Source of the DNA: Ptychodera flava
Lineage: Eukaryota > Hemichordata > Enteropneusta > Ptychoderidae
NCBI RefSeq assembly: GCF_041260155.1
Contig: NC_091943.1
Location: 17,969,283-18,033,282 of the forward strand
Length of the DNA stretch: 64,000 nucleotides
Reading direction: 5' to 3'
The notes below the pieces were generated by a model. It saw only the letters and a program-made list of their open reading frames with translations. It was not told the DNA's origin and did no database searches. A program made the translations under genes and the position numbers. Each line of letters opens with the position of its first letter. Positions within the stretch are counted from its first letter, which is position 1. Shown one piece after another: positions 1 through 64,000 of this stretch.

Positions 1-371
1 ATGAAAGATGTGTTCCATTTATACATTTATAAACAAATTATCCTACTTTCTAGATATTAAATGTAGCTATACATCAGATCTAAATAAGTACTAGTGAAAT
101 AAAGTGGTGACATTATTTATAGTAAACAGCTGAAACAGCACATAGAATGTTGTTGACATTTATTTTAAGCACTTTCTTTCTTTCCTCTGAACGATTCATG
201 GTTGGTTGTACAGCTTTTATGGCAGAATGCCACACGGGGACAGACATTCAGACTCTCAAATTTGTACAATAATTTTATGGTCCATCACTTGTTTTGGCAG
301 AATTTGTAGCTCTTGGAGTGAATAGTTTTCACCATCTTAGTCTCTTGAAAATTTTATTTTCCCCCAAAGAA
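1..371. other. Duplicated intergenic block, no gene seen
   Basis: No coding signal is visible. The sequence matches, with many small differences, the blocks near 26.14-26.46 kb and 46.9-47.2 kb (shared stretches include the region after the AT-rich start and the 'attcatggtt...tacagc' segment). It is therefore the tail of a further copy of the segmental duplication lying to the left of this window. Confidence 0.6.
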
Positions 372-526
372 TTAAAGGGACAAAGTCAGCCATTTTTCAT
401 GAATTTTGTTTGATACGATATTGTGTGAAAGATACTGAATGAATGGGTGACCATGCATATATTCAACCCCGGTTTTTGACACGATAAATGAAACCATTGC
501 GAATTTAGTGACCATTTATTCATTAA
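372..526. mobile_element. Half copy of a TTAA-flanked foldback element
   Basis: It starts TTAA-AGGGACAAAGTC and follows the left arm of the complete foldback element at 54561-54885 almost base for base. It runs slightly past that element's centre and stops at a second TTAA (523-526). The related blocks near 26.46 and 47.22 kb pass directly from the left flank to the 'ggcagccatttt' right flank, so they mark the unoccupied state. Confidence 0.65.
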
Positions 527-2107
527 CATGGGGATGGCAGCCATTTTAATTTTCACATATCGGTAAATGTTAGGTAAGTCGTTTCTCCAGTGCAAAAATT
601 TTGCACAGTGACCCGTTATTTTCATCATTAACAGTTGTATTGAGGAAAGTTTGCGCAAAAGCTCAAGTCCCCTTAAGGTTGATTTTGTGAGCTGCATGGT
701 TGATTAATTTACAGAATTGATGAAGAGGAAATGATGGATAACAAAATTTACAAATATACGATTATTTATTGTTATTCACTTTCAGATTGGTTAAAAACCA
801 TACATTAAAAAATATACATTATTTTTTTTATTCACTTTAATTCAGACTGATTAAAACCATCCATAGTACAAAAAATTACAAGGCAGTCAAACAGACAACC
901 ACACTATAACACAGGACACAAAATAACAAAACAAACACTCAAAAAGCTTAAAAATCTAAATTGTGCAGATTAAAAGCAGCTGCCGGTGATACTGCAATCA
1001 AAAATAGCGAGCATCAGACATTTGTGCTAATGTCAGTACATTTTGGTCTGCAGACAATATACCTTAGAAATTTCATATGAGTGCTTTCAGCGAAAACAGA
1101 CATATCATACACATAGTGACAATAAGGATAATGAATTTTACTTTCTGAAATTAAATTATTCACTAGGCTAGATGAATCAAAGCCAACATTCTGTAAAATC
1201 TGCACTACATCACGGAAAGTCATGAAAGTCACACTCACAAACATTTTAAAAGTGTGCTATCAAATGCATAAAGGGGAAAAGGAAAGTTTTTTGTTTGATT
1301 TGTAGACCACAGATGGTACACACATATACAGGGTAGAGATGCCTCATATAAAATAGTACACTGGTATTTAAAATTATTAATGTATGATACTAAAGTAGAT
1401 GATATCCAATGGATCACACCGACCTGTGGCAGACCACTAAATGATGTGCATTAACAGCAGATTTTGGCCCCATGTGCCAAAGGGACACACAGGGAAGATG
1501 TCATCACTCTGTCATTCTGTGTGCGTGTCTGTCAATCCGTCGATCCACTTGTAGGTCACATTTGTAGAGCTCGAGAAAATTAATATACCAATGTGACCAG
1601 ATTAGGTAGGTGAAATGTGTATATTTGTAAATGGAACCTGTCATTGGACTTTACAAGAAGTTTGCTCGATAATGATGCCATCTAGTTTGTCGTTTTTCAA
1701 TTTTTCAAGGTATAAATATAAAATATAGTATAATGTAGTTGTATTGTATGTTTCACTAGATATATTACTATACATCATACATCACATATATATCACTATT
1801 TATTACATGTCTCGATGGGAGTGCAAATCAGTGCGTTGTTTTGAATAGGAACATCCGGGGAGTTAGCGGGCCTGTGAACGATGTACTGACCGGTTTCCAT
1901 GGTTACCCGGTCCGGTGAAGCCCTTCGACGTTTTCGCCGTCAAAGTAGACGCTTAACGCTAGATGTAAAATATCCATGCGCGAAATGGTATTTTGATTTT
2001 CGTTCAAATCTGTTTGATACTGGTCAATAATGGTAAAATTGTTTGAAAATGTCCTGCATGTAACTAAATGCCATATAGCATTAACTGTGAAGAGGCATGT
2101 AATAAAA
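527..2107. other. Duplicated intergenic block, no gene seen
   Basis: Bases 700-1440 align by eye with 49.72-51.23 kb, apart from an inserted tandem array there. Bases 1390-1700 align with pieces at 35.82-35.90 kb and 36.89-37.02 kb. Open frames are short, not shared in position between copies and have no recognisable product. I read the stretch as intergenic DNA of the duplication unit. Confidence 0.55.
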
Positions 2108-2223
2108 ATATTATTGCCTGAATACATGGGTTTATGTGCCCTCGCAGCAGGAGACAATTTGCCCTCCTGGCAAATTGTCACCTGCTCTCGGGCACATAAA
2201 CCCATGTATTCAGGCAATAATAT
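2108..2223. repeat. 116-bp near-perfect palindrome (hairpin)
   Basis: Two arms of about 52-55 bases pair around a loop of a few bases near 2164-2168. The outer ~30 bases of each arm (from ATATTATTGCC through the GGGTTTATGTGCCC segment) are perfectly complementary. The inner part has only a few mismatches. Either strand transcribed would give a long hairpin RNA. It lies beside a CA/TA microsatellite. Confidence 0.85.
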
Positions 2224-2301
2224 ATAATATTAACACATATATTATCACTTACTATATATTACATATTCTCGCTACCATATATACATACAGTATCTATATA
2301 G

Positions 2302-2302
2302 T

Positions 2303-2337
<35 letters not shown>

Positions 2338-2379
2338 ATTATATATATATATATAATTATATATATATATATATATACA

Positions 2380-2427
<48 letters not shown>
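2302..2427. repeat. (CA)n-(TA)n microsatellite
   Basis: A short CA run is followed by about 100 bases of TA repeats with a few interruptions. The left flank (CTACCATATATA...CAGTATCTATATAGTACAC) matches the flank of the microsatellite at 53.5 kb, so this is an orthologous position in the duplication unit. Confidence 0.9.
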
Positions 2428-2430
<3 letters not shown>

Positions 2431-2432
<2 letters not shown>

Positions 2433-2774
2433 GAAGAAACTTGGGTTGACACACACTACCACACCTGGTGTTCCTAGGTTCCAAACGTATTTATTATACC
2501 TCAAACACAACATTTTGCTCTAAATTTAGAGCTTCTTCGGTGTTTTCTACAATAAAAAGTACGAACATGAAAATTACAATGGTTGAATTGTGTAGGAAAA
2601 CGAGCAATGTGGAGTTACAAGTATCTGAAAATCTGTAAATGTACATTTACAGATCTAATCTGTAAATTTAATCTGTAAATTTACAGAAACGAAACATTGT
2701 GTTTGAGGTATAATAAATACGTTTGGAACCTAACAACCAGGTGTGGTAGTGTGTGTCAACCCAAGTTTCTTCTA
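2431..2774. mobile_element. MITE with ~80-bp terminal inverted repeats
   Basis: The ends TAGAAGAAAC and GTTTCTTCTA begin inverted arms of about 80 bases (2432-2514 and 2693-2773). The arms include the segments reading TTGACACACACTACCACACC and TACCTCAAACACAA on one strand. The interior has short palindromic pieces (CTGTAAATTTACAG-like) but no open frame of note. The element sits in the TA-rich tract, so the target duplication cannot be resolved beyond about two bases. Confidence 0.8.
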
Positions 2775-2825
2775 TCTTCACCCCACTCCACGCTCCACTG
2801 GGGATCACCTGAATTCCTACAGTTT

Positions 2826-3004
<179 letters not shown>

Positions 3005-3724
3005 TGTTCGCACTAGGATTTTTTTCAAATTAGCCAAAGTCTGCTGCTGTGGCTAATTCATGCAAAAAAACATTAGCCACAGCAAAAATTGATTAGCCAC
3101 GCAAATATTTCACTCAAAACACAGTGATGTGCAACTGATGTGACTCTGTTATTCAAAGTAAACAATGTTGGACGTCACTGGAACATTTCTAAACACACTT
3201 CACGAGCAAATTATTTTTGAGTCACAAACTCACTTGTCCCCGGGCAAGAAGGCAAAAAAATTGCTAGCCCAGCCTGTTTCAACTGGCCTGCCTCTGACTT
3301 GTGGTTTCACTGCCTGCTCTCCAGCTGCAAAATGTGAGGGAAAAATTGTGTCTGACATGAAGATTTTTTACCTAAATTTACGGAACTTGTGTACCAAAAA
3401 CTATAGCAAAATACCACAGACATTTTTCTCCTTGTCTTTGAAGATACGAATCAGTTATTTTTTAGCGTAGAGCATGACCGTTTAGGATATAACCTGCAGT
3501 ATCTGATCTGATAACAATACTATGCTTTTGTGCTTTCCTACAACTATGGGAGCTCCATGTGAATTTCCCTGTGAATACAATAACCCTATGCATTGGAAGC
3601 ATTCTGCTCCTTGATACCCATGGAATAATTGCGTAAATAAATGAAATTACAACAACAGCAACAACAACAACAAAACACACACAAAATAGCATGTCATGCA
3701 ATCAGTGTCCGATGCGACGGCATA

Positions 3725-5343
3725 CAGTGTTTCCGCTGCCCGCTCGCCAAATCGCAAATGCGAGAAAAAAGTAGCGTTTGGCGAGAAGATTTTGGCAAAA
3801 GTTAGCCAAACTTGCGAATCGAAAATTGCACTATGACGTCATCACTTTGTCCGCGCGCACATGTCCTGCATTCAATTTGAGATGTAATGCTTTATCTCTG
3901 TACATCCCCGACCTTATGCGTCAGGAGATCCTATTTGTAACACATACAGTATGAATAAAATTGTAACGAAACAACTCACAAATCAATAGTACCGCATGTA
4001 TATCATGACTAGTTGACTAAAATGTTGCGAAGTTTAACTCCGTGCAGTGACAGCCATGTCATCGTCAACACTGAATTGAATTGAAGGATCGTAGTGACGG
4101 TGAAACTAAGCAAAACGGCAAACTTTCCTTTTTGACTTTGGCTGCTCCACCAATATGGGGGAACCACCCCTACAACACACATTCTAAGTGCAAGTAAAGC
4201 TATGAAATGGAAAGAAAAATTATGATCAATGTAGGAAAGTCGATCGTGAATTTGGAAAGGAAGGTAGCGGCATGCATGGTCAAAAGCATACGCATGACAT
4301 TTTTTTAGAACGTAGAGCGAGTAAGGCACTCCTGAATAGCGAAAATGTTCGTGGTGTATTGCTGCCAACAAGAAAATACCTTTACTGGCGTTAGAAACTT
4401 GTGTGAATTGTCTTCCTTAAATATAAATTCGCGACAATTTTCAGTGTATCACGGACCGTGGTGTATTGTGACGTGACATCGTATACAGACTTTCAGAGAA
4501 GCGCTCGCTCGTCCGTCGAGTCGGCCTAGTTCCGCGTTCACATCGTGCAAATAAATACGCAAGTCTTGTCGCGATATTTGAGCATTTAACTTGATCGTCA
4601 GTGAAACAAAAAGATGTTTCTCCATATCAAAAGGGTATATATTTGATATTTTACAGTTCTGTTCTAGACGTGAACATTTGGATTTATGATCCGTGATTTC
4701 CGCGATCCATGGCATGATTGAAGCTGGCTGTGAATACACACTGACGTCTTTGATGATGACCCCTGACCCAAGCGCCATTGATACGCTGTGCGCTGTCCGA
4801 GCTTCGCTTGCTAAACTTCAAGCGTAAAGCAAATGTATTGGAAGTCTAAAAAATGCACATATTTCTCAAGTCTGAGAGTATTTTACTTTCAAACTGCTAC
4901 GAGAATGGATATCTGATTCGTTTGAAAAAACTAGTATGCTGAACCAGGTTTCGTGCCGTTGTCTGTAGCGATAATGTACAGTATCGCACGATAGCGATTC
5001 CATGGTTTACTGAATATAGTTGCATACGCCTAACTTTGGACAAGTGTCGCTTGGAATTCGGACAAATTTTATGTTGTATGTGTGACTGATGTTGACACCT
5101 TGTAATCTGAACCATAAACTGGTGTTACTTTTAGTATCCATAGTAGCACTAACAGGGTTTATTTCGGTCATTCTTACGGAAAATGCAGACAAATATTTAT
5201 TTTTGCATATTAATGAGAAAGAAATGACGTCATTTGTGATCAGTGGTATCGGCTTGGCTAATTGAATATCTGGTTTGGCGAATAATTTTTTAGGGCTTCT
5301 AGCCAAATTTGCTACAAGATTTTGGAACCCAGGGGAAACACTG
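3725..5343. mobile_element. DNA element with CAGTGTTTCC ends
   Basis: The ends CAGTGTTTCC and GGAAACACTG are inverted repeats, flanked on each side by CATA as a possible 4-base target duplication. Just inside both ends are segments about gcgagaa/ttggcgaa and 'tagccaaa', in opposite orientation. Open frames are short and unrecognised, so it appears non-autonomous. It lies inside the 3002-12457 block. The terminus resembles those at 3002 and 16425, so the three may be one superfamily. Confidence 0.6.
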
Positions 5344-6046
5344 CATAGGTTGGACTCCTCAGTAACATGCATGTGTTGCAATTCAAAAGCATGGACGGTC
5401 ATGATGAGCAGATTATTTGTTGAAAGGGGTGAGCAAATATCACGAACGTTTACAAACCCATTACGTTTGATAAGATTACCTTACTGATGAAAGAAAGCAA
5501 TAGAGGATAACAAAGTAATGGAGAATGGAAGTTAAAGTGATGGAACTGCAAGTAAAACCAGACTTATTTGCGGTATTTTTAATCCTAGGTCCCTCTTCCC
5601 TTTTTTGATGTCATATCTGCCATAGCTGTAGGCCAGTCCGGTTATCTCAACGTCGCGATGGACGATTATTATCTTTCTTGAAAAGAGAGATTTCATCTGT
5701 CACAGCAGCACGATCCAAATGAATGATCCTTTTATTTGAGGAATTTTACACATGACTACAACAAATTTCATTGCTATATTGTTTATTTTTATCGTTGAAA
5801 AGTCTGTGTTTTTGCGTGCAACTACGGCCTAATCACAGTGCATACATGTACTGCAGTCCTACTTCAGTTGAATTTTTACGGGGCTTGACGTCAAATCATA
5901 TGGTTTGTTTGTCTCTTTTCCGATTGTAAATTCAAGCTGCAATTTCTTACAGTTGCATAAATTCTTTGAAATTGAACTTGGATGAGGAATTTTATGTCAG
6001 TTACGTATGCTCGTATATGTCCTTCTCTGTGTTCATTTTGCTGCAG
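5344..6046. other. Interior of the composite insertion, nothing recognised
   Basis: Sequence between two nested elements. I see no gene, RNA or repeat in it. Confidence 0.5.
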
Positions 6047-6879
6047 GTGATCTGCGACCTACCCTACCTGCGATCTACTCTTCCACTCATGAATAATTAA
6101 TTGGATTTATGCAAAAATGGACAGTTTTATGCAAATTTCATGTGCGCCCATGAAAGATGGATGAATAGATCGCAGGTATATACTGCGATCTATGCTGGCT
6201 TGCGAGCTATGCTGACTTGCGATCTACGCTCCACGATTGCAGATGTGCGACCAACTGTAGCCGTACATTCAGTCCATTACGGTGCATGATGTAAAGGAGG
6301 CCTTCAGTTCATTTATATTCCATTTTCATTTTGTATCTCAGATCCTTATAGCGAGCGCGAGCGTCGTTAGGAGCAAACTGCATATTCGGCAAAGTTTGCG
6401 TGCTTTTTGCTAATCATCGTTTTCGCTGCGATCTGTTTGCAGCCAGTAATTTTGTTATGACGACTGCAAATCTTCTAGGTGGGAAATTTAAAACTTTCAT
6501 CTAGCCATCACTTCCTTGCATTGTGTAATAAACTCTATACTAATGTCTGAGTAAAATAGAGGAAGGTTGCTCCACAATTCTCATTAGTGTATTTTAATGT
6601 TTCGTACATGTGGTATGGTCTGATTGTGTATTATTTCGGAATTATTAATATTCATGTTTTATCATGTGTATTGTCGGCTATTTGGTGTATTAGCCATGGT
6701 GAGATGGTTGTAATTACTTGCGATGTGAACGTAAGAAACTCATGATGGAATAAATAATGTCCTGACAAATTTAAAGATTTAAGCATAATCGGCACATCCA
6801 TCCTTTAATAAATCAAATAAATGAAACATTCATCCAAATGGTAGGCCTACAAGTAAGCTTATAGATCAAATTACTACAA

Positions 6880-8630
6880 GATAGAATTGGGTAGATCGCA
6901 TGGTTTTCTGTCAAACACACCTGCGATCAATACTTCCCTTGCTATCTACGCAACTCCAACAAATTTTACAACTTTATAGCACGCATATCTGTTCTTTCGG
7001 TTCACAGAAGAATTGTCACAAGCTAACTGCCACACCTCGATACGTACCGCGAATGTCGCAACATCTAACTTCGATAAATGAAGTCTGCCTATCTATCCAA
7101 AGGCAGTGTCGGTCTGATCGCGGAGCAATGATCATAATCGTAGACGCAGGTGACTGCGATCTATACTTCCCTTTGCGAGCTACGCTTCTCCAACGTATTT
7201 TATTATTACCGTTCAATTGATAAATTTGATGTAATATTAAATCATACTAAAACAATTATCAGGGATCATTTGTCGATGGCATACGGTTCACTGGCATCAC
7301 CACAATAGCAGCCAGTGTTGATCGCAGGAAGCATAGCTCGCAGGTAACTCTGCGATCTATCCTTCCCTTGCGATCTATACTTCCTCTGCTATCTGTGCTT
7401 CTCCAACCTATTTTATTATTACTATTCAGTTGGTAAATTCGATGTAATATTAAATCATACCTAGCAATTATCCGGGATAGATTGTCGATGCAACAAGCCT
7501 CGCAATTATACGATTCACTGGCATCACCATAATGGCAGCCAGTGTTGATCACAGGAAGTATAGCTCGCAGGTAACACTGCGATCTATTCTTCCCTTTGCC
7601 TCCAGGCTTCTCAAACATATTTTATTATTGCTAATCAGTTGATAAATACGATGTAATACTAAGTCATGCCAAAACAATTATCCGGGACCGATTATCGATG
7701 TCACAAGCCTCCCAACATACGATTCACTGGCATCACCACAATGGCAGCCAGTGTTGATCGCAGGAAGTATAGCTCGCAGGTAACTCTGCTCTGCGATCTA
7801 TACTTCCCTTGCGATCTATACTTCCCTCTGCTATCTATGCTTCTCCAACCTATTTTATTATTACTATTCAGTTGATAAATTCGATATAATATCAAGTCAT
7901 ACCAAAACAATTATCCGGGATCCATTGTTGTGGCAGGAAGTTTAGCTCGCAGGTAACTCTGCGATCTATACTTCCCTCTGCTATGTACGATGTGTTTTAT
8001 TATTACCATTCAGTTCATAAATTAGATATAATATTAAATCATACCAGAAAATTATCAGGGATCGATTATCGATGTCACAAGCCTCGCAATATACGATTCA
8101 CTGGCATCACCACAATGGCAGCCGGTGTTGATCGCAGGAAGTATAGCTCGCAGGTAACTCTGCGATCTGTACTTCCCCTGCGATCTATCGTTCCCTTTGC
8201 CTCTAGGCTTCTCCAACGTATTTTATTATTACCGTTCAGTTTATAAATTCGATTTAACAATTATCCGAGATCGTTGACCGACCTCGATGCCACAAGCATC
8301 GCAACATACGATTCATTGGCATCACCACAATGGCATGCACATTGGCAGCCAGTGTTGATCGCAGGTAGCTCTGCGATCTATACTTCCCTTGCGATCTATA
8401 CTTCCCTCTGCTATCTACGCTTCTCAAACGTATTTTATTATTACCGTTCAATTTATAGATTCAAGTTAATACTAAATCACACCAAAACAATTATCCGTGA
8501 CCGTTGATCGATGTCGATGCCACAAAGATCGCAACATACGATTAACTAGTATCACCACAATGGCAGCCATTGTTGATCGCAGGAAGTATAGCTCGCAGGT
8601 AATTCTGCGATCTATCCTCCCTTGCGATCT
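6880..8630. repeat. Tandem repeats of ~210-240 bp, GCGATC-rich
   Basis: Recurring landmarks are GCAGCCAGTGTTGATCGCAG (around 7300, 7540, 7740, 8115, 8345 and 8560), CGCAGGTAACTCTGCGATCT, and 'tattttattattaccgttca'. Units are imperfect and of uneven length. Within units, GCGATCTA followed by a TTCCC motif is itself repeated two or three times. The short open frames here are by-products of the repeat. Confidence 0.85.
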
Positions 8631-9565
8631 TATTTTTTTTATTTTTTTATTTAAACTTTATTAAAGAGGGTAAACATCCTTAACAGGAAACCTGGTTAGC
8701 GTAAATGCTAATCTCCCCAGGGCCCTCTATGACATACAAAGTACATAAAGAAATAAAATTACAAAGCACAAAAACATACACTAAAAACATCAAACAAAGG
8801 GCAGTAAAATGATCAGTACAAACAATGCAATGTTCTTAAAGACGAAAACATTTAAACATTACTTGACGTCAAATATGTCCTGATGTAATTTGTTTTGAAG
8901 GTGTTCAACGAAGGTGATGATCGAACACACTCTGACAGTGAATTGAAAGTGACGGCACCATGGTGTCTAAGAGATTGTGACGTTACGACAAGTCTCGCCC
9001 TAGGGACATAGAGAATATCGGTTTGATTGCTAAATCTCGTACTGCGAGATGATACACTGGTTATTTTAGTGAACAAATTTGTAATATATTGGGCAACATA
9101 TTATTGACGGCTTTATACACGAAACAACTTGTTCTGTATTCGACACGATTTTTTATCGGCATTATTTTACATATTTCATAAAGTGGTGCAGATGGAGTTG
9201 CTCTAGGGGCATTCGTAATTAATCTGAGAGCCATATTTTGAAGAATCTGAAGGCGTTTAATATGACTCGTGCCACCCCAAATTGTACTACAGTATCAAAG
9301 TGGGTTGTATAAAGCTTTATAAAAAAGAACACGTGTTTCGGTTGGCAGAAAACAACGTAATCTACGCAACAGTGCTAGATTTCTACCAACAGTGCCAGCA
9401 ATTTTTCGAATGTGGTCTTTCCAGGTCAAGTGTTGGTCGATAATGATACCAAGAAGTTGATCAGATGTAACTGATGTCAGTAAACTATTGTCAAAATAGA
9501 TGTCAAGATTGGATTTGAGAGCCTAGAAAGTTTTTGCTTCGTTGTGATGAGCATTGCTTTGGTTT
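8631..9565 (-). pseudogene. LINE 3' end with reverse-transcriptase C-terminal fragment
   Basis: On the minus strand one frame reads DQLLGIIIDQHLTWKDHI, then RNLALLRRLRCFLPTETR, FYKALYNP, an in-frame TGA, YCSTIWGGTSHIKRLQILQN and MALRLITNAPRATPSAPL. It ends with NRVEYRTSCFVYKAVN and a stop. This order is typical of the region after the YADD motif in CR1/L2/jockey-type LINE ORF2 proteins. The element ends in a T-rich run on the plus strand (8631-8660), its A-rich 3' tail. It is 5' truncated and interrupts the GCGATC tandem repeats, so it inserted after them. Confidence 0.75.
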
Positions 9566-10510
9566 TTCCTATCTATACTTCCCTTTGCGATCAACGCTTC
9601 CCAGATGCATTTTACTGTTTCGTTCGATTGATAATTCAAACTTATACTAAACATTCGAAAACAATTACGCAGGATCAAATAATTTTCGATACCACAAACC
9701 CCGCAACATAAAATTCACATCCATCGCCACCGGGAAGCCATGCAGTACGTGTTGGTCGCAGGAAGTTTACCTCGCCGATACCTCTGCGATCTATACTTCC
9801 CTTGCGATCTACGCTTCCGAAATACATTTTGCTGATTTCGTTCAATTTATAGACTCCAGTCAATATTAAGCCATTCTAAAACAATAATTAGGGGTTGGTT
9901 ATCGATGCCAAAAACCTCACCACATAAGAGTCACAGGCGTCACAGCTATTCAGTGCAGCCAGTGTCAATGGTCGCCGGGGAAGTGTAGTTCGCAGGTATA
10001 GCTTGAGCCTGGCAACCTCAACACTTCCCTTGGAGACCACGTCAAAAGATAAAAATCCGAATTCTTTAAGTTTGGGGTAGGGAGGGTTTTGTGGTGAGGG
10101 GGGTTTAACCAAAAAAAAGTTTCATCCTGCATAAAACGATATTCTTGTTTGATTTTGTCTGAAATACATTTATATATTGACCTGCTTATATTACAGGGAC
10201 TTATCTTACTGATAAGCCTTTTTAACAGAAATGAATGGTTTTTTTTCATTAGAACATTGTCGTTATTTGCAACATTCCATCCTGGTAATGTTTTAAGTAT
10301 GATTGGAATTATCACAGTGAAGATTAAATGGGAACCTCTGATTATTGATATTCATCAATTAAGTTTCAATGGAGGTGGGCGTTTGGGTGTTGGGTCAGAA
10401 ATTTTGACGTCGTCTCTTATGCAGGTCATCTATTTTCCCATTGCCATCTATACTCCCATTGCCATCTATACTCCCATTGCCAGCTATTGCCATCTATAAT
10501 CCCATTGCCA
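9566..10510. repeat. Continuation of GCGATC-rich tandem repeats
   Basis: The repeats resume immediately after the LINE fragment (CTATCTATACTTCCCTTTGCG) with more diverged units around 9740 and 9950. Short CCCATTGCCATCTATACT repeats follow at about 10430-10520. No gene is supported here. Confidence 0.65.
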
Positions 10511-11041
10511 GCTATCTTCCCTCTATCAACCTATGATAATTTACAGCAATAGAAATATACATTTTTTTATCAGATGTTGAACTTTTCATGTCGTCTCTTA
10601 TGCAGGTCATATAGATAGCAACTCCACTGTCTACAAAATAAGGCATATTAAAATAAGACAAAATAATTTTAAAGTGTTTTATTTCCGTGTCTTCACATGG
10701 GGTCGAGATTTGATCAAATAAAACAGATTTTCGGTGAAAAAGGATACTAGGCAAAATTATCCATAACTTATGGGTGTATGTCAAACAGAATTCTTCTGAT
10801 AACAACTGTATTAAATTATAAGTCATAATACAAAACATTTGCTTACAGTTTTGCATTTCTAATCCTGACCTAGAACTGGAGAAACCGAATTATACCTTCC
10901 AAAAATCCTAAGGAGTGAGAGATATAGAATATTTAAAAACACCCATGAAAGGTACAACTATTTATTTAACATCTTACTGAGGGATGGTTGTCCAATTCAT
11001 GCCCTATTTACTTTGGGATATTGCCATCCTGTACAGACACT
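10511..11041. other. Element interior, no gene recognised
   Basis: Interior of the 6-kb element between the tandem repeats and a LINE-like motif. Open frames on both strands give no recognisable protein. The part just before 11042 may be decayed upstream sequence of the LINE-like fragment. Confidence 0.4.
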
Positions 11042-11140
11042 GGTAGATATAGGGGAAGAAGTATACAAGACACAAAATGTATTTATTGCAATGATAGTTC
11101 AGTAGAAGATGAAATACACCTTTATTGTACCGCTCTTTGA
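11042..11140 (+). pseudogene. LINE-like C-terminal cysteine motif fragment
   Basis: One frame reads GRYRGRS..., then CIYCN, VEDEIHLYC and a stop. The order R.R-C..C-(V/I)EDE.H-(L/F)..C is the usual C-terminal signature of LINE-type reverse-transcriptase proteins. Upstream sequence is disrupted and no RT core is seen, so this is a short relic. It could also derive from another element class that uses this motif. Confidence 0.45.
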
Positions 11141-11695
11141 ATAATGAGTATCACATAGGTTTTAGCCTTGCCTTGCGTTGGCCTTGTCATACACTTTATC
11201 ACTTCATCGGTCATACTTGACAAGTTCCGTGCATTTGTAAGTCTTCACTCTGTACAGGAAAATAACAATAAGCAGCGGTACTTCAAAAACAAGAACGCTT
11301 TTTGACATGAGCGACCGACAGTACACTAATAAAGACCATCACAAGTCGAACAGTTTCATTACATTCACACATTCTGTATTCCAACTGTTGATCAATCCAA
11401 TCGACACTATGATCAATACACTAGCTCTATGAAAATCGTGCCACACGTTGACGACTTCGCCGGGCTTGTCATGTTGCGTTGTTGTCTTGACCTAACATTT
11501 TCACATTCAGAAGACTAGGAAAAACATACCTGTCAGTTCAGCTTGGCCATGGATGGAGGTAATTAGACGAATTTTATCTCTCTACGACTTGACCCGTCAA
11601 CGACTCACATGCGAGGACTGTCAATGATCAAATCATAATGATGCGCGGTGATACGTGCATACGGAGTAAAATAATATAATTCCTCTCCTTCACAA
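11141..11695. other. No gene seen
   Basis: Interior of the 6-kb element between the LINE-like motif and a tandem duplication. No coding or RNA feature is supported. Confidence 0.45.
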
Positions 11696-11910
11696 CATTG
11701 GAAAGGTTACTAAACATGGACAAGAAGTTCATCACCCGTAAGCATCATCTCTCTGTGATTGCGTGATTGTAAAAACCACCTTTCTCCCATTACATACACA
11801 GCATTGGAAAGGTTACTAAATATGGACAAGAAGTTCATCACATCCGTAAGCATAATCTCTCTGTGATTGCGTGATTGTAAAAACCACCTTTCTCCCATTA
11901 CATTTTCGTA
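11696..11910. repeat. Tandem duplication, two ~108-bp units
   Basis: Two consecutive copies begin CATTGGAAAGGTTACTAAA at 11696 and about 11803. They differ at only a few bases, so the duplication is recent. Confidence 0.9.
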
Positions 11911-12463
11911 TTTACCACACTCCGTTTGGCAGTGAAGTCTGAATAGAATTCGCTGTCAGGCATAAGTAGCAATATTTGCATAAATCTAATTAATTATTCA
12001 TGAGTGGAAGAGTAGATCGCAGGTAGGGTAGGTCGCAGATCACAGGACCAGTAACAATGCGTTTCTACATGTCGTTTGCTCCCCCGATCCACTTTGCTAC
12101 TCTCCTCAGCTGTCTCCTACATTTCATACGCTAGCCCATCGGGCTAGTAGAGGTACCAAAAATTACTTGCCCTGCGGTAAAAAACTGCTAGCCCATGAGT
12201 TCAGGCTAGTGAATTAGCTAATCCCTATAAAATATATACATTCCTATTCTGGTGAACGGAGTATTCAGGTCGCTTCCAACACCCGGAAGTAATAGTGCGG
12301 AGGCGATCGTAGTTGAGTGATTGATCTGACGATGTCCAAACAATTTTGGGCGAAAAATTCAATTCGCAAGCGTGGCTAATGACTTTCAAAAATTTTTTCG
12401 CCATATGAGAGTTTTATTTGCATTTTGCGAGTGTGGCGAGCACCAGCGCGAACACTGTATATA

Positions 12464-12519
<56 letters not shown>

Positions 12520-12520
12520 C

Positions 12521-12555
<35 letters not shown>

Positions 12556-12612
12556 TATAAATCTATATATAAATATATAGATTTATATTTTGATAGAGAT
12601 ATATATATATAT
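12464..12612. repeat. (TA)n microsatellite
   Basis: TA repeats with interruptions, right next to the GCGAACACTG end of the composite insertion. This is the right half of the microsatellite that the insertion split. Confidence 0.9.
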
Positions 12613-12619
12613 GGATGTA

Positions 12620-12835
12620 ATATTTTGGTTAAAAGTAGCAAAAACGGAAGTATACAGGCAGCTACAAGTAGTCTATATGTAAAATTAAGTTTCCAAAATG
12701 TCCCAGTCATTTTCATAGCTGGCAAAATTTAGCTGATGGCCGGTTGTTTTTGCTGGTTGCATTATATTTTCCACGTCTTTGATAAATTTCAATTTTTGAT
12801 AGAAAAAAACAAGTGATTTCCTTCGACAACACATT
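12620..12835. repeat. Dispersed repeat shared with all three units
   Basis: The segment from TTTTGGTTAAA through 'ggcaaaatttagctgatggccggttg' recurs at 37.83-37.93 kb and 53.75-53.90 kb. A related copy lies inside the TTAA-flanked insertion at 55349-55545. It occupies the position of the 3' UTR of the minus-strand SLC44 terminal exon. Confidence 0.6.
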
Positions 12836-12938
12836 CTAAGTCTTCACTTTCATATTCTTCAAGCCAGTTTTGCTCATCAACTCTTTGGACATAAGTACAG
12901 TTTCTCTGGCAAGCCATTGTCTCTCTCACAATCTTCCA
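12836..12938 (-). pseudogene. SLC44 terminal exon fossil, unit A (frameshifted)
   Basis: The minus strand reads an acceptor CTGACAG and then LEDCERDNGLPEKLYL-, which corresponds to LEDCERHDGPPDKPYFMSKE in the 27743-27846 copy. One base is missing where TACTTCATG became TACTTATG, so the frame stops early. The old stop position (TAG) is still recognisable at 12836. No other SLC44 exon lies nearby on this strand, so this exon was carried along by the segmental duplication and is not functional. Confidence 0.75.
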
Positions 12939-12949
12939 CTGTCAGATGG

Positions 12950-13313
12950 AAAAACAGAAAGAGAAAGAGAGTATCAATGTTTGAGGTTAATTAAATACTC
13001 TGTCTTTGTTTACTGAATATGCACATTACCATGGCAGAATACAAGTTTTTTGTGCCTATTTTCATGTGTCAACATCTCTGGTTAAAATGCAGCCAGCAGT
13101 AGAGGGTTGCTATCTTTTGTTGCTGTGGAAGTTGTCATGAAAAACCGTGTTGTGCAAAGGTCAGTTAGGGTCATACAGGGTCTGCTGATACGGCACGTCC
13201 ATTATATGCAAATCAGATTTCTGTAGATTTCCAGTGGAAGATTAGGGGCACTTGTATTGTTCCTTAACTTGGTTTTTTGATACATAGGAGTAAGTTAAAC
13301 ACGAACACTTCAG
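12950..13313 (+). promoter_or_regulatory. Putative promoter and noncoding exon 1 of TRIM gene A
   Basis: All three TRIM units keep a strong donor, TTCAG|GTAAG, here after base 13313 (38478 in unit B, 54425 in unit C). The preceding ~300 bases are also conserved. Units B and C have a matching acceptor just before the ATG, so I infer a 5' UTR exon ending here. The transcription start is not located. The stretch CATTATATGCAAATCA (about 13199-13215) contains a TATA-like and octamer-like motif; the octamer is not kept in B or C. Confidence 0.45.
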
Positions 13314-14239
13314 GTAAGCTTCAAAATGTACACTATGCATTTCACCTCCAAGGTGTGAGTTTTGATTATGTTTCACTGAAGTTAGAGAAATGTGTGGTCT
13401 TTTGAAGGTCACCTATAGTATGGAAGGACAGTGTGCATTTGACGCCATACGGTATGATATGCTTGTGTTCCATGTGTTACTGGTTACTGCAACTTTCCAC
13501 TAAAATATGTAAAAACTAATACACGGGGTATGTGTATTCTGCATTTGCAAGAGGTACAAGTTCAACTGAACAGACATTCAACAGGTTGACATACAGTAAT
13601 TTTATGAGTGTTTCAACATTACAGCAGTGTTAACTGTTGTTGGAATGACACACCCATTCACCAGTCACAGGCACATAGAGAAACGCTACAACACTGATCA
13701 TGATTAAGATTTTCAACATATCTTGAACTGAACTTGTGTTATTGGCCAGGGTTAGAAAAACTTACAGGATTATATTTTGAAGCACAGATATAGGTAGCAA
13801 ACTACACTGGGATGTAGGTTATAATGTAGATTTTGTTATGCATAAAGTCACCAGGAAACGAATTGCTAAAAAATCCATAGAGCTGACCTAATTATGCACA
13901 CCATAGAGACATAAAACATTATGGCTACGGTTAAGATGTTCAACATACATGTATCTTAAAAGTTCAAAAGCACATGGTGTTGGTAACTGAACTACTGCAG
14001 GATCTCAGATACTGATCAGTTGATAGGATACAATAGGTACCAGGAAAACTCCAATTGTACCATAAACATGAATGCATGACATGCTGATAGAGAAATTTTT
14101 AGCTGTAGCGTGAAACTTGTTCAACAAATTAAAATAAACTGTAATATATTTATACAGATATGTGCAACATAATTTATAGGATTTTACATGAACAATTTTT
14201 ATTGTTTTCTGTGAACTTCTTAGACCGGCAAATACAGTC

Positions 14240-15350
14240 ATGGCATCGTTAGACTTTGGTGAAAAACTGCTGACTGACATTGATGACAAGGTATTGCTGT
14301 GTGCAATTTGTATGGAGCGTTTCAAGTCACCGAAAATACTGCCTTGTCATCACACATTTTGTGAACATTGTCTCACAAAATGGGTCAAAGCAAAGAAAGG
14401 TCGTCTGGTATCATGTCCAACATGCAAGGGTAAATGGCCTTTACCCTCTGGAGGGGTACCAGCTATCACCAGCAATCGATTTTTGAATGACCTTTTGGAG
14501 GTTATCAGCAGCAACGCCCGTCCTGAAAGCATAGCTGAAACGATGTGTGAAGGGTGTAAGAAACCGGCCAAGTACTGGTGTGGCGACTGTGGTGGACATT
14601 TTTACTGCAATCTCTGCATACAGACTCATAAAGTAGCAACAGTCTTGCAAGATCATGAACCAATGACAGTTGCAGAGTACAATGAGAAGATGTCAACACA
14701 GCACTTCAGAATGACTCAGCCAAGATTCTGCGATAATCACCGTAGTACTAAATTAGAATTCTACTGTGATACCTGTCAAGTGCCAATATGCCATAAGTGT
14801 ATTGTAGTTGACCATCCATCACGAAATCATGAGATGTTGTCACTGGAGTCAGCACTGGAGAAGTATATGCCAGATATGAAAGCATACTCATTGAAAATTG
14901 CTCAGAAAATTAGTGATTTAAAATTAAGAAAAGACAGAGCATGTGGTGTCCGACAAGACCTGGATGTCAACAGGTCGAAGGCTGAACAACAAATAAATAC
15001 GCTGTGTGAAAAATTAATTGATGAAATTAAAAAGCAACAAATGAAAATGTTTGGTCAAGTTGATGATATCTACATACCAAAATGTAAACAAAGTGATGCC
15101 AATATAGAACTTCTGGAACACAAAATTGCCAGTGCAGAAAGTATGCTTTCATATCTGAACCATCTCTTGACTTTTGGTGGAGCTGTGGACATCATGATGG
15201 CACAAAAACAGATGAAAGATCAACAGCAGCACTATGATCAGACCAATGTACATTGTGGTGACAGTGACAGTGACCTGGTTTTCACAGAAAATCCTGACTG
15301 TTTACATATTGATCTTGGTGTTGTCAGAGGAAATCATCTGACCAAACAAG
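14240..15350 (+). CDS. Gene A exon 1: RING, B-boxes, coiled coil
   Basis: Encodes residues 1-370 plus one base. The donor is CAAG|GTATGT; without splicing the frame ends two codons later (Met, stop). A intron 1 differs from B and C: it has lost about 1.1 kb and gained about 2.1 kb of transposons. The 5' UTR acceptor used in B and C (TTTTCAG) is TTTTCTG here (14206-14211). TTCTTAG, ending at 14223, could substitute. Confidence 0.9.
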
Positions 15351-18300
15351 GTATGTAAATTACCATAACCAGTAAAGGTAATTTTGAAACAAACTGGAAG
15401 GAAGTGCACAGTGGTAATTACTGTTGAGTTTGCATCAGTTTTAAGCAGGTCATGAAGCTGTTACGATGAAAATGTGTTGGGTTTGTTGGTTGTATTTAAG
15501 CAGTTTACATGATTTGATAAGCTTATATATACCGGCAAACGAGGTAGCCAAACACACACATACATACAAGACTGACATTTGTTTTCGTATTGAGTGCTTC
15601 CTTTCCCTAGGAAGCACCAGATATCTGTTAAAGGTTATTTGAATGATAATAAACTTGTGCATGATGTTATTGCCACGGGTGAACATGGCTCAATCAGCAT
15701 TATAAATTTAATAGTCGCGCCAGCGGCTTACTGACCACGCATGCGCATATTCATAATATACTATGCGACTAACCGGAAGTGTACCCTACCTTCATGGGCG
15801 CCGCCATGTTTTTTTGAGTACTCGTAATAAACAAATACAAAACGTGCTCTCTATTATTTTATAACATGCCATTAATAAAATATATCTTTTTTATTAGCGA
15901 GTAATTATTATTATCCACCCTGTCGCTGATACAAAATTTCTTATCACGCCTAAAAATTAAAAGAAGAGAGAAAACTGTCGTGCATATGAACGAGAACATT
16001 CGCAAAGAATGCTGGGATTGAATCTTAGAAAGGTGCCCTCTGTGTCAATAACTATGTGCAAAATTTACCCGTTTTTAGAAGTAACGCTGGTTTTCAGCTT
16101 ACAATATCGGAAGTTGGGCGGTACAGTTACTATTGCAAAGTTAATGATGGCACAATACGTCCCTTGTTAAACACAATAGATAGTAATCATGGTAAAAATT
16201 GCAAATTTATGTCAAACTTTTTTACACATAACAGAAAATCTATACCTACAGGGTCTGACATCGTGTACGTGAACTGTCATCAGAGGGTAAACCGGTCATA
16301 CTTGTACAAACGTATATAGAAAGTAACAATTAATTCTATTTTATCCTTTATAATTACTAATCATGAATTGATACAAATAACATTTTTAATCTCAACGCCT
16401 GGCGCGACACCAAGGGCTGAGCCCCAGTGTTCTCCCTAGGATTTTTTTACAAGAGGGCGAAGCCCGGGGCGGAGACGTGGTGCGAAGCACCACAAGCGAC
16501 CGCGTAAGCGGTCGCGGGGGGAGGTCAGGAGGGGGGTGTCCCCCCTCCTGCCATTGGAGCTTTTGAAAAACAGAGATTAAAATGGTGTTATTTGATGGCA
16601 CTTGGGGAGTATTTATTTCAGATTTTTTTCGTATAAAAAACTCAAAGGAAAAGAAATCTAAGACGGTGTTCCACAACTTTTATTCCAGTTCAGTGATTTC
16701 AATGAAGATTACATTTTTTGAAAACGAAAACATAAGCTTAGCGACAGACATACATTTATTCTTATCACCACAGGGGCTCATAAGTGGCTATATAAGTCAA
16801 TATTACAGCGTTTTTCTTTCTTTTTCAATGTTACAAATAAACTAGCTGAGCCTGAAGAGCACAACACTTGTGTAGCTGTCTTTTGTGTAGCTTGTATTGG
16901 CATGTATAGTGCGCCCTCAATAGGGAGTGTGATTATATGTAAATGCGACCTTTAGTTCCGTGACCTCTAGCCATGCCTACTTCCCTCTCCAAATGGCCGG
17001 CCATGCGTACAGACGTCGCTGTGTTTACTGACGTCGCTGTGTTTACTGTACTAATTTCCCTTAGTACAGTAAGCATAGCGAGGACAGGAAGTAGGAATGG
17101 CTAGAGGTCACGGAACTAAAGGTCGCATTTACATATGATCACACTCCCTATTGAGGGCGCACTATACATGCCAATACAAGCTACACAAAAGACAGCTACA
17201 CAAGTGTTGTGCTCTTCAGGCTCAGCTAGTTTATTTGTAACATTGAAAAAGAAAGAAAAACGCTGTAATATTGACTTATATAGCCACTTATGAGCCCCTG
17301 TGTTATCACCATAGCACTCACGTGTTCTCATCCTCCGGCGGAGCCTAAAATAGGTCGTTTTGCTTTGGGAAGGAATACACAAGCGAAATTCTAACCTCCT
17401 AAAAAAACTTCAGTGTACTCTGCTGTCCTTGGTTCGGCTCAAGCTCCTGGGCATGTTTACTCAGCTATAAAGTCGGTTACCTAATGCACGGTCCCTATGG
17501 AGGGACCGTGGCTAACGATACGTTACGGCCTGAGCCATGCAAACATGGCTGCCATCGATGAGTTGCACATGGGCTTATGATCTCGGATGACATCACAAAC
17601 TCGCGAGATTTGCAAGATCGATGCGAATTACGTTTGCAGCCTGCAGGATCGACGATCACGCTTGCATTTTGCTTGTAAATAACTGTCAACTTTTTTCCCG
17701 TACATTTTATTGTTTTATTTTTCAAAAAAAAATAAATCTTTTTCATTTCTGGCAAGGGGGCGCTCGGAATTTACAAGAGGGCGCCACGCCCCTGTTACCT
17801 TATTCAGGGAGAACACTGAGCCCTATATAATATTATGATATTGCAGAGTTCTGAAAAACACCTAAAGCTACCAATCTGTGCCTTTAATACGTGTGCAGGT
17901 AAATCAATAAAATCTGAAGAGGAAAGGAAAAATAGAGATAGGATGGAGACAATCACTGATCAACTCCAGGTGCAGAGGGAACAGAGAAGTGTGACTAAAC
18001 AAACTAGCAACACTAGTACTGGACTTAAAGCGATTGGAGGGCGTGAACTTGGCAGTGTTGAAACGAAAGAGACACAGCCTGAGCTACTTCCAGTACGAGC
18101 CAAACATCATCAGCCAACAAAAGAAATCCAGCAAACAAAGAGAGAAACAAAGGTTACTAAAACCAAGCAATCAAATCTGCCATGTGTGTTTGCAGATTCA
18201 CCAGGTAAGTGTACTGAATGAAGTTGATAGTTATTTAGTGCAAGACCTAACTTTTGATACTTTGACTGGATTTTTCACATATGGCAATCGATATTATCGA

Positions 18301-21131
18301 GGGAAGGGAATGTTTGGTTCTGGGATTTATAAAGGCAACATTAATCAGGTTGAAAGGAATTAACATTTCTCACTTAATGTCATGCACTGAGCTTGTTTAC
18401 AGCACTGTAATGTGGTAAGTTACAGTTAATAATAATAATCTTTATTACCCTTAATCATATTAATATTACAATTCAGTAATGAATGTACATCTGAGTTGTG
18501 CTGTGATAAAGGGTAAACGGAAATGGAAAATAGCAAATGCTAGTCTAGTCCGTTCCCAAAGCCACTTGATGTTAAAGCAAGAAAAAGAAGAAGAAACAAG
18601 AAAAACTGTAGTATATCGAGGGTAGTGTAACACGAAAGTAGCTGGACTGCAAAGTAACCTAATTGTAACAAAGTAAATAAGTGAATAAAAGAAGAACTAC
18701 ATAAATAAATATATAACTAAATAGATACCTTACTAGTAAGTAAAAATACGTAAAAAGAAAACCATAAAAAACGTATAGAAAATATATATATAATATATAT
18801 TTAAATATTTAAATATATATTGTTGTTGTGTAGTGTATACACATTATATAATATAAGTTGATAGCACCACAACTATGCAGAGAGGATCTAGCTGGAAATT
18901 ATTGAAGCGGATTCGTTTTTCAGGTTAAGCCAGATAGGTAGGTTGGTTACTCATTTTAAGTATAACAAGAGAAATATGAGTAAATATTTCATTTTAAACT
19001 GAAATCTACAAGTGTTGCCATGGAAACATTGCCTTCCTTAATCGAGTGAATGCAAGCAGAACTCATGAAGTTTGTGACATCTGTTCCAAAACTAACGAGT
19101 TCTAGGTGAGAATGGCAAATCTTTTGTTATCAAAGTCAGTTTTTTTTAAATTATCAATGCATATTGTTGCCATGGTAAATGGGCATTAAAATATCAAAAT
19201 AACAAAAATTAGTCATGATTTGAATTGACCCTGTTAAATTGCCATTGTGCAGCAGTTTGATTTATATCAATATCTGTTCTCAATTTAAATCTACATTAGC
19301 TAACACAGCTTATTGTGATGACATTTATTTCAATTTCATTACATTTATTGGCTTTTGACCTTTGACCTTGCGTTCAACTGGACAAAGTCAAGGATAAATC
19401 TAGGACAAAAGTTAAACAACCAAACAGGTATATCTATTTTCAATTTAAAAGCTACATTAGCAAACACAGCTTACTGTTACGAAGTGAATTTCAATTTTAC
19501 TGTTTATTTGCTTTTGACCTTTGACCTCGTGGTCCAATGGACAAAATCAAGGACAATAGTTTAATGACCAAATAGGTTTAGCCTTCCATAAGACGTTCAG
19601 AGATATGTATCCATAGTATGTGTCTTGTAATAAAGTCTTGATATGAAGAATGTACTTGAAAGACTAACATTTCTTACATTCTGAAAATGATAATTGTAAG
19701 AAATACAAATTTGTATCGTTGCCATGGTAAAAGGACAGTAAACTACAGAATAGCAAAATTCAGTAAAGTTAAGCATTTTCTCTGTTGAATTGTCATATTG
19801 ATGAACTTTGATTTATATCAATATCTCTGTTTATAATTCCAAACCATCAGCAAAACACAGCTTATTACTAGTAATTCAACAACTGCTTTGCCAGTTTTAA
19901 CCTTTGACCTCTTTAACCCTGAGGTCAGTTTGAGAAATTTAAGTCTGACAGGTCAAGGTCCTAATTCCAGACAGATAACCCAACATGTTAAGCCTTCCAC
20001 AAAAAAATCAAACGAAAGTATCCATAGTACATGCACTCTGCCAAAATGGCATTTCTATTCTTAGTCTAGCATGTTAAAAAAACAAGTTTTAAGAACACAA
20101 ATTTACATTGTTGCCATGGTAAAAGGACATTCAAATATGGAATTACAAACATTTGTAAAATTGAGTATTTAACTTGATGAATTGTCATTTTGATGCATTT
20201 TGAACTGCGTTGATATCTATTCTTACTTTCAAGCTGTCTTTGTGTGAACAGTTTGTTACGCTGCAAATGCATTGCAATTCCACTCTGCTGATTGCTTGTT
20301 TTAACCTTTGACCTTACAGGTGGCTGGTCAAAATTCAAACTGGAGGGTCAAGGTCCTAGTCCAGGACAGAAGTTCAACAATCCACAAGGTTTAACATTCC
20401 ACAATGACAAACTTCTGGTGTGTGACAAAGGCAACAATGTTGTTCAGATACTGAACCAGGACTACACATGTGAAAAGGTGCTAGGAAGTTTCAGCGGTCA
20501 GTTGGCCAAACCATTCCAGCCACAGTCTGTAGCAGTCTCTCAGGACAACCACCACTACATACTTGATGACAGTAATTTGCAAATTATTGTCTGTGATCAA
20601 AATAATAAAGTTATAAGAATAATTACTTTACCTGGAGACACAAATCCCAGGTGCATAGCTCTCTTGAGAGGGTTTGTTTTGGTCACTGATGTCAAAGGTC
20701 ATAGGTTACTCAAGTACACCATGAATGGTCAATATGTTGGAGAGATTGGTAGTAAAGGTATTGGCCGTACAGAATTCAACTCTCCCTACTTTGTCGCTGT
20801 CAACAGTAGGGATGTCATCATGGTGTCTGACTATTGGAATTACTGCATCAAGTGTTTTGATGCTGATTTCAATTACCTGTACCAATACGGTGAGAGAGGT
20901 ACTGGCGATAGTCAGCTGTGCCTCCCATACAGCATTGCCGTTGATGGCGCTGACAATGTTTATGTTTGTGATCAATTCAATCATAGGATTTCGATTTGGA
21001 GTCGAGATAGGACTTTTATAGGTCATCTGTTCCAACATCAAGTGAGAGGCCCCTGCTACATTGCAGTCAGCCGAGACAGAATCTGTGTTAGAGGGGTGTG
21101 TGACGAACACATCACAGTATTTTCTAAGTAG
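14240..21131 (+). CDS. TRIM-NHL E3 ubiquitin ligase, gene A (3 coding exons)
   Basis: Join 14240-15350, 17899-18204, 20320-21131; all junctions are phase 1 and all splice sites GT-AG. The product is 742 residues, close to the usual TRIM2/TRIM3 length. RING C3HC4: C21, C24, C36, H38, C41, C44, C59, C62. B-box1: C103, C106, C114, C117, C123, C126, H130, H139. B-box2: C164, H167, C176, C179, C184, C187, H192, H197. A helical coiled coil spans about 200-335. The linker 371-472 is rich in Lys, Glu, Gln and Thr and takes the place of the filamin domain of TRIM2/3/71. The NHL propeller covers 473-742. Family knowledge: the RING recruits E2 and the NHL domain binds RNA or protein targets; the target here is unknown. 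The ATG is chosen because all three paralogues share it and its AGTC/TAGTC context. Confidence 0.88.
15714..16408. mobile_element. Element with GTCGCGCCAG inverted ends
   Basis: GTCGCGCCAG (15714-15723) and CTGGCGCGAC (16399-16408) are perfect inverted repeats, and the left flank leaves the sequence shared with genes B and C a few bases earlier. The interior has no recognisable gene. The target duplication is not clear. Confidence 0.5.
16425..17818. mobile_element. DNA element with CAGTGTTCTCCC ends
   Basis: The left end CAGTGTTCTCCCTAGG and the right end CAGGGAGAACACTG are inverted. Both sides are flanked by AGCCC (16420-16424 and 17819-17823), a likely 5-base target duplication. Both sub-ends carry 'ttacaagagggcg' motifs. 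It contains a second, foldback element at 16769-17302. Confidence 0.7.
16769..17302. mobile_element. 534-bp foldback element nested in gene A intron 1
   Basis: Long inverted arms begin CACAGGGGCTCATAAGTGGC on one side and end in its complement on the other. They pair almost continuously down to TTACTGTACTAA / TTAGTACAGTAA (17043-17054 and 17061-17072). The direct repeat TTATCACC occurs immediately outside both ends (16762-16769 and 17303-17310), consistent with a 7-8 base target duplication of hAT or Mutator type. It has no coding capacity. Confidence 0.88.
17899..18204 (+). CDS. Gene A exon 2: charged linker
   Basis: The acceptor is TGTGCAG| and the donor CCAG|GTAAGT; 306 bases, phase 1 to phase 1, encoding residues 371-472. 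The first residues (GKSIKSEE) and the last (SNLPCVFADSPG) are conserved in B and C, while the middle varies. The composition is Lys/Glu/Gln/Thr-rich and probably unstructured. I see no filamin-type fold and cannot assign a function. Confidence 0.85.
18427..18825 (-). mobile_element. Probable LINE 3'-end fragment in intron 2 of gene A
   Basis: About 400 bases starting AATAATAATAATCTTTATTA are absent from genes B and C at the same position (the 'gtggtaagttacagtt' / 'gttgatagcacc' neighbourhood). A plus-strand AAT/TTTATT start is typical of the 3' tail of a minus-strand LINE. No protein fragment was recognised. Confidence 0.45.
19145..20310 (+). repeat. Degenerate tandem copies of the NHL-exon boundary in intron 2
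   Basis: Repeated units contain 'ttgttgccatggtaaa.gg.ca', 'attgtcat.ttgatg...tttgatttatatcaatatct', then (T)TGACCTTTGACCT. Each is followed by a degenerate copy of the first ~80 bases of the NHL exon. The copies start near 19352, 19511 and 19907; the functional exon is at 20320. The second of these is a shorter partial unit. The TGACCTTTGACCT motif is on the other strand AGGTCAAAGGTCA. The same array occurs in gene C. Confidence 0.75.
20320..21131 (+). CDS. Gene A exon 3: NHL propeller
   Basis: Acceptor CTTACAG|; 812 bases to the TAG stop at 21129-21131, encoding residues 473-742. NHL hallmarks recur: F..P.G/S(V/I)AV, (V/I)CD..N..(I/V)Q(I/V), G..G.G..EF..P, and (V/I).V(C/S)D..N. Compared with gene C about 54 of 270 residues differ by hand count, 22 of them in the last 54. 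A long minus-strand open frame over this exon is a shadow of its codon use. Confidence 0.9.
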
Positions 21132-23333
21132 ACAGAAACACCAAGATGATGTGTATGTCTGCATTTCATCAAAATATTGCATTTCTGTCAAAAACTTTTG
21201 GCGCCATGCAATTTTCCAATTATCACTCAAGCGTGACGACGAACGAATCGCACCTTTAACATCATGTTTACATTCCAAAAACCATCTATTTCTCACATTT
21301 AGAAAGATAGTTTTTGTAAAATGTTATTCTATGTTGATGTCGCCTCATGTCTAGAGTAGATATAAGCCCAAATGATGTTGTTTTCTGATAATTTTAACTC
21401 AGAAAATTTAGGAACTTTGACCAAGGTGTGCCAAACAATCAAGTTACGTTTCCGTATTTGACACGCAAGGCCCAAGGCGCTGCGTGATGCAGTTCTGTGA
21501 ACAGATGAAATGAAGTTGAAAGGATCACATTTTGTAGACAAAATACTGAATGAATGCTGTATATTTGTTACAGTCGCTTCACCTCTTGGGTACAAATATC
21601 CCATAGGTGAGGTATTTCCAACAATTTAAAGATACAAATATGTATAATTTTGACGTGATGGGTGTCTGAAGTGCGGTATACACCCAGGGTGTACACTGCA
21701 TTATTACCGATCCCATCTCATCCTATAAACCCTACTAGACTAGGGCGACTCAACAATTGTGCGTGCAAAACGGATTTTGAAAAAATACCTGTGCATCTGC
21801 TGATGTCTCTTTTGATCTGGGATGGTAATATTTCCACTCAATAGTAATTGATTCTGTCATTGTGAACGACATAAATGAGAGAGCCAGCACCACTCACCCT
21901 ACGCCATTGCGGTTTACTGAGCATATGGCTGAACTGAACGTCATGAGTAGAGGGCGCTGGTTGTGACTACATGACCAGGACTATGACTGAGCCAACGTAC
22001 TGAGATGAAAGGTTACATAGTTTTACGTGAAGCTTTTGAAGCTTTGGGTAGCAATTTTCAACGTTTTGGAGAATTTGAGTGCGCAATATTGTAGTTTAAA
22101 CAATAGTGTAGATGTACGATTTAATTTCTGTCACAACATATGAAACACGACCTTGTTTACTTTTGTTTGTAATTCGAAACTGTACTCTACTAGCATTACT
22201 GATACCACAGTACCGCAGTCCCTCTATCCAGAAGGACTGTGCTAATACATTTTGTGAAATCGGTGAACAAAGTTTCGCCAACATTGAAGTAAGGGCAAAA
22301 CGATCCGTCAAAACAACTCGAGAAACATGATTTTTAGCTAACACCATTTTAGTAACTATATTCAAGTTCAATAAGTTTGCTTTGAAATTTGATGTCAGTG
22401 GCTACAGCGGGTCGAATCAATCTTTTGAAGTTGTAGACTTTTTGTCGCAAGCATGCAAGAAGCATTTTCTTTTATATTAAAAGGTTTTAATATTTCCTAT
22501 AGCATAAACATTCGATCGGAAAGATTCTAACACCCATGTCTCTTACCATACAAGTGCAAGAGCATGGAGTTGAGTTTCGGAATTTCGCTTTCTCATTCGT
22601 GAAGTGTGTAAATTCTAAGTCCGGTACTGCTCGTCGATCGGCTTTTTATGAACAGCGCCCTCTCAAGTTCAGTTTGTATAAATGCTTTCGTTTTGGATTC
22701 GAAGTCTATTTTAGGCAAGATGCCTTAACGATAATATCATGCGTTTAATACGTTGTCATTAAGCGTATTTCACAGTTTAGGAATATGATACAGTGAGAGT
22801 GAAAGTGTAGAAGAAAACTGTATCATTATGACTAGATATGATGAATACAACAGGTAATTTTAGAACTATAAAGTAAACGGTAGTCCAGTAAACTGGTGAT
22901 AGTTAGTTTCTAAAGTTGCCCAGTTATTTTTCAGTCTGTGTGCATTTATACCTTTGTCATTTATTTCTATTGAAGTTCCAATATCAAAGTTCATATAACT
23001 CTAAGTATTAGTCTAATGTTAGTTGTACATGCTGTACTTTCCTGTTCCTTGTTGAATTTTCCTATCATAGTGTTTTACAATTTACACTAACACAATTCTC
23101 AGTGATGTCACAATCTTTATATCAAAGGTGGTCTTGCCTGTGCGAGTGGAGATTTAAGTCAGTACAGACGTTTGAGAGGTTTATCATGGCAATTACCTTT
23201 TTGTATATTATCTCTATTATCTGATTATTGAGACTTGGTGATTGGCATTGGTGACTTTGCTTGTTATCATGAAATTTTATAACAAGTCTTTCTGAATTCT
23301 ATTTCTGATGTATAAACTCTATTTGCAAATAAA
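21132..23333 (+). other. Gene A 3' UTR and flank, poly(A) signal at 23328-23333
   Basis: The first ~230 bases after the stop are nearly identical to those after gene C, and the whole stretch has counterparts in units B and C. AATAAA at 23328-23333 sits in the conserved context 'aaataaaacctttgtacgttgatt', also found at 44356 in unit B, so it is the best candidate poly(A) signal. No open frame here is supported. Confidence 0.55.
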
Positions 23334-24391
23334 ACCTTTGTACGTTGATTTTCAGTTTGCTTTATTCACAGCAAACGTAAACAGCAATGAATGACCAGAT
23401 TTAACGGCTGGTAGAATTTTTCTACATTTGTATCTTTTCACTCCACAATAATTGGTACAGCGTGCATTCAAGAATTAACATTGGCCGTAGCTTCATTTCT
23501 GCAAGTTCTATAGCCTGTCAATTTTTTTCACTATTATTAATTATATATATTATAGCTTTGTCAATACCAGCAAATTTTATGATGTTATCAACAAAAATTA
23601 TTACTGAAAATTTATCCGATTATCAAGCATTTGAGTCCAAATGTTTTCTACATCTACAAATTCACTAGCAAAGCTAAAGCTATAAAATATTAGCAATAAA
23701 AAATGCACCCCCTACCGACCCATATCAGACTCCAACCTAACAAAATTTGCACTCCATAACGTATCTGGCTTCGCCTTGTACATTATCATGATGTCGGACA
23801 AAGATAGCTTTTGTCCATTATGGGCTGGGAGGAGGAACATTATTGCTTAGGCCAAAAAAAATTAATAGATTTGTTTCTGGTCATCGACATGTGGTAAAAG
23901 TGATGTGACGACGTGATTTTTTTTTCAATTGTTTTTTATTTTTGGTGGAAATTGATACATTTTTCCCTTTTTTTCCATACGGGCAAATGAAAAACAGGAA
24001 AAAAAAGAGTTGACGCGCTCACTTTGAAGTGATGCGGGCGGTGACTAGAAACAAATCATTTTTTGGCCTTAATCATTTATTATCAGTATTATTAATTTTA
24101 GTGTTATATCAATATATAAAATGTCAATTGGTTGTAAAATAAGAACCTTTAACTGTGTTCTGGCTTACATCTCTTCTGTTCTACTTCCAATATGCACAGC
24201 ATTCATGTTTCTAATTTCTACAAATAGCTCAACCATCAAACACTGCAGTCCAACTGATGCATGATTTTAGTACTTAATATCTATAAGGACAGATTTAATG
24301 ACCCTCAGAGAACTTTATTTCCATACTTTGAGATTAGACATACAGGAAAGAAAGTTGAAAATAAGTAACTTTGTAATGGTCAGTGTCAACA
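23334..24391. other. Duplicated flank with a small insertion, no gene
   Basis: Matches 46.07-46.55 kb in unit B except for an insertion of about 0.5 kb (roughly 23545-24080), which contains the MITE at 23850-24068. No gene is seen. Confidence 0.5.
23850..24068. mobile_element. Short MITE with GGCCAAAAAA ends
   Basis: The segment starting GGCCAAAAAAAATTAATAG is matched by its complement ending ATTTTTTGGCC, with arms of about 30 bases that include ATTTGTTTCTGGTCA. It is flanked by TTA-like sequence. The unit B flank lacks it. Confidence 0.65.
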
Positions 24392-25722
24392 GTGTCTCCA
24401 ATCCTACTAAATATAAAGGACATAGCACTTGTGGTTATGTATTTATCGACATAGACGTATATTTCAGGTCAAAGGTCATCGAGGTCACATGACATTTGGT
24501 CCAAAAATTTCTATCCTATAGTTATCCTATATACCAAAAATCAGACATCTAGCTCTATGGGTTTGCTCAGAATTAGATATAAGCATAATTAATGAGGTAG
24601 AGTAAGAAGCATCATAAGGTCTCCCATCATACCATATATGAAGGGTGTAGCACTTGTGGTTACTGAGTTATGGACAAATATGTATATCTGAGGTCAAAGG
24701 TCATCGAGATCATGTGACATTTTGTCAAAATAATTGTATTGCTAAGTTATCGCTATATACCAAAATTCAGATCTCTAGCTCTATTGACTCGCTCAAAATT
24801 AGATATGCACATAATTAATGAGGTACAATATGTGGCATCATAAGGTGTCCCATCGTACCATATATGAAGGGTGTAGCACTTGTGGTTACTGAGTTATGGA
24901 CAAATATGTATATTTGAGGTCAAAGGTCACCGAGGTCACGTCACATTATGTCAAAAAAATCATATTGCTAAGTTATCCCTATATACCGAAAAGCAGACCT
25001 CTAGCTCTATTGGCTCGCTCAAAATTAGATATGCACATAATTAATGAGGTACAATATGTGGCGTCATAAAGTGTCCCATCATACCATACATGAAGGTAGT
25101 AGCACTTGTGGTTACTGAGTTATGGACAAATATGTATATTTGAGGTTAAAGGTCACCCAGGTCACATGACATTTTGTCAAAAAAATTGTATTGCTAAGTT
25201 ATCCCTATGTATCAAAAATCAGACCTCTAGCTCTATTGGCTTGCTCAGAATTAGATATAAGCATAATTAATGAGGTAGAGTATGAAGCATCATAAGGTCT
25301 CCCATCATACCATACATGAAGATTGTACCACTTGTGGTTACTGAGTTATGGACAAATATGTATATTTGAGGTCAAAGGTCACCGAGGTCACGTGACATTT
25401 GAAAAAAAGGGTATTGCTAAGTGATCCCTATATACCAAAAATCAGACCTCTAGCTCTATTGGCTCGCTCAAAATTAGATATGCACATAATTAATGAGGTG
25501 AATATGTGGCGTCATAAGCTGTCCCATCATACATTATATGAAGGGTGTAGCACTTGTTGTTACCGAGTTATGGACATATATATTTATATTTGAGGTCTAA
25601 GGTCACCAAGGTCACGTGACATTTTGTCAAAATATCTGAGATATCTCCGTGAACAGATGGACTCACGGATGGACATGACCCAATCTATAAGCCCCCTGGA
25701 CTTCATCCGTGGGGACTAAATA
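24392..25722. repeat. 226-bp tandem array, six units with AGGTCA half-sites
   Basis: The AGGTCAAAGGTCA box or a one-base variant recurs at 24466, 24691, 24917, 25143, 25369 and 25593, a period of 224-226 bases. Each unit also has 'cacttgtggttactgagttatgg', 'tagctctattg.ctcgctca' and 'cataattaatgaggta'. The array ends with a partial unit, then CCGTGAACAGATGG and 'ccgtggggacta'. In unit B the flank lacks the array. Confidence 0.92.
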
Positions 25723-25779
25723 CTGTTTCACTGCATCCTTTTTGCAATATGAATACGATGAGAAACTAAATTTTTATTT

Positions 25780-25895
25780 TTCTTGGCCTTATACATGGGA
25801 GTCTATGGACTGCCTTATACATGGGAGTCTATGGACTGCCTTATAATGAGAGTCTATGGAGACTGCCTTATACATGGGAGTCTATGGAGGTGAAA
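25780..25895. repeat. Short tandem repeat, ~26-bp units
   Basis: Four to five imperfect copies of CTTATACATGGGAGTCTATG followed by GACTGC. Confidence 0.85.
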
Positions 25896-26125
25896 ACTAA
25901 AAAGTCCTCTAACACGGCCAAATTTGATCGCATTGTGAAACAAATCGACGTGCATCTGTATGGGGTAGGGTACTATCCTTGTGCAAAGTTTGAAAGAAAT
26001 TGATCTGGGCATGTCTGAGATGTCTGCGTGAACGGACGGACGCACGGACGCACACACGCACGGACGGACGGACAGACATGACCAAACCTATAAGTCCCCC
26101 TGGACGGTGTCCGTAGGGACTAAAA
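25896..26125. mobile_element. Dispersed repeat end with ACGG run and terminal hairpin
   Basis: Aligns with 50.83-51.05 kb: 'aaatcgacgtgcatctgtatg', 'cttgt.c.aagtttga.tgaaat', then an ACGGACGC run, CATGACCAAACC and a terminal imperfect hairpin AGTCCC..GGAC..GTCC..GGGACT. The same terminal module closes the arrays at 25722 and 51045. Confidence 0.75.
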
Positions 26126-27742
26126 ACAACTTATCATACATTCTGGTTACTAAATGTATCATCAGATCAAAATGAGTATGAGTGATGTTAAGTTTTTGAC
26201 TTTGGTCAACAACTACCAAAGGACACAGAACATTGTTGATTTTATTTACTTGTTAGCATTTTTCCTTCTGTCCTCTAAATTATTCATGGTTATACAGCCT
26301 TTAAGGTAGAAAACGCCATCTGGACAGATGTTTGAACTCCAATTTTCAAAATTCTTTTCTGGGCTACTGCTTATTGGGGATTAATTTTGAAGCTCTTGGG
26401 GTAACTAAAGTATTAACTGTGTTAACTTTATGAAAATTGAAAATTTTATTTTCCCTATTAGATTTAACACTGCTGGAATGGCAGCCATTTTGAATTTCAA
26501 CCATTGCTAGGTATGTGGTAATGCGTTTTAGAACTTAAATTTGTACAGTGTCGACCCTGATTTTTATTCTTGCTTTGTTAAAAGAATGGATGAAAGTTGC
26601 ATTACCCAAATTTTTGAGCAAAAGTTTTTGTGTTCTAATTTTGAGGCACATACAACCTGTAAAAGGTTGACCTTGAAGGCTGAATTGTTGATTAAGTTAC
26701 AGAATAGAGGAAAAAGATAATGACAGGAAATACAATGTACAAAGTACAATTAAGTCTCAATTTAGCAAAATATACATATTGACAATGAGGGCTATGATTT
26801 TCAGTCTTTCAAATTTCTCCAACACACATAACTTGATTCAATCATTCAATTTCCTAACTTCAATATTCACGACAAATTCGACAATGTCAGCCAAATCAAA
26901 GACAAAATTTTGGCAAATTGATCTGAATTGCACAGTGGAAAGCCAGACTCATTAAAATATATTGCACTATATCCTCTCTTTGAATTTTCTTACATGAAAT
27001 GCACAAAACGGAAAAATATCTTAAAAATCGAACCTCTCAGATTTTTTTGTTTCCCCAGATGATGTATAAAAACAGAGCAGAGCTCTATCATATCCAAAAC
27101 GTTTTCCAAATTTTGTATATACACATATCCATTTGAAATTTTGCATGAATGATATTTTATTAAAAAGTACGATATGAAAAAAAATACATACCACAGACAT
27201 GAACATGTGACAAAAGTAGTTTTTTTAAATTACCATTAAGTATGTTTGAAAGAAATTTCGGATTCACTGTACTAATATGTGTTCATAACATACACATACA
27301 TAAATATGATGATCTCTACAAAATGTCATTTTTCCCGAATGTTTCCATAGTGATAATGTTTTTGATAGTGAAGTTTACATAACACTGTTCACATCTATGT
27401 CACATGCTGACCCCTTCAATCTTTATGGTTTGACAAGATAAACAATGGCCTCTACACTTCAAAGTTGGTAGGGGGGTTAAAGGGTTATCGAAAACACACC
27501 GAAAGAGGTAAATTTTCACGAAAGTCTCAAATTGAATTGAATCCAATATTTATATTTGTACACTGAAACTATAATTGAACTAAACAAGACAATTGCTTGA
27601 CAATCTGATAATTTCCATTGTCTTTTGAATAAAATATTTTATGATTACTAATATTTCAATTTTGATCTCAGAAAATATTTTACAGTGCATACATATTTCA
27701 CTTTTTGATATGATAAAAGTAAGTGATTATCTTTGACACGAT
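26126..27742. other. Duplicated intergenic block, no gene
   Basis: Aligns with 46.87-48.36 kb (unit B) over almost its whole length, including the 'caacacacataacttgattcaa' and 'gtttccatagtgataatgtt' segments. Open frames do not keep position between the two copies, which argues against coding. The right end runs into the 3' UTR of the SLC44 gene. Confidence 0.6.
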
Positions 27743-27846
27743 CTAAGTCTTCTGTTTTTTATTCTTCAATCCAGTTATGCTCATCAACTCTTTGGACATG
27801 AAGTATGGTTTGTCTGGTGGACCATCGTGTCTCTCACAGTCCTCCA
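27743..27846 (-). CDS. SLC44 terminal exon (intact copy)
   Basis: The acceptor is CCTGACAG|TGG; the frame reads LEDCERHDGPPDKPYFMSKE..., then KNKKQKT and TAG. It joins in phase to 29746-29830, which ends ...LFICF plus one base. Three diverged copies of this exon lie at 12836-12938, 37857-38074 and 53950-54053. Confidence 0.8.
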
Positions 27847-29457
27847 CTGTCAGGGGGAAAGACACAAATAGAATGAGAATGTTTTAGGTTAACGTAATAA
27901 TCACTAGTCTGTCTTTTTTTACTGAATGCATCATAACAGGAGAATACCAACTACCATACTTATTCCAGTATAACCCCCTGCTTCTGTAAAAGCCTTTCCA
28001 CTAGGTTTTAGAGGATTTTCAAAATGCTTTACTTCTGTGTATAAATCCCTACCCTGGTCTACCTCAACTGTGGAAAGGTGAGGAAAGTAAAATGGACTCT
28101 TACAGTTGGTAAAATTACTTTTCAGATCAAAGAAACTTGTAAAAGGTGTTAAAATAATGCGACATTGAAGTTCCCATGACAGTATAGTAAAGAAAAGACT
28201 CTGTGGCCCACTTTACCAAACTGAACAGTCCTACTTTGACCTCTGACATCGGTCATTTTTCATTTCTATCCACATCAACAATATTAGTTTTCATCTTCAA
28301 ACACATACCGTACTTCCTTTGTTTGAAGCAATTATCATTTCATCTTTGAAGAGTTTCTACCTGTGAATATCATGAATTTCACTGCTATGTTGTTGTTTGC
28401 ATAATATGCTCACCATTCGATCTTGGGAAGTTAATTTGCCTTTATGTGCAGTCAATGCATAGTTATAGTTCATACTATGATAATTTTTAATTGATGCTGA
28501 TCGGCAGCATACTTTACATCTTTGTTCCAACTTTACTTTTTATTTCATGATAAATCTAAAGTGAAACTTCCAAACTGTCACGTCTGTATCCGGGATTGTG
28601 TTACCATTTTGATTTGAAACAGGCAAATAGAATACTGTGTCAGTTTATTGTAGTTTGGAAATCGTCGCTGAGATTTGCTGTCAGTAACAGTTGGTGTCTA
28701 TCAGTATTAATGTGACTGTGGCATATGCCAGTTCATATGATCATGAGATGACAAAATCTTGTTTTTTCTTTAACAATTTCTTTTAATATAAATAGAGTTT
28801 TGAAAGTTATTTAACGTTCAAGTTGTGTTCAATAATCCTGCATAAATTAGCATACATTAAACATATGTGGCAGAAACGTGGGTTACTTGAGTGTAAGTCC
28901 GTCTCCCATTATAACCATAGTTTTTATGTTGCAAAACTGGGGGAACATTGGTATGTCAATGTGTCAATATCTCCTTTCAATCCCAATAGCATAAATGAAC
29001 TTACATGTATAAGAATGACAATGAATAGATATTGATGAACATACTTAACAAGGAAGATGCAGGAAACGTGCTTGTCTTTGTGAATCAAAGTAATGAAAAT
29101 ATTATTGACAGTTATGGCTATTGTCTCTTTGAGGTAGAATGCACCTCAAGGACAGATATTTGTACCGGTACTCTCTGACTTTGATGACAGCTTTTTGGTC
29201 TACCACTTTGTTTGGGCTCATTCTAAAGCTCTTGGCAAAGTAAGGCTTTCACTGGTTTATTTTTGTATTGTTGTGAAAATCTAATTTTTTTTCCTGTAGA
29301 GTTGACAGATGGCAGCCATTTTGGATTTCCACTGCAGGTATATAGTAGATAAAAAATTATTTCTCCAGTACAAGATTTTGCACAATGACACCTGATTTTT
29401 ATTATTTATTTTGAAACGGGATGGTTTAAGACTTTACATTTCAGAGTGCATGCTACC
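27847..29457 (-). other. Last intron of the SLC44 gene (left part)
   Basis: No gene seen. The ~100 bases next to the terminal exon resemble the sequence just upstream of the TRIM 5' exons in units A-C ('ctgtctttgtttactgaat...catggc.gaatac'). The TRIM promoter regions therefore appear to share ancestry with this intron. 29.1-29.45 kb resembles the repeated block at 26.2-26.6 kb. Confidence 0.55.
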
Positions 29458-29650
29458 TTAAAGGTATACTGTCACCTGTTCCGATTTTGCCACAATTACC
29501 ATGGAAAGAGAAAATCTAACCAATCATAGATTTTTAAGTGGATGGCCGCTTTTGAAAACAGCGCCCTCACATGGGCATTTTGAATACCAAGGAATGCCCC
29601 TTTGACCATATATGGGCATATTTAGATTACAGGTGACTGTATACCTTTAA
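29458..29650. mobile_element. 193-bp TTAA-flanked MITE
   Basis: The left end TTAAAGGTATACTGTCACCT and the right end AGGTGACTGTATACCTTTAA are inverted over about 22 bases with one mismatch. The TTAA at each edge fits a piggyBac-type target. It has no coding capacity and sits in the last SLC44 intron, near exon 29746-29830. Confidence 0.85.
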
Positions 29651-29745
29651 TGAACCATTTCTAGAGTGAAAACACTTTGATGGCAAGGTTTGCAAATTTA
29701 CCAATCTGGAGATCAACATCCATGGATGTAAAGATGGATACTTAC

Positions 29746-29830
29746 AGAAACAGATGAAGAGAGTATCCACCGCCATGTCATAGACGCCAAAGAAACATGA
29801 AGCTATCACATAGGCACCGATAAGAATCAA
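29746..29830 (-). CDS. SLC44 penultimate exon
   Basis: Acceptor CACACAG|, donor T|GTAAGT; 85 bases, phase 0 to 1. It encodes LILIGAYVIASCFFGVYDM and AVDTLFICF, the conserved last membrane segment of SLC44A proteins. Confidence 0.82.
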
Positions 29831-30308
29831 CTGTGTGAGGAAAAGAGAGTGGTAACAAATCTATCAGCAATGTGTACATACAGTGTGCACAGAATATCTT
29901 ATGGAACTTTCTTTCAAAAAGGTGTGAATACAACATTCAAGGTCAGAAATTAACCTTTATTCAGTAGGGTTTTGTTCATGTTGGCCTTTGAGAAACATCT
30001 GACATGTATTCTTTGGTCAACAGCAGAATATTGACATAAGCCTTAATGTTGTACTTTTTGGAGATCTGCTCCAGTTCTTTATACAATCTGATACTTAACC
30101 TTATTAAGACTATGCAAAGAAAAGTCAGGAAACAATCATTGACCATTTCATTTGCTGATGAACAAGATCAACTATCATATTGTTTTGGAAAAAGGTTGAG
30201 GAAAGTTGTAAATAGCCTTAAAATTCTACCTTCAATTATCAGCAACAGAGAATCACACAATTTACAACTTAAAAACAATTGGCAACAAAACAACAAAATT
30301 TGTCTCAC

Positions 30309-30474
30309 CAAAAACGGCACCCACACGTAGCTGAGATCTGGCATTATGACCAATTCATCAGTGACTGTGATTTGTCCATTCAGAAAGAAAAATATCGGCA
30401 AGATTACGATGAGGACAACTACCAACTTGGCAAGGAAGAGTAAGAAACTTGTAACTCCATCAAGTACTGCAGCT
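30309..30474 (-). CDS. SLC44 exon, membrane segment and WVP motif
   Basis: Acceptor CTTTTAG|A, donor TTTTTG|GTGAGA; 166 bases. It encodes (R)AAVLDGVTSFLLFLAKLVVV..., a hydrophobic segment with FFFLNG, and ends ...YVWVPFL, matching the SLC44A order '...YYWVP'. Confidence 0.82.
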
Positions 30475-30958
30475 CTAAAAGATTGGAATGAGAGATATTA
30501 TTCAAGACATGCCAAGTCATATGACTATATTTGAAGATTGTGTTTGCAAGTGCAAATGAAAATCTACGTCAATCTTAATCCAAAATTAAACATTTTGTTG
30601 ACTGTGAAAAAGAAAAAAGAAAAAAAAGTGTGTTTACAAAATCCGTAAAATACCTACAAAATAATTGATCTAAAAGTTTTTAAAAATTCCTCGAAATTAC
30701 AAAATAATTGATTTTAATGTACACGGTGTTTAAAACTCTGAAGGTGAATTATGCACATAGAAATTATTGAGATGTTGGAACTTTTCTCCTTAGGATGCCT
30801 TGCATTGAATCAGTGCAAATTAAATGTGATTGATGGCTACAACTACCCTAATGCAGAGTAACAACAAAAGCAACATGACAGCACTATCATCCAAATCACA
30901 GCTGAAAACAACATACAAGTTTGCTTGTGTTTTTCCGATGACAAGTTAATGAGCTTAC

Positions 30959-31031
30959 CTGACATTGTTTCTCATCAGAAGAAAAAATACATACTTGCAG
31001 ATGTACAGAAGTTCTTACCATACACAGCAAT
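30959..31031 (-). pseudogene. SLC44 exon with one-base deletion
   Basis: Acceptor TTTTAG|, donor GTCAG|GTAAGC. It starts IAVYGKNFCTSASM in frame; after a run of six T the conserved FFLLMRNNVR continues only in the next frame. The length is 73 where 74 fits both neighbours. Either a real frameshift or a homopolymer base-call error. Confidence 0.75.
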
Positions 31032-31446
31032 CTAAAATAAAATTATTGCTTCATTTCCGAAATTTGAACATATGATAAATTTGCATAACATTTGCATAAA
31101 TTTGAATATAAAATGAGACATTTGCATATAACATTTGCATGCATTGGGTAACATATCAGTTTAATACATGTATGTCCTGCGTACTATGTTGAACATTAGC
31201 TCTGAATTAGTTGCATAGAAGTAAACTCAATGACAAATTACCTTATTTTAATTTGGAGAAATTTCTATTGAAACTTGATTTAAAAGGCATATCAACAAAC
31301 ATTACCCCTGTGTAAAAGATCAACATAATAATAGTGTTGTCTATCCACAATAAAAATAATGACAGCATTTACGTTTCTTGTCATCAGCTGACCATATCAA
31401 GTACAATGGCTGTAATTGAGCTGTTTCCATGACAACATTTTCTCAC

Positions 31447-31550
31447 CTGTATGTATGCATTTCTGTTCAGCCACTTCAGGAACTTTTCCAGACACCAGAA
31501 GCAACACTTAAAGCATTTAAACACAAATTTACTGATTTGATTCTCAGCAC
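31447..31550 (-). CDS. SLC44 exon, CCFWCLEKF motif
   Basis: Acceptor CCTACATAG|, donor ATACAG|GTGAGA; 104 bases. It encodes (G)AENQISKFVFKCFKCC, then FWCLEKFLKWLNRNAYIQ, a family signature of SLC44A transporters. Confidence 0.85.
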
Positions 31551-31841
31551 CTATGTAGGATGAAGAAAAATAAAAGATTCTTGAAAGTCAAACAGCCAAA
31601 CTTGGGACCTTCTACCTTGTGTATTCTAATTGCATCACTCTGAAAGCCGTCTCAGGAAACTAGATTCTCCAGCTGTACTTTTAAGAAGATTGTGTGAATA
31701 GATCATCAAAAAAATAAAGGTAACTGAAGGCCTTACATTAATTATAGTTACTGTTCATAATTTTGAAATGAATGGTTTTGTACTGAGTAAAGCACTTTGA
31801 GAAATGAATCTTTCCATGTGGTTGAGATCGTTGAGAACTGA
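31551..31841 (-). other. SLC44 intron sequence, nothing recognised
   Basis: No feature recognised between the SLC44 exon and the 326-bp tandem array. Confidence 0.4.
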
Positions 31842-33945
31842 AAATACGGATAGTTTTCAATCGGATTCGAACCCACAACATAGGGCATCAGTCGCCTAGC
31901 TGAGAGGCCACAGACAGAACCACTCGGCTAAATCTCCACTCCCAAAAAAGAGTGGTTCAATAGCCGGCTAAGTTGTTACATTTTTCTGACTGAGACTGCT
32001 CAACACGTTGTAGAGTTCGTGAAGCACTCACGCACGCATGCTCACTATCATACATCGCACATACACACTTTATCGAAGCGAAGAAATAAATTTCATCGCT
32101 TTTTTTGGGCGAACGATAACCGCGGGGACAATTCTGTCCACCAGCAGTGTTACCAACCCAGGGTAGAAAATACGGATAGTTTTCAATCGGATTCGAACCC
32201 ACAACATACGGCATCAGTCGCCTAGCTGAGAGGCCACAGACAGAACCACTCGGCTAAATCTCCACTCCCAAAAAAGAGTGGTTCAATAGCAGGCTAAGTT
32301 GTTACATTTTTCTGACTGAGACCGCTCAACACGTTGTAGAGTTCGTGAAGCACTCATGCACGCACGCATGCTCACTATCATACATCGCACATACACACTT
32401 TATCGAAGCGAAGAAACGAATTTCATCGCTTTAACTGGGCGAACTAAAACCTCGGGGACAATTCTGTCCACCAGCAGTGTTACCAACCCAGGATAGAAAA
32501 TACGGATAGTTTTCAATCGGATTCGAACCCACAACATACGGCATCAGTCGCCTAGCTTAGAGGCCACAGACAGAACCACTCGGCAAAATCTCCACTCCCA
32601 AAAAAGAGTGGTTCAATAGCCGGCTAAGTTGTTACATTTTTCTGACTGAGACCGCTCAACACGTTGTAGAGTTCGTGAAGCACTCATGCACGCATGCTCA
32701 CTATCATACATCGCACATACACACTTTATCGAAGCGAAGAAACGAATTTCATTGCTTTAACTGGGAGAACGATAACCTCGGGGACAATTCTGTCCACCAG
32801 CAGTGTTACCAACCCAGGGTAGAAAATACGGATAGTTTTCAATCGGATTCGAACCCACAACATACGGCATCAGTCGCCTAGCTGAGAGGCCACAGACAGA
32901 ACCACTCGGCTAAATCTCCACTCCCAAAAAAGAGTGGTTCAATAGCCGGCTAAGTTGTTACATTTTTCTGACTGAGACCACTCAACACGTTGTAGAGTTC
33001 GTGAAGCACTCACGCACGCATGCTCACTATCATACATCGCACATACACACTTTATCGAAGCAAAGAAATAAATTTCATCGCTTCAACTGGGCGAACTATA
33101 ACCTCGGGGACAATTCTGTCCACCAGCAGTGTTACCAACCCAGGGTAGAAAATACGGATAGTTTTCAATCGGATTCGAACCCACAACATACGGCATCAGT
33201 CGCCCAGCTGAGAGGCCACAGACAGAACCACTCGGCTAAATCTCCACTCCCAAAAAAGAGTGGTTCCAGCCCCAATAGCTGCAAATTTTATGCATTATTT
33301 ACATGATTTTATTTTCAAACCACAGTTGGTTTGTTTTAATGTGCTAACTGAAGGACTTGGATAGAAGTATCACTGCTCGCTGATTTGGACCATGCCTACG
33401 TGTTTTAACGGGGTGAATAATAAACGGGTGCCGCACTCATAAAATGGCGCCCCCACAGAAAAGTACAAAAAAAAGCAGTATTTCCTGCACATACATGTTG
33501 TGATCATAAAAGGGACAAGCATGATGCCATTTACTTGAATGCACAGCAAACGGTGGTCAACATTTTGTTGTAGTAATCTTTATTTTCTTTGCCTCATGAT
33601 TAGTTTTTAAAAATGGCGGGAAATCTAAAATGATGTTAAAATTTGAATTTACATGCCACTTTCGACACTTAAGACAGTGTTATACACCTTTTCAGTCTTT
33701 AATGGGTCTCATTCAAAGAGAACTCTTAGAAAACGGGATATTTTGAGATCAGTTTATTGCACATTTGCAGCTATTGGGGCTTTCAATAGCCGGCTAAGAT
33801 GTTACATTTTTCTGACTGAGACCGCTCAACACGTTGTAGAGTTCGTGAAGCACTCACGCACGCATGCTCACTATCATACATCGCACATACACACTTTATC
33901 GAAGCGAAGAAACGAATTTCATCGCTTTAACTGGGCGAACGAAAC
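31842..33945 (-). repeat. 326-bp tandem array of tRNA-like SINE units
   Basis: Units start near 31841, 32167, 32497, 32823 and 33149 (period 326-330), and the last is completed at 33784-33945 after an inserted element. On the minus strand each unit has a pol III A box TAGCCGAGTGG (first copy 31920-31930) and a perfect B box GGTTCGAATCC (31863-31873), followed by ~230 bases of unrelated tail. The head resembles a class II (Leu/Ser) tRNA. CCACTC..GAGTGG beside it forms a small hairpin. The repeated plus-strand open frames are by-products. The array lies in an SLC44 intron. Confidence 0.9.
33267..33781. mobile_element. 515-bp DNA element inserted in the SINE array
   Basis: The perfect 19-base terminal inverted repeats AGCCCCAATAGCTGCAAAT (33268-33286) and its complement (33763-33781) bound a block that interrupts the array unit. 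The uninterrupted units read GAGTGGTTCAATAGCC. Here TTC precedes the element and TTC follows it (33264-33266, 33782-33784), giving a 3-base target duplication. No transposase is seen. Confidence 0.88.
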
Positions 33946-34356
33946 ATGGACACAGCAAAATGAAACTTACTGCATTTGACCGCAGCCTCCAACCCCAACC
34001 AACCCTTCACCAGTCCCTAAATTAATGTTTGGAAATGTGAAAATCCAATGACAAAATCATGATTGAAACATCCTCTCCATCTGACTGGCCTAATTAATGA
34101 CCGAAACAAATACTATGATTGGCTGAATGCAATCTGAGACTGTACCAATTGTCAATCAGCTTGTAAAAAATGCAAATTAATCAAAATCGCTTTACCCCTC
34201 CTTCTAAACACAATTATAGTGACGTTTGACATGCGCATGTTTTCACATTCTTTGGTCCCATACTGGAGGGAATACACAACAGACTGTCAAGTACCTTTTT
34301 ATTACAAATAAGCCAAAATATATATTTAGACAGAAAGAACATCAACTTAGTCTTTC
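33946..34356 (-). other. SLC44 intron sequence, nothing recognised
   Basis: No repeat or RNA recognised. This lies between the array and the first detected SLC44 exon. Confidence 0.4.
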
Positions 34357-34451
34357 CTTTTAATTTTTTCTCTAGGTAGTCTAGCATTGCTCTTATGAAC
34401 TGTACGACAGCAATCAGAAATGAACCAAAGGCCAGTGATCCTAAATGATAC
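34357..34451 (-). CDS. SLC44 exon, YHLGSLAFGS motif, donor lost
   Basis: Acceptor GGATACAG|G; encodes YHLGSLAFGSFLIAVVQF, then IRAMLDYLEKKLK, the best-conserved SLC44A block. The expected donor after AAAAG reads GAAAGA rather than GTAAAGA, apparently missing one T. The next exon (31447-31550) requires exactly this phase. Confidence 0.85.
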
Positions 34452-35159
34452 CTGTATCCAAGGTAACAAAGCATTAGACCTGTTCATCCACTTAAGGAAG
34501 TGTGTGCCACAAAATTGAAAGCTTTACAATTTTGTTCAAACTTCCCACTCGAAACTTTCTCTGATGAAATCAAATAAAAATCAGAGGTCACAGCGAAAAG
34601 TTTGGTACTTGAAAAAGGCTAGCATATACAGATACTTCAAATTCAAAATGGCCAATATTGCTGCATTAAATATAAGGTAAAAAATTGAAATTAAAACTTT
34701 CACAAAACCAAGATATTGAAAACTATAAAGTAACTGAGGATGGATTTTGAATAAACATTGGTCAATACTATTGCCAAAAGATGTGAGTTTGTTGTTTCAA
34801 TGTCAAAAGTTTGCATATCAGGAAGTCTGAACCAGACCAAAGAAATGTGACCATCTCCCGATCTTCATGTCTAAAGGGTGACCTTCCCCGTCCCACATTT
34901 CTAAAACTTGACCCTCCCGCAACCACTGAAGTATTCTCAAAAGGAATTTCACAAACAATATAAGCTAATTTACATAGCAATTGGTTTAATTGTTATGTTA
35001 GGTAAGGGCAGAAATTACAGTGGGGAGAGCTGGCATTTTGGGAGGGTGGGTAACAATTTATCACACAAGCATTTATGAAGGGACATATTTCATGCATTTG
35101 TGGGAGGGTCACAATATTTTGTGCAACTACGGCAAGACAAGATGTGGTTGATATAGTGC
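34452..35159. other. No gene seen
   Basis: This is where the preceding SLC44 exons would be expected on the minus strand. I could not find any SLC44 motif here or further right. Confidence 0.4.
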
Positions 35160-35615
35160 TTGACCCAAAAATATCAAATCTGACATAGGAGTCTATTGGG
35201 CAAACTATTGACAATTTTTCCCAACACAAAAAGCTATATCTGTACATTTATATATATTCGATATTAAATGTAAATGCACTTTGCTTGAAGTGGGAAGTAA
35301 GATGTGCATGTGTGTACAAGAAATTTGGTTTTTAGATTTCATCGAAAATGTTGATTCACTATACATGGTAGTCTATGAGAGAACTATGAACAATTTTTTT
35401 CCAAAATTAAACTAACAATATCTGTGCATGTATTGCCATTTGATAACTCATATAAGTGTACTTGATAAGACTAGGGTGGTACAAGTGCTTTTGTGTTCAA
35501 GAAATTTGATTTTTGAATTTCACCCAAATGTTCATTCACCATACATTGCAGTCTATGAACAATTTTTTTCCAATGTAAAACTAACACTATCTGTACATTT
35601 ATAAAAAGGTGGCCC
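35160..35615. repeat. Tandem repeat, three ~182-bp units
   Basis: Units share 'agtctat', then 'aactat.aacaatttttt.ccaa', 'ctaaca.tatctgt.catgtat' and 'caagaaattt.gtttttgaatttc'. The unit landmarks are near 35185, 35368 and 35549. Confidence 0.75.
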
Positions 35616-35935
35616 TTCGCATTGGGCAGTTTTCTATAAAGTGACTTTCCCCCATTCCCCCGGTTCACCCCTTGTAATTACTGAAATGTTCTATCTAAAA
35701 GTGTTCTATCTATGAATGGGCCGTAATAAAATGCGTAAGAAGGAAAATTTTCAAGATTTTATATTTGAAGACCATGGTACAAATATACGGCAAGAGATGT
35801 ATCTTATCCTATAGTGTAAACAAAAATCAAAATTTTGTACATATTAATATATGGTACTAAAGTAGATGATTACAAATGGATAACACAAACCTGTGGTAGA
35901 CCACTAACTGATTAGAGCCTGAAAATTTCCTTTTT
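35616..35935. other. Duplicated flank, no gene
   Basis: 35.82-35.90 kb aligns with 1.38-1.44 kb at the window start. No gene is seen. Confidence 0.45.
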
Positions 35936-36840
35936 TAGCCCACGTGTTCACACACGTGAGCTTATGTCGCAGCGATATCTGTCTGTCTGTTTGTCTGTTG
36001 GCCCGATATCTCAAATACGGCTCATCAGACCAGAAATAAATCTGGTACATAGATTTAGTTAACAAATGGAAAGAACTGATAAGTTTTTGGTGCATGTGGC
36101 TTGCATGCTTTTTGCTCATTTGCATAATAAATCATTTTAGAAAAAATGGATATACATTAAGAACGGCTGCACACAATTTGATTAGACTTCCTAAAAATGT
36201 TGATCACACCAGGATATGTCAGCCGTGAAAGGTATTAAGGGTTGACATGGAAGATTATTGCTAATTTGCATATTAATGAACTTTCCTAATTTAGGGATAT
36301 ATATCTGAATTGATTTGACCAAAGTTGACGAAACTGGGTATGTATTTTGAAGATACTATGATACAACATAATGGAAAGTCATTTCGCACTTTTGCATAAA
36401 CCAAATCCTGATTTGCATATTTAATAAACTTTCCTTATTAGGGAGACATATCTTGATTGCGTAGACCAAAGTTGACAAAACTTGCTAGGTACATTAAAGA
36501 TACTATATGATACAACACTATTCAAAGTCATTAAGCATTTTTACGTCAACCAATTCCTGATTTATATATTTAATGAACTTTCCTAATTAGGGAGATATAC
36601 CAGGATTTCTTTGATCAAAATTGTTGAAAAATGCAATGTACATTGATTATACCAGGTTTTTAAGTATTTTATTTTCAGCTAATTACACATTTGTATACTT
36701 CACTACCTTTAGAATAAATCTGTGGTGGATATTGTTCATGATGTTGATCATTACAGTTTCAATGAAGTTGGAAACATGTAGCAAAGTTTAAATTTACACA
36801 CAACTGCGAATATATAATGCAACACGTGAGCATTTTCAGT
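35936..36840. mobile_element. Dispersed repeat with CACGTG ends and internal ~147-bp tandem units
   Basis: It begins AGCCCACGTGTTCACACACG and ends near ACACGTGAGC (about 36822-36833). Internally three units start at 36267, 36412 and about 36560 with 'ttgcatatt.aatgaactttcctaatt.aggga'. The window-start copy of the flank joins directly without this block. It has no coding capacity. Confidence 0.6.
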
Positions 36841-37856
36841 TGATATAAGGTTCAAGTGAATCCACGACCAGTGACCTGTATTTGTTCACTGTTTCATTCT
36901 GTGTGTGTCTGTCAACCCGTCCATCCACTTGTAGATCACATTTTTTGAGCTTATGAAAATCACTTTACCAAATGTGACCAGATTAGGTAGGTGAAATGTG
37001 TGGATGATTGTCAAACTGAGTGGAATCTTCCAGGCCAATGTCATCACTCCGCCAGTTTCACCGTAATGAAAACAGTTTTTGAAAATTCCTGTGACTTTTA
37101 TTTAAAACAAAGTCCACGTTTATGTCTATTGCTTGTGGCTATACAGTGGAGAAAGCTAAAAAACAAATGTCCATTGAAATATTAATTTCAGATAAACTAC
37201 ACTCATAAGCATTCAAAACCTCTTAAACATAAACAAACACATATGTAAATGTGAAAATCTACTACTATACTAATTTCTCCCTGAGATTGCTTCAAATTTA
37301 TCAATGGTTTTTGGGATAGTACTGGTTATACAATATTGTTCATACATATTATTTGCAGGATGATGTCAACATTGTATTCCTGTCACCAACATGGTTTGAA
37401 CAAGGTGATTGTTTAAAATTAAAAATGGAGAATATAATGGTTAAATCAAAGGCACTGAATGTGGTAACTTTTCACAGATAACGCAGTCTTTTATAGGATG
37501 AAGTTATCGGAACTGAGCTTGTGAGACTTTCATATGTATTTCAAACATGATATCTAGATGCCGTACATCAACATGGCAGCAACATTTAAATTTTATGATG
37601 TACACTATGACAAACATATGGCCTAACTTTAATTAACAACCAATGTTCAACCACGGTCCTTGATGACCTTTGGTCGTAGTTCTGACGACCCCTTCCTTTA
37701 GCCCTGCAGGTACCATATGACTTTTGAGCACGAGTTCAAAGGACTTCTCCCTTTAATTGAATTAATCTGATTTATATTTGTAAATGAAACCTGTAATTAG
37801 ACTTTACAAAGAAGTGTTACGTTTGCAAAATGTCCCAATTACGTGTATTTTCATAG
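36841..37856. other. Left edge of duplication unit B, no gene
   Basis: 36.89-37.01 kb aligns with 1.51-1.62 kb, and 37.78-37.93 kb aligns with sequence at 1.63-1.67 kb and 12.66-12.77 kb. Between these pieces I recognise nothing. Confidence 0.45.
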
Positions 37857-38074
37857 CTAGTAAATTTTAGCTGATAGCCAGTTGTTTTTGCTGGTTGCAT
37901 TATTTTCCACATCTTTGATTAATTTCAATAATTGGTAAGTTAAATAAGTGATTTCCTTCAACGAAATGATATATTTTTTCACTTTCTTATTCTTCAATTC
38001 AGTTATGCTAATCAACTCTTTGGACATGAAGTACGGTTTCTCTGGCGAGCGATCGTGTCTCTGACAATCTTCCA
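37857..38074 (-). pseudogene. SLC44 terminal exon copy, unit B (stop lost)
   Basis: The acceptor is CCATGACAG|; the frame reads LEDCQRHDRSPEKPYFMSKE, then LISITELKNKKVKKY. The TAG used in the intact copy is absent, so the frame runs about 37 codons further to 37857. No in-phase upstream SLC44 exon was found to the right of it, so it is most likely a duplicated relic. Confidence 0.7.
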
Positions 38075-38089
38075 CTGTCATGGGGAAAG

Positions 38090-38478
38090 ACAGAAAGAGA
38101 AGAGAGTGAGGCAACCCTCTACTGATGGCTGTATTTTGAGGTGAATCAGATAATCAAATAGCCTGTCTTTGTTTACTCAATTTACTCATCACCATGGCGG
38201 AATACTAGTTTTTTGTGCTTATATGTTCATGTGTCAACATCTCTAATGAAAAAACAGCCACCAGTAGAGGGTTGCTATCTAAGTTGTCATGAAAAGGCGT
38301 GTTGTGTTAAGGTCAGTTAGGGTCCTACAGTATCTGCCGACACATGCACGTCAATTATATGCTAATCAGACTTATCAGACTTCTGTAGTCGTCCCAGTGG
38401 AAGAAAAGGGAGTCACTTGTTCTATTCCTAAACTTGGTCTTTTTGATACGTAGAATTAATCGAACACAAAGAGTTCAG
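38090..38478 (+). promoter_or_regulatory. Putative promoter and noncoding exon 1 of TRIM gene B
   Basis: Conserved with 12950-13313 and 54065-54425. The donor is GAGTTCAG|GTAAGT after 38478. The matching acceptor ATTTTCAG is at 39481-39488, 25 bases before the ATG. The transcription start is not located. Confidence 0.5.
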
Positions 38479-39488
38479 GTAAGTTTCAAAATGTACATTA
38501 TGTACCGTACTTCACATCCCTGGTTTGACTTTTTGATATGTGTACTGAAGGTAGAGAAATATGTTGTCTTTTGAAGGTCACCTAAAGTATGGGAAGACAG
38601 TTTAAAATATGATGCCATATTAGTTGTTCGGATTAGCTGCAATAATCGTTGTCCTGGTGGGGGCTTGGCCGTGTGGCTTTGGCTTCTATGCCCCAAACCA
38701 GGGCTACAGTTATTGCGGCTATGCCCGGATATAATATATTCCAGGTGTTTCTGCAACTTTCCACTAAAATATGTTTAAACAAATAGCTTTTGTATGTATT
38801 CTACATTTGCAAGAGGTACAAATTCAACTGCATAGACATTCCACAGGTTGATATACATGTAATTTTATGAGTGTTTCGACATTACACTAGTGTTAACCGT
38901 TATGGGAACGCCACTCCCAATCGCCAGTCACACATAGATAGAGAAATAAAATATTGAAACATGATTAAGATTTTCAACATATCTTGAACTGAACTTCTAC
39001 CATTGGTTTGGAAAAACGTACATTGGGATTTAGTGTTTCAAAGCACAGGTACGGGTAACAATTTACTATACTGGGATGTATCATAGGTATACAGATTTTG
39101 ACAGAATGGTTACCATGCTAAAATATCCACAAAGCTGACGTAAATACACGCTTTAGACAAAGACTTAAGACACAAAATCATGGCTGCCAATTGAAAAGAT
39201 TTTCAACATATCTTAAAGTTCAAAAATGCACGGTGTTGGTAGTAGTGACTAAACTTTTGTGTGATCTCTGATGGTGATTTTAGTTGATTCATACATTGTA
39301 GGATATAGTTACTAGAACTAAGTAACCAAAAACTCTCATATAATACTTATAGCTTGCCATGCTGATAGCAAAACGTTTAGCAGTAGCATGAAAAGTTGTT
39401 AAAGAAAATGAAGTGTAAGATATACAGACAAATGCAACAATATTTATAAGAATTTACACTAAACCACTTTTTGTTTTATTATTTTCAG
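38479..39488 (+). other. Predicted 5' UTR intron of gene B
   Basis: Bounded by GTAAGT and TTTTCAG and colinear with the same region in A and C. No other feature is seen. Confidence 0.5.
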
Positions 39489-39513
39489 TAAGCTCCTTTG
39501 ACCAGATACAGTC

Positions 39514-40627
39514 ATGGCTTCATCGTTAGACTCAAGAGAAAAACTGCTGACTGACATTGATGACAAGGTATTGCTTTGTGCAATTTGTATGGAGCGTTTC
39601 AAGTCACCAAAAATACTGCCTTGTCATCACACATTTTGTGAACATTGTCTCACAAAATGGGTCAAAGCAAACAACGGTCAGCTGATATGTCCAACCTGCA
39701 AGAATCAATGGCCTTTACCCTCTGGAGGGGTACAAGCTATTAGCAGCAATCGATTTTTGAATGACCTTATGGAGGCTATCGACAGCAACGCCCGTCCTGA
39801 AAGCATAGCTGAAACGGTGTGTGAAGGGTGTAAGAAATCCGACATGTACTGGTGTGGTGACTGTGGTGGACATTTTTACTGCAATCTCTGCATACAGACC
39901 CATAAAGTAGCAACAGTATTGCAAGATCATGAACCAATGACAATTGCAGAATACAAAGAGAAGATGTCAACACAGCACTTCAGAATGACTCAGCCAAGAT
40001 TATGTGATAATCACTGTAGTACTAAATTAGAATTCTACTGTGATACATGTCAAGTGCCGATATGTCATAAATGTACAGTCGTTGATCATCCATCACGAAA
40101 TCATGAGATGTTGTCACTAGAGTCAGCACTGGAGAAGTATATGCCAGATATGAAAGCATACTCACTGAAAATTGCTCAGAAAGTTAATGATTTAAAACTA
40201 AGAAAAGACAGAACATGTGGTGTTCGACAAAACCTGGATGTCAACAGATCTACAGTTGAACAACAAGTTAATATGCTATGTGAAAAATTAATTGATGAAA
40301 TTAAAAAGCAACAAATGAAAATGCTAGGTCAAGTTGATGAGATCTACATACCAAGGTGTAAACAAAGTGATGCCAATATAGAACTTCTGGAACATAAAAT
40401 TGCCAGTGCAGAAAGTATGCTTTCATATCTGAACCATCTCTTGACTTTTGGTGGAGCTGTGGACATCATGACTGCACATAAACAGATGAAAGATCAACAA
40501 CACCACCATGATGATCTGACCGATGTACCTTGTGGTGACAATGAGAGTGACCTGGTTTTCACAGAAAATCCTGACTGTTTACAGATTGATCTCGGTGTTG
40601 TCAACGGAAATCATCTGACCAAACAAG
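39514..40627 (+). CDS. Gene B exon 1
   Basis: Encodes residues 1-371. It is closest to gene C in the N-terminus (MASSLDSREKLL). The ATG is shared with both paralogues, and a good 5' UTR acceptor lies 25 bases upstream. Confidence 0.88.
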
Positions 40628-42606
40628 GTATATATGTTACTACAAGTAAAGGTAATTTTGAAACAATCGGGAGAAATCATCCTATATTTGACATCATGTT
40701 AAGTTGTGTGATGGTTTCAAATAGGTCATATAAATTGTTAGAATTAAAGTGGGTAGGCTTTGTTGTTTGTTGTTTCATAAGCAAACTTTTAAGAGATACA
40801 CGTATGGCACCTATAGTTTCTGATTTAAATATTGGGTCCTGATGTGGAAAATTTTGTGACAGACTTTCAACTTATTTTCTCGAAGTTTAAAACTCTGAAG
40901 GAATTCAAATATGCCTACACCATGAACATAATTAGCTGTAGCTTATCACAGATGCCTATATCACGTATCTCATTGGACAAATCTTATCTCAGATGCCAGA
41001 GTTCAGGTGACTTTCTGGCCTACAATATACAATGTAACTTATAACATTCAGCTCTGTCTCACCAATGTTATCTGTAAATTTATGCTATCCAGTGATACTC
41101 TTAACAGCACAAAGACAGTTGGGAGAATGTGAAAATGCAATCTAGTATCCTGCATGTCATAATGTAGGCAGTTATCTACTGGATTGTCTACAGAAAATAA
41201 CTCATACCAGTACATCTAATGCATGTACGATGTATGTCGGTTGAATACATAGCATGGTGAAACTACATTGGTGGGTCCCCTTAGGGAAGAGCCATTAGAT
41301 TTTATAGGGATGGATCGATGGAAGAAGGGAGTTATGGAAGCAATTTTCATTCTGTCACTATGACAGTTAGTACTGCATCAAATTATTTTTTCAATGTGTG
41401 GAAACAATGCTAATCCCCAGCAATTTGTAGAATGCACAAAATGATTATACCTTCATATCACTGGTTAATATTATGTTGTACTGAATTAAAAAATAATTTG
41501 CAGTGTTCTTAGTAGATTTAACTATTCATATCAAAATAAAAAAATTACTATTCATGTTTCTGTTATTTCAATTTTATTTATAAAGACAACTTGTAGAACA
41601 TCCAGTTAAAACAGACTTGTACAGAAGTTATTGTTGTTATTGCATTTTCATTGTCTTCAAACAAGAGTTGTTTGTTTGTATTACAAATAATCTATTGAAT
41701 CGATGCGTTGTTAAATTTTCACTATTTACAGGGTAATTCGAATTGTAAAGCAATGCATTTTAATACTCAGGCCGTAATAATGATTTATATTGCAATGTCA
41801 ATCTTGAAATATATTATCCAGGGTGTCATTGTAGCAAAACATTGAGTACGATGAGATTTGAGCAAATCTTTGTCATTTGTTTATATAATTAATGCTGATA
41901 CATCATATTACCCACACACATCTTCAGAAAATGTGAGATAATCAGATTTTACACATCTTACTATGATTTTGAACACATAACATACAGTTATTATCATTCA
42001 AGTAATCTTGTCGCATACTATATTTGAAACGCGTTCGATAATATCATTCATGGTAATTTGAGCTGAGTAGGGGCTTTTCAAATTGCTGCATTTCCTTAAC
42101 ATTAAAGACAAAGAAAACTAACAATTGTTCTCGTATTGGCACCAGATTTCGACGAAAGGCTTTCATGTAATAATAAACTTACATTGTATGCATGATATTA
42201 TTGCCACATGTAAACGTGGCTCAATAAGCATCATTTAATACGATATTGCAGAGTTCTAAAAAGCACATAAAGCTACTTACCTATTGCTTTAATATATGTG
42301 CAGGTAAAGCAATAAAATTTGAAGTAGAGAGGAAAGATGGAGACAGCATCGAGACAGTCACTCGCAATCAACTCCAGGTGCAGAGGGAAGAAAGAAGTGT
42401 GACTAAACAAACTGATAACACTGGACTTGTAGTGATTGGAGGATGTGAACTTGGTGTCGTTGTAAAGAAAGAGACACAGACCGAGCAACTTTTAGTACAA
42501 GCCAAACATCGTCAACCAACAAAAGAAGTCCAGCTAACAAAGAGAGAAACAAAGGCTGCGAAAAACAAGCAATCAAATCTGCCATGTGTGTTTGCAGATT
42601 CACCAG
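39514..42606 (+). CDS. TRIM gene B, RING/B-box/coiled coil without NHL
   Basis: Coding exons 39514-40627 and 42304-42606 (phase 1). RING ligands C22, C25, C37, H39, C42, C45, C59, C62 and both B-boxes are intact, and the coiled coil is close to that of A and C. The NHL exon is deleted except for a 3' scrap at 43159-43230. If exon 2 is spliced, the reading frame ends shortly after its donor (GKCPR, stop), giving about 475 residues. If intron 1 is retained, a 442-residue product results. The intron 1 donor is GTATAT, weaker than GTATGT in A and C. The open, little-changed frame suggests a working RING/B-box/coiled-coil protein or a recent loss; I cannot separate these. Confidence 0.78.
40628..42303 (+). 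other. Gene B intron 1
   Basis: Colinear with intron 1 of gene C over its whole length; this is the ancestral state without the transposons seen in gene A. No other feature is seen. Confidence 0.6.
42304..42606 (+). CDS. Gene B exon 2: linker
   Basis: Acceptor TGTGCAG|, donor CCAG|GTAAGT, 303 bases, no stops in the shared frame. It starts GKAIKFEVERKDG and ends KQSNLPCVFADSPG, as in A and C. Confidence 0.82.
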
Positions 42607-43158
42607 GTAAGTGTCCTAGATGAAGTTAATAATTATTCACTACAAGACCTAACTTTTGATACTTTGAATGGCGTTTTGACATAAAGCAATCAGAAGGGTG
42701 AAGGTGAATGTTTGATTCTGGGATTTCCATCAGGGCAAAATTAATCAGATTGAAAGGAATTTACATTTCTCACTTAATGTTATGCACTGAGCTTGTCCTA
42801 TGTGGTAAGTTACGGTTCTTGTATAGGTTGATAGCACCGCTGCTATGCAGAAAAAGAGGACGTAGCTGGAAATTATTGAAGCAGATTAGATTAGTTTTTT
42901 CAGACTTAAAGTATCACAAGAGAGATTTGAGTAAATAGTTCATTTTAAACTGAGATCTACAAGTGTTGCCATGGAAACTGCCTTTTTTAATCGAGTGAAT
43001 GTAAGCAGAGCTCATGATGTTTGCTACATCTGTTAGATATTCTAAATTATGAATGCAAAAATTGGATGGAATTTGCATGTTTGTATTTTTAGGGTATTTT
43101 TCCGTTTTTAGTCAAAAAATCTTGTTCTCTGAAATCACTCGTCTGATTGCTATGGTGC
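42607..43158 (+). other. Intron 2 of gene B with deletion scar
   Basis: Follows intron 2 of A and C to about 43024 ('gctacatctgtt'). Then about 120 bases of unmatched sequence replace roughly 1.95 kb containing the repeat array and most of the NHL exon. Confidence 0.65.
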
Positions 43159-43230
43159 ATTGCGGTCAGCTGAGACAGAATCTGTGTTAGAGGACAGTTT
43201 GACAATCACATCACAGTATTTTCTAAATAG
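43159..43230 (+). pseudogene. NHL exon remnant of gene B
   Basis: Reads IAVS, TGA, DRICVRGQFDNHITVFSK, stop. It matches the last 24 codons of the gene A NHL exon, with CGA changed to TGA. The following 3' noncoding sequence matches A and C. No acceptor or upstream NHL sequence remains. Confidence 0.9.
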
Positions 43231-44361
43231 ACAGAAACACCAAGATGATGTGTATAGCTCCATTTCATTAAAATATTGCATTTCTGTCTGTTATTCGAAA
43301 CTGTAGCTAGCTTTATTTCATTTTTGTGAAATCGGTCTGAACAAAGTTTCGCCATGTAAGTAAGAACAAAACGATCCCGTCAAAGCAACTCGAGAAATGT
43401 GATTTTTCAGCTTTCACTATTTTAGTAACTATCTTAAAGTCTAGTAAGTTTGCTTTAAAATGTGATGTAGCCTTCAGAGGCTACAGCTTGGTCGAATCTC
43501 TCTTTTGAAGTTGTAGTTGACTTTTTGTCGGAAGAAAGAAGCATTCTCTTTTTATAAAGTTTTAACATTTTCTATAGAATAAACATTCGATCGGAAAGAT
43601 TTTAACACCCATGTCTCTTACCATACAAGAGCATGAAGTTGAGTTTCGAGATTTCGGTCTCTCATTCGTCAGGTGAGTAAATTCTAAGTTCGGAAGTGCT
43701 AGTCGATCAGGTTTTTGTGAATAACGCCTCTTACGTTCAGTTTCTATAAGTGCTTTAGTTTTGGATTAGAAGTTTATTTAGGCAAGGTGCCTGTACAATA
43801 ATATTCTGTTGTTATGAAGGAAATTTCAAAGTTTAGGAATGCGAATATGAATACAACAGGTAATTTCAGAATTGAGGAAACGGTAGTCTAGTAAACAGGT
43901 GATGATTAATTTCTACAGTTGCCTGTTTTTTTTTCATTCTACATTTATACCTTTGTCATGTTATTTCTATTGAAGTTGCGATATCAAAGTTCATGCAACT
44001 GTAAATATTAGTCTTGACGTGGAAGTGTTTGCTCAATGTTAGTTGCATATGCTGTACTTTCCTGTTGTTTGTTGAATTTTTCTATCAACGTGTTTTACAA
44101 TTTACACTAACACGATTCTCAGTGATGTCACAATCTTTAGGTAAAAAGGTGGTCTTGCCTGTACTAGTGGAAATTTAAGTCAGTGCAGACGTTTGAGAGA
44201 AGTTTTATCAGGGCAATTACCTTTTGGCATATTATCTCCATTCCCTCATTATTGAGACTTTGGTGTTTGACTTTGGTGACTTTGCTTTTTTATCATAAAG
44301 TTGTATAACAATTCTTTCTGAATTATATTTCTGATGTATAAACTGTATATTTCTAAATAAA
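43231..44361 (+). other. Gene B 3' flank, poly(A) signal at 44356-44361
   Basis: Shorter than in A through several deletions but colinear. AATAAA with the conserved 'acctttgtacgttga' context is retained. Confidence 0.55.
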
Positions 44362-44689
44362 ACCTTTGTACGTTGATTTCTGTTTGTTTTCACATTCACA
44401 CCAAACATACACGAACTTCTGATGTTACTGGAATATATCAACTTGGATCTTTTTATTGTTTACACGGAGCATAGATGCACAACTAGACTTACCAACCTTG
44501 GGGTGAATAACATCACTTACACTACAAAGTAAATAAAACCTGCAGCAAAACTAATAGGAAGGGCAAAGGACCACGAAGGACACAGGCGGCCGAATAGAAT
44601 ACCTACTTAAGTGGTGAAACATTGTATTTTCCGTAGGTATAAAATTAGGCTAAGTACAACTTTCAGAACATGATATTAAGATGTGGAAC
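44362..44689. other. No gene seen
   Basis: Unmatched intergenic sequence. Confidence 0.4.
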
Positions 44690-45290
44690 AGTATTTCTAC
44701 CATATTCTTTTGAGAAAATACAGTCCTTTACCATATTCTGCACTATTAACACTGTCCTTTGCCTTATTTTTTTTCAGTGACAATGCTATGATAACCTGCA
44801 CTAATAGCAGTGTGCTTCATCCAATTATACAGTGAAAATACTGTCCTTCACCATATTCTGCACTATTACATCACCGTTGGAGCTACATTGCATTGAAAGC
44901 ACTGTTCTTCACCCTTTTCTGTGATGAAGTCTTGTACCTTATTCTAAGTGGAAATGGTCCTTTACTGTACCCTGTGATGAAAATACTGTCGTTAATTATA
45001 TTCCGTACTAATCATAATGTCCTTCGTCCATTCTGCTTTGGAAATACTGTCACTTACCACATGTTATGTCATGAAATACTGTTCTCCACCCTATGTGCAA
45101 TGAAAATACTGTCACTTACCATATATTATTATGTCATGAAAATACTGTGCTGTTCACTACCCTGTAGTGAAAATGGTCGCTCTGTAATGAAACTGCAAGG
45201 TGTCCTCCATTATATCCTGTACAAATAATATTGTCCTTCACCCCGTTGTGTAGTGAAAATGCAGGCCTTCAACCCATTTTGTACAAACAA
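44690..45290. repeat. Degenerate ~35-45-bp minisatellite
   Basis: Repeated variants of GAAAATACTGTCCTTCACC followed by 'atattctgcactatta' occur about a dozen times. Copies are heavily diverged and vary in length. Open frames here come from the repeat. Confidence 0.7.
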
Positions 45291-46069
45291 GACAGTCCAT
45301 CACTCTACTCTTCTTGCGAGGTTATGCTGTGCTCGGGAAGAAAATACTGTTTTCGCCCTTTCTGTATTCAGAAATACCTTCCTTCGTAGCCCTTCACTAT
45401 CCTTCAATGTGTTTCGTTTTAGTCTCACCCGAATGTGCCATGAGTAAAATACAAAGCAACCTTTTAGATAAGCATCTAAAAAGAGAATTATAATAAGAGC
45501 TCTTGGCATTTTTAATGCCAAACTATCATTGCAGGTTAATTTAAATGTCATAGTTAAAAATACCAGCCAGTTTCGTTGAAAAAGGAAATGAAGATATACA
45601 CTGAATAAATAAAGTCAAGATGATGCAAAGATCATTTAACATCAAGACTCCCTTGAAAATGCTTCTAAACATTTTACAGCACGAAATAAACAGGATATCT
45701 CTGGTCAATGATTCACTGGGATCTACGCTGCTTCTTTCTGTTGTCACCATGCTGATTGACGAAAGCCAGTCATTGTGACAACCAGTCATACTACCTTTTA
45801 TATGTGTATCAAATCTATAATCAATAAATGTATCATAGGTACTATCAGATATAGCACGATTGCTTATTGGAAATACAATGGAAAAGCTATTTCAATTTGA
45901 TGTTTTTCAGTGTTTTGTTAGAATGAGTGGTCACACTAAATTTTTAAAATATTTTTATCGAATGGATAAATTAATTCGACATGATGCACTGTATCTTCCG
46001 AAATTTCATCATTTTTGCTGTCTTGGTTAATCAACAACTGAGAGAAACACATTTAGTTTTGTATCAAGC
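45291..46069. other. No gene seen
   Basis: No recognisable coding, RNA or repeat feature. Confidence 0.4.
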
Positions 46070-48360
46070 GCATTCCTGTGACCAGATTCAAAGGCTGGTA
46101 GAATTTTTCTACATTTGTATCTTTTTACTCCGTAGTAATGGGTACAGCGGGTATTTTTGAATTAACATTGGCTGTAGCTTCATTCCTGCAAATTCTATAG
46201 TTTGTCAAAGTTTTTCATTATTATAAAATCATATATTATCAATTTAGTGTTTTCTCAAGATATAAAATGTCAGCTGGTTGAAAAATATGAACTTATAACT
46301 GTGTTCTGGCTTACATCTCTGTTCTACTTCCAATATGCAGAGCATTCATGTTTCTAATTTCTACAGACAGTAAAACCATCAAACAATGTAGTCCGACTTA
46401 TGCATTGATGATTGAAGTACTTAATATTTATAAGGACAGATTATTTGTTTTGATGACCTTAAGAGACCTTTATTTTTATAATTTACCATGAGATGAGACA
46501 TGCAGGAAAGAAAGTTGAAAATAAGTAACTTTGTACTGGTCAGTGTCAACAGTGGGAGACGAAGTGTCATTTGCATAACAATTTCTGACTGGCCGACATT
46601 GTTAGACTGTATTGAGAGCAGAGAAATGTTCCTAATGGAAGCGGTATGTGGTTTTCTCACTTGTCCCAAAAGGATGGTAAAAGAGATTTTCTAACAAAAG
46701 CCATGACCTCAATTACAATTTTTGGTACATACATACAAACGTAAAGAGCTGACCAACCTTTTCTCCCTAGCAGATAAGCTTTCATTGTCATGTAAATATG
46801 AGAAAATGGGAGCTAACTAGGATATAAGTAAACAGAAACTTCCATTCTTCTGTTTGTGTAAATTTTGCCTTCCTGTAATGAAAGACAACTTATCATACAT
46901 TCTTGTTACTAAATGTGATTTAGAATACATCAGATCAAAATGAGTACGATTTTAAGTTTTGACACTAGTCAACAGCTATCGAAGGACAAAGAACATTGTT
47001 GATTTTCTTTACTTGTAAGCATTTTTTCTTTCCGTCCTCTAAATTATTCATTGTTATACAGTCTTTAAGGTAGAACACACCATCTGGACAGATGTTTGAA
47101 CTCAAATTTTCATAATTCTTTTTTGGGCTACTGCTTGTGGGGGGATAAGTTTTGAAGCTCTTGTAGTCTCTTAAGTATTAACTGTGTTAAGTTTAAGGAA
47201 ATTGAAAATTTTATCCTCCATAACAGATCTAACACTGCTGGAATGGGAGCCATGTTGAATTTCAACCATTGCTAGGTATGTTGTAATGCGTTTTTGCGCC
47301 TCCATTTTTACAGAGTCAACCCTGATTTTTATTCGTGTTAAGAGAATTGTTGAAAAATGCATTACCTTAAGTTTTGAGCAAAGGTTTTTATGTTTTAATT
47401 TCAAGGCACATACAACCTTTGAAAGGTTGACCTCGAAGGCTGAATTGTTGATTAAGTTACAGAATAGAGGGAAAAGGTATGACAAGCAACACAATATACA
47501 ATTAGATTTGTCTCAAATTAATAATTTAGCAAAAACATACATATTGACAATGACAGCCACAGTCTTCAGTCTTTCAAATTTCTCCAACACACATAACTTG
47601 ATTCAACCATTTATTTACCAAACTTCAATCTTCAAGACAAAGTCAGCCAAATCAAAGAAAAAATTTTGGCAATCTGAATTTCACAATGGAAAGCAAGACT
47701 CATTAAAATATATTTAACTACATGTTCTGTCTGAATTTTCTTCAACGACAACAGAAAAATACCTTTAAATAAGAACCTCTCAGATTTTTTTGTTTGGCCA
47801 GATGATGAATAAAAACAGAGTAGAGCTCTATCATATCAAAAACGTTTTTCAAATTATGTATATACACATACCCATTCGAAATTTTGCATGAATGATATTT
47901 TATTAAAACGTATGATACGAAAGAAATACGTAACACAGACATGAAAACGTGACAAAAGCAGTTTTTAAAAAAATTACTAAGTATGTTTGTAAGAAATTTT
48001 GGATACACTGTACTGATATGTTTACAACAATATAAATACTCATATAAATATGATGATCTCTACAAAATGACATTTTTTCCCAAGATTGTTTCCATAGTGA
48101 TAATGTTTGCAATAGTATGTTTATATAACCATAGACTTTTTAAGTCTATGATATATCACTGTTCACATCTATGTCACATGCTGATAGTCCCTCCAATCTT
48201 CATGGTTTGAGCTAAATGTATTGCGTGACGAGATAAACATGGACCTCTACTCTTCAAAGTGGGGAGGGGGTTAAAGGGTTTTAGAAAACACGGAAAGAGG
48301 TAAATTTTCATGAAACAGTCTCTAATTAAATTGAATTAAATTGAATCCAATATTTATATT
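46070..48360. other. Duplicated block (copy of 23.4-27.5 kb), no gene
   Basis: Aligns in order with 23.40-23.56, 24.08-24.39 and 26.13-27.55 kb. It lacks the 226-bp array and the MITE. 46.55-46.87 kb is found only here. Confidence 0.6.
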
Positions 48361-49700
48361 TTTATACTGAAGCTATAAGTAAGACATGTATGTAATGTAT
48401 GCAAGAAGTAAGGATTGTAGGTCAAAATTGAGTCTCAGATTGAAATTTGGCTGTAAATGATCCCCTTCTTTGTACACACAACTGAGAATGCCATTACGGA
48501 TTTGAAGACCCTACCGGTGACAAAACAATAAATTCCTTTTTTATCTTTTTTTTATTTAGACTTTATTCAATCTCGATAAACTGTTGAGCCAGTGGCTCTT
48601 CTCTCACAGAGTCGAGAACTCATTAACATATACAATATATACTTTAAAATTGCACAAATCCATGAGGTAAAAAATACAATAGGTACAAAAATCAAATGGA
48701 TAATAATCAACATTAATTAATCAACATTAATAATCAACATTACACTATTAAACATCTGTATCACATAAAAAATGAAATTTACATTTGCCTTCAAAAGCCT
48801 GCAATGAGAATCATGACCTCGAGACAACTGCAATTACAAGACTGATGATCTGTTCAAAATCACATAAGGATTTTAATTACATGATGATTGAACTACTGGA
48901 CTGATGTCGTATTGTGAATGACTGGATTCCATTCCAATTGAGATCTAAATGTGTAGTGGAAAACAACATACTTTATTAACTGTTTAATGCCAGAAGTAAA
49001 CATTCCCATTGTTCCATAAACATTTATAGCAACTCTACAGTTACCAACAAAAAGGAACATTCTAATACTGACGCAAATGAAGTGTGATTCAATTACATCT
49101 CATTTACATTGGCTAGAAATTTAAACTAATTATTGCTAACCATCATCTTACTATATTATTATCACAGCTTATAAGCAGGAAATGTAGTTTTCATATTTTC
49201 TAGGAAAACTGTTATAAGTTCAAGGTCACAAACTGTTGAAGAATAATACATTTTCCTGATAAAATACATGTAGAATAGTGCTAGGGGTGGGAAATATTTA
49301 TAAATGATCTGGGAACTAAGTGCTCTCCCCTGATTGGATTGCATTGATATACCTTTGCAAAATGACTTGGGACACCCTGGTAACATTTACCTGCTAATAA
49401 CTTTCAACAAAATATCATATTCATACTTATCATCATCTTGAAAGAATGAAAAAGAATTTTGAACTGATGTGACAACAATACAGATGTCAATGTATCACAT
49501 TAGAACCTTTCAGCGCAATGAAAAGAAGAATTTCATTAATGCAAAAACAATTACATTGCCCAGTTTAATAGCGAGTCGGAAAACAATTAGAAGAGTAAAG
49601 ATATTTTGTTGCAATGGCAACAAGTCAGTAAAATATTACAAATATACACAAATGACGATGCAAAACTTTCCCTGCTCCCCTGCTGTATGCCACTGGATAA
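48361..49700. other. Intergenic, with probable minus-strand LINE 3' end at 48536-48800
   Basis: TTTTTTTTATTTAGACTTTA at about 48548 resembles the start of the LINE fragment at 8631, the T-rich complement of a LINE tail. No confident protein fragment follows. The rest shows nothing I can name. Confidence 0.35.
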
Positions 49701-50195
49701 GGTTTATTTTATGCTCTGCGTAGTTGATTAAGTTACAGAATTGATGAAGAGGAGATCATAAACAACAAAATATACAATTGTTTATTATTATTCACTTCAA
49801 TTCAGATTGCTTAAAAGCCATCCATATCAAAATATACAATTATTGATTTTTATCCACTTTTAATTCAGACTTATTAGAACCGTCCACAGTACAAAATATT
49901 ACAAGGCAGCCAAAAAGATTACCACACTACAACACAGGACAAAAACAATAACAAAATAAACACTAAAAAAAGCTTAAAAATCTATATTTTGCCGATAAAA
50001 ACAGCCTCCAGTGATATTGCAATCCAAAATAGCAAGCATAAGACATTAGTAGACTCTTCAAAAGGCTATTGATAGTACGTTTTGGTCTGCAGACATTATA
50101 CCTTAGAAAATTCATGAGTCCTTTCGGCGAAAAAAGACATATAATACACATAATGGCAATAAATTTTACTTTCTGAAATTCAATTATTCACTAGG
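49701..50195. other. Duplicated block (copy of 700-1165), no gene
   Basis: Aligns with the window start up to 'attattcactaggctag', where the tandem array begins here. Confidence 0.55.
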
Positions 50196-51060
50196 CTAGC
50201 ATAAACAAGTCATCGTTGATGACACAGTCCCCACGTGTTAATGGGTAATTTGATTACAGGTCCTCAGAGAGGATAGAGTCCTCTTCATAGGTCTGTAATA
50301 AAAATATTTTTGAATAAATTCGCTTGATACATGTCTGAGTTGTAGTTCAGGACATGAAAAAATCGTAATAAAATGCACAGCGGCCATATAAGATAGTATC
50401 ACAAAACAAATTGATGTGCATAGATATGACATTGGTCAATGTCCTTGTACCAACTTTGAATAAAATCTGTTGAAACATGCCTGAGTTATGGCTCTGTACA
50501 TGAAAAAATTGTAACAAAATGGCCGCCTGGCGGCCATATTGGATCGTATCACAAAACAAATTGACGTGCATATGTATGACATAGGTCAATGTCCTTGTAC
50601 CAATTTTGAATAAAATCGGCTGGGATATACCTTAGTTATGGCTCTGTACATGAAAAAATCGTAACAAAATGGCCGCACGGCAGCCATATTGGATCGTATC
50701 ACCAAAAAAATTAAAGTGCATATCTATGACATTAGTCATTGTCCTTTACCAACTTTGAATAAAATCAGTTGAAACATGCCTGAGTTATGGCTCTGTACAT
50801 GAAAAAATCGTAATAAAATGGCCGCCAGGTAGCCATATTGGATCGTATCACACAACAAATCGACGTGCATCTGTATGACATATGAAGTAATCCTTGTACC
50901 AAGTTTGAATGAAATCGCTCCAGGCATCTCTGAGATATCTGTGTGAACAGACGGATGCACGGACGGACGCACACACTGACGTACACACGCACGCACGCAC
51001 ATGACCAAACCTGAAAGTCCCCCCGGACAGCGTCCATGGGGACTAATAACTACTCGTGAT
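50196..51060. mobile_element. Inserted ~149-bp tandem array with terminal hairpin
   Basis: Units share ATGAAAAAATCGTAA.AAAAT, 'ggccgcc.gg..gccatattggatcgtatcac', 'gacgtgcat' and 'gtccttgtaccaa.tttgaataaaatc', with landmarks at about 50354, 50500, 50650 and 50800. It closes with an ACGGACGC run and an imperfect hairpin AGTCCCC..GGAC..GTCC..GGGGACT. The window-start copy reads 'ggctag' directly into 'atgaatca.agcc', so this block is an insertion. Confidence 0.75.
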
Positions 51061-51237
51061 AAAATCAGATGAATCATAGCCTACAGTCTGTAAAATCTGC
51101 ACAACATCACAGAAAGTAATAAAAGTCACACTCAAAAGCCTATTCTAAAAGTTGCTCATAAAAGGGAAAAGGGGAATTTATGTTGAATTTGTAGACCACA
51201 GATGGTACACATATATAGGATATTATTAAAAATATAT
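51061..51237. other. Duplicated flank
   Basis: Aligns with 1166-1330 at the window start and ends at the LINE insertion. Confidence 0.5.
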
Positions 51238-51248
51238 ATAAATAAATA

Positions 51249-51284
<36 letters not shown>

Positions 51285-51286
51285 TT
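51238..51286 (-). repeat. (TAA)n microsatellite, LINE tail
   Basis: TAAATAAATAAATAATAATA and onward. On the minus strand this follows CGCTTTACAAATAAATT, the usual form of an L2/CR1-type 3' terminus with a short tandem tail. Confidence 0.8.
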
Positions 51287-51418
51287 ATTTGTAAAGCGAC
51301 AAACTCCACAGAAAAAGTGATCACAGCCGCTAAAAGATACATTACAATAAGAAAATGGATAACTAATAAAAATATAAGTGATCGAGAAAGTTAAAAACAA
51401 GCAAAATCATAAAAAAGT

Positions 51419-53480
51419 CTAATCAATAGAGAAAGCCAATTTAAAAAGGTGTGTCTTAAGCATACGTTTAAAAGTATTAAAATTATTACAAGAACGAATA
51501 TTCACTGGAAGCTCGTTCCATAAAAATGGGGCTGCAGAACAGAACGCCCTATCACCATACCTTTTTGTCTTCGTCATGAATGTATTGAGTTTAAAATCGT
51601 TCGCAGAACGAAGTTTGCGCCTAGGTACATAAAAACTTATTAAATCTCTCAGATATTGTGGACCAGCACCATATAAACATTTAAAAGTAATAATTAAAAT
51701 CTTGTAAATGATACGCTGGTGTACAGGTAGCCAATGAAGTTCCTGCAGAAATGGTGTAATATGATCAGAACGCTTTGACCGAGTTATAACTCTGGCTGCT
51801 ACATTTTGAACATGCTGAATGCGATTAATCAAATACAGTGGTAAGCCATACAGCAAAGAATTACAAGAATCGATACGTGAGGAGACAAGCGAATGGATAA
51901 GTTGTTCAGTGGCAGATCTGGATAGGTACTTACGAATGAGGGCAATGCGTCGAATATGGAACATGGAAGAGCGACAAATATGACTGACATGAGATTTCAT
52001 AGTGAGACCGGAATCAAGAATGACGCCAAGGCTCTTTGCTTGACATTGGGTTGAAATCAGAGCATCACCTATACGAAGACTTCGCTCAAAACTTGAATAA
52101 AAGTCAAAATTCTTAGAGAAAATTACAAATTCTGTTTTATCATCATTAAGGCGTAAAAAATTTGAGGACATCCAGGCTCTGACATCTGAGACACAGGATT
52201 CAAGATTACTTACAGTGACATGGTAATTTTCACGTCGAAAAGACATGTACAGATTTGAGTCATCGGCATAAAAATGATATTTACAACCATGACGAGCGAC
52301 TACGTCGCCTAGGGGGGATGTGTAAACATTAAATAAAATTGGGCCAAGGACTGACCCTTGCGGTACACCTGTTTCCAGAGGATAATAGGGCGACTGGGTA
52401 GAATTTATGATTACCGCTTGTCTTCGATCGAAGAGATATGACTTAAACCACATCAAAGCATTATCAGTGACACCGAAACGATGGTGCAAACGCTTTAACA
52501 AAATTTCATGATTAACCGTATCAAAGGCGGCAGAAAGATCTAACATAACTAAAAATACATCCTGCTTAGAATCAAGTGCACATAAAATATCATTAGTGAC
52601 CTTTAATAGAGCTGTTTCAGTAGAGTGACCTTGTTTATAAGCCGATTGTAAGGGTTCATCTAAAGAATTGGAGACAATATGAGCTTTAAGTCTACGAGCG
52701 ACAATTCGTTCGAGAACCTTTGATAGGAATGGGAGATTTGAAATCGGGCGATAATTCTTAAGAGTGTTATGATCTAGTGAAGGTTTCTTCAGAAGAGGTT
52801 TTACGACTGCATCTTTGAAATCGGATGGTACAAAGCCAGACTGTAATGAGTTATTAAAAATATCTGTAATCAATGGTAAAAGAATAGTAAGGACATGCTT
52901 ATCCTTCAGGATCCTGGTGGGAATAGGATCAAGACAGCAGGAGGATGAGGGTGATGAGCGAATAATCTCATCAACCTCATCAACAGTAGTGAGCTGAAAT
53001 GAAGCCAGGCGACACCCAGGTCCCGAAGCAAAAACAGGTGTACAAAACTGGATAGTAACATTACCAATCGTTGAAGCAATATCAAGGATGAGCGATTGTA
53101 CACGGTTTATGAAGAACCGAGCAAACTGATCAGCCAGTTCAACAGAATCATTATAGTCAGGCAACGTGGATGAGTTTGAATGTTGTCCAAATAGACTGGT
53201 GACTATCTGGAAGAGCTTCTTCTGATCACCGGAGCAGTTTTCAACCAGGCCAGCAAAGTGACATTTTTTGGCGGTTTTAACCAATTGCACAACCTTTGTT
53301 CGAAGTTCTCTATAAATCTGACGATGAATTTCTAATTGTGACTTTCTCCAGGTTTTCTCAGCTTTCATCCTAGCTTTCCTCGCTTCGATGATTGAAGTCG
53401 TGATCCATGGGACAGTTTGGCGATTTGGAACAACTCGTATTCGCTGAGGAACATGATGGTCAAATGTGTCACGAATGATA
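51419..53480 (-). CDS. LINE reverse transcriptase (CR1/L2-like ORF2), 5' truncated
   Basis: One uninterrupted frame of about 687 codons runs from the truncation point at ~53480 (IIRDTFDHHVPQRIRVVP..) to a stop at 51419. Counted from the internal Met at 53368: RT fingers NYRPISNLPFLSKVLERI at 205-222, catalytic LDLSAAFDTVNH at 276-287, GVPQGSVLGPILF at 334-346, catalytic FYADD at 366-370, and thumb-region KSLGVILDSGLTMKSHV after about 445. The C-terminal HITPFLQELHWLPVHQRI and IIYKILIITFKCL are typical of CR1/L2 relatives. The N-terminal endonuclease is missing. The product copies its own RNA at a nicked target. The absence of stops implies recent insertion. It lies between a TAA tail and a TA microsatellite and splits the duplication unit. 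Confidence 0.92.
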
Positions 53481-53745
<265 letters not shown>

Positions 53746-53949
53746 TTTTGGTTAAAGGTAGCAAAACAAAAGTATATTAGGCAGTTACAAGTAGTGTAAT
53801 TGACTTTGCAAAATGTCCCAATCATTTTCATAACTGGCAAATTTTAGCTGAAAGCCAGTTGTTTCTGCTGATTCCATTATATTTTGAACATCTTTGATAT
53901 ATTTCTTTTTTTGATATGATAAACAAGTGATTTATATCGACAACACATT
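53746..53949. repeat. Dispersed repeat shared by the three units
   Basis: Copy of 12620-12835; see there. Confidence 0.55.
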
Positions 53950-54053
53950 CTAAGTATTCACTTTCTTATTCTTCAATCCAGTTATGCTCATCAACTTTTT
54001 TGACCTGAAGTACAGTTTCTCTTGCAAGTCATTGTGTCTCTCACAATCTTCCA
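53950..54053 (-). pseudogene. SLC44 terminal exon fossil, unit C
   Basis: Acceptor CTGACAG|; the frame stays open: LEDCERHNDLQEKLYFRSKK, then LMSITGLKNKKVNT and TAG. The conserved KPYFMS has become KLYFRS. No upstream SLC44 exon lies to its right in the window. Confidence 0.72.
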
Positions 54054-54064
54054 CTGTCAGATCG

Positions 54065-54425
54065 CAAAATAAGAGAAATAGAGTGTCAATATTTAAGGTT
54101 AATCAAATAGTCTGTCTTTGTCAACTGAATGTACACATTACCATGGCAGAATACAAGTTTTTTGTGCTTACGTTCATGTGTCAACATCTCTGCTTAAAAT
54201 ACAGCCAGCAGTAGAGGGTTGCTACCTTTGTTGCTGGGGAAGTTGTCATGAAAAGGCATGTTGTGTAAAGGTCAGTTATGGTCATACAGGGTATGACGAT
54301 ACGTGCACGTCCATTATATGCTAATAAGATTTTTTAGACGTCCAGTGGAAGATTAGGGAGTCGCTTGTACTGTTCCTTAACTTGGTTTTTTATACATAGG
54401 AGTTAGTTAAATACGAACAGTTCAG
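54065..54425 (+). promoter_or_regulatory. Putative promoter and noncoding exon 1 of TRIM gene C
   Basis: Homologous to the same region in A and B. The donor is TTCAG|GTAAGT after 54425. The matching acceptor TTTTCAG ends at 55837, 25 bases before the ATG. Confidence 0.5.
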
Positions 54426-54560
54426 GTAAGTTTCAAAATGTACACTATATATTTCACCTCCAAGGTGTGAGTTTTGAGTGTGTTTCACTGAAGGTAGAGA
54501 AATGTGTGGTCTTTGAAGGTCACCTATAGTATGGGAGGACAGTGTGCATTTGACGCCATA

Positions 54561-54885
54561 TTAAAGGGACAAAGTCTGCCATTTATCATGAATTTTGTTT
54601 GATACGAGATACTACCTATATTGTTCGACATGTTGAAAGATACTGAATGAATGGGTGACCATGCATATATTCGACCCCGGTTTTAGACAAATAAAATGAA
54701 ACCATTGCGAAAATGAATTAATGGTCATGACCATTAATTCATTTTCGCGATGGTTTCATGTATCGTATCGGGTCGAATATATGCATGGTCACCCATTCAT
54801 TCAGTATCTTTCAACATGTCAAACAATATGAGTAGTATCTCGTATCAAACAAAATTCATGATAAATGGCCGACTTTGCCCTTTAA
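54561..54885. mobile_element. 325-bp TTAA-flanked foldback element
   Basis: TTAA at 54561-54564 and 54882-54885 flank inverted arms of ~160 bases that meet at TTAATGGTCATGACCATTAA, centred on 54727/54728. Arm ends are AGGGACAAAGTC and GACTTTGCCCT. In unit B the same point reads 'gccatattagttgt' and in unit A 'gccatacgg', so both lack it. It lies in the 5' UTR intron of gene C. Confidence 0.9.
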
Positions 54886-55348
54886 TTGTACGGTACGACA
54901 TGCTTGTCTTCCTGGTGTTACTGGTTACAGCAACGTTCCACTTAAATATGTAAAAAAACTAATATCTGTATGTGTATTCTGCATTTGCAAGAGGCATAAA
55001 TTCATTTGAACAGACATTCCACAGGTTGACATATACATTCAAGCAGTGTTCACTGTTATGTGGAACGACACACCAACGCACCATACCAGTCACATTCGCA
55101 TAAAGAAATTGCTAGAATACTGAACATGATTAAGATTTCCAAAATATCTTGAACTGAAGTTGTGTTATTGGCCAGGGTTGGACAAAACTTACAGGATTAT
55201 GCTTTGAAGCACAGATATCGGTAGCAAACTATACTGGGATGTAGGTTATAATGTAGATTTTGTTATGCATAAAGTTACCAGGAAACAAATTGCTAAAAGA
55301 ATAAATAGAGCTGACCTAAATGCACACCATAGAAACATTTGGCTACAC

Positions 55349-55545
55349 TTAAAGGGATGCAGAACATTTTCGCTACAAGTGGCAAAAATTAAAGTACAGG
55401 CGGTTACAGGTGGTATGTCTGCACATAGAGTTTGTGCAAAATGTCCTTATCTTTTACTAACACTAAATTTTCACAGCCGGCAGATTTTAGCTGATAGTCG
55501 GTTGTTTTTGCCGGCTGCCGGCTATTTTCTCCATCCCTGGCTTAA
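55349..55545. mobile_element. 197-bp TTAA-flanked element in 5' intron of gene C
   Basis: Gene C reads ggctacacTTAA-AGGGATGCAG ... CATCCCTGGC-TTAAgaagatgtt. Gene A at the same place (about 13944) reads ggctacggTTAAgatgtt, the empty site. Short inverted ends are AGGGATG / CATCCCT. The interior resembles the dispersed repeat at 12620-12835. Confidence 0.8.
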
Positions 55546-55862
55546 GAAGATGTTCAACATACATGTATCTTAAAAGTTCAAAAGCACACGATGTGGGTAA
55601 CTGAACTACTGCGGCATCTCAGATACTGATTTCAGTTGATAGGAATACAAGTACAAGTACCAGGAAAACTCTTGTACCATAAACATGAAAAAGGCTGAAT
55701 GCATGACATGCTGATAGAGAAATGTTTACCTGTAGCATGAAACTTGTTCAACAACATGAACTGTAATATATTCTAAAGATATTTGCAACATAATTTACAG
55801 GATTTTACATGAATAATTTTTGTTGTATTATTTTCAGTGAACATCTTTGACCAAATATAGTC

Positions 55863-56976
55863 ATGGCTTCATCGTTAGACTCCAGAGAAAAACTGCTGAC
55901 TGACATTGATGACAAGGTATTGCTGTGTGCAATTTGTATGGAGCGTTTCAAGTCACCGAAAATACTGCCTTGTCATCACACATTTTGTGAGCATTGCCTC
56001 ACAAAATGGGTCAAAGCAAACAATGGTCAGCTGATATGTCCAACCTGCAAGAATCAATGGCCTTTACCCTCTGGAGGGGTACCGGCTATCACCAGTAATC
56101 GATTTATGAATGACCTTATGGAGGTTATCAGCAGCAACGCCAGTTCTGAAAGCATAGCTGATTCGGTGTGTGAAGGATGTAAGAAATCGGCCATGTACTG
56201 GTGTGGTGACTGTGGTGGACAATTGTACTGCAATGTATGCATACAAACTCATAAAGTAGTGAGAGTCTTGCAAGATCACGAACCAATGACAATTGCAGAA
56301 TACAAAGAGAAGATGTCAACACAGCACTTCAGAATGACTCAGCCAAGATTATGTGATAATCACCGTAGTACTAAATTAGAATTCTACTGTGATACCTGTC
56401 AAGTACCAATATGTCATAAATGTACAGTCGTCGACCATCCATCACGAAGTCACGAGATGTTGTCACTAGAGTCAGCACTGGAGAAGTATATGCCAGATAT
56501 GAAAGCATACACACTGAAAATTGCTCAGAAAATTAGTGATTTAAAACTAAGAAAGAACAGAGCATTTGGTGTTCGACAAGACCTGGATCTCAACAGGTCT
56601 ACAGTTGAACAACAAATTGATACGCTGTGTGAAAAATTAATTGATGAAATTAAAAAGCAACAAATGAAAATGCTAGGTCAAGTTGATGATATCTATAAAC
56701 CAAAGTGTAAACAAAGTGATGCCAATATAGAACTTCTGGAACACAAAATTGCCAGTGCAGAAAGTATGCTTTCATATCTGAACCATCTCTTGACTTTTGG
56801 TGGAGCTGTGGACATCATGACGGCACAAAAACAGATGAAAGCTCAAAAGCAGCACTATGATGATCTAACCAATGTACCCTGTGGTGACATTGACAGTGAC
56901 CTGGTTTTCACAGAAAATCCCGACTGTTTACAGATTGATCTTGGTGTTGTCAGAGGAAATCATCTGACCAAGCAAG
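55863..56976 (+). CDS. Gene C exon 1: RING, B-boxes, coiled coil
   Basis: Donor GCAAG|GTATGT, phase 1. Unspliced, the frame would continue to 57092 through intron sequence shared with gene B, which is not conserved as protein. Confidence 0.9.
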
Positions 56977-59900
56977 GTATGTTTCTACCAGTAAACTTTA
57001 AGGTAATTTTGAAACTATTTGGAGAAGTCATCCTGTATTTGATGTTGAGCTGTGTGTTGGTTTCAAACCAGTCATGGAAACTTTTTGAATGAAAATGTGT
57101 AGGTTTAGTTCGTTGTCTTAAAAGCAAACTTTCTACCTGAAAGGAGATTGTCATAGATATGCCACCTATAGTTCCTAACTTCAATATTGTTCCTGATGTA
57201 GAAAGAATTGTGATACAATTTTAACTTGTTCTCACAAATCTGTTAGGGAATTCAGCTATGTCTATATCATGTACAACATAGGCTGTAGCAGCCCTTGTCA
57301 TGTATATCATTGACAGATGCCAGAGTTCAGGTGACTTTCTGGCCTACAGTATACAATGTAACTCATAACATCCAGCTCTGTCTCACCAATGTTAACTGTA
57401 CACTTATGCCATCCAGTGATACTTTTAACAACACCAAACAGTTGGGAGAATGTGAAAATGCAATCTATCATACATGTCATACATGTAAAATAACCGTAAT
57501 CATACCAATCCATAATTCAATGGCATTAGGTAAGAATTCGTAACACAATAGTTGTAAACATAGACACAAACAGCACAGAACAGACAGTAAATAGACGGTA
57601 CACAAACAAAGTCATATTCATGAAAGAAAGATATATGGACCTCTGGCCAGAAGACCAAGAAGTGATGTAGGTAATAATCTATTGGATTGTCTGCAGAAAA
57701 TGTCTAATCTAATATATGTATGTTGTTCAAGCACATAGCATGGTAAAACTACATTGGTTGGCCCCCTTAGGGGTGAACCATTTGATTTTTTGGGGGATGG
57801 ATCGATAGACGGAGGTGGTTATGGTAGCATTTTTTTCTATCACTATGACAGTTAATACTGCATCAATTTTTTTTTAATTTGTGGAAATAATGATCAGCCC
57901 CCCCCCCCCTGCAATTTGTAGAATGCACAACATGATTATACCTTCATGTCACTGGTTAACATTATGTTGTACTGCATTAAAAAAATTTGCAGTGTTCTAA
58001 GTAGCTATATGTATCAATTTACTATTCTTGTTTTTGTTATTTCAATTTTCTTTACAAAAGACAAATTTTAGAACAGCCAGGAAACACATACTTGTACAGA
58101 ACTTATTGTTGTTCCTGTATTTCAATGTCTTTAAAAAAAAGTTGTTTGTTTGTATTACAAGTCCTTTGTCCTTTTTTTGAATCGATGATGTGTTTTTAGT
58201 TTTTCACAATTACAGGACAATTCACAGTTAACCAACACATTTTAATACTCATACTGTAATGATTTATATTACTATGTAAACCTTGGAATATGTTTTCCAG
58301 AGTGTCATTGCAGCAAAAATATTGAGTGCAATGAGTTTTGGCTAAACTATTGTCATGTGTTTATATCATAAATGCTTATAAATCATATTAGCCACACACA
58401 TCTTCAGAAAATGTAAGAATTTAGGATTTTACACATTTTGCCATAATTTTGAACACTACAGCTATTATTGTTCAACTAATCTGGTCCAGTACTATATTTG
58501 AAATGCGTAAGATAATATCATTCTTGGTAATTTGAGCTGAGTAAATGCTTTTCAAGTTACTGCACTCCCAACAATTCAGAATAAAGAAATCTGACATTTG
58601 TTCTCGTATTGAGCGCTTTCTTTCCCTAGGTATCACCAGATTTTAGTCAAAAGCTTTTGTATTATATTATGCATGATATTATTGCCACAGGTGAGAGTGG
58701 TTCAATAAGCATAATTCAATATGATATTGCAGAGTTCTAAAAAGCACCTAAAAACTACCCATCTATTGCTTTACTATGTGTGCAGGTATAGCAATAAAAT
58801 CTAAATTGGGAAGTAAAAATGGAGATAGGATGGAGACAGTCACTCGCAATCAACTCCAGGTGAAGAGGGAAGAGGGAAGTGTGACTAAACAGACTGGTAA
58901 CACTGGACCTGAAGTGATTGGAGGACGTGAACTTTGTGTTGAAAAGAAAGAAACACAGCCTTCTGAGCCACTTGTAGTAAAAGCCAAACAACATCAGCCA
59001 ACAAAAGAAGTCCAGCAATCAAAGAGAGAAACAAAGGCTACTAAAACCAAGCAGTCAAATCTGCCATGTGTGTTTGCAGATTCACCAGGTAAGTGTACCG
59101 GATGAAGTTAACAATTATTCAGTACAAGAGTAGACCTGACTTTTGATACTTTGACTGGATTTTTGACATATGGCAATCGGTAGGGGAAAGGTGAATGTTT
59201 GGTTCTGGTTCTGGGATTTATAAAGGCAAAATTAATCCGACTAAAAGGAATAAACATTTTTCACTTAATATCATGCACTGAACTTGTTTACAGTGCTATA
59301 ATGCGGTAAGTTACAGTTGTTGTTGTGTAAAGTGTATGTATTCTATAATATAAGTTGACAGCACCACTACTATGTAGAGAGAGAGGACCCAGCTGGAAAT
59401 TATTGAAACAGATTGGTTTTTTAAGTTAAGCCAGGCAGGTAGGTTGGATACTCATTTTAAGTGTTACAAGAGAGATATGAGGAAAATTTTATTTTAAACT
59501 GAAATCTACAAGTGTTGCCATGGAAACATTGCCTTCCTTTATTGAATGAATGTAAACAGAATTCATGAAGTTTAAGGCATCTGTTCCAGAACTAATGGGT
59601 TCTAGATGAGAACAATGGTAAATCTTTCTTTATCAAAGTTAGTTTTGTGAATTATCAATGCATATTGTTGCCATGATAAATGGACATTAAAATATCAAAA
59701 TAACAAAAAATGTCAAGGTTGTAATTGACCCTGTTAAATTGCCATTATGCAGCAGCTTGATTTATATTAATATCTATTCTCAATTATAAGCTACACTAGC
59801 AAAGACAGCTTATTGTCATGGCATTTATATGAATTTCATTACCTTTATTTATTTTTGACCTTTGACCTCTTTGACCTTGCCGCCAACTGGACAAAGGTTA

Positions 59901-61589
59901 AATCTAGGACAAAAGTTAAAGAACCAAACAGGTATATCTATTTTCAACTTAAAAGCTACATTAGCAGAGACAGTTGTTTATTTGCTTTTGACCTTTGACC
60001 TTGTGGTCAACTGGACAAAATCAAGGACAATAGTTTAATGACCAATTAGGTTTAGCCTTCCATAAGACATTCAGAGATATGCATCCATAGTATGTGTCTT
60101 GCAATATAATCTTGATATGAATTTACTTGAAAGGATAACATTTCTTACATTCTGATAAAAGATAATTGTCACAAATGCAAATTGGTATCGTTGCCATGGT
60201 AAAAGGACAGTAAAATATGGAATAGCAAAAGTCCAGTAAAGTTTAGGATTTACTTTGTTGGATTTGTCATATTGATGAACTTTGATTTACATCAATATCA
60301 CTGTTTATAATTCCAAACCATCAGCAAACACAGCTTATTAATTCAACAACTGCTTTGTCAGTTTTAACCTTTGACCTCTTTGACACTGTGGTCAATGGGA
60401 GAAATTTAAGTCTGACTGGTCAAGGTCCTAATTCCAGACAGATAATCAAACAGGTTTAGCCTTCCACAAAAACATCAAACACATTTATCCATAGTACATG
60501 CACTCTGCAAATATGGCATTTGTTTTCAGTCTAGCATGATGAAAAGTAAGTTTTAAGAACAGAAATATACATTGTTGCCATGGTAAAAGGACACTAAAAT
60601 ACGGAATTACAAAATTTGTAGAATTGAGTATTTACCTTGATGAATTGTCATTTTGATGCACTTTGAACTGTGTTGATATCTATTCTCACTTTCAAGGGGT
60701 GTTTGTGAGAACAGTTTGTTACGCTGCAAATGCATTGCACTCTGCTGACGTGCTTGTTTTAACCTTTGACCTTACAGGTGGCTGGTCAAAATTCAAACTG
60801 AAGGGTCAATGTCCTAGTCCAGGACAGAAGTTCAACGATCCGTGTGGTTTAACATTTCACAATGACCGACTTTTGGTGTGTGACAAAGGCAACAACGTAG
60901 TTCAGATACTGAACCAAGACTACACATGTGAAAAGGTGCTGGGAAGTTTCAGTGATCAGTTTGCCAAACCATTCAAGCCACGGTCCATAGCAGTCTCTCA
61001 GGACAACTACTTCTACATACTTGATGACAATAATTTGCAAATTATTGTTTGTGATCAAAATAATAAAGTTATAAGAATAATTACTTTACCTGGAGACACA
61101 AATCCCTGGTGCATAGCTCTCTTGAAAGGGTTTGTGTTGGTCACCGATGCTAAAGGCCATAGGTTACTCAAGTACACCACGAATGGTCAATATGTTGGGG
61201 AGATTGGTAGTCGAGGTCATGGCTGTACAGAATTCAAGTACCCCTACTTTGTCGCTGTCAACAGTAGGGATGTCATCATGGTGTCTGACTGTAACAATCA
61301 CTGCATCAAGTGTTTTGATGCTGATTTCAATTTCCTGTACCAATACGGTGTGTACGGTCACGGCGATAGTCAGCTGGACCTCCCACACAGCATTGCCTTT
61401 GATGGCGCTGACAATGTCTATGTTTGTGATTACTACAATGATAGGATTTCGATGTGGAGTGGAGATGGGACGTGGAAATATCATCTATTCCAAGGTGAAG
61501 GGATCTGGCCCTGGTACATTTCAGTCAGCCGAGACAGAATCTATGTTAGAGGCTGGAATGACAAATACATTACAGTATTTTCTCAATAG
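55863..61589 (+). CDS. TRIM-NHL E3 ubiquitin ligase, gene C (3 coding exons)
   Basis: Join 55863-56976, 58786-59088, 60778-61589; phase 1 throughout; 742 residues. RING ligands C22, C25, C37, H39, C42, C45, C59, C62; B-box1 from C103; B-box2 from C164; coiled coil about 200-335; linker 372-472; NHL 473-742. It is free of lesions and has the best-preserved gene structure of the three, including the 5' UTR acceptor that gene A has lost. Against gene A the RING/B-box/coiled-coil part differs at about 12% of residues, but the last 54 NHL residues at about 40%. Expected activity: ubiquitin transfer to targets chosen by the NHL face; the target is unknown. Its poly(A) signal should lie a few hundred bases beyond the window end. 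Confidence 0.9.
56977..58785 (+). other. Gene C intron 1
   Basis: Colinear with intron 1 of gene B. It contains a run of C at 57899-57909 and small indels only. No gene is seen. Confidence 0.6.
58786..59088 (+). CDS. Gene C exon 2: linker
   Basis: Acceptor TGTGCAG|, donor CCAG|GTAAGT, 303 bases. It starts GIAIKSKLGSKNGDR and ends KQSNLPCVFADSPG. Same phase and ends as A and B. Confidence 0.85.
59640..60765 (+). repeat. Degenerate NHL-boundary tandem copies in gene C intron 2
   Basis: The same arrangement as 19145-20310: TTTGACCTTTGACCT boxes near 59856, 59989 and 60366, each followed by sequence resembling the first ~80 bases of the NHL exon. The functional exon is at 60778. The array therefore predates the duplication of A and C. 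Confidence 0.75.
60778..61589 (+). CDS. Gene C exon 3: NHL propeller
   Basis: Acceptor CTTACAG|, stop TAG at 61587-61589, residues 473-742. Variable spots against gene A: GSRGHGCTEFKYP / GSKGIGRTEFNSP, SDCNNHC / SDYWNYC, GVYGHGD / GERGTGD, CDYYNDR / CDQFNHR, FQGEGIWPWY / FQHQVRGPCY, RGWNDKY / RGVCDEH. Between these the sequence is nearly invariant. The minus-strand open frames over it are shadows. Confidence 0.9.
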
Positions 61590-62910
61590 ACAGAAACACC
61601 AAGATGATGTGTATGTCTGCATTTCATCAAAATATTGCATTTCTGTCAAAAACTTTTGGCGCGATGCAATTTTCTGATTATCACTCAAGCGTGACAACGA
61701 ACGAATCGCACCGTTGACATCATTTTACGTTCCGAAAACCCTCTATTTCTCACGTTTAGAAAGATAGTTTTTGCAAAATATTATTCTATGTTGATGTCGC
61801 CTCATGTCTAGAGAAGATATAAGCCCAAATGATGTTGTTTTCTAATAATTTTCACTCAGAAAATTTAGGAGCTTTGACAAGGGGGTGCTTCACAATTTGT
61901 TTCCTTATTTGACATACAAGGCCCTAGGCGCAGTGTGATGCAGTTCTGTGAACAGATGTAATTAAGTTGAGAGGATAACATTTTGTAGACAAAATACTGA
62001 ATGAATGCTGTATATTGGTGACAGTCGCTTCACCCCTGGGGTACAAATATACCATGGGTGAGGTATTTTCAACTATTGAAAGATACAAATATGTATAATG
62101 TTGACCAATGCAATTTTCCGATTATCGCTCAAGCGTGAAGACGAACGAATTGTTACAGATCCTATCTCATCCTAACTCAAATACACTTGGGCAAATCAAC
62201 AATTGTGCGTGCAAAATGGATTTTGAAAAAATACCTGTGCATCCGATTATGTCTCTTTTGATCTAGCATGGCAACATTTCCACTCAATAGTTATTGATTT
62301 TGTCATTATGAACGATATAAATGAGAGAACCAGCATCAGTCGATCCGACTCCATCTTGGTTTACCTGAGCATATGGCTAAACTCAAGGTCATGAGTATAA
62401 TAGAGGGCGCTGGCCCATGCACCACGAGGACAAGAGCCAACAGCGTAGTGAGATGTGAGGTGACCTACGTGAAGATTTGAAGATTTAGATAACAATTTTC
62501 AACGTTTTAGAGAATTTCAGTGCGCAGTGCGCAATTTCAGTGAGTGTAGTTTAAACAATAGTGTAGATGTACGATTCAATTCCTGTCACAACATGTGAAA
62601 CACGACCTGTTCACTTTTATTTGTAAATCGAAACTGTACTGAAGCTAGCTTTTACATGACATTTTTGTGAAATCGGTCTGAACAAAGTTTCGCCAATATT
62701 GAAATAAGGATAAAACTATCCGTCTAAACAACTCGAGAAATATGATTTTTTATTTTAGTAACTATCTTCAAGTCTAGTAAATTTGCTTTGAAATGTGATG
62801 TAGCCTTCAGAGGCTACAGTCAAATCGAATCGCTCTTTTGAAGTTGCAGTTGACTTTTTGTGGCAAGCAAGAAGCATTTTCTTATATATTAAAAGGTTTT
62901 AATATTTTTT
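61590..62910 (+). other. Gene C 3' UTR and flank
   Basis: Colinear with 21132-22490. The first ~120 bases differ at about four positions from gene A. No gene is seen. Confidence 0.55.
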
Positions 62911-63677
62911 AAAACACGCCAAATGCTCATTTCGTGTCGCGACTCGCCAGAATACGTCACCTGACGAGAAAATAGATACGTCTCGTCCCCACCCAATCAA
63001 AAAAAGTGACGTCAGAGGGCATTTTTTGAAAAGCTATTTCCCTAGGGAAATAGTTCTGACCAAATTTGGAAAAGTGCCCGGTCACGTGACTGTTGTGTCG
63101 TCTGTAGCTTTGTAACAATGGCGGGTGACTAGAAGGTGATGTGCGTCCAGGATAGGTGACGACACATTCTCTAAAACAGATTTTCGAACATTTTCCAACA
63201 TTCCAGCAGCGTAGGAATTCGGATACTTTTCCATCGGATTCGAACCCACAACATACGGCAACTTGAACAGCTCATCGACGGAAAAGATTAAAGTGCAACT
63301 AATGATGTCGGTAGGTATGTTTAGAATATTTTTTGAAAGAAAGTGGTACCACGTACAACTGAAACCGCTGTGGAAACATCGCCAAGTGAACTTGTCACAG
63401 TGGATTATTGTGGTGCAAAATATCAAAACACATTAAAAACTATAAAACAATACAACATGAGCATGTGGTGTGTTATAAAACACCAATAGCCTTGTCTTTA
63501 TTCGGGCTCTAGCGCTCGTCTGATACCCCTCGTGGCCGTGTGTTACCAGAAATACATCGCTAGCGCTATACCCCTCGGCCTACGGCCTCAGGGAATAGCG
63601 ATGTGTTTCTGGTAACACACGGCCTCTCAGGGTAATCGACGAGTGCTATAGCCCTCATTACCAGGCAATAGGTGTCG
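62911..63677. mobile_element. Insertion in gene C 3' flank with hairpins and a SINE fragment
   Basis: Gene A goes straight from 'aaaggttttaatattt' to 'tcgatcggaaagattctaac'; here ~770 bases intervene. They contain the perfect 20-base palindrome CTATTTCCCTAGGGAAATAG (63034-63053) within a larger hairpin of about 63018-63078. They also contain a SINE piece with the B-box complement GGATTCGAACC (about 63237-63247) and a ~190-base foldback at 63483-63672. Confidence 0.65.
63483..63672. repeat. ~190-bp foldback hairpin
   Basis: The inner stem starts GGCCGTGTGTTACCAGAAA at 63534 and ends with its complement at 63624, around GGCCTACGGCC. Weaker outer pairing (CCAATAGCC.. / ..GGCAATAGG) extends to both ends. 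GC-richer than its surroundings. Confidence 0.8.
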
Positions 63678-64000
63678 ATCGGAAAGATTCTAACACGCAT
63701 GTCTCGCACCATACAATAGCATTATGTTGAGTGTTGGAAGTCTCTTTCGTTAGGCCACGGAATTCGGCGTGTATCTGCTTTTTATGAATAGCGCCCTCTC
63801 ATGTTCAGTTACTACAGGTGCTTTGGATTCGAAGTTTATTTAGGCAGGATGCCTTAACAATAATATCATGCCTTTAATATGTTATCATTAAGCGTACTTC
63901 ACAGCTTAGGAATATGATACAGTGGGAGTGAAAATGTAGAAGAAAACTGTATCATTATGGCTAGATATGATGAATACAACAGGTAATTTTAGAACTAAGT
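63678..64000 (+). other. Gene C 3' flank resumes
   Basis: Colinear with 22516-22890 of unit A. No gene is seen. Confidence 0.5.

What the first reader, a model, noticed from the sequence alone, without database searches (positions are those of the whole stretch)
20320..61589. Hypervariable NHL face between tandem TRIM-NHL paralogues, pattern of diversifying selection
In the last 54 codons of the NHL exon genes A (20970-21128) and C (61428-61586) differ at about 22 residues. By hand, about 35 nucleotides differ and only about four of the changed codons are synonymous. The ~120 bases of 3' noncoding DNA right after the stop differ at only about four positions. Changes cluster in spots spaced like propeller loops (FQHQVRGPCY / FQGEGIWPWY, RGVCDEH / RGWNDKY; the gene B scrap has RGQFDNH). 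The RING/B-box/coiled-coil part differs far less. Family knowledge: one propeller face binds RNA or protein, so this resembles a recognition module under pressure, as in immune TRIMs with B30.2 domains.
Basis: partly seen in the sequence, partly recalled or inferred. Interest (0 to 1): 0.88.

Follow-up and report, generated by a model that had tools for sequence, protein, structure and literature searches.

The report
Acorn-worm TRIMs with hypervariable propeller face
In an acorn worm, a family of ubiquitin-ligase-type proteins carries a propeller-shaped C-terminal domain whose frame is conserved while likely ligand-contacting spots on one face change faster than neutral DNA, as expected of an immune-type recognition module, here built on a domain (NHL) better known for binding RNA.

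Summary
The window is Ptychodera flava (C = P0031, 100%). Forty-four aligned NHL domains share a conserved frame with a few positions of up to 12 residue types. Sites chosen without A and C have dN above neutral: ML omega 12.7 (p=2e-15), or 6.2 (p=1.5e-7) chosen from distant paralogues. Positions equivalent to published LIN-41 RNA contacts give 5.4 (p=1e-7). The same choice in exon 1 gives 0.34-0.80. On an AlphaFold2 model changes sit in top-face loops of blades 4-6 (omega 3.0; bottom 0.52). Related NHLs are fused, in predicted gene models, to GT4-conflict and death-effector domains. Best reading: a diversifying recognition module working like B30.2 TRIMs or fungal WD40 NLRs. Corrections: the 123-nt flank is an atypical baseline, and the 54-codon block alone reaches only 1.22. 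Immune function and ligand are inferred; one DNA pair carries the codon evidence.

The parts
14240..15350 (+). Gene A exon 1: RING, two B-boxes, coiled-coil region (370 codons)
   Evidence: ORF, Pfam RING and B-box hits, splice junctions read
17899..18204 (+). Gene A exon 2: linker
20320..21131 (+). Gene A exon 3: six-bladed NHL propeller (270 codons and stop)
   Evidence: PF01436 63.2 bits; translation and alignment
20748..21110 (+). Gene A: stretch holding the hypervariable top-face loops of blades 4-6 (codons 144-155, 172-175, 191-202, 219-222, 240-244, 260-264)
   Evidence: AF2 strands of C's domain, codon tests
39514..40627 (+). Gene B exon 1: RING/B-box/coiled-coil region, still constrained (branch omega 0.33)
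42304..42606 (+). Gene B exon 2: linker
43153..43288 (+). Gene B: remnant of the NHL exon and adjoining 3' DNA; in-frame stop
   Evidence: blastn and tblastn, sequence, translation
55863..56976 (+). Gene C exon 1: RING, two B-boxes, coiled-coil region (371 codons)
   Evidence: identical to P0031
58786..59088 (+). Gene C exon 2: linker
60778..61589 (+). Gene C exon 3: six-bladed NHL propeller
   Evidence: PF01436 72.8 bits; AF2 model pLDDT 94, 24 strands
61206..61568 (+). Gene C: stretch holding the hypervariable top-face loops of blades 4-6 (same codons as in A)

Best explanation
Genes A and C are intact members, and B a member that lost its propeller, of a large Ptychodera flava family of RING/B-box E3-type proteins. 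Their C-terminal NHL beta-propeller is a recognition module under strong diversifying selection. SHOWN: between A and C one propeller face, made of d-a and b-c loops and mainly in blades 4-6, has changed faster than neutral DNA while the opposite face, the strands and the RING/B-box part are constrained; the fast positions include those with which LIN-41 contacts RNA; related NHLs occur in predicted proteins with other N-termini (GT4-conflict, DED). INFERRED: each paralogue binds a different, changing ligand (most likely a pathogen-derived protein or nucleic acid, less likely an allelic self marker), and binding drives ubiquitination by the RING or, in the other fusions, a different effector. 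Diversity would arise by duplication, point substitution under recurrent positive selection, and perhaps short exchanges between copies. So it works like the B30.2 face of TRIM5-type TRIMs or the WD40 face of fungal HET-D/HET-E NLRs, but on an NHL propeller.
For: Codon tests A-C: the 20 most variable sites among 22 paralogues (A and C excluded) have 29.5 of 50 nonsynonymous sites changed, against 183 of 1661 intron sites (Fisher p=5e-16); shared-dS ML omega 12.7, LRT 63.2; sites chosen from the 27 paralogues under 70% identity to C (7 of them also among the 22) give omega 6.2, p=1.5e-7. The 24 positions P-1, P+1, D+1, D+2, where 13 of 14 published LIN-41 contacts lie (Cys563 is at P-2), give omega 5.35 (p=9.6e-8), hold 11 of the 20 most variable sites (1.8 expected) and have mean entropy 2.12 against 0.64 elsewhere. 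0 of 100,000 random 24-site sets reach the observed change. Counting one event per codon, so that multi-base mutations cannot inflate it: 17 of 20 codons are aa-changed, p=4e-7 at the intron rate, 2.5e-5 at the exonic synonymous rate. Face: top 32 of 84 residues differ, bottom 5 of 46, p=0.001. A against P0033: 94% identity at 250 frame sites, 20% at the 20 variable ones; these are rich in R, Y, H, W. Negative control: exon-1 variable sites, omega 0.34-0.80. Fusions; GT4-fused P0039 and P0045 nest with RBCC-fused NHLs (clade of 19, support 0.957).
Against: Only one DNA pair (A-C) carries the codon evidence; the other paralogues are proteins only. Within the 20 sites themselves omega is 2.5 with just 10 synonymous sites and Fisher p=0.31, so significance comes from the shared neutral baseline. 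By entropy alone the contrast with exon 1 is modest: in the same 8 paralogues the 20 highest values average 2.20 bits in the NHL and 1.81 in exon 1. Contact-equivalent positions of blades 1-3 are weaker (2.57, p=0.033), and top loops before residue 144 give 0.43. The TRIM-filamin-NHL proteins P0081 and P0082, meant as a conserved control, also differ most at these positions (12% against 44% identity), so the face is variable in NHL domains beyond this family. No expression, ligand or infection data. The fusions are unverified gene models. C and P0032 share 53% of the 20 variable residues (86% of frame) whereas A and P0032 share 16% (93% of frame): exchange or convergence that I could not separate.
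Confidence: 0.72

Rival explanations
1. Relaxed constraint or early pseudogenisation of the NHL exon after duplication.
For: Exon 3 as a whole has omega 0.71 and the linker exon about 0.9; gene B has lost its NHL.
Against: Relaxation cannot push dN above the neutral rate, yet ML omega is 4.1-12.7 at pre-chosen sites; both exons are open, the rest of the NHL has omega 0.45-0.65 and the bottom face 0.52.
Confidence: 0.05
2. Short-tract gene conversion or recombination among paralogues reassorts old variable residues; little recent positive selection is needed.
For: C shares 53% of the 20 variable residues with P0032 although A is closer to P0032 in the frame (93% against 86%); tandem copies on one chromosome.
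Against: Silent sites in codons within two of the variable ones differ at only 2.0 of 29.7, so tracts would have to be about codon sized; the family-wide variation itself still needs diversifying selection.
Confidence: 0.15
3. Functional divergence for different endogenous RNA or protein targets (development, RNA regulation), not host-parasite conflict.
For: Known NHL domains bind RNA and differ between families at this face (PMC5908797, passages and one section; PMC9634614, passages).
Against: The many P. flava paralogues, up to 12 residue types per site, variable sites rich in R/Y/H/W, and fusions to GT4-conflict and DED domains look like a repertoire rather than a few specialised regulators.
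Confidence: 0.15
4. A codon-targeted mutational mechanism, such as directed hypermutation, drives the changes.
For: 13 of 20 variable codons differ at two or three bases, against 7 of 250 elsewhere.
Against: Silent sites nearby show no excess and the changes spread over all three codon positions. I did not search for a template, cassette or mutator.
Confidence: 0.04

Closest known systems
Fungal HNWD NLRs HET-D/HET-E (PMC1805685, passages read; PMC4986451, passages)
   Same: A beta-propeller with a few positively selected positions per blade on the interaction face, in a multigene family with other effector domains attached.
   Different: WD40 rather than NHL, NACHT NLR rather than RING/B-box, near-identical repeats under concerted evolution; here single 6-blade domains with divergent blades.
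Fish and primate B30.2 TRIMs: finTRIM, BTR, TRIM35/HLTR, TRIM5alpha (PMC3137616, passages; PMC2533329, passages)
   Same: RBCC protein, multigene expansion, hypervariable positively selected C-terminal recognition loops.
   Different: C-terminal domain is B30.2 there; no SPRY/B30.2 hit in A or C. PMC2533329 finds its fast-evolving SPRY group 2 absent from invertebrates.
TRIM71/LIN-41, Brat and human TRIM2/3 NHL domains (PMC5908797, passages and section 8 part 1; PMC9634614, passages)
   Same: Six-bladed NHL on a TRIM; the same within-blade positions contact RNA in LIN-41.
   Different: No filamin hit in A or C; contact positions are hypervariable instead of a fixed basic pocket. Ptychodera also has a filamin-TRIM-NHL protein, P0081, only 31% alike in the RBCC part.
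Metazoan GT4-conflict and DED/TRADD-N immune expansions (PMC8195603, passages)
   Same: Marine invertebrate lineage-specific expansions, hemichordates included, with GT4 or DED effectors and, in amphioxus, variable WD40 propellers.
   Different: The term NHL has 0 occurrences in that paper's main text.
TRIM56 (search listing and starts of abstracts only)
   Same: RBCC plus NHL-like C terminus with antiviral activity.
   Different: A vertebrate gene (recalled as single-copy); no comparison was made here.

Membership tests
TRIM (RBCC) proteins | RING finger followed by one or two B-boxes | tested here: met
   Pfam RING and B-box models above cut-off in A, B and C
TRIM (RBCC) proteins | coiled coil after the B-boxes | tested here: inconclusive
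   TRIM_CC matches (13.6-18.4 bits) lie below the 30-bit cut-off
TRIM-NHL (class VII) | C-terminal six-bladed NHL propeller | tested here: met
   PF01436; AF2 model pLDDT 94 with 24 strands; TRIM3 and TRIM71 best solved relatives by sequence
TRIM2/3/71 subgroup | filamin domain between coiled coil and NHL | tested here: not met
   no filamin hit in exon 1 or NHL of A and C nor among P0031's precomputed domains; present in P0081 and P0082
LIN-41-type RNA-binding NHL | conserved basic RNA-contact residues | tested here: not met
   the 24 equivalent positions have mean entropy 2.12 bits against 0.64 elsewhere and hold 11 of the 20 most variable sites
B30.2 immune TRIMs | PRY/SPRY C-terminal domain | tested here: not met
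   no SPRY hit
B30.2 immune TRIMs (works like) | positively selected recognition loops beside a conserved RBCC | tested here: met
   one gene pair:
Fungal HNWD NLR | NACHT plus WD40 repeats with high internal identity | tested here: not met
   no NACHT or WD40 hit in A or C; RING/B-box and NHL instead
Immune effector | induction by, or activity against, a pathogen | not testable with these tools
   no expression or functional data at hand

The most novel reading that the evidence does not exclude
Acorn worms carry a germline-encoded, combinatorial innate repertoire in which one hypervariable NHL face is plugged by exon shuffling onto several outputs (RING E3, GT4-conflict, death-effector domain), an animal counterpart of fungal WD40 NLRs in which selection changes single codons several to about ten times faster than neutral DNA.
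Probability: 0.5. Interest if true: 0.88.

Novelty: new variant of a known kind. Interest (0 to 1): 0.78.

Why it matters
TRIM-NHL proteins are known mainly as developmental and RNA regulators (general knowledge; abstracts), and fast-evolving TRIMs are described as a vertebrate SPRY group (PMC2533329, passages). A deuterostome invertebrate family with a hypervariable, positively selected NHL face would add another scaffold to the short list of germline-diversified recognition domains. It names exact residues, so the old question of what NHL faces recognise becomes testable by binding and swap experiments among natural variants. In the open-access library, the papers listed by my searches (25 of 235; 15 of 36; none found; 12 of 268; 12 of 109) include none whose title or abstract start reports positive selection in NHL domains or a TRIM-NHL expansion in hemichordates; the rest of those hits and subscription journals were not seen. 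In the hemichordate genome paper PMC11175523 the terms NHL, tandem and expan have 0 occurrences and TRIM only in read trimming.

Tried and rejected
Own-genome search: no genome is held. Coding DNA of other paralogues: the genome, phage and plasmid collections offered hold no animals and metagenome scans were capped at 0, so I made no such scan; site-wise multi-sequence codon models (M8, MEME) could not be run, and I used a pairwise fixed-sites model written in Python instead.

The filamin-TRIM-NHL pair P0081/P0082 was meant as a conserved control and failed as one: its contact positions are also the less conserved ones. ARAGORN (bacterial code) and Rfam on the window: nothing. NCBIfam gave only generic NHL, propeller and RING matches far below cut-off. 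The viral-structure search lists many propeller proteins and is not used. A paper search with a one-term minimum gave irrelevant hits.

Dropped before counting: of the 63 proteins, the NHL alignment left out P0031 (identical to C), P0030 and P0063 (distant prokaryote-type hits), 14 covering less than 85% of the domain and 4 duplicates, leaving 42 plus A and C. The alignment for the structure job used 31 sequences, A and C included. The exon-1 control used 13 paralogues (two partial ones, P0038 and P0046, dropped).

Full report
WHAT WAS CHECKED. The counts are right: 35 nucleotide, 22 residue and 4 synonymous-codon differences in the last 54 codons, 4 differences in 123 nt from the stop on. Both genes are intact as spliced: three coding exons, 742 codons each. 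A third copy, B, keeps exons 1 and 2 but has only a remnant of the NHL exon with an in-frame stop.

WHERE IT IS FROM. Gene C's protein is identical to P0031, a Ptychodera flava protein on a 41-Mb contig. P. flava is an enteropneust hemichordate. A and B are not among the 84 proteins returned; the nearest of these to A's NHL are 87-89% identical.

THE FAMILY. Forty-four non-identical NHL domains, A and C included, were aligned and read on C's 270 positions. Among 22 paralogues at 65% identity or more to C (A and C left out), 131 of 270 sites have entropy below 0.5 bits while a few carry up to 12 residue types. At the 20 most variable sites mean pairwise identity among the 22 domains used (A and C included) is 15%, against 77% elsewhere; A and P0033 agree at 94% of the frame and 20% of these sites. 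Arginine, tyrosine, histidine and tryptophan are over-represented there.

SELECTION. Because the variable sites were chosen without A and C, the A-C DNA pair is a fair test. NG86 at the 20 sites: 29.5 of 50 nonsynonymous sites changed, 3.5 of 10 synonymous; elsewhere in the exon 42.2 of 593.8 and 21.8 of 156.2. With so few synonymous sites inside the set, the within-set Fisher test is not significant (p=0.31). The appropriate baseline is the neutral rate of the locus: intron 2 differs at 183 of 1661 sites. A pairwise codon model with dS shared over all exons gives omega 12.7 at the 20 sites (LRT against 1: 63.2); 6.2 (LRT 27.6) if the sites come from the 27 paralogues under 70% identity, 7 of which are also among the 22; 4.1-12.7 over nine choices, each with p of 1.5e-7 or less. 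Exon 1 has 0.41-0.43, the linker 0.88-0.92, the rest of the NHL 0.45-0.65 in these fits.

CONTROLS. Choosing variable sites in exon 1 the same way (13 paralogues) gives counting omega 0.34-0.80 over three pairs and three set sizes. By entropy alone the two domains differ less: in the same 8 paralogues the 20 highest values average 2.20 bits in the NHL and 1.81 in exon 1. Multi-nucleotide mutations could inflate omega, so one event per codon was counted: 17 of 20 codons are amino-acid-changed where 29.5% of triplets would differ at the intron rate (p=4e-7) or 38.4% at the exonic synonymous rate (p=2.5e-5). Silent sites in codons within two of the variable ones differ at 2.0 of 29.7, which speaks against conversion tracts or a local mutation hot spot wider than a codon; nonsynonymous sites of those same codons are raised (14 of 114.3).

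GEOMETRY. Kumari et al. name 14 zebrafish LIN-41 residues in contact with RNA (PMC5908797, section 8 part 1 read). Placed on the chain printed, they fall at five within-blade positions: two before, one before and one after the anchor proline, and one and two after the aspartate that ends strand b. The 24 Ptychodera positions equivalent to four of these (13 of the 14 contacts) have mean entropy 2.12 against 0.64 in the close group; among shifts of this mask by up to 12 residues the next best value is 1.09 there and 1.56 (against 2.44) in the distant group. A-C omega at the 24 is 5.35 (p=9.6e-8), 9.0 in blades 4-6 and 2.6 in blades 1-3. The AlphaFold2 model (mean pLDDT 94, pTM 0.92) shows 24 strands. 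With loops taken from it, mean entropy in the close group is 1.22 on the top, 0.71 on the bottom and 0.51 in strands; A and C differ at 32 of 84 top-loop residues, 5 of 46 bottom-loop residues and 16 of 136 strand residues; top loops from residue 144 on have omega 3.0, earlier top loops 0.43. The face is therefore real but lopsided: blades 4-6 carry it. Model coordinates were not at hand, so faces rest on the strand order and general propeller topology.

OTHER OUTPUTS. NHLs of this family also sit behind GT4-conflict domains (P0039, P0045, P0051, P0054, P0061) and a DED (P0016). On a tree of frame sites only, rooted on P0061, P0039 and P0045 fall inside a clade with the RBCC-fused copies (19 members, support 0.957; support inside it is lower), while P0051 and P0054 lie in another clade. 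The RBCC part in turn is found with Deltex C-terminal domains in P. flava and Glandiceps, and with WWE-PARP in Glandiceps. GT4 and DED fusions are described as conflict or immune modules in marine invertebrates, hemichordates included (PMC8195603, passages). All these fusions are database gene models and unverified.

READING. Strong diversifying selection on one face of the NHL propeller is well supported for this pair. That the face recognises changing foreign ligands is the best explanation, not a demonstration. It works like B30.2 TRIMs and like fungal WD40 NLRs, where four positions per repeat are selected (PMC1805685, passages), but belongs to neither: no B30.2, no NACHT or WD40 hit. It lacks the filamin domain of TRIM2/3/71 and has no fixed LIN-41-like pocket.

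LIMITS. One DNA pair carries the codon evidence. The filamin-TRIM-NHL proteins P0081 and P0082 also differ most at these positions (12% against 44% identity), so the face is plastic beyond this family. C and P0032 share more variable residues (53%) than A and P0032 (16%) although A's frame is closer: exchange or convergence is open. Expression, ligand and polymorphism are unknown.

Noticed in passing
window 39514-43288: Gene B lost its NHL exon, yet its RING/B-box exon is about as constrained as in A and C (branch omega 0.33 against 0.39 and 0.23). P0064, an NHL-less 468-aa paralogue on a contig of the same length, appears to end by reading past the exon-2 donor: NHL-less members may be kept.
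   Followed up: partly
window 21129-21251 and 61587-61709: The 123 nt from the stop on differ at 4 sites between A and C, less than intron 2 (11%): perhaps a conserved 3' UTR element or a conversion tract.
   Followed up: no
window 51419-53503, minus strand: LINE-type reverse transcriptase ORF of 694 aa (PF00078, 131 bits) between genes B and C.
   Followed up: no
window 24394-25632, 31840-33266, 50309-50917: Tandem arrays of 226, 326 and 150 bp units; the 326-bp unit holds a tRNA-like GGATTCGAACCC stretch, but ARAGORN and Rfam find nothing.
   Followed up: partly
P0075 and P0078 (Glandiceps talaboti), P0069 (P. flava): The same RBCC module is fused to Deltex C-terminal (P0069, P0075) or WWE-PARP (P0078) domains in predicted hemichordate proteins.
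   Followed up: no
P0039 and P0051: The segment between GT4 and NHL may be a TRADD-N domain; this is recalled from its look, and Pfam lists no such domain there.
   Followed up: no
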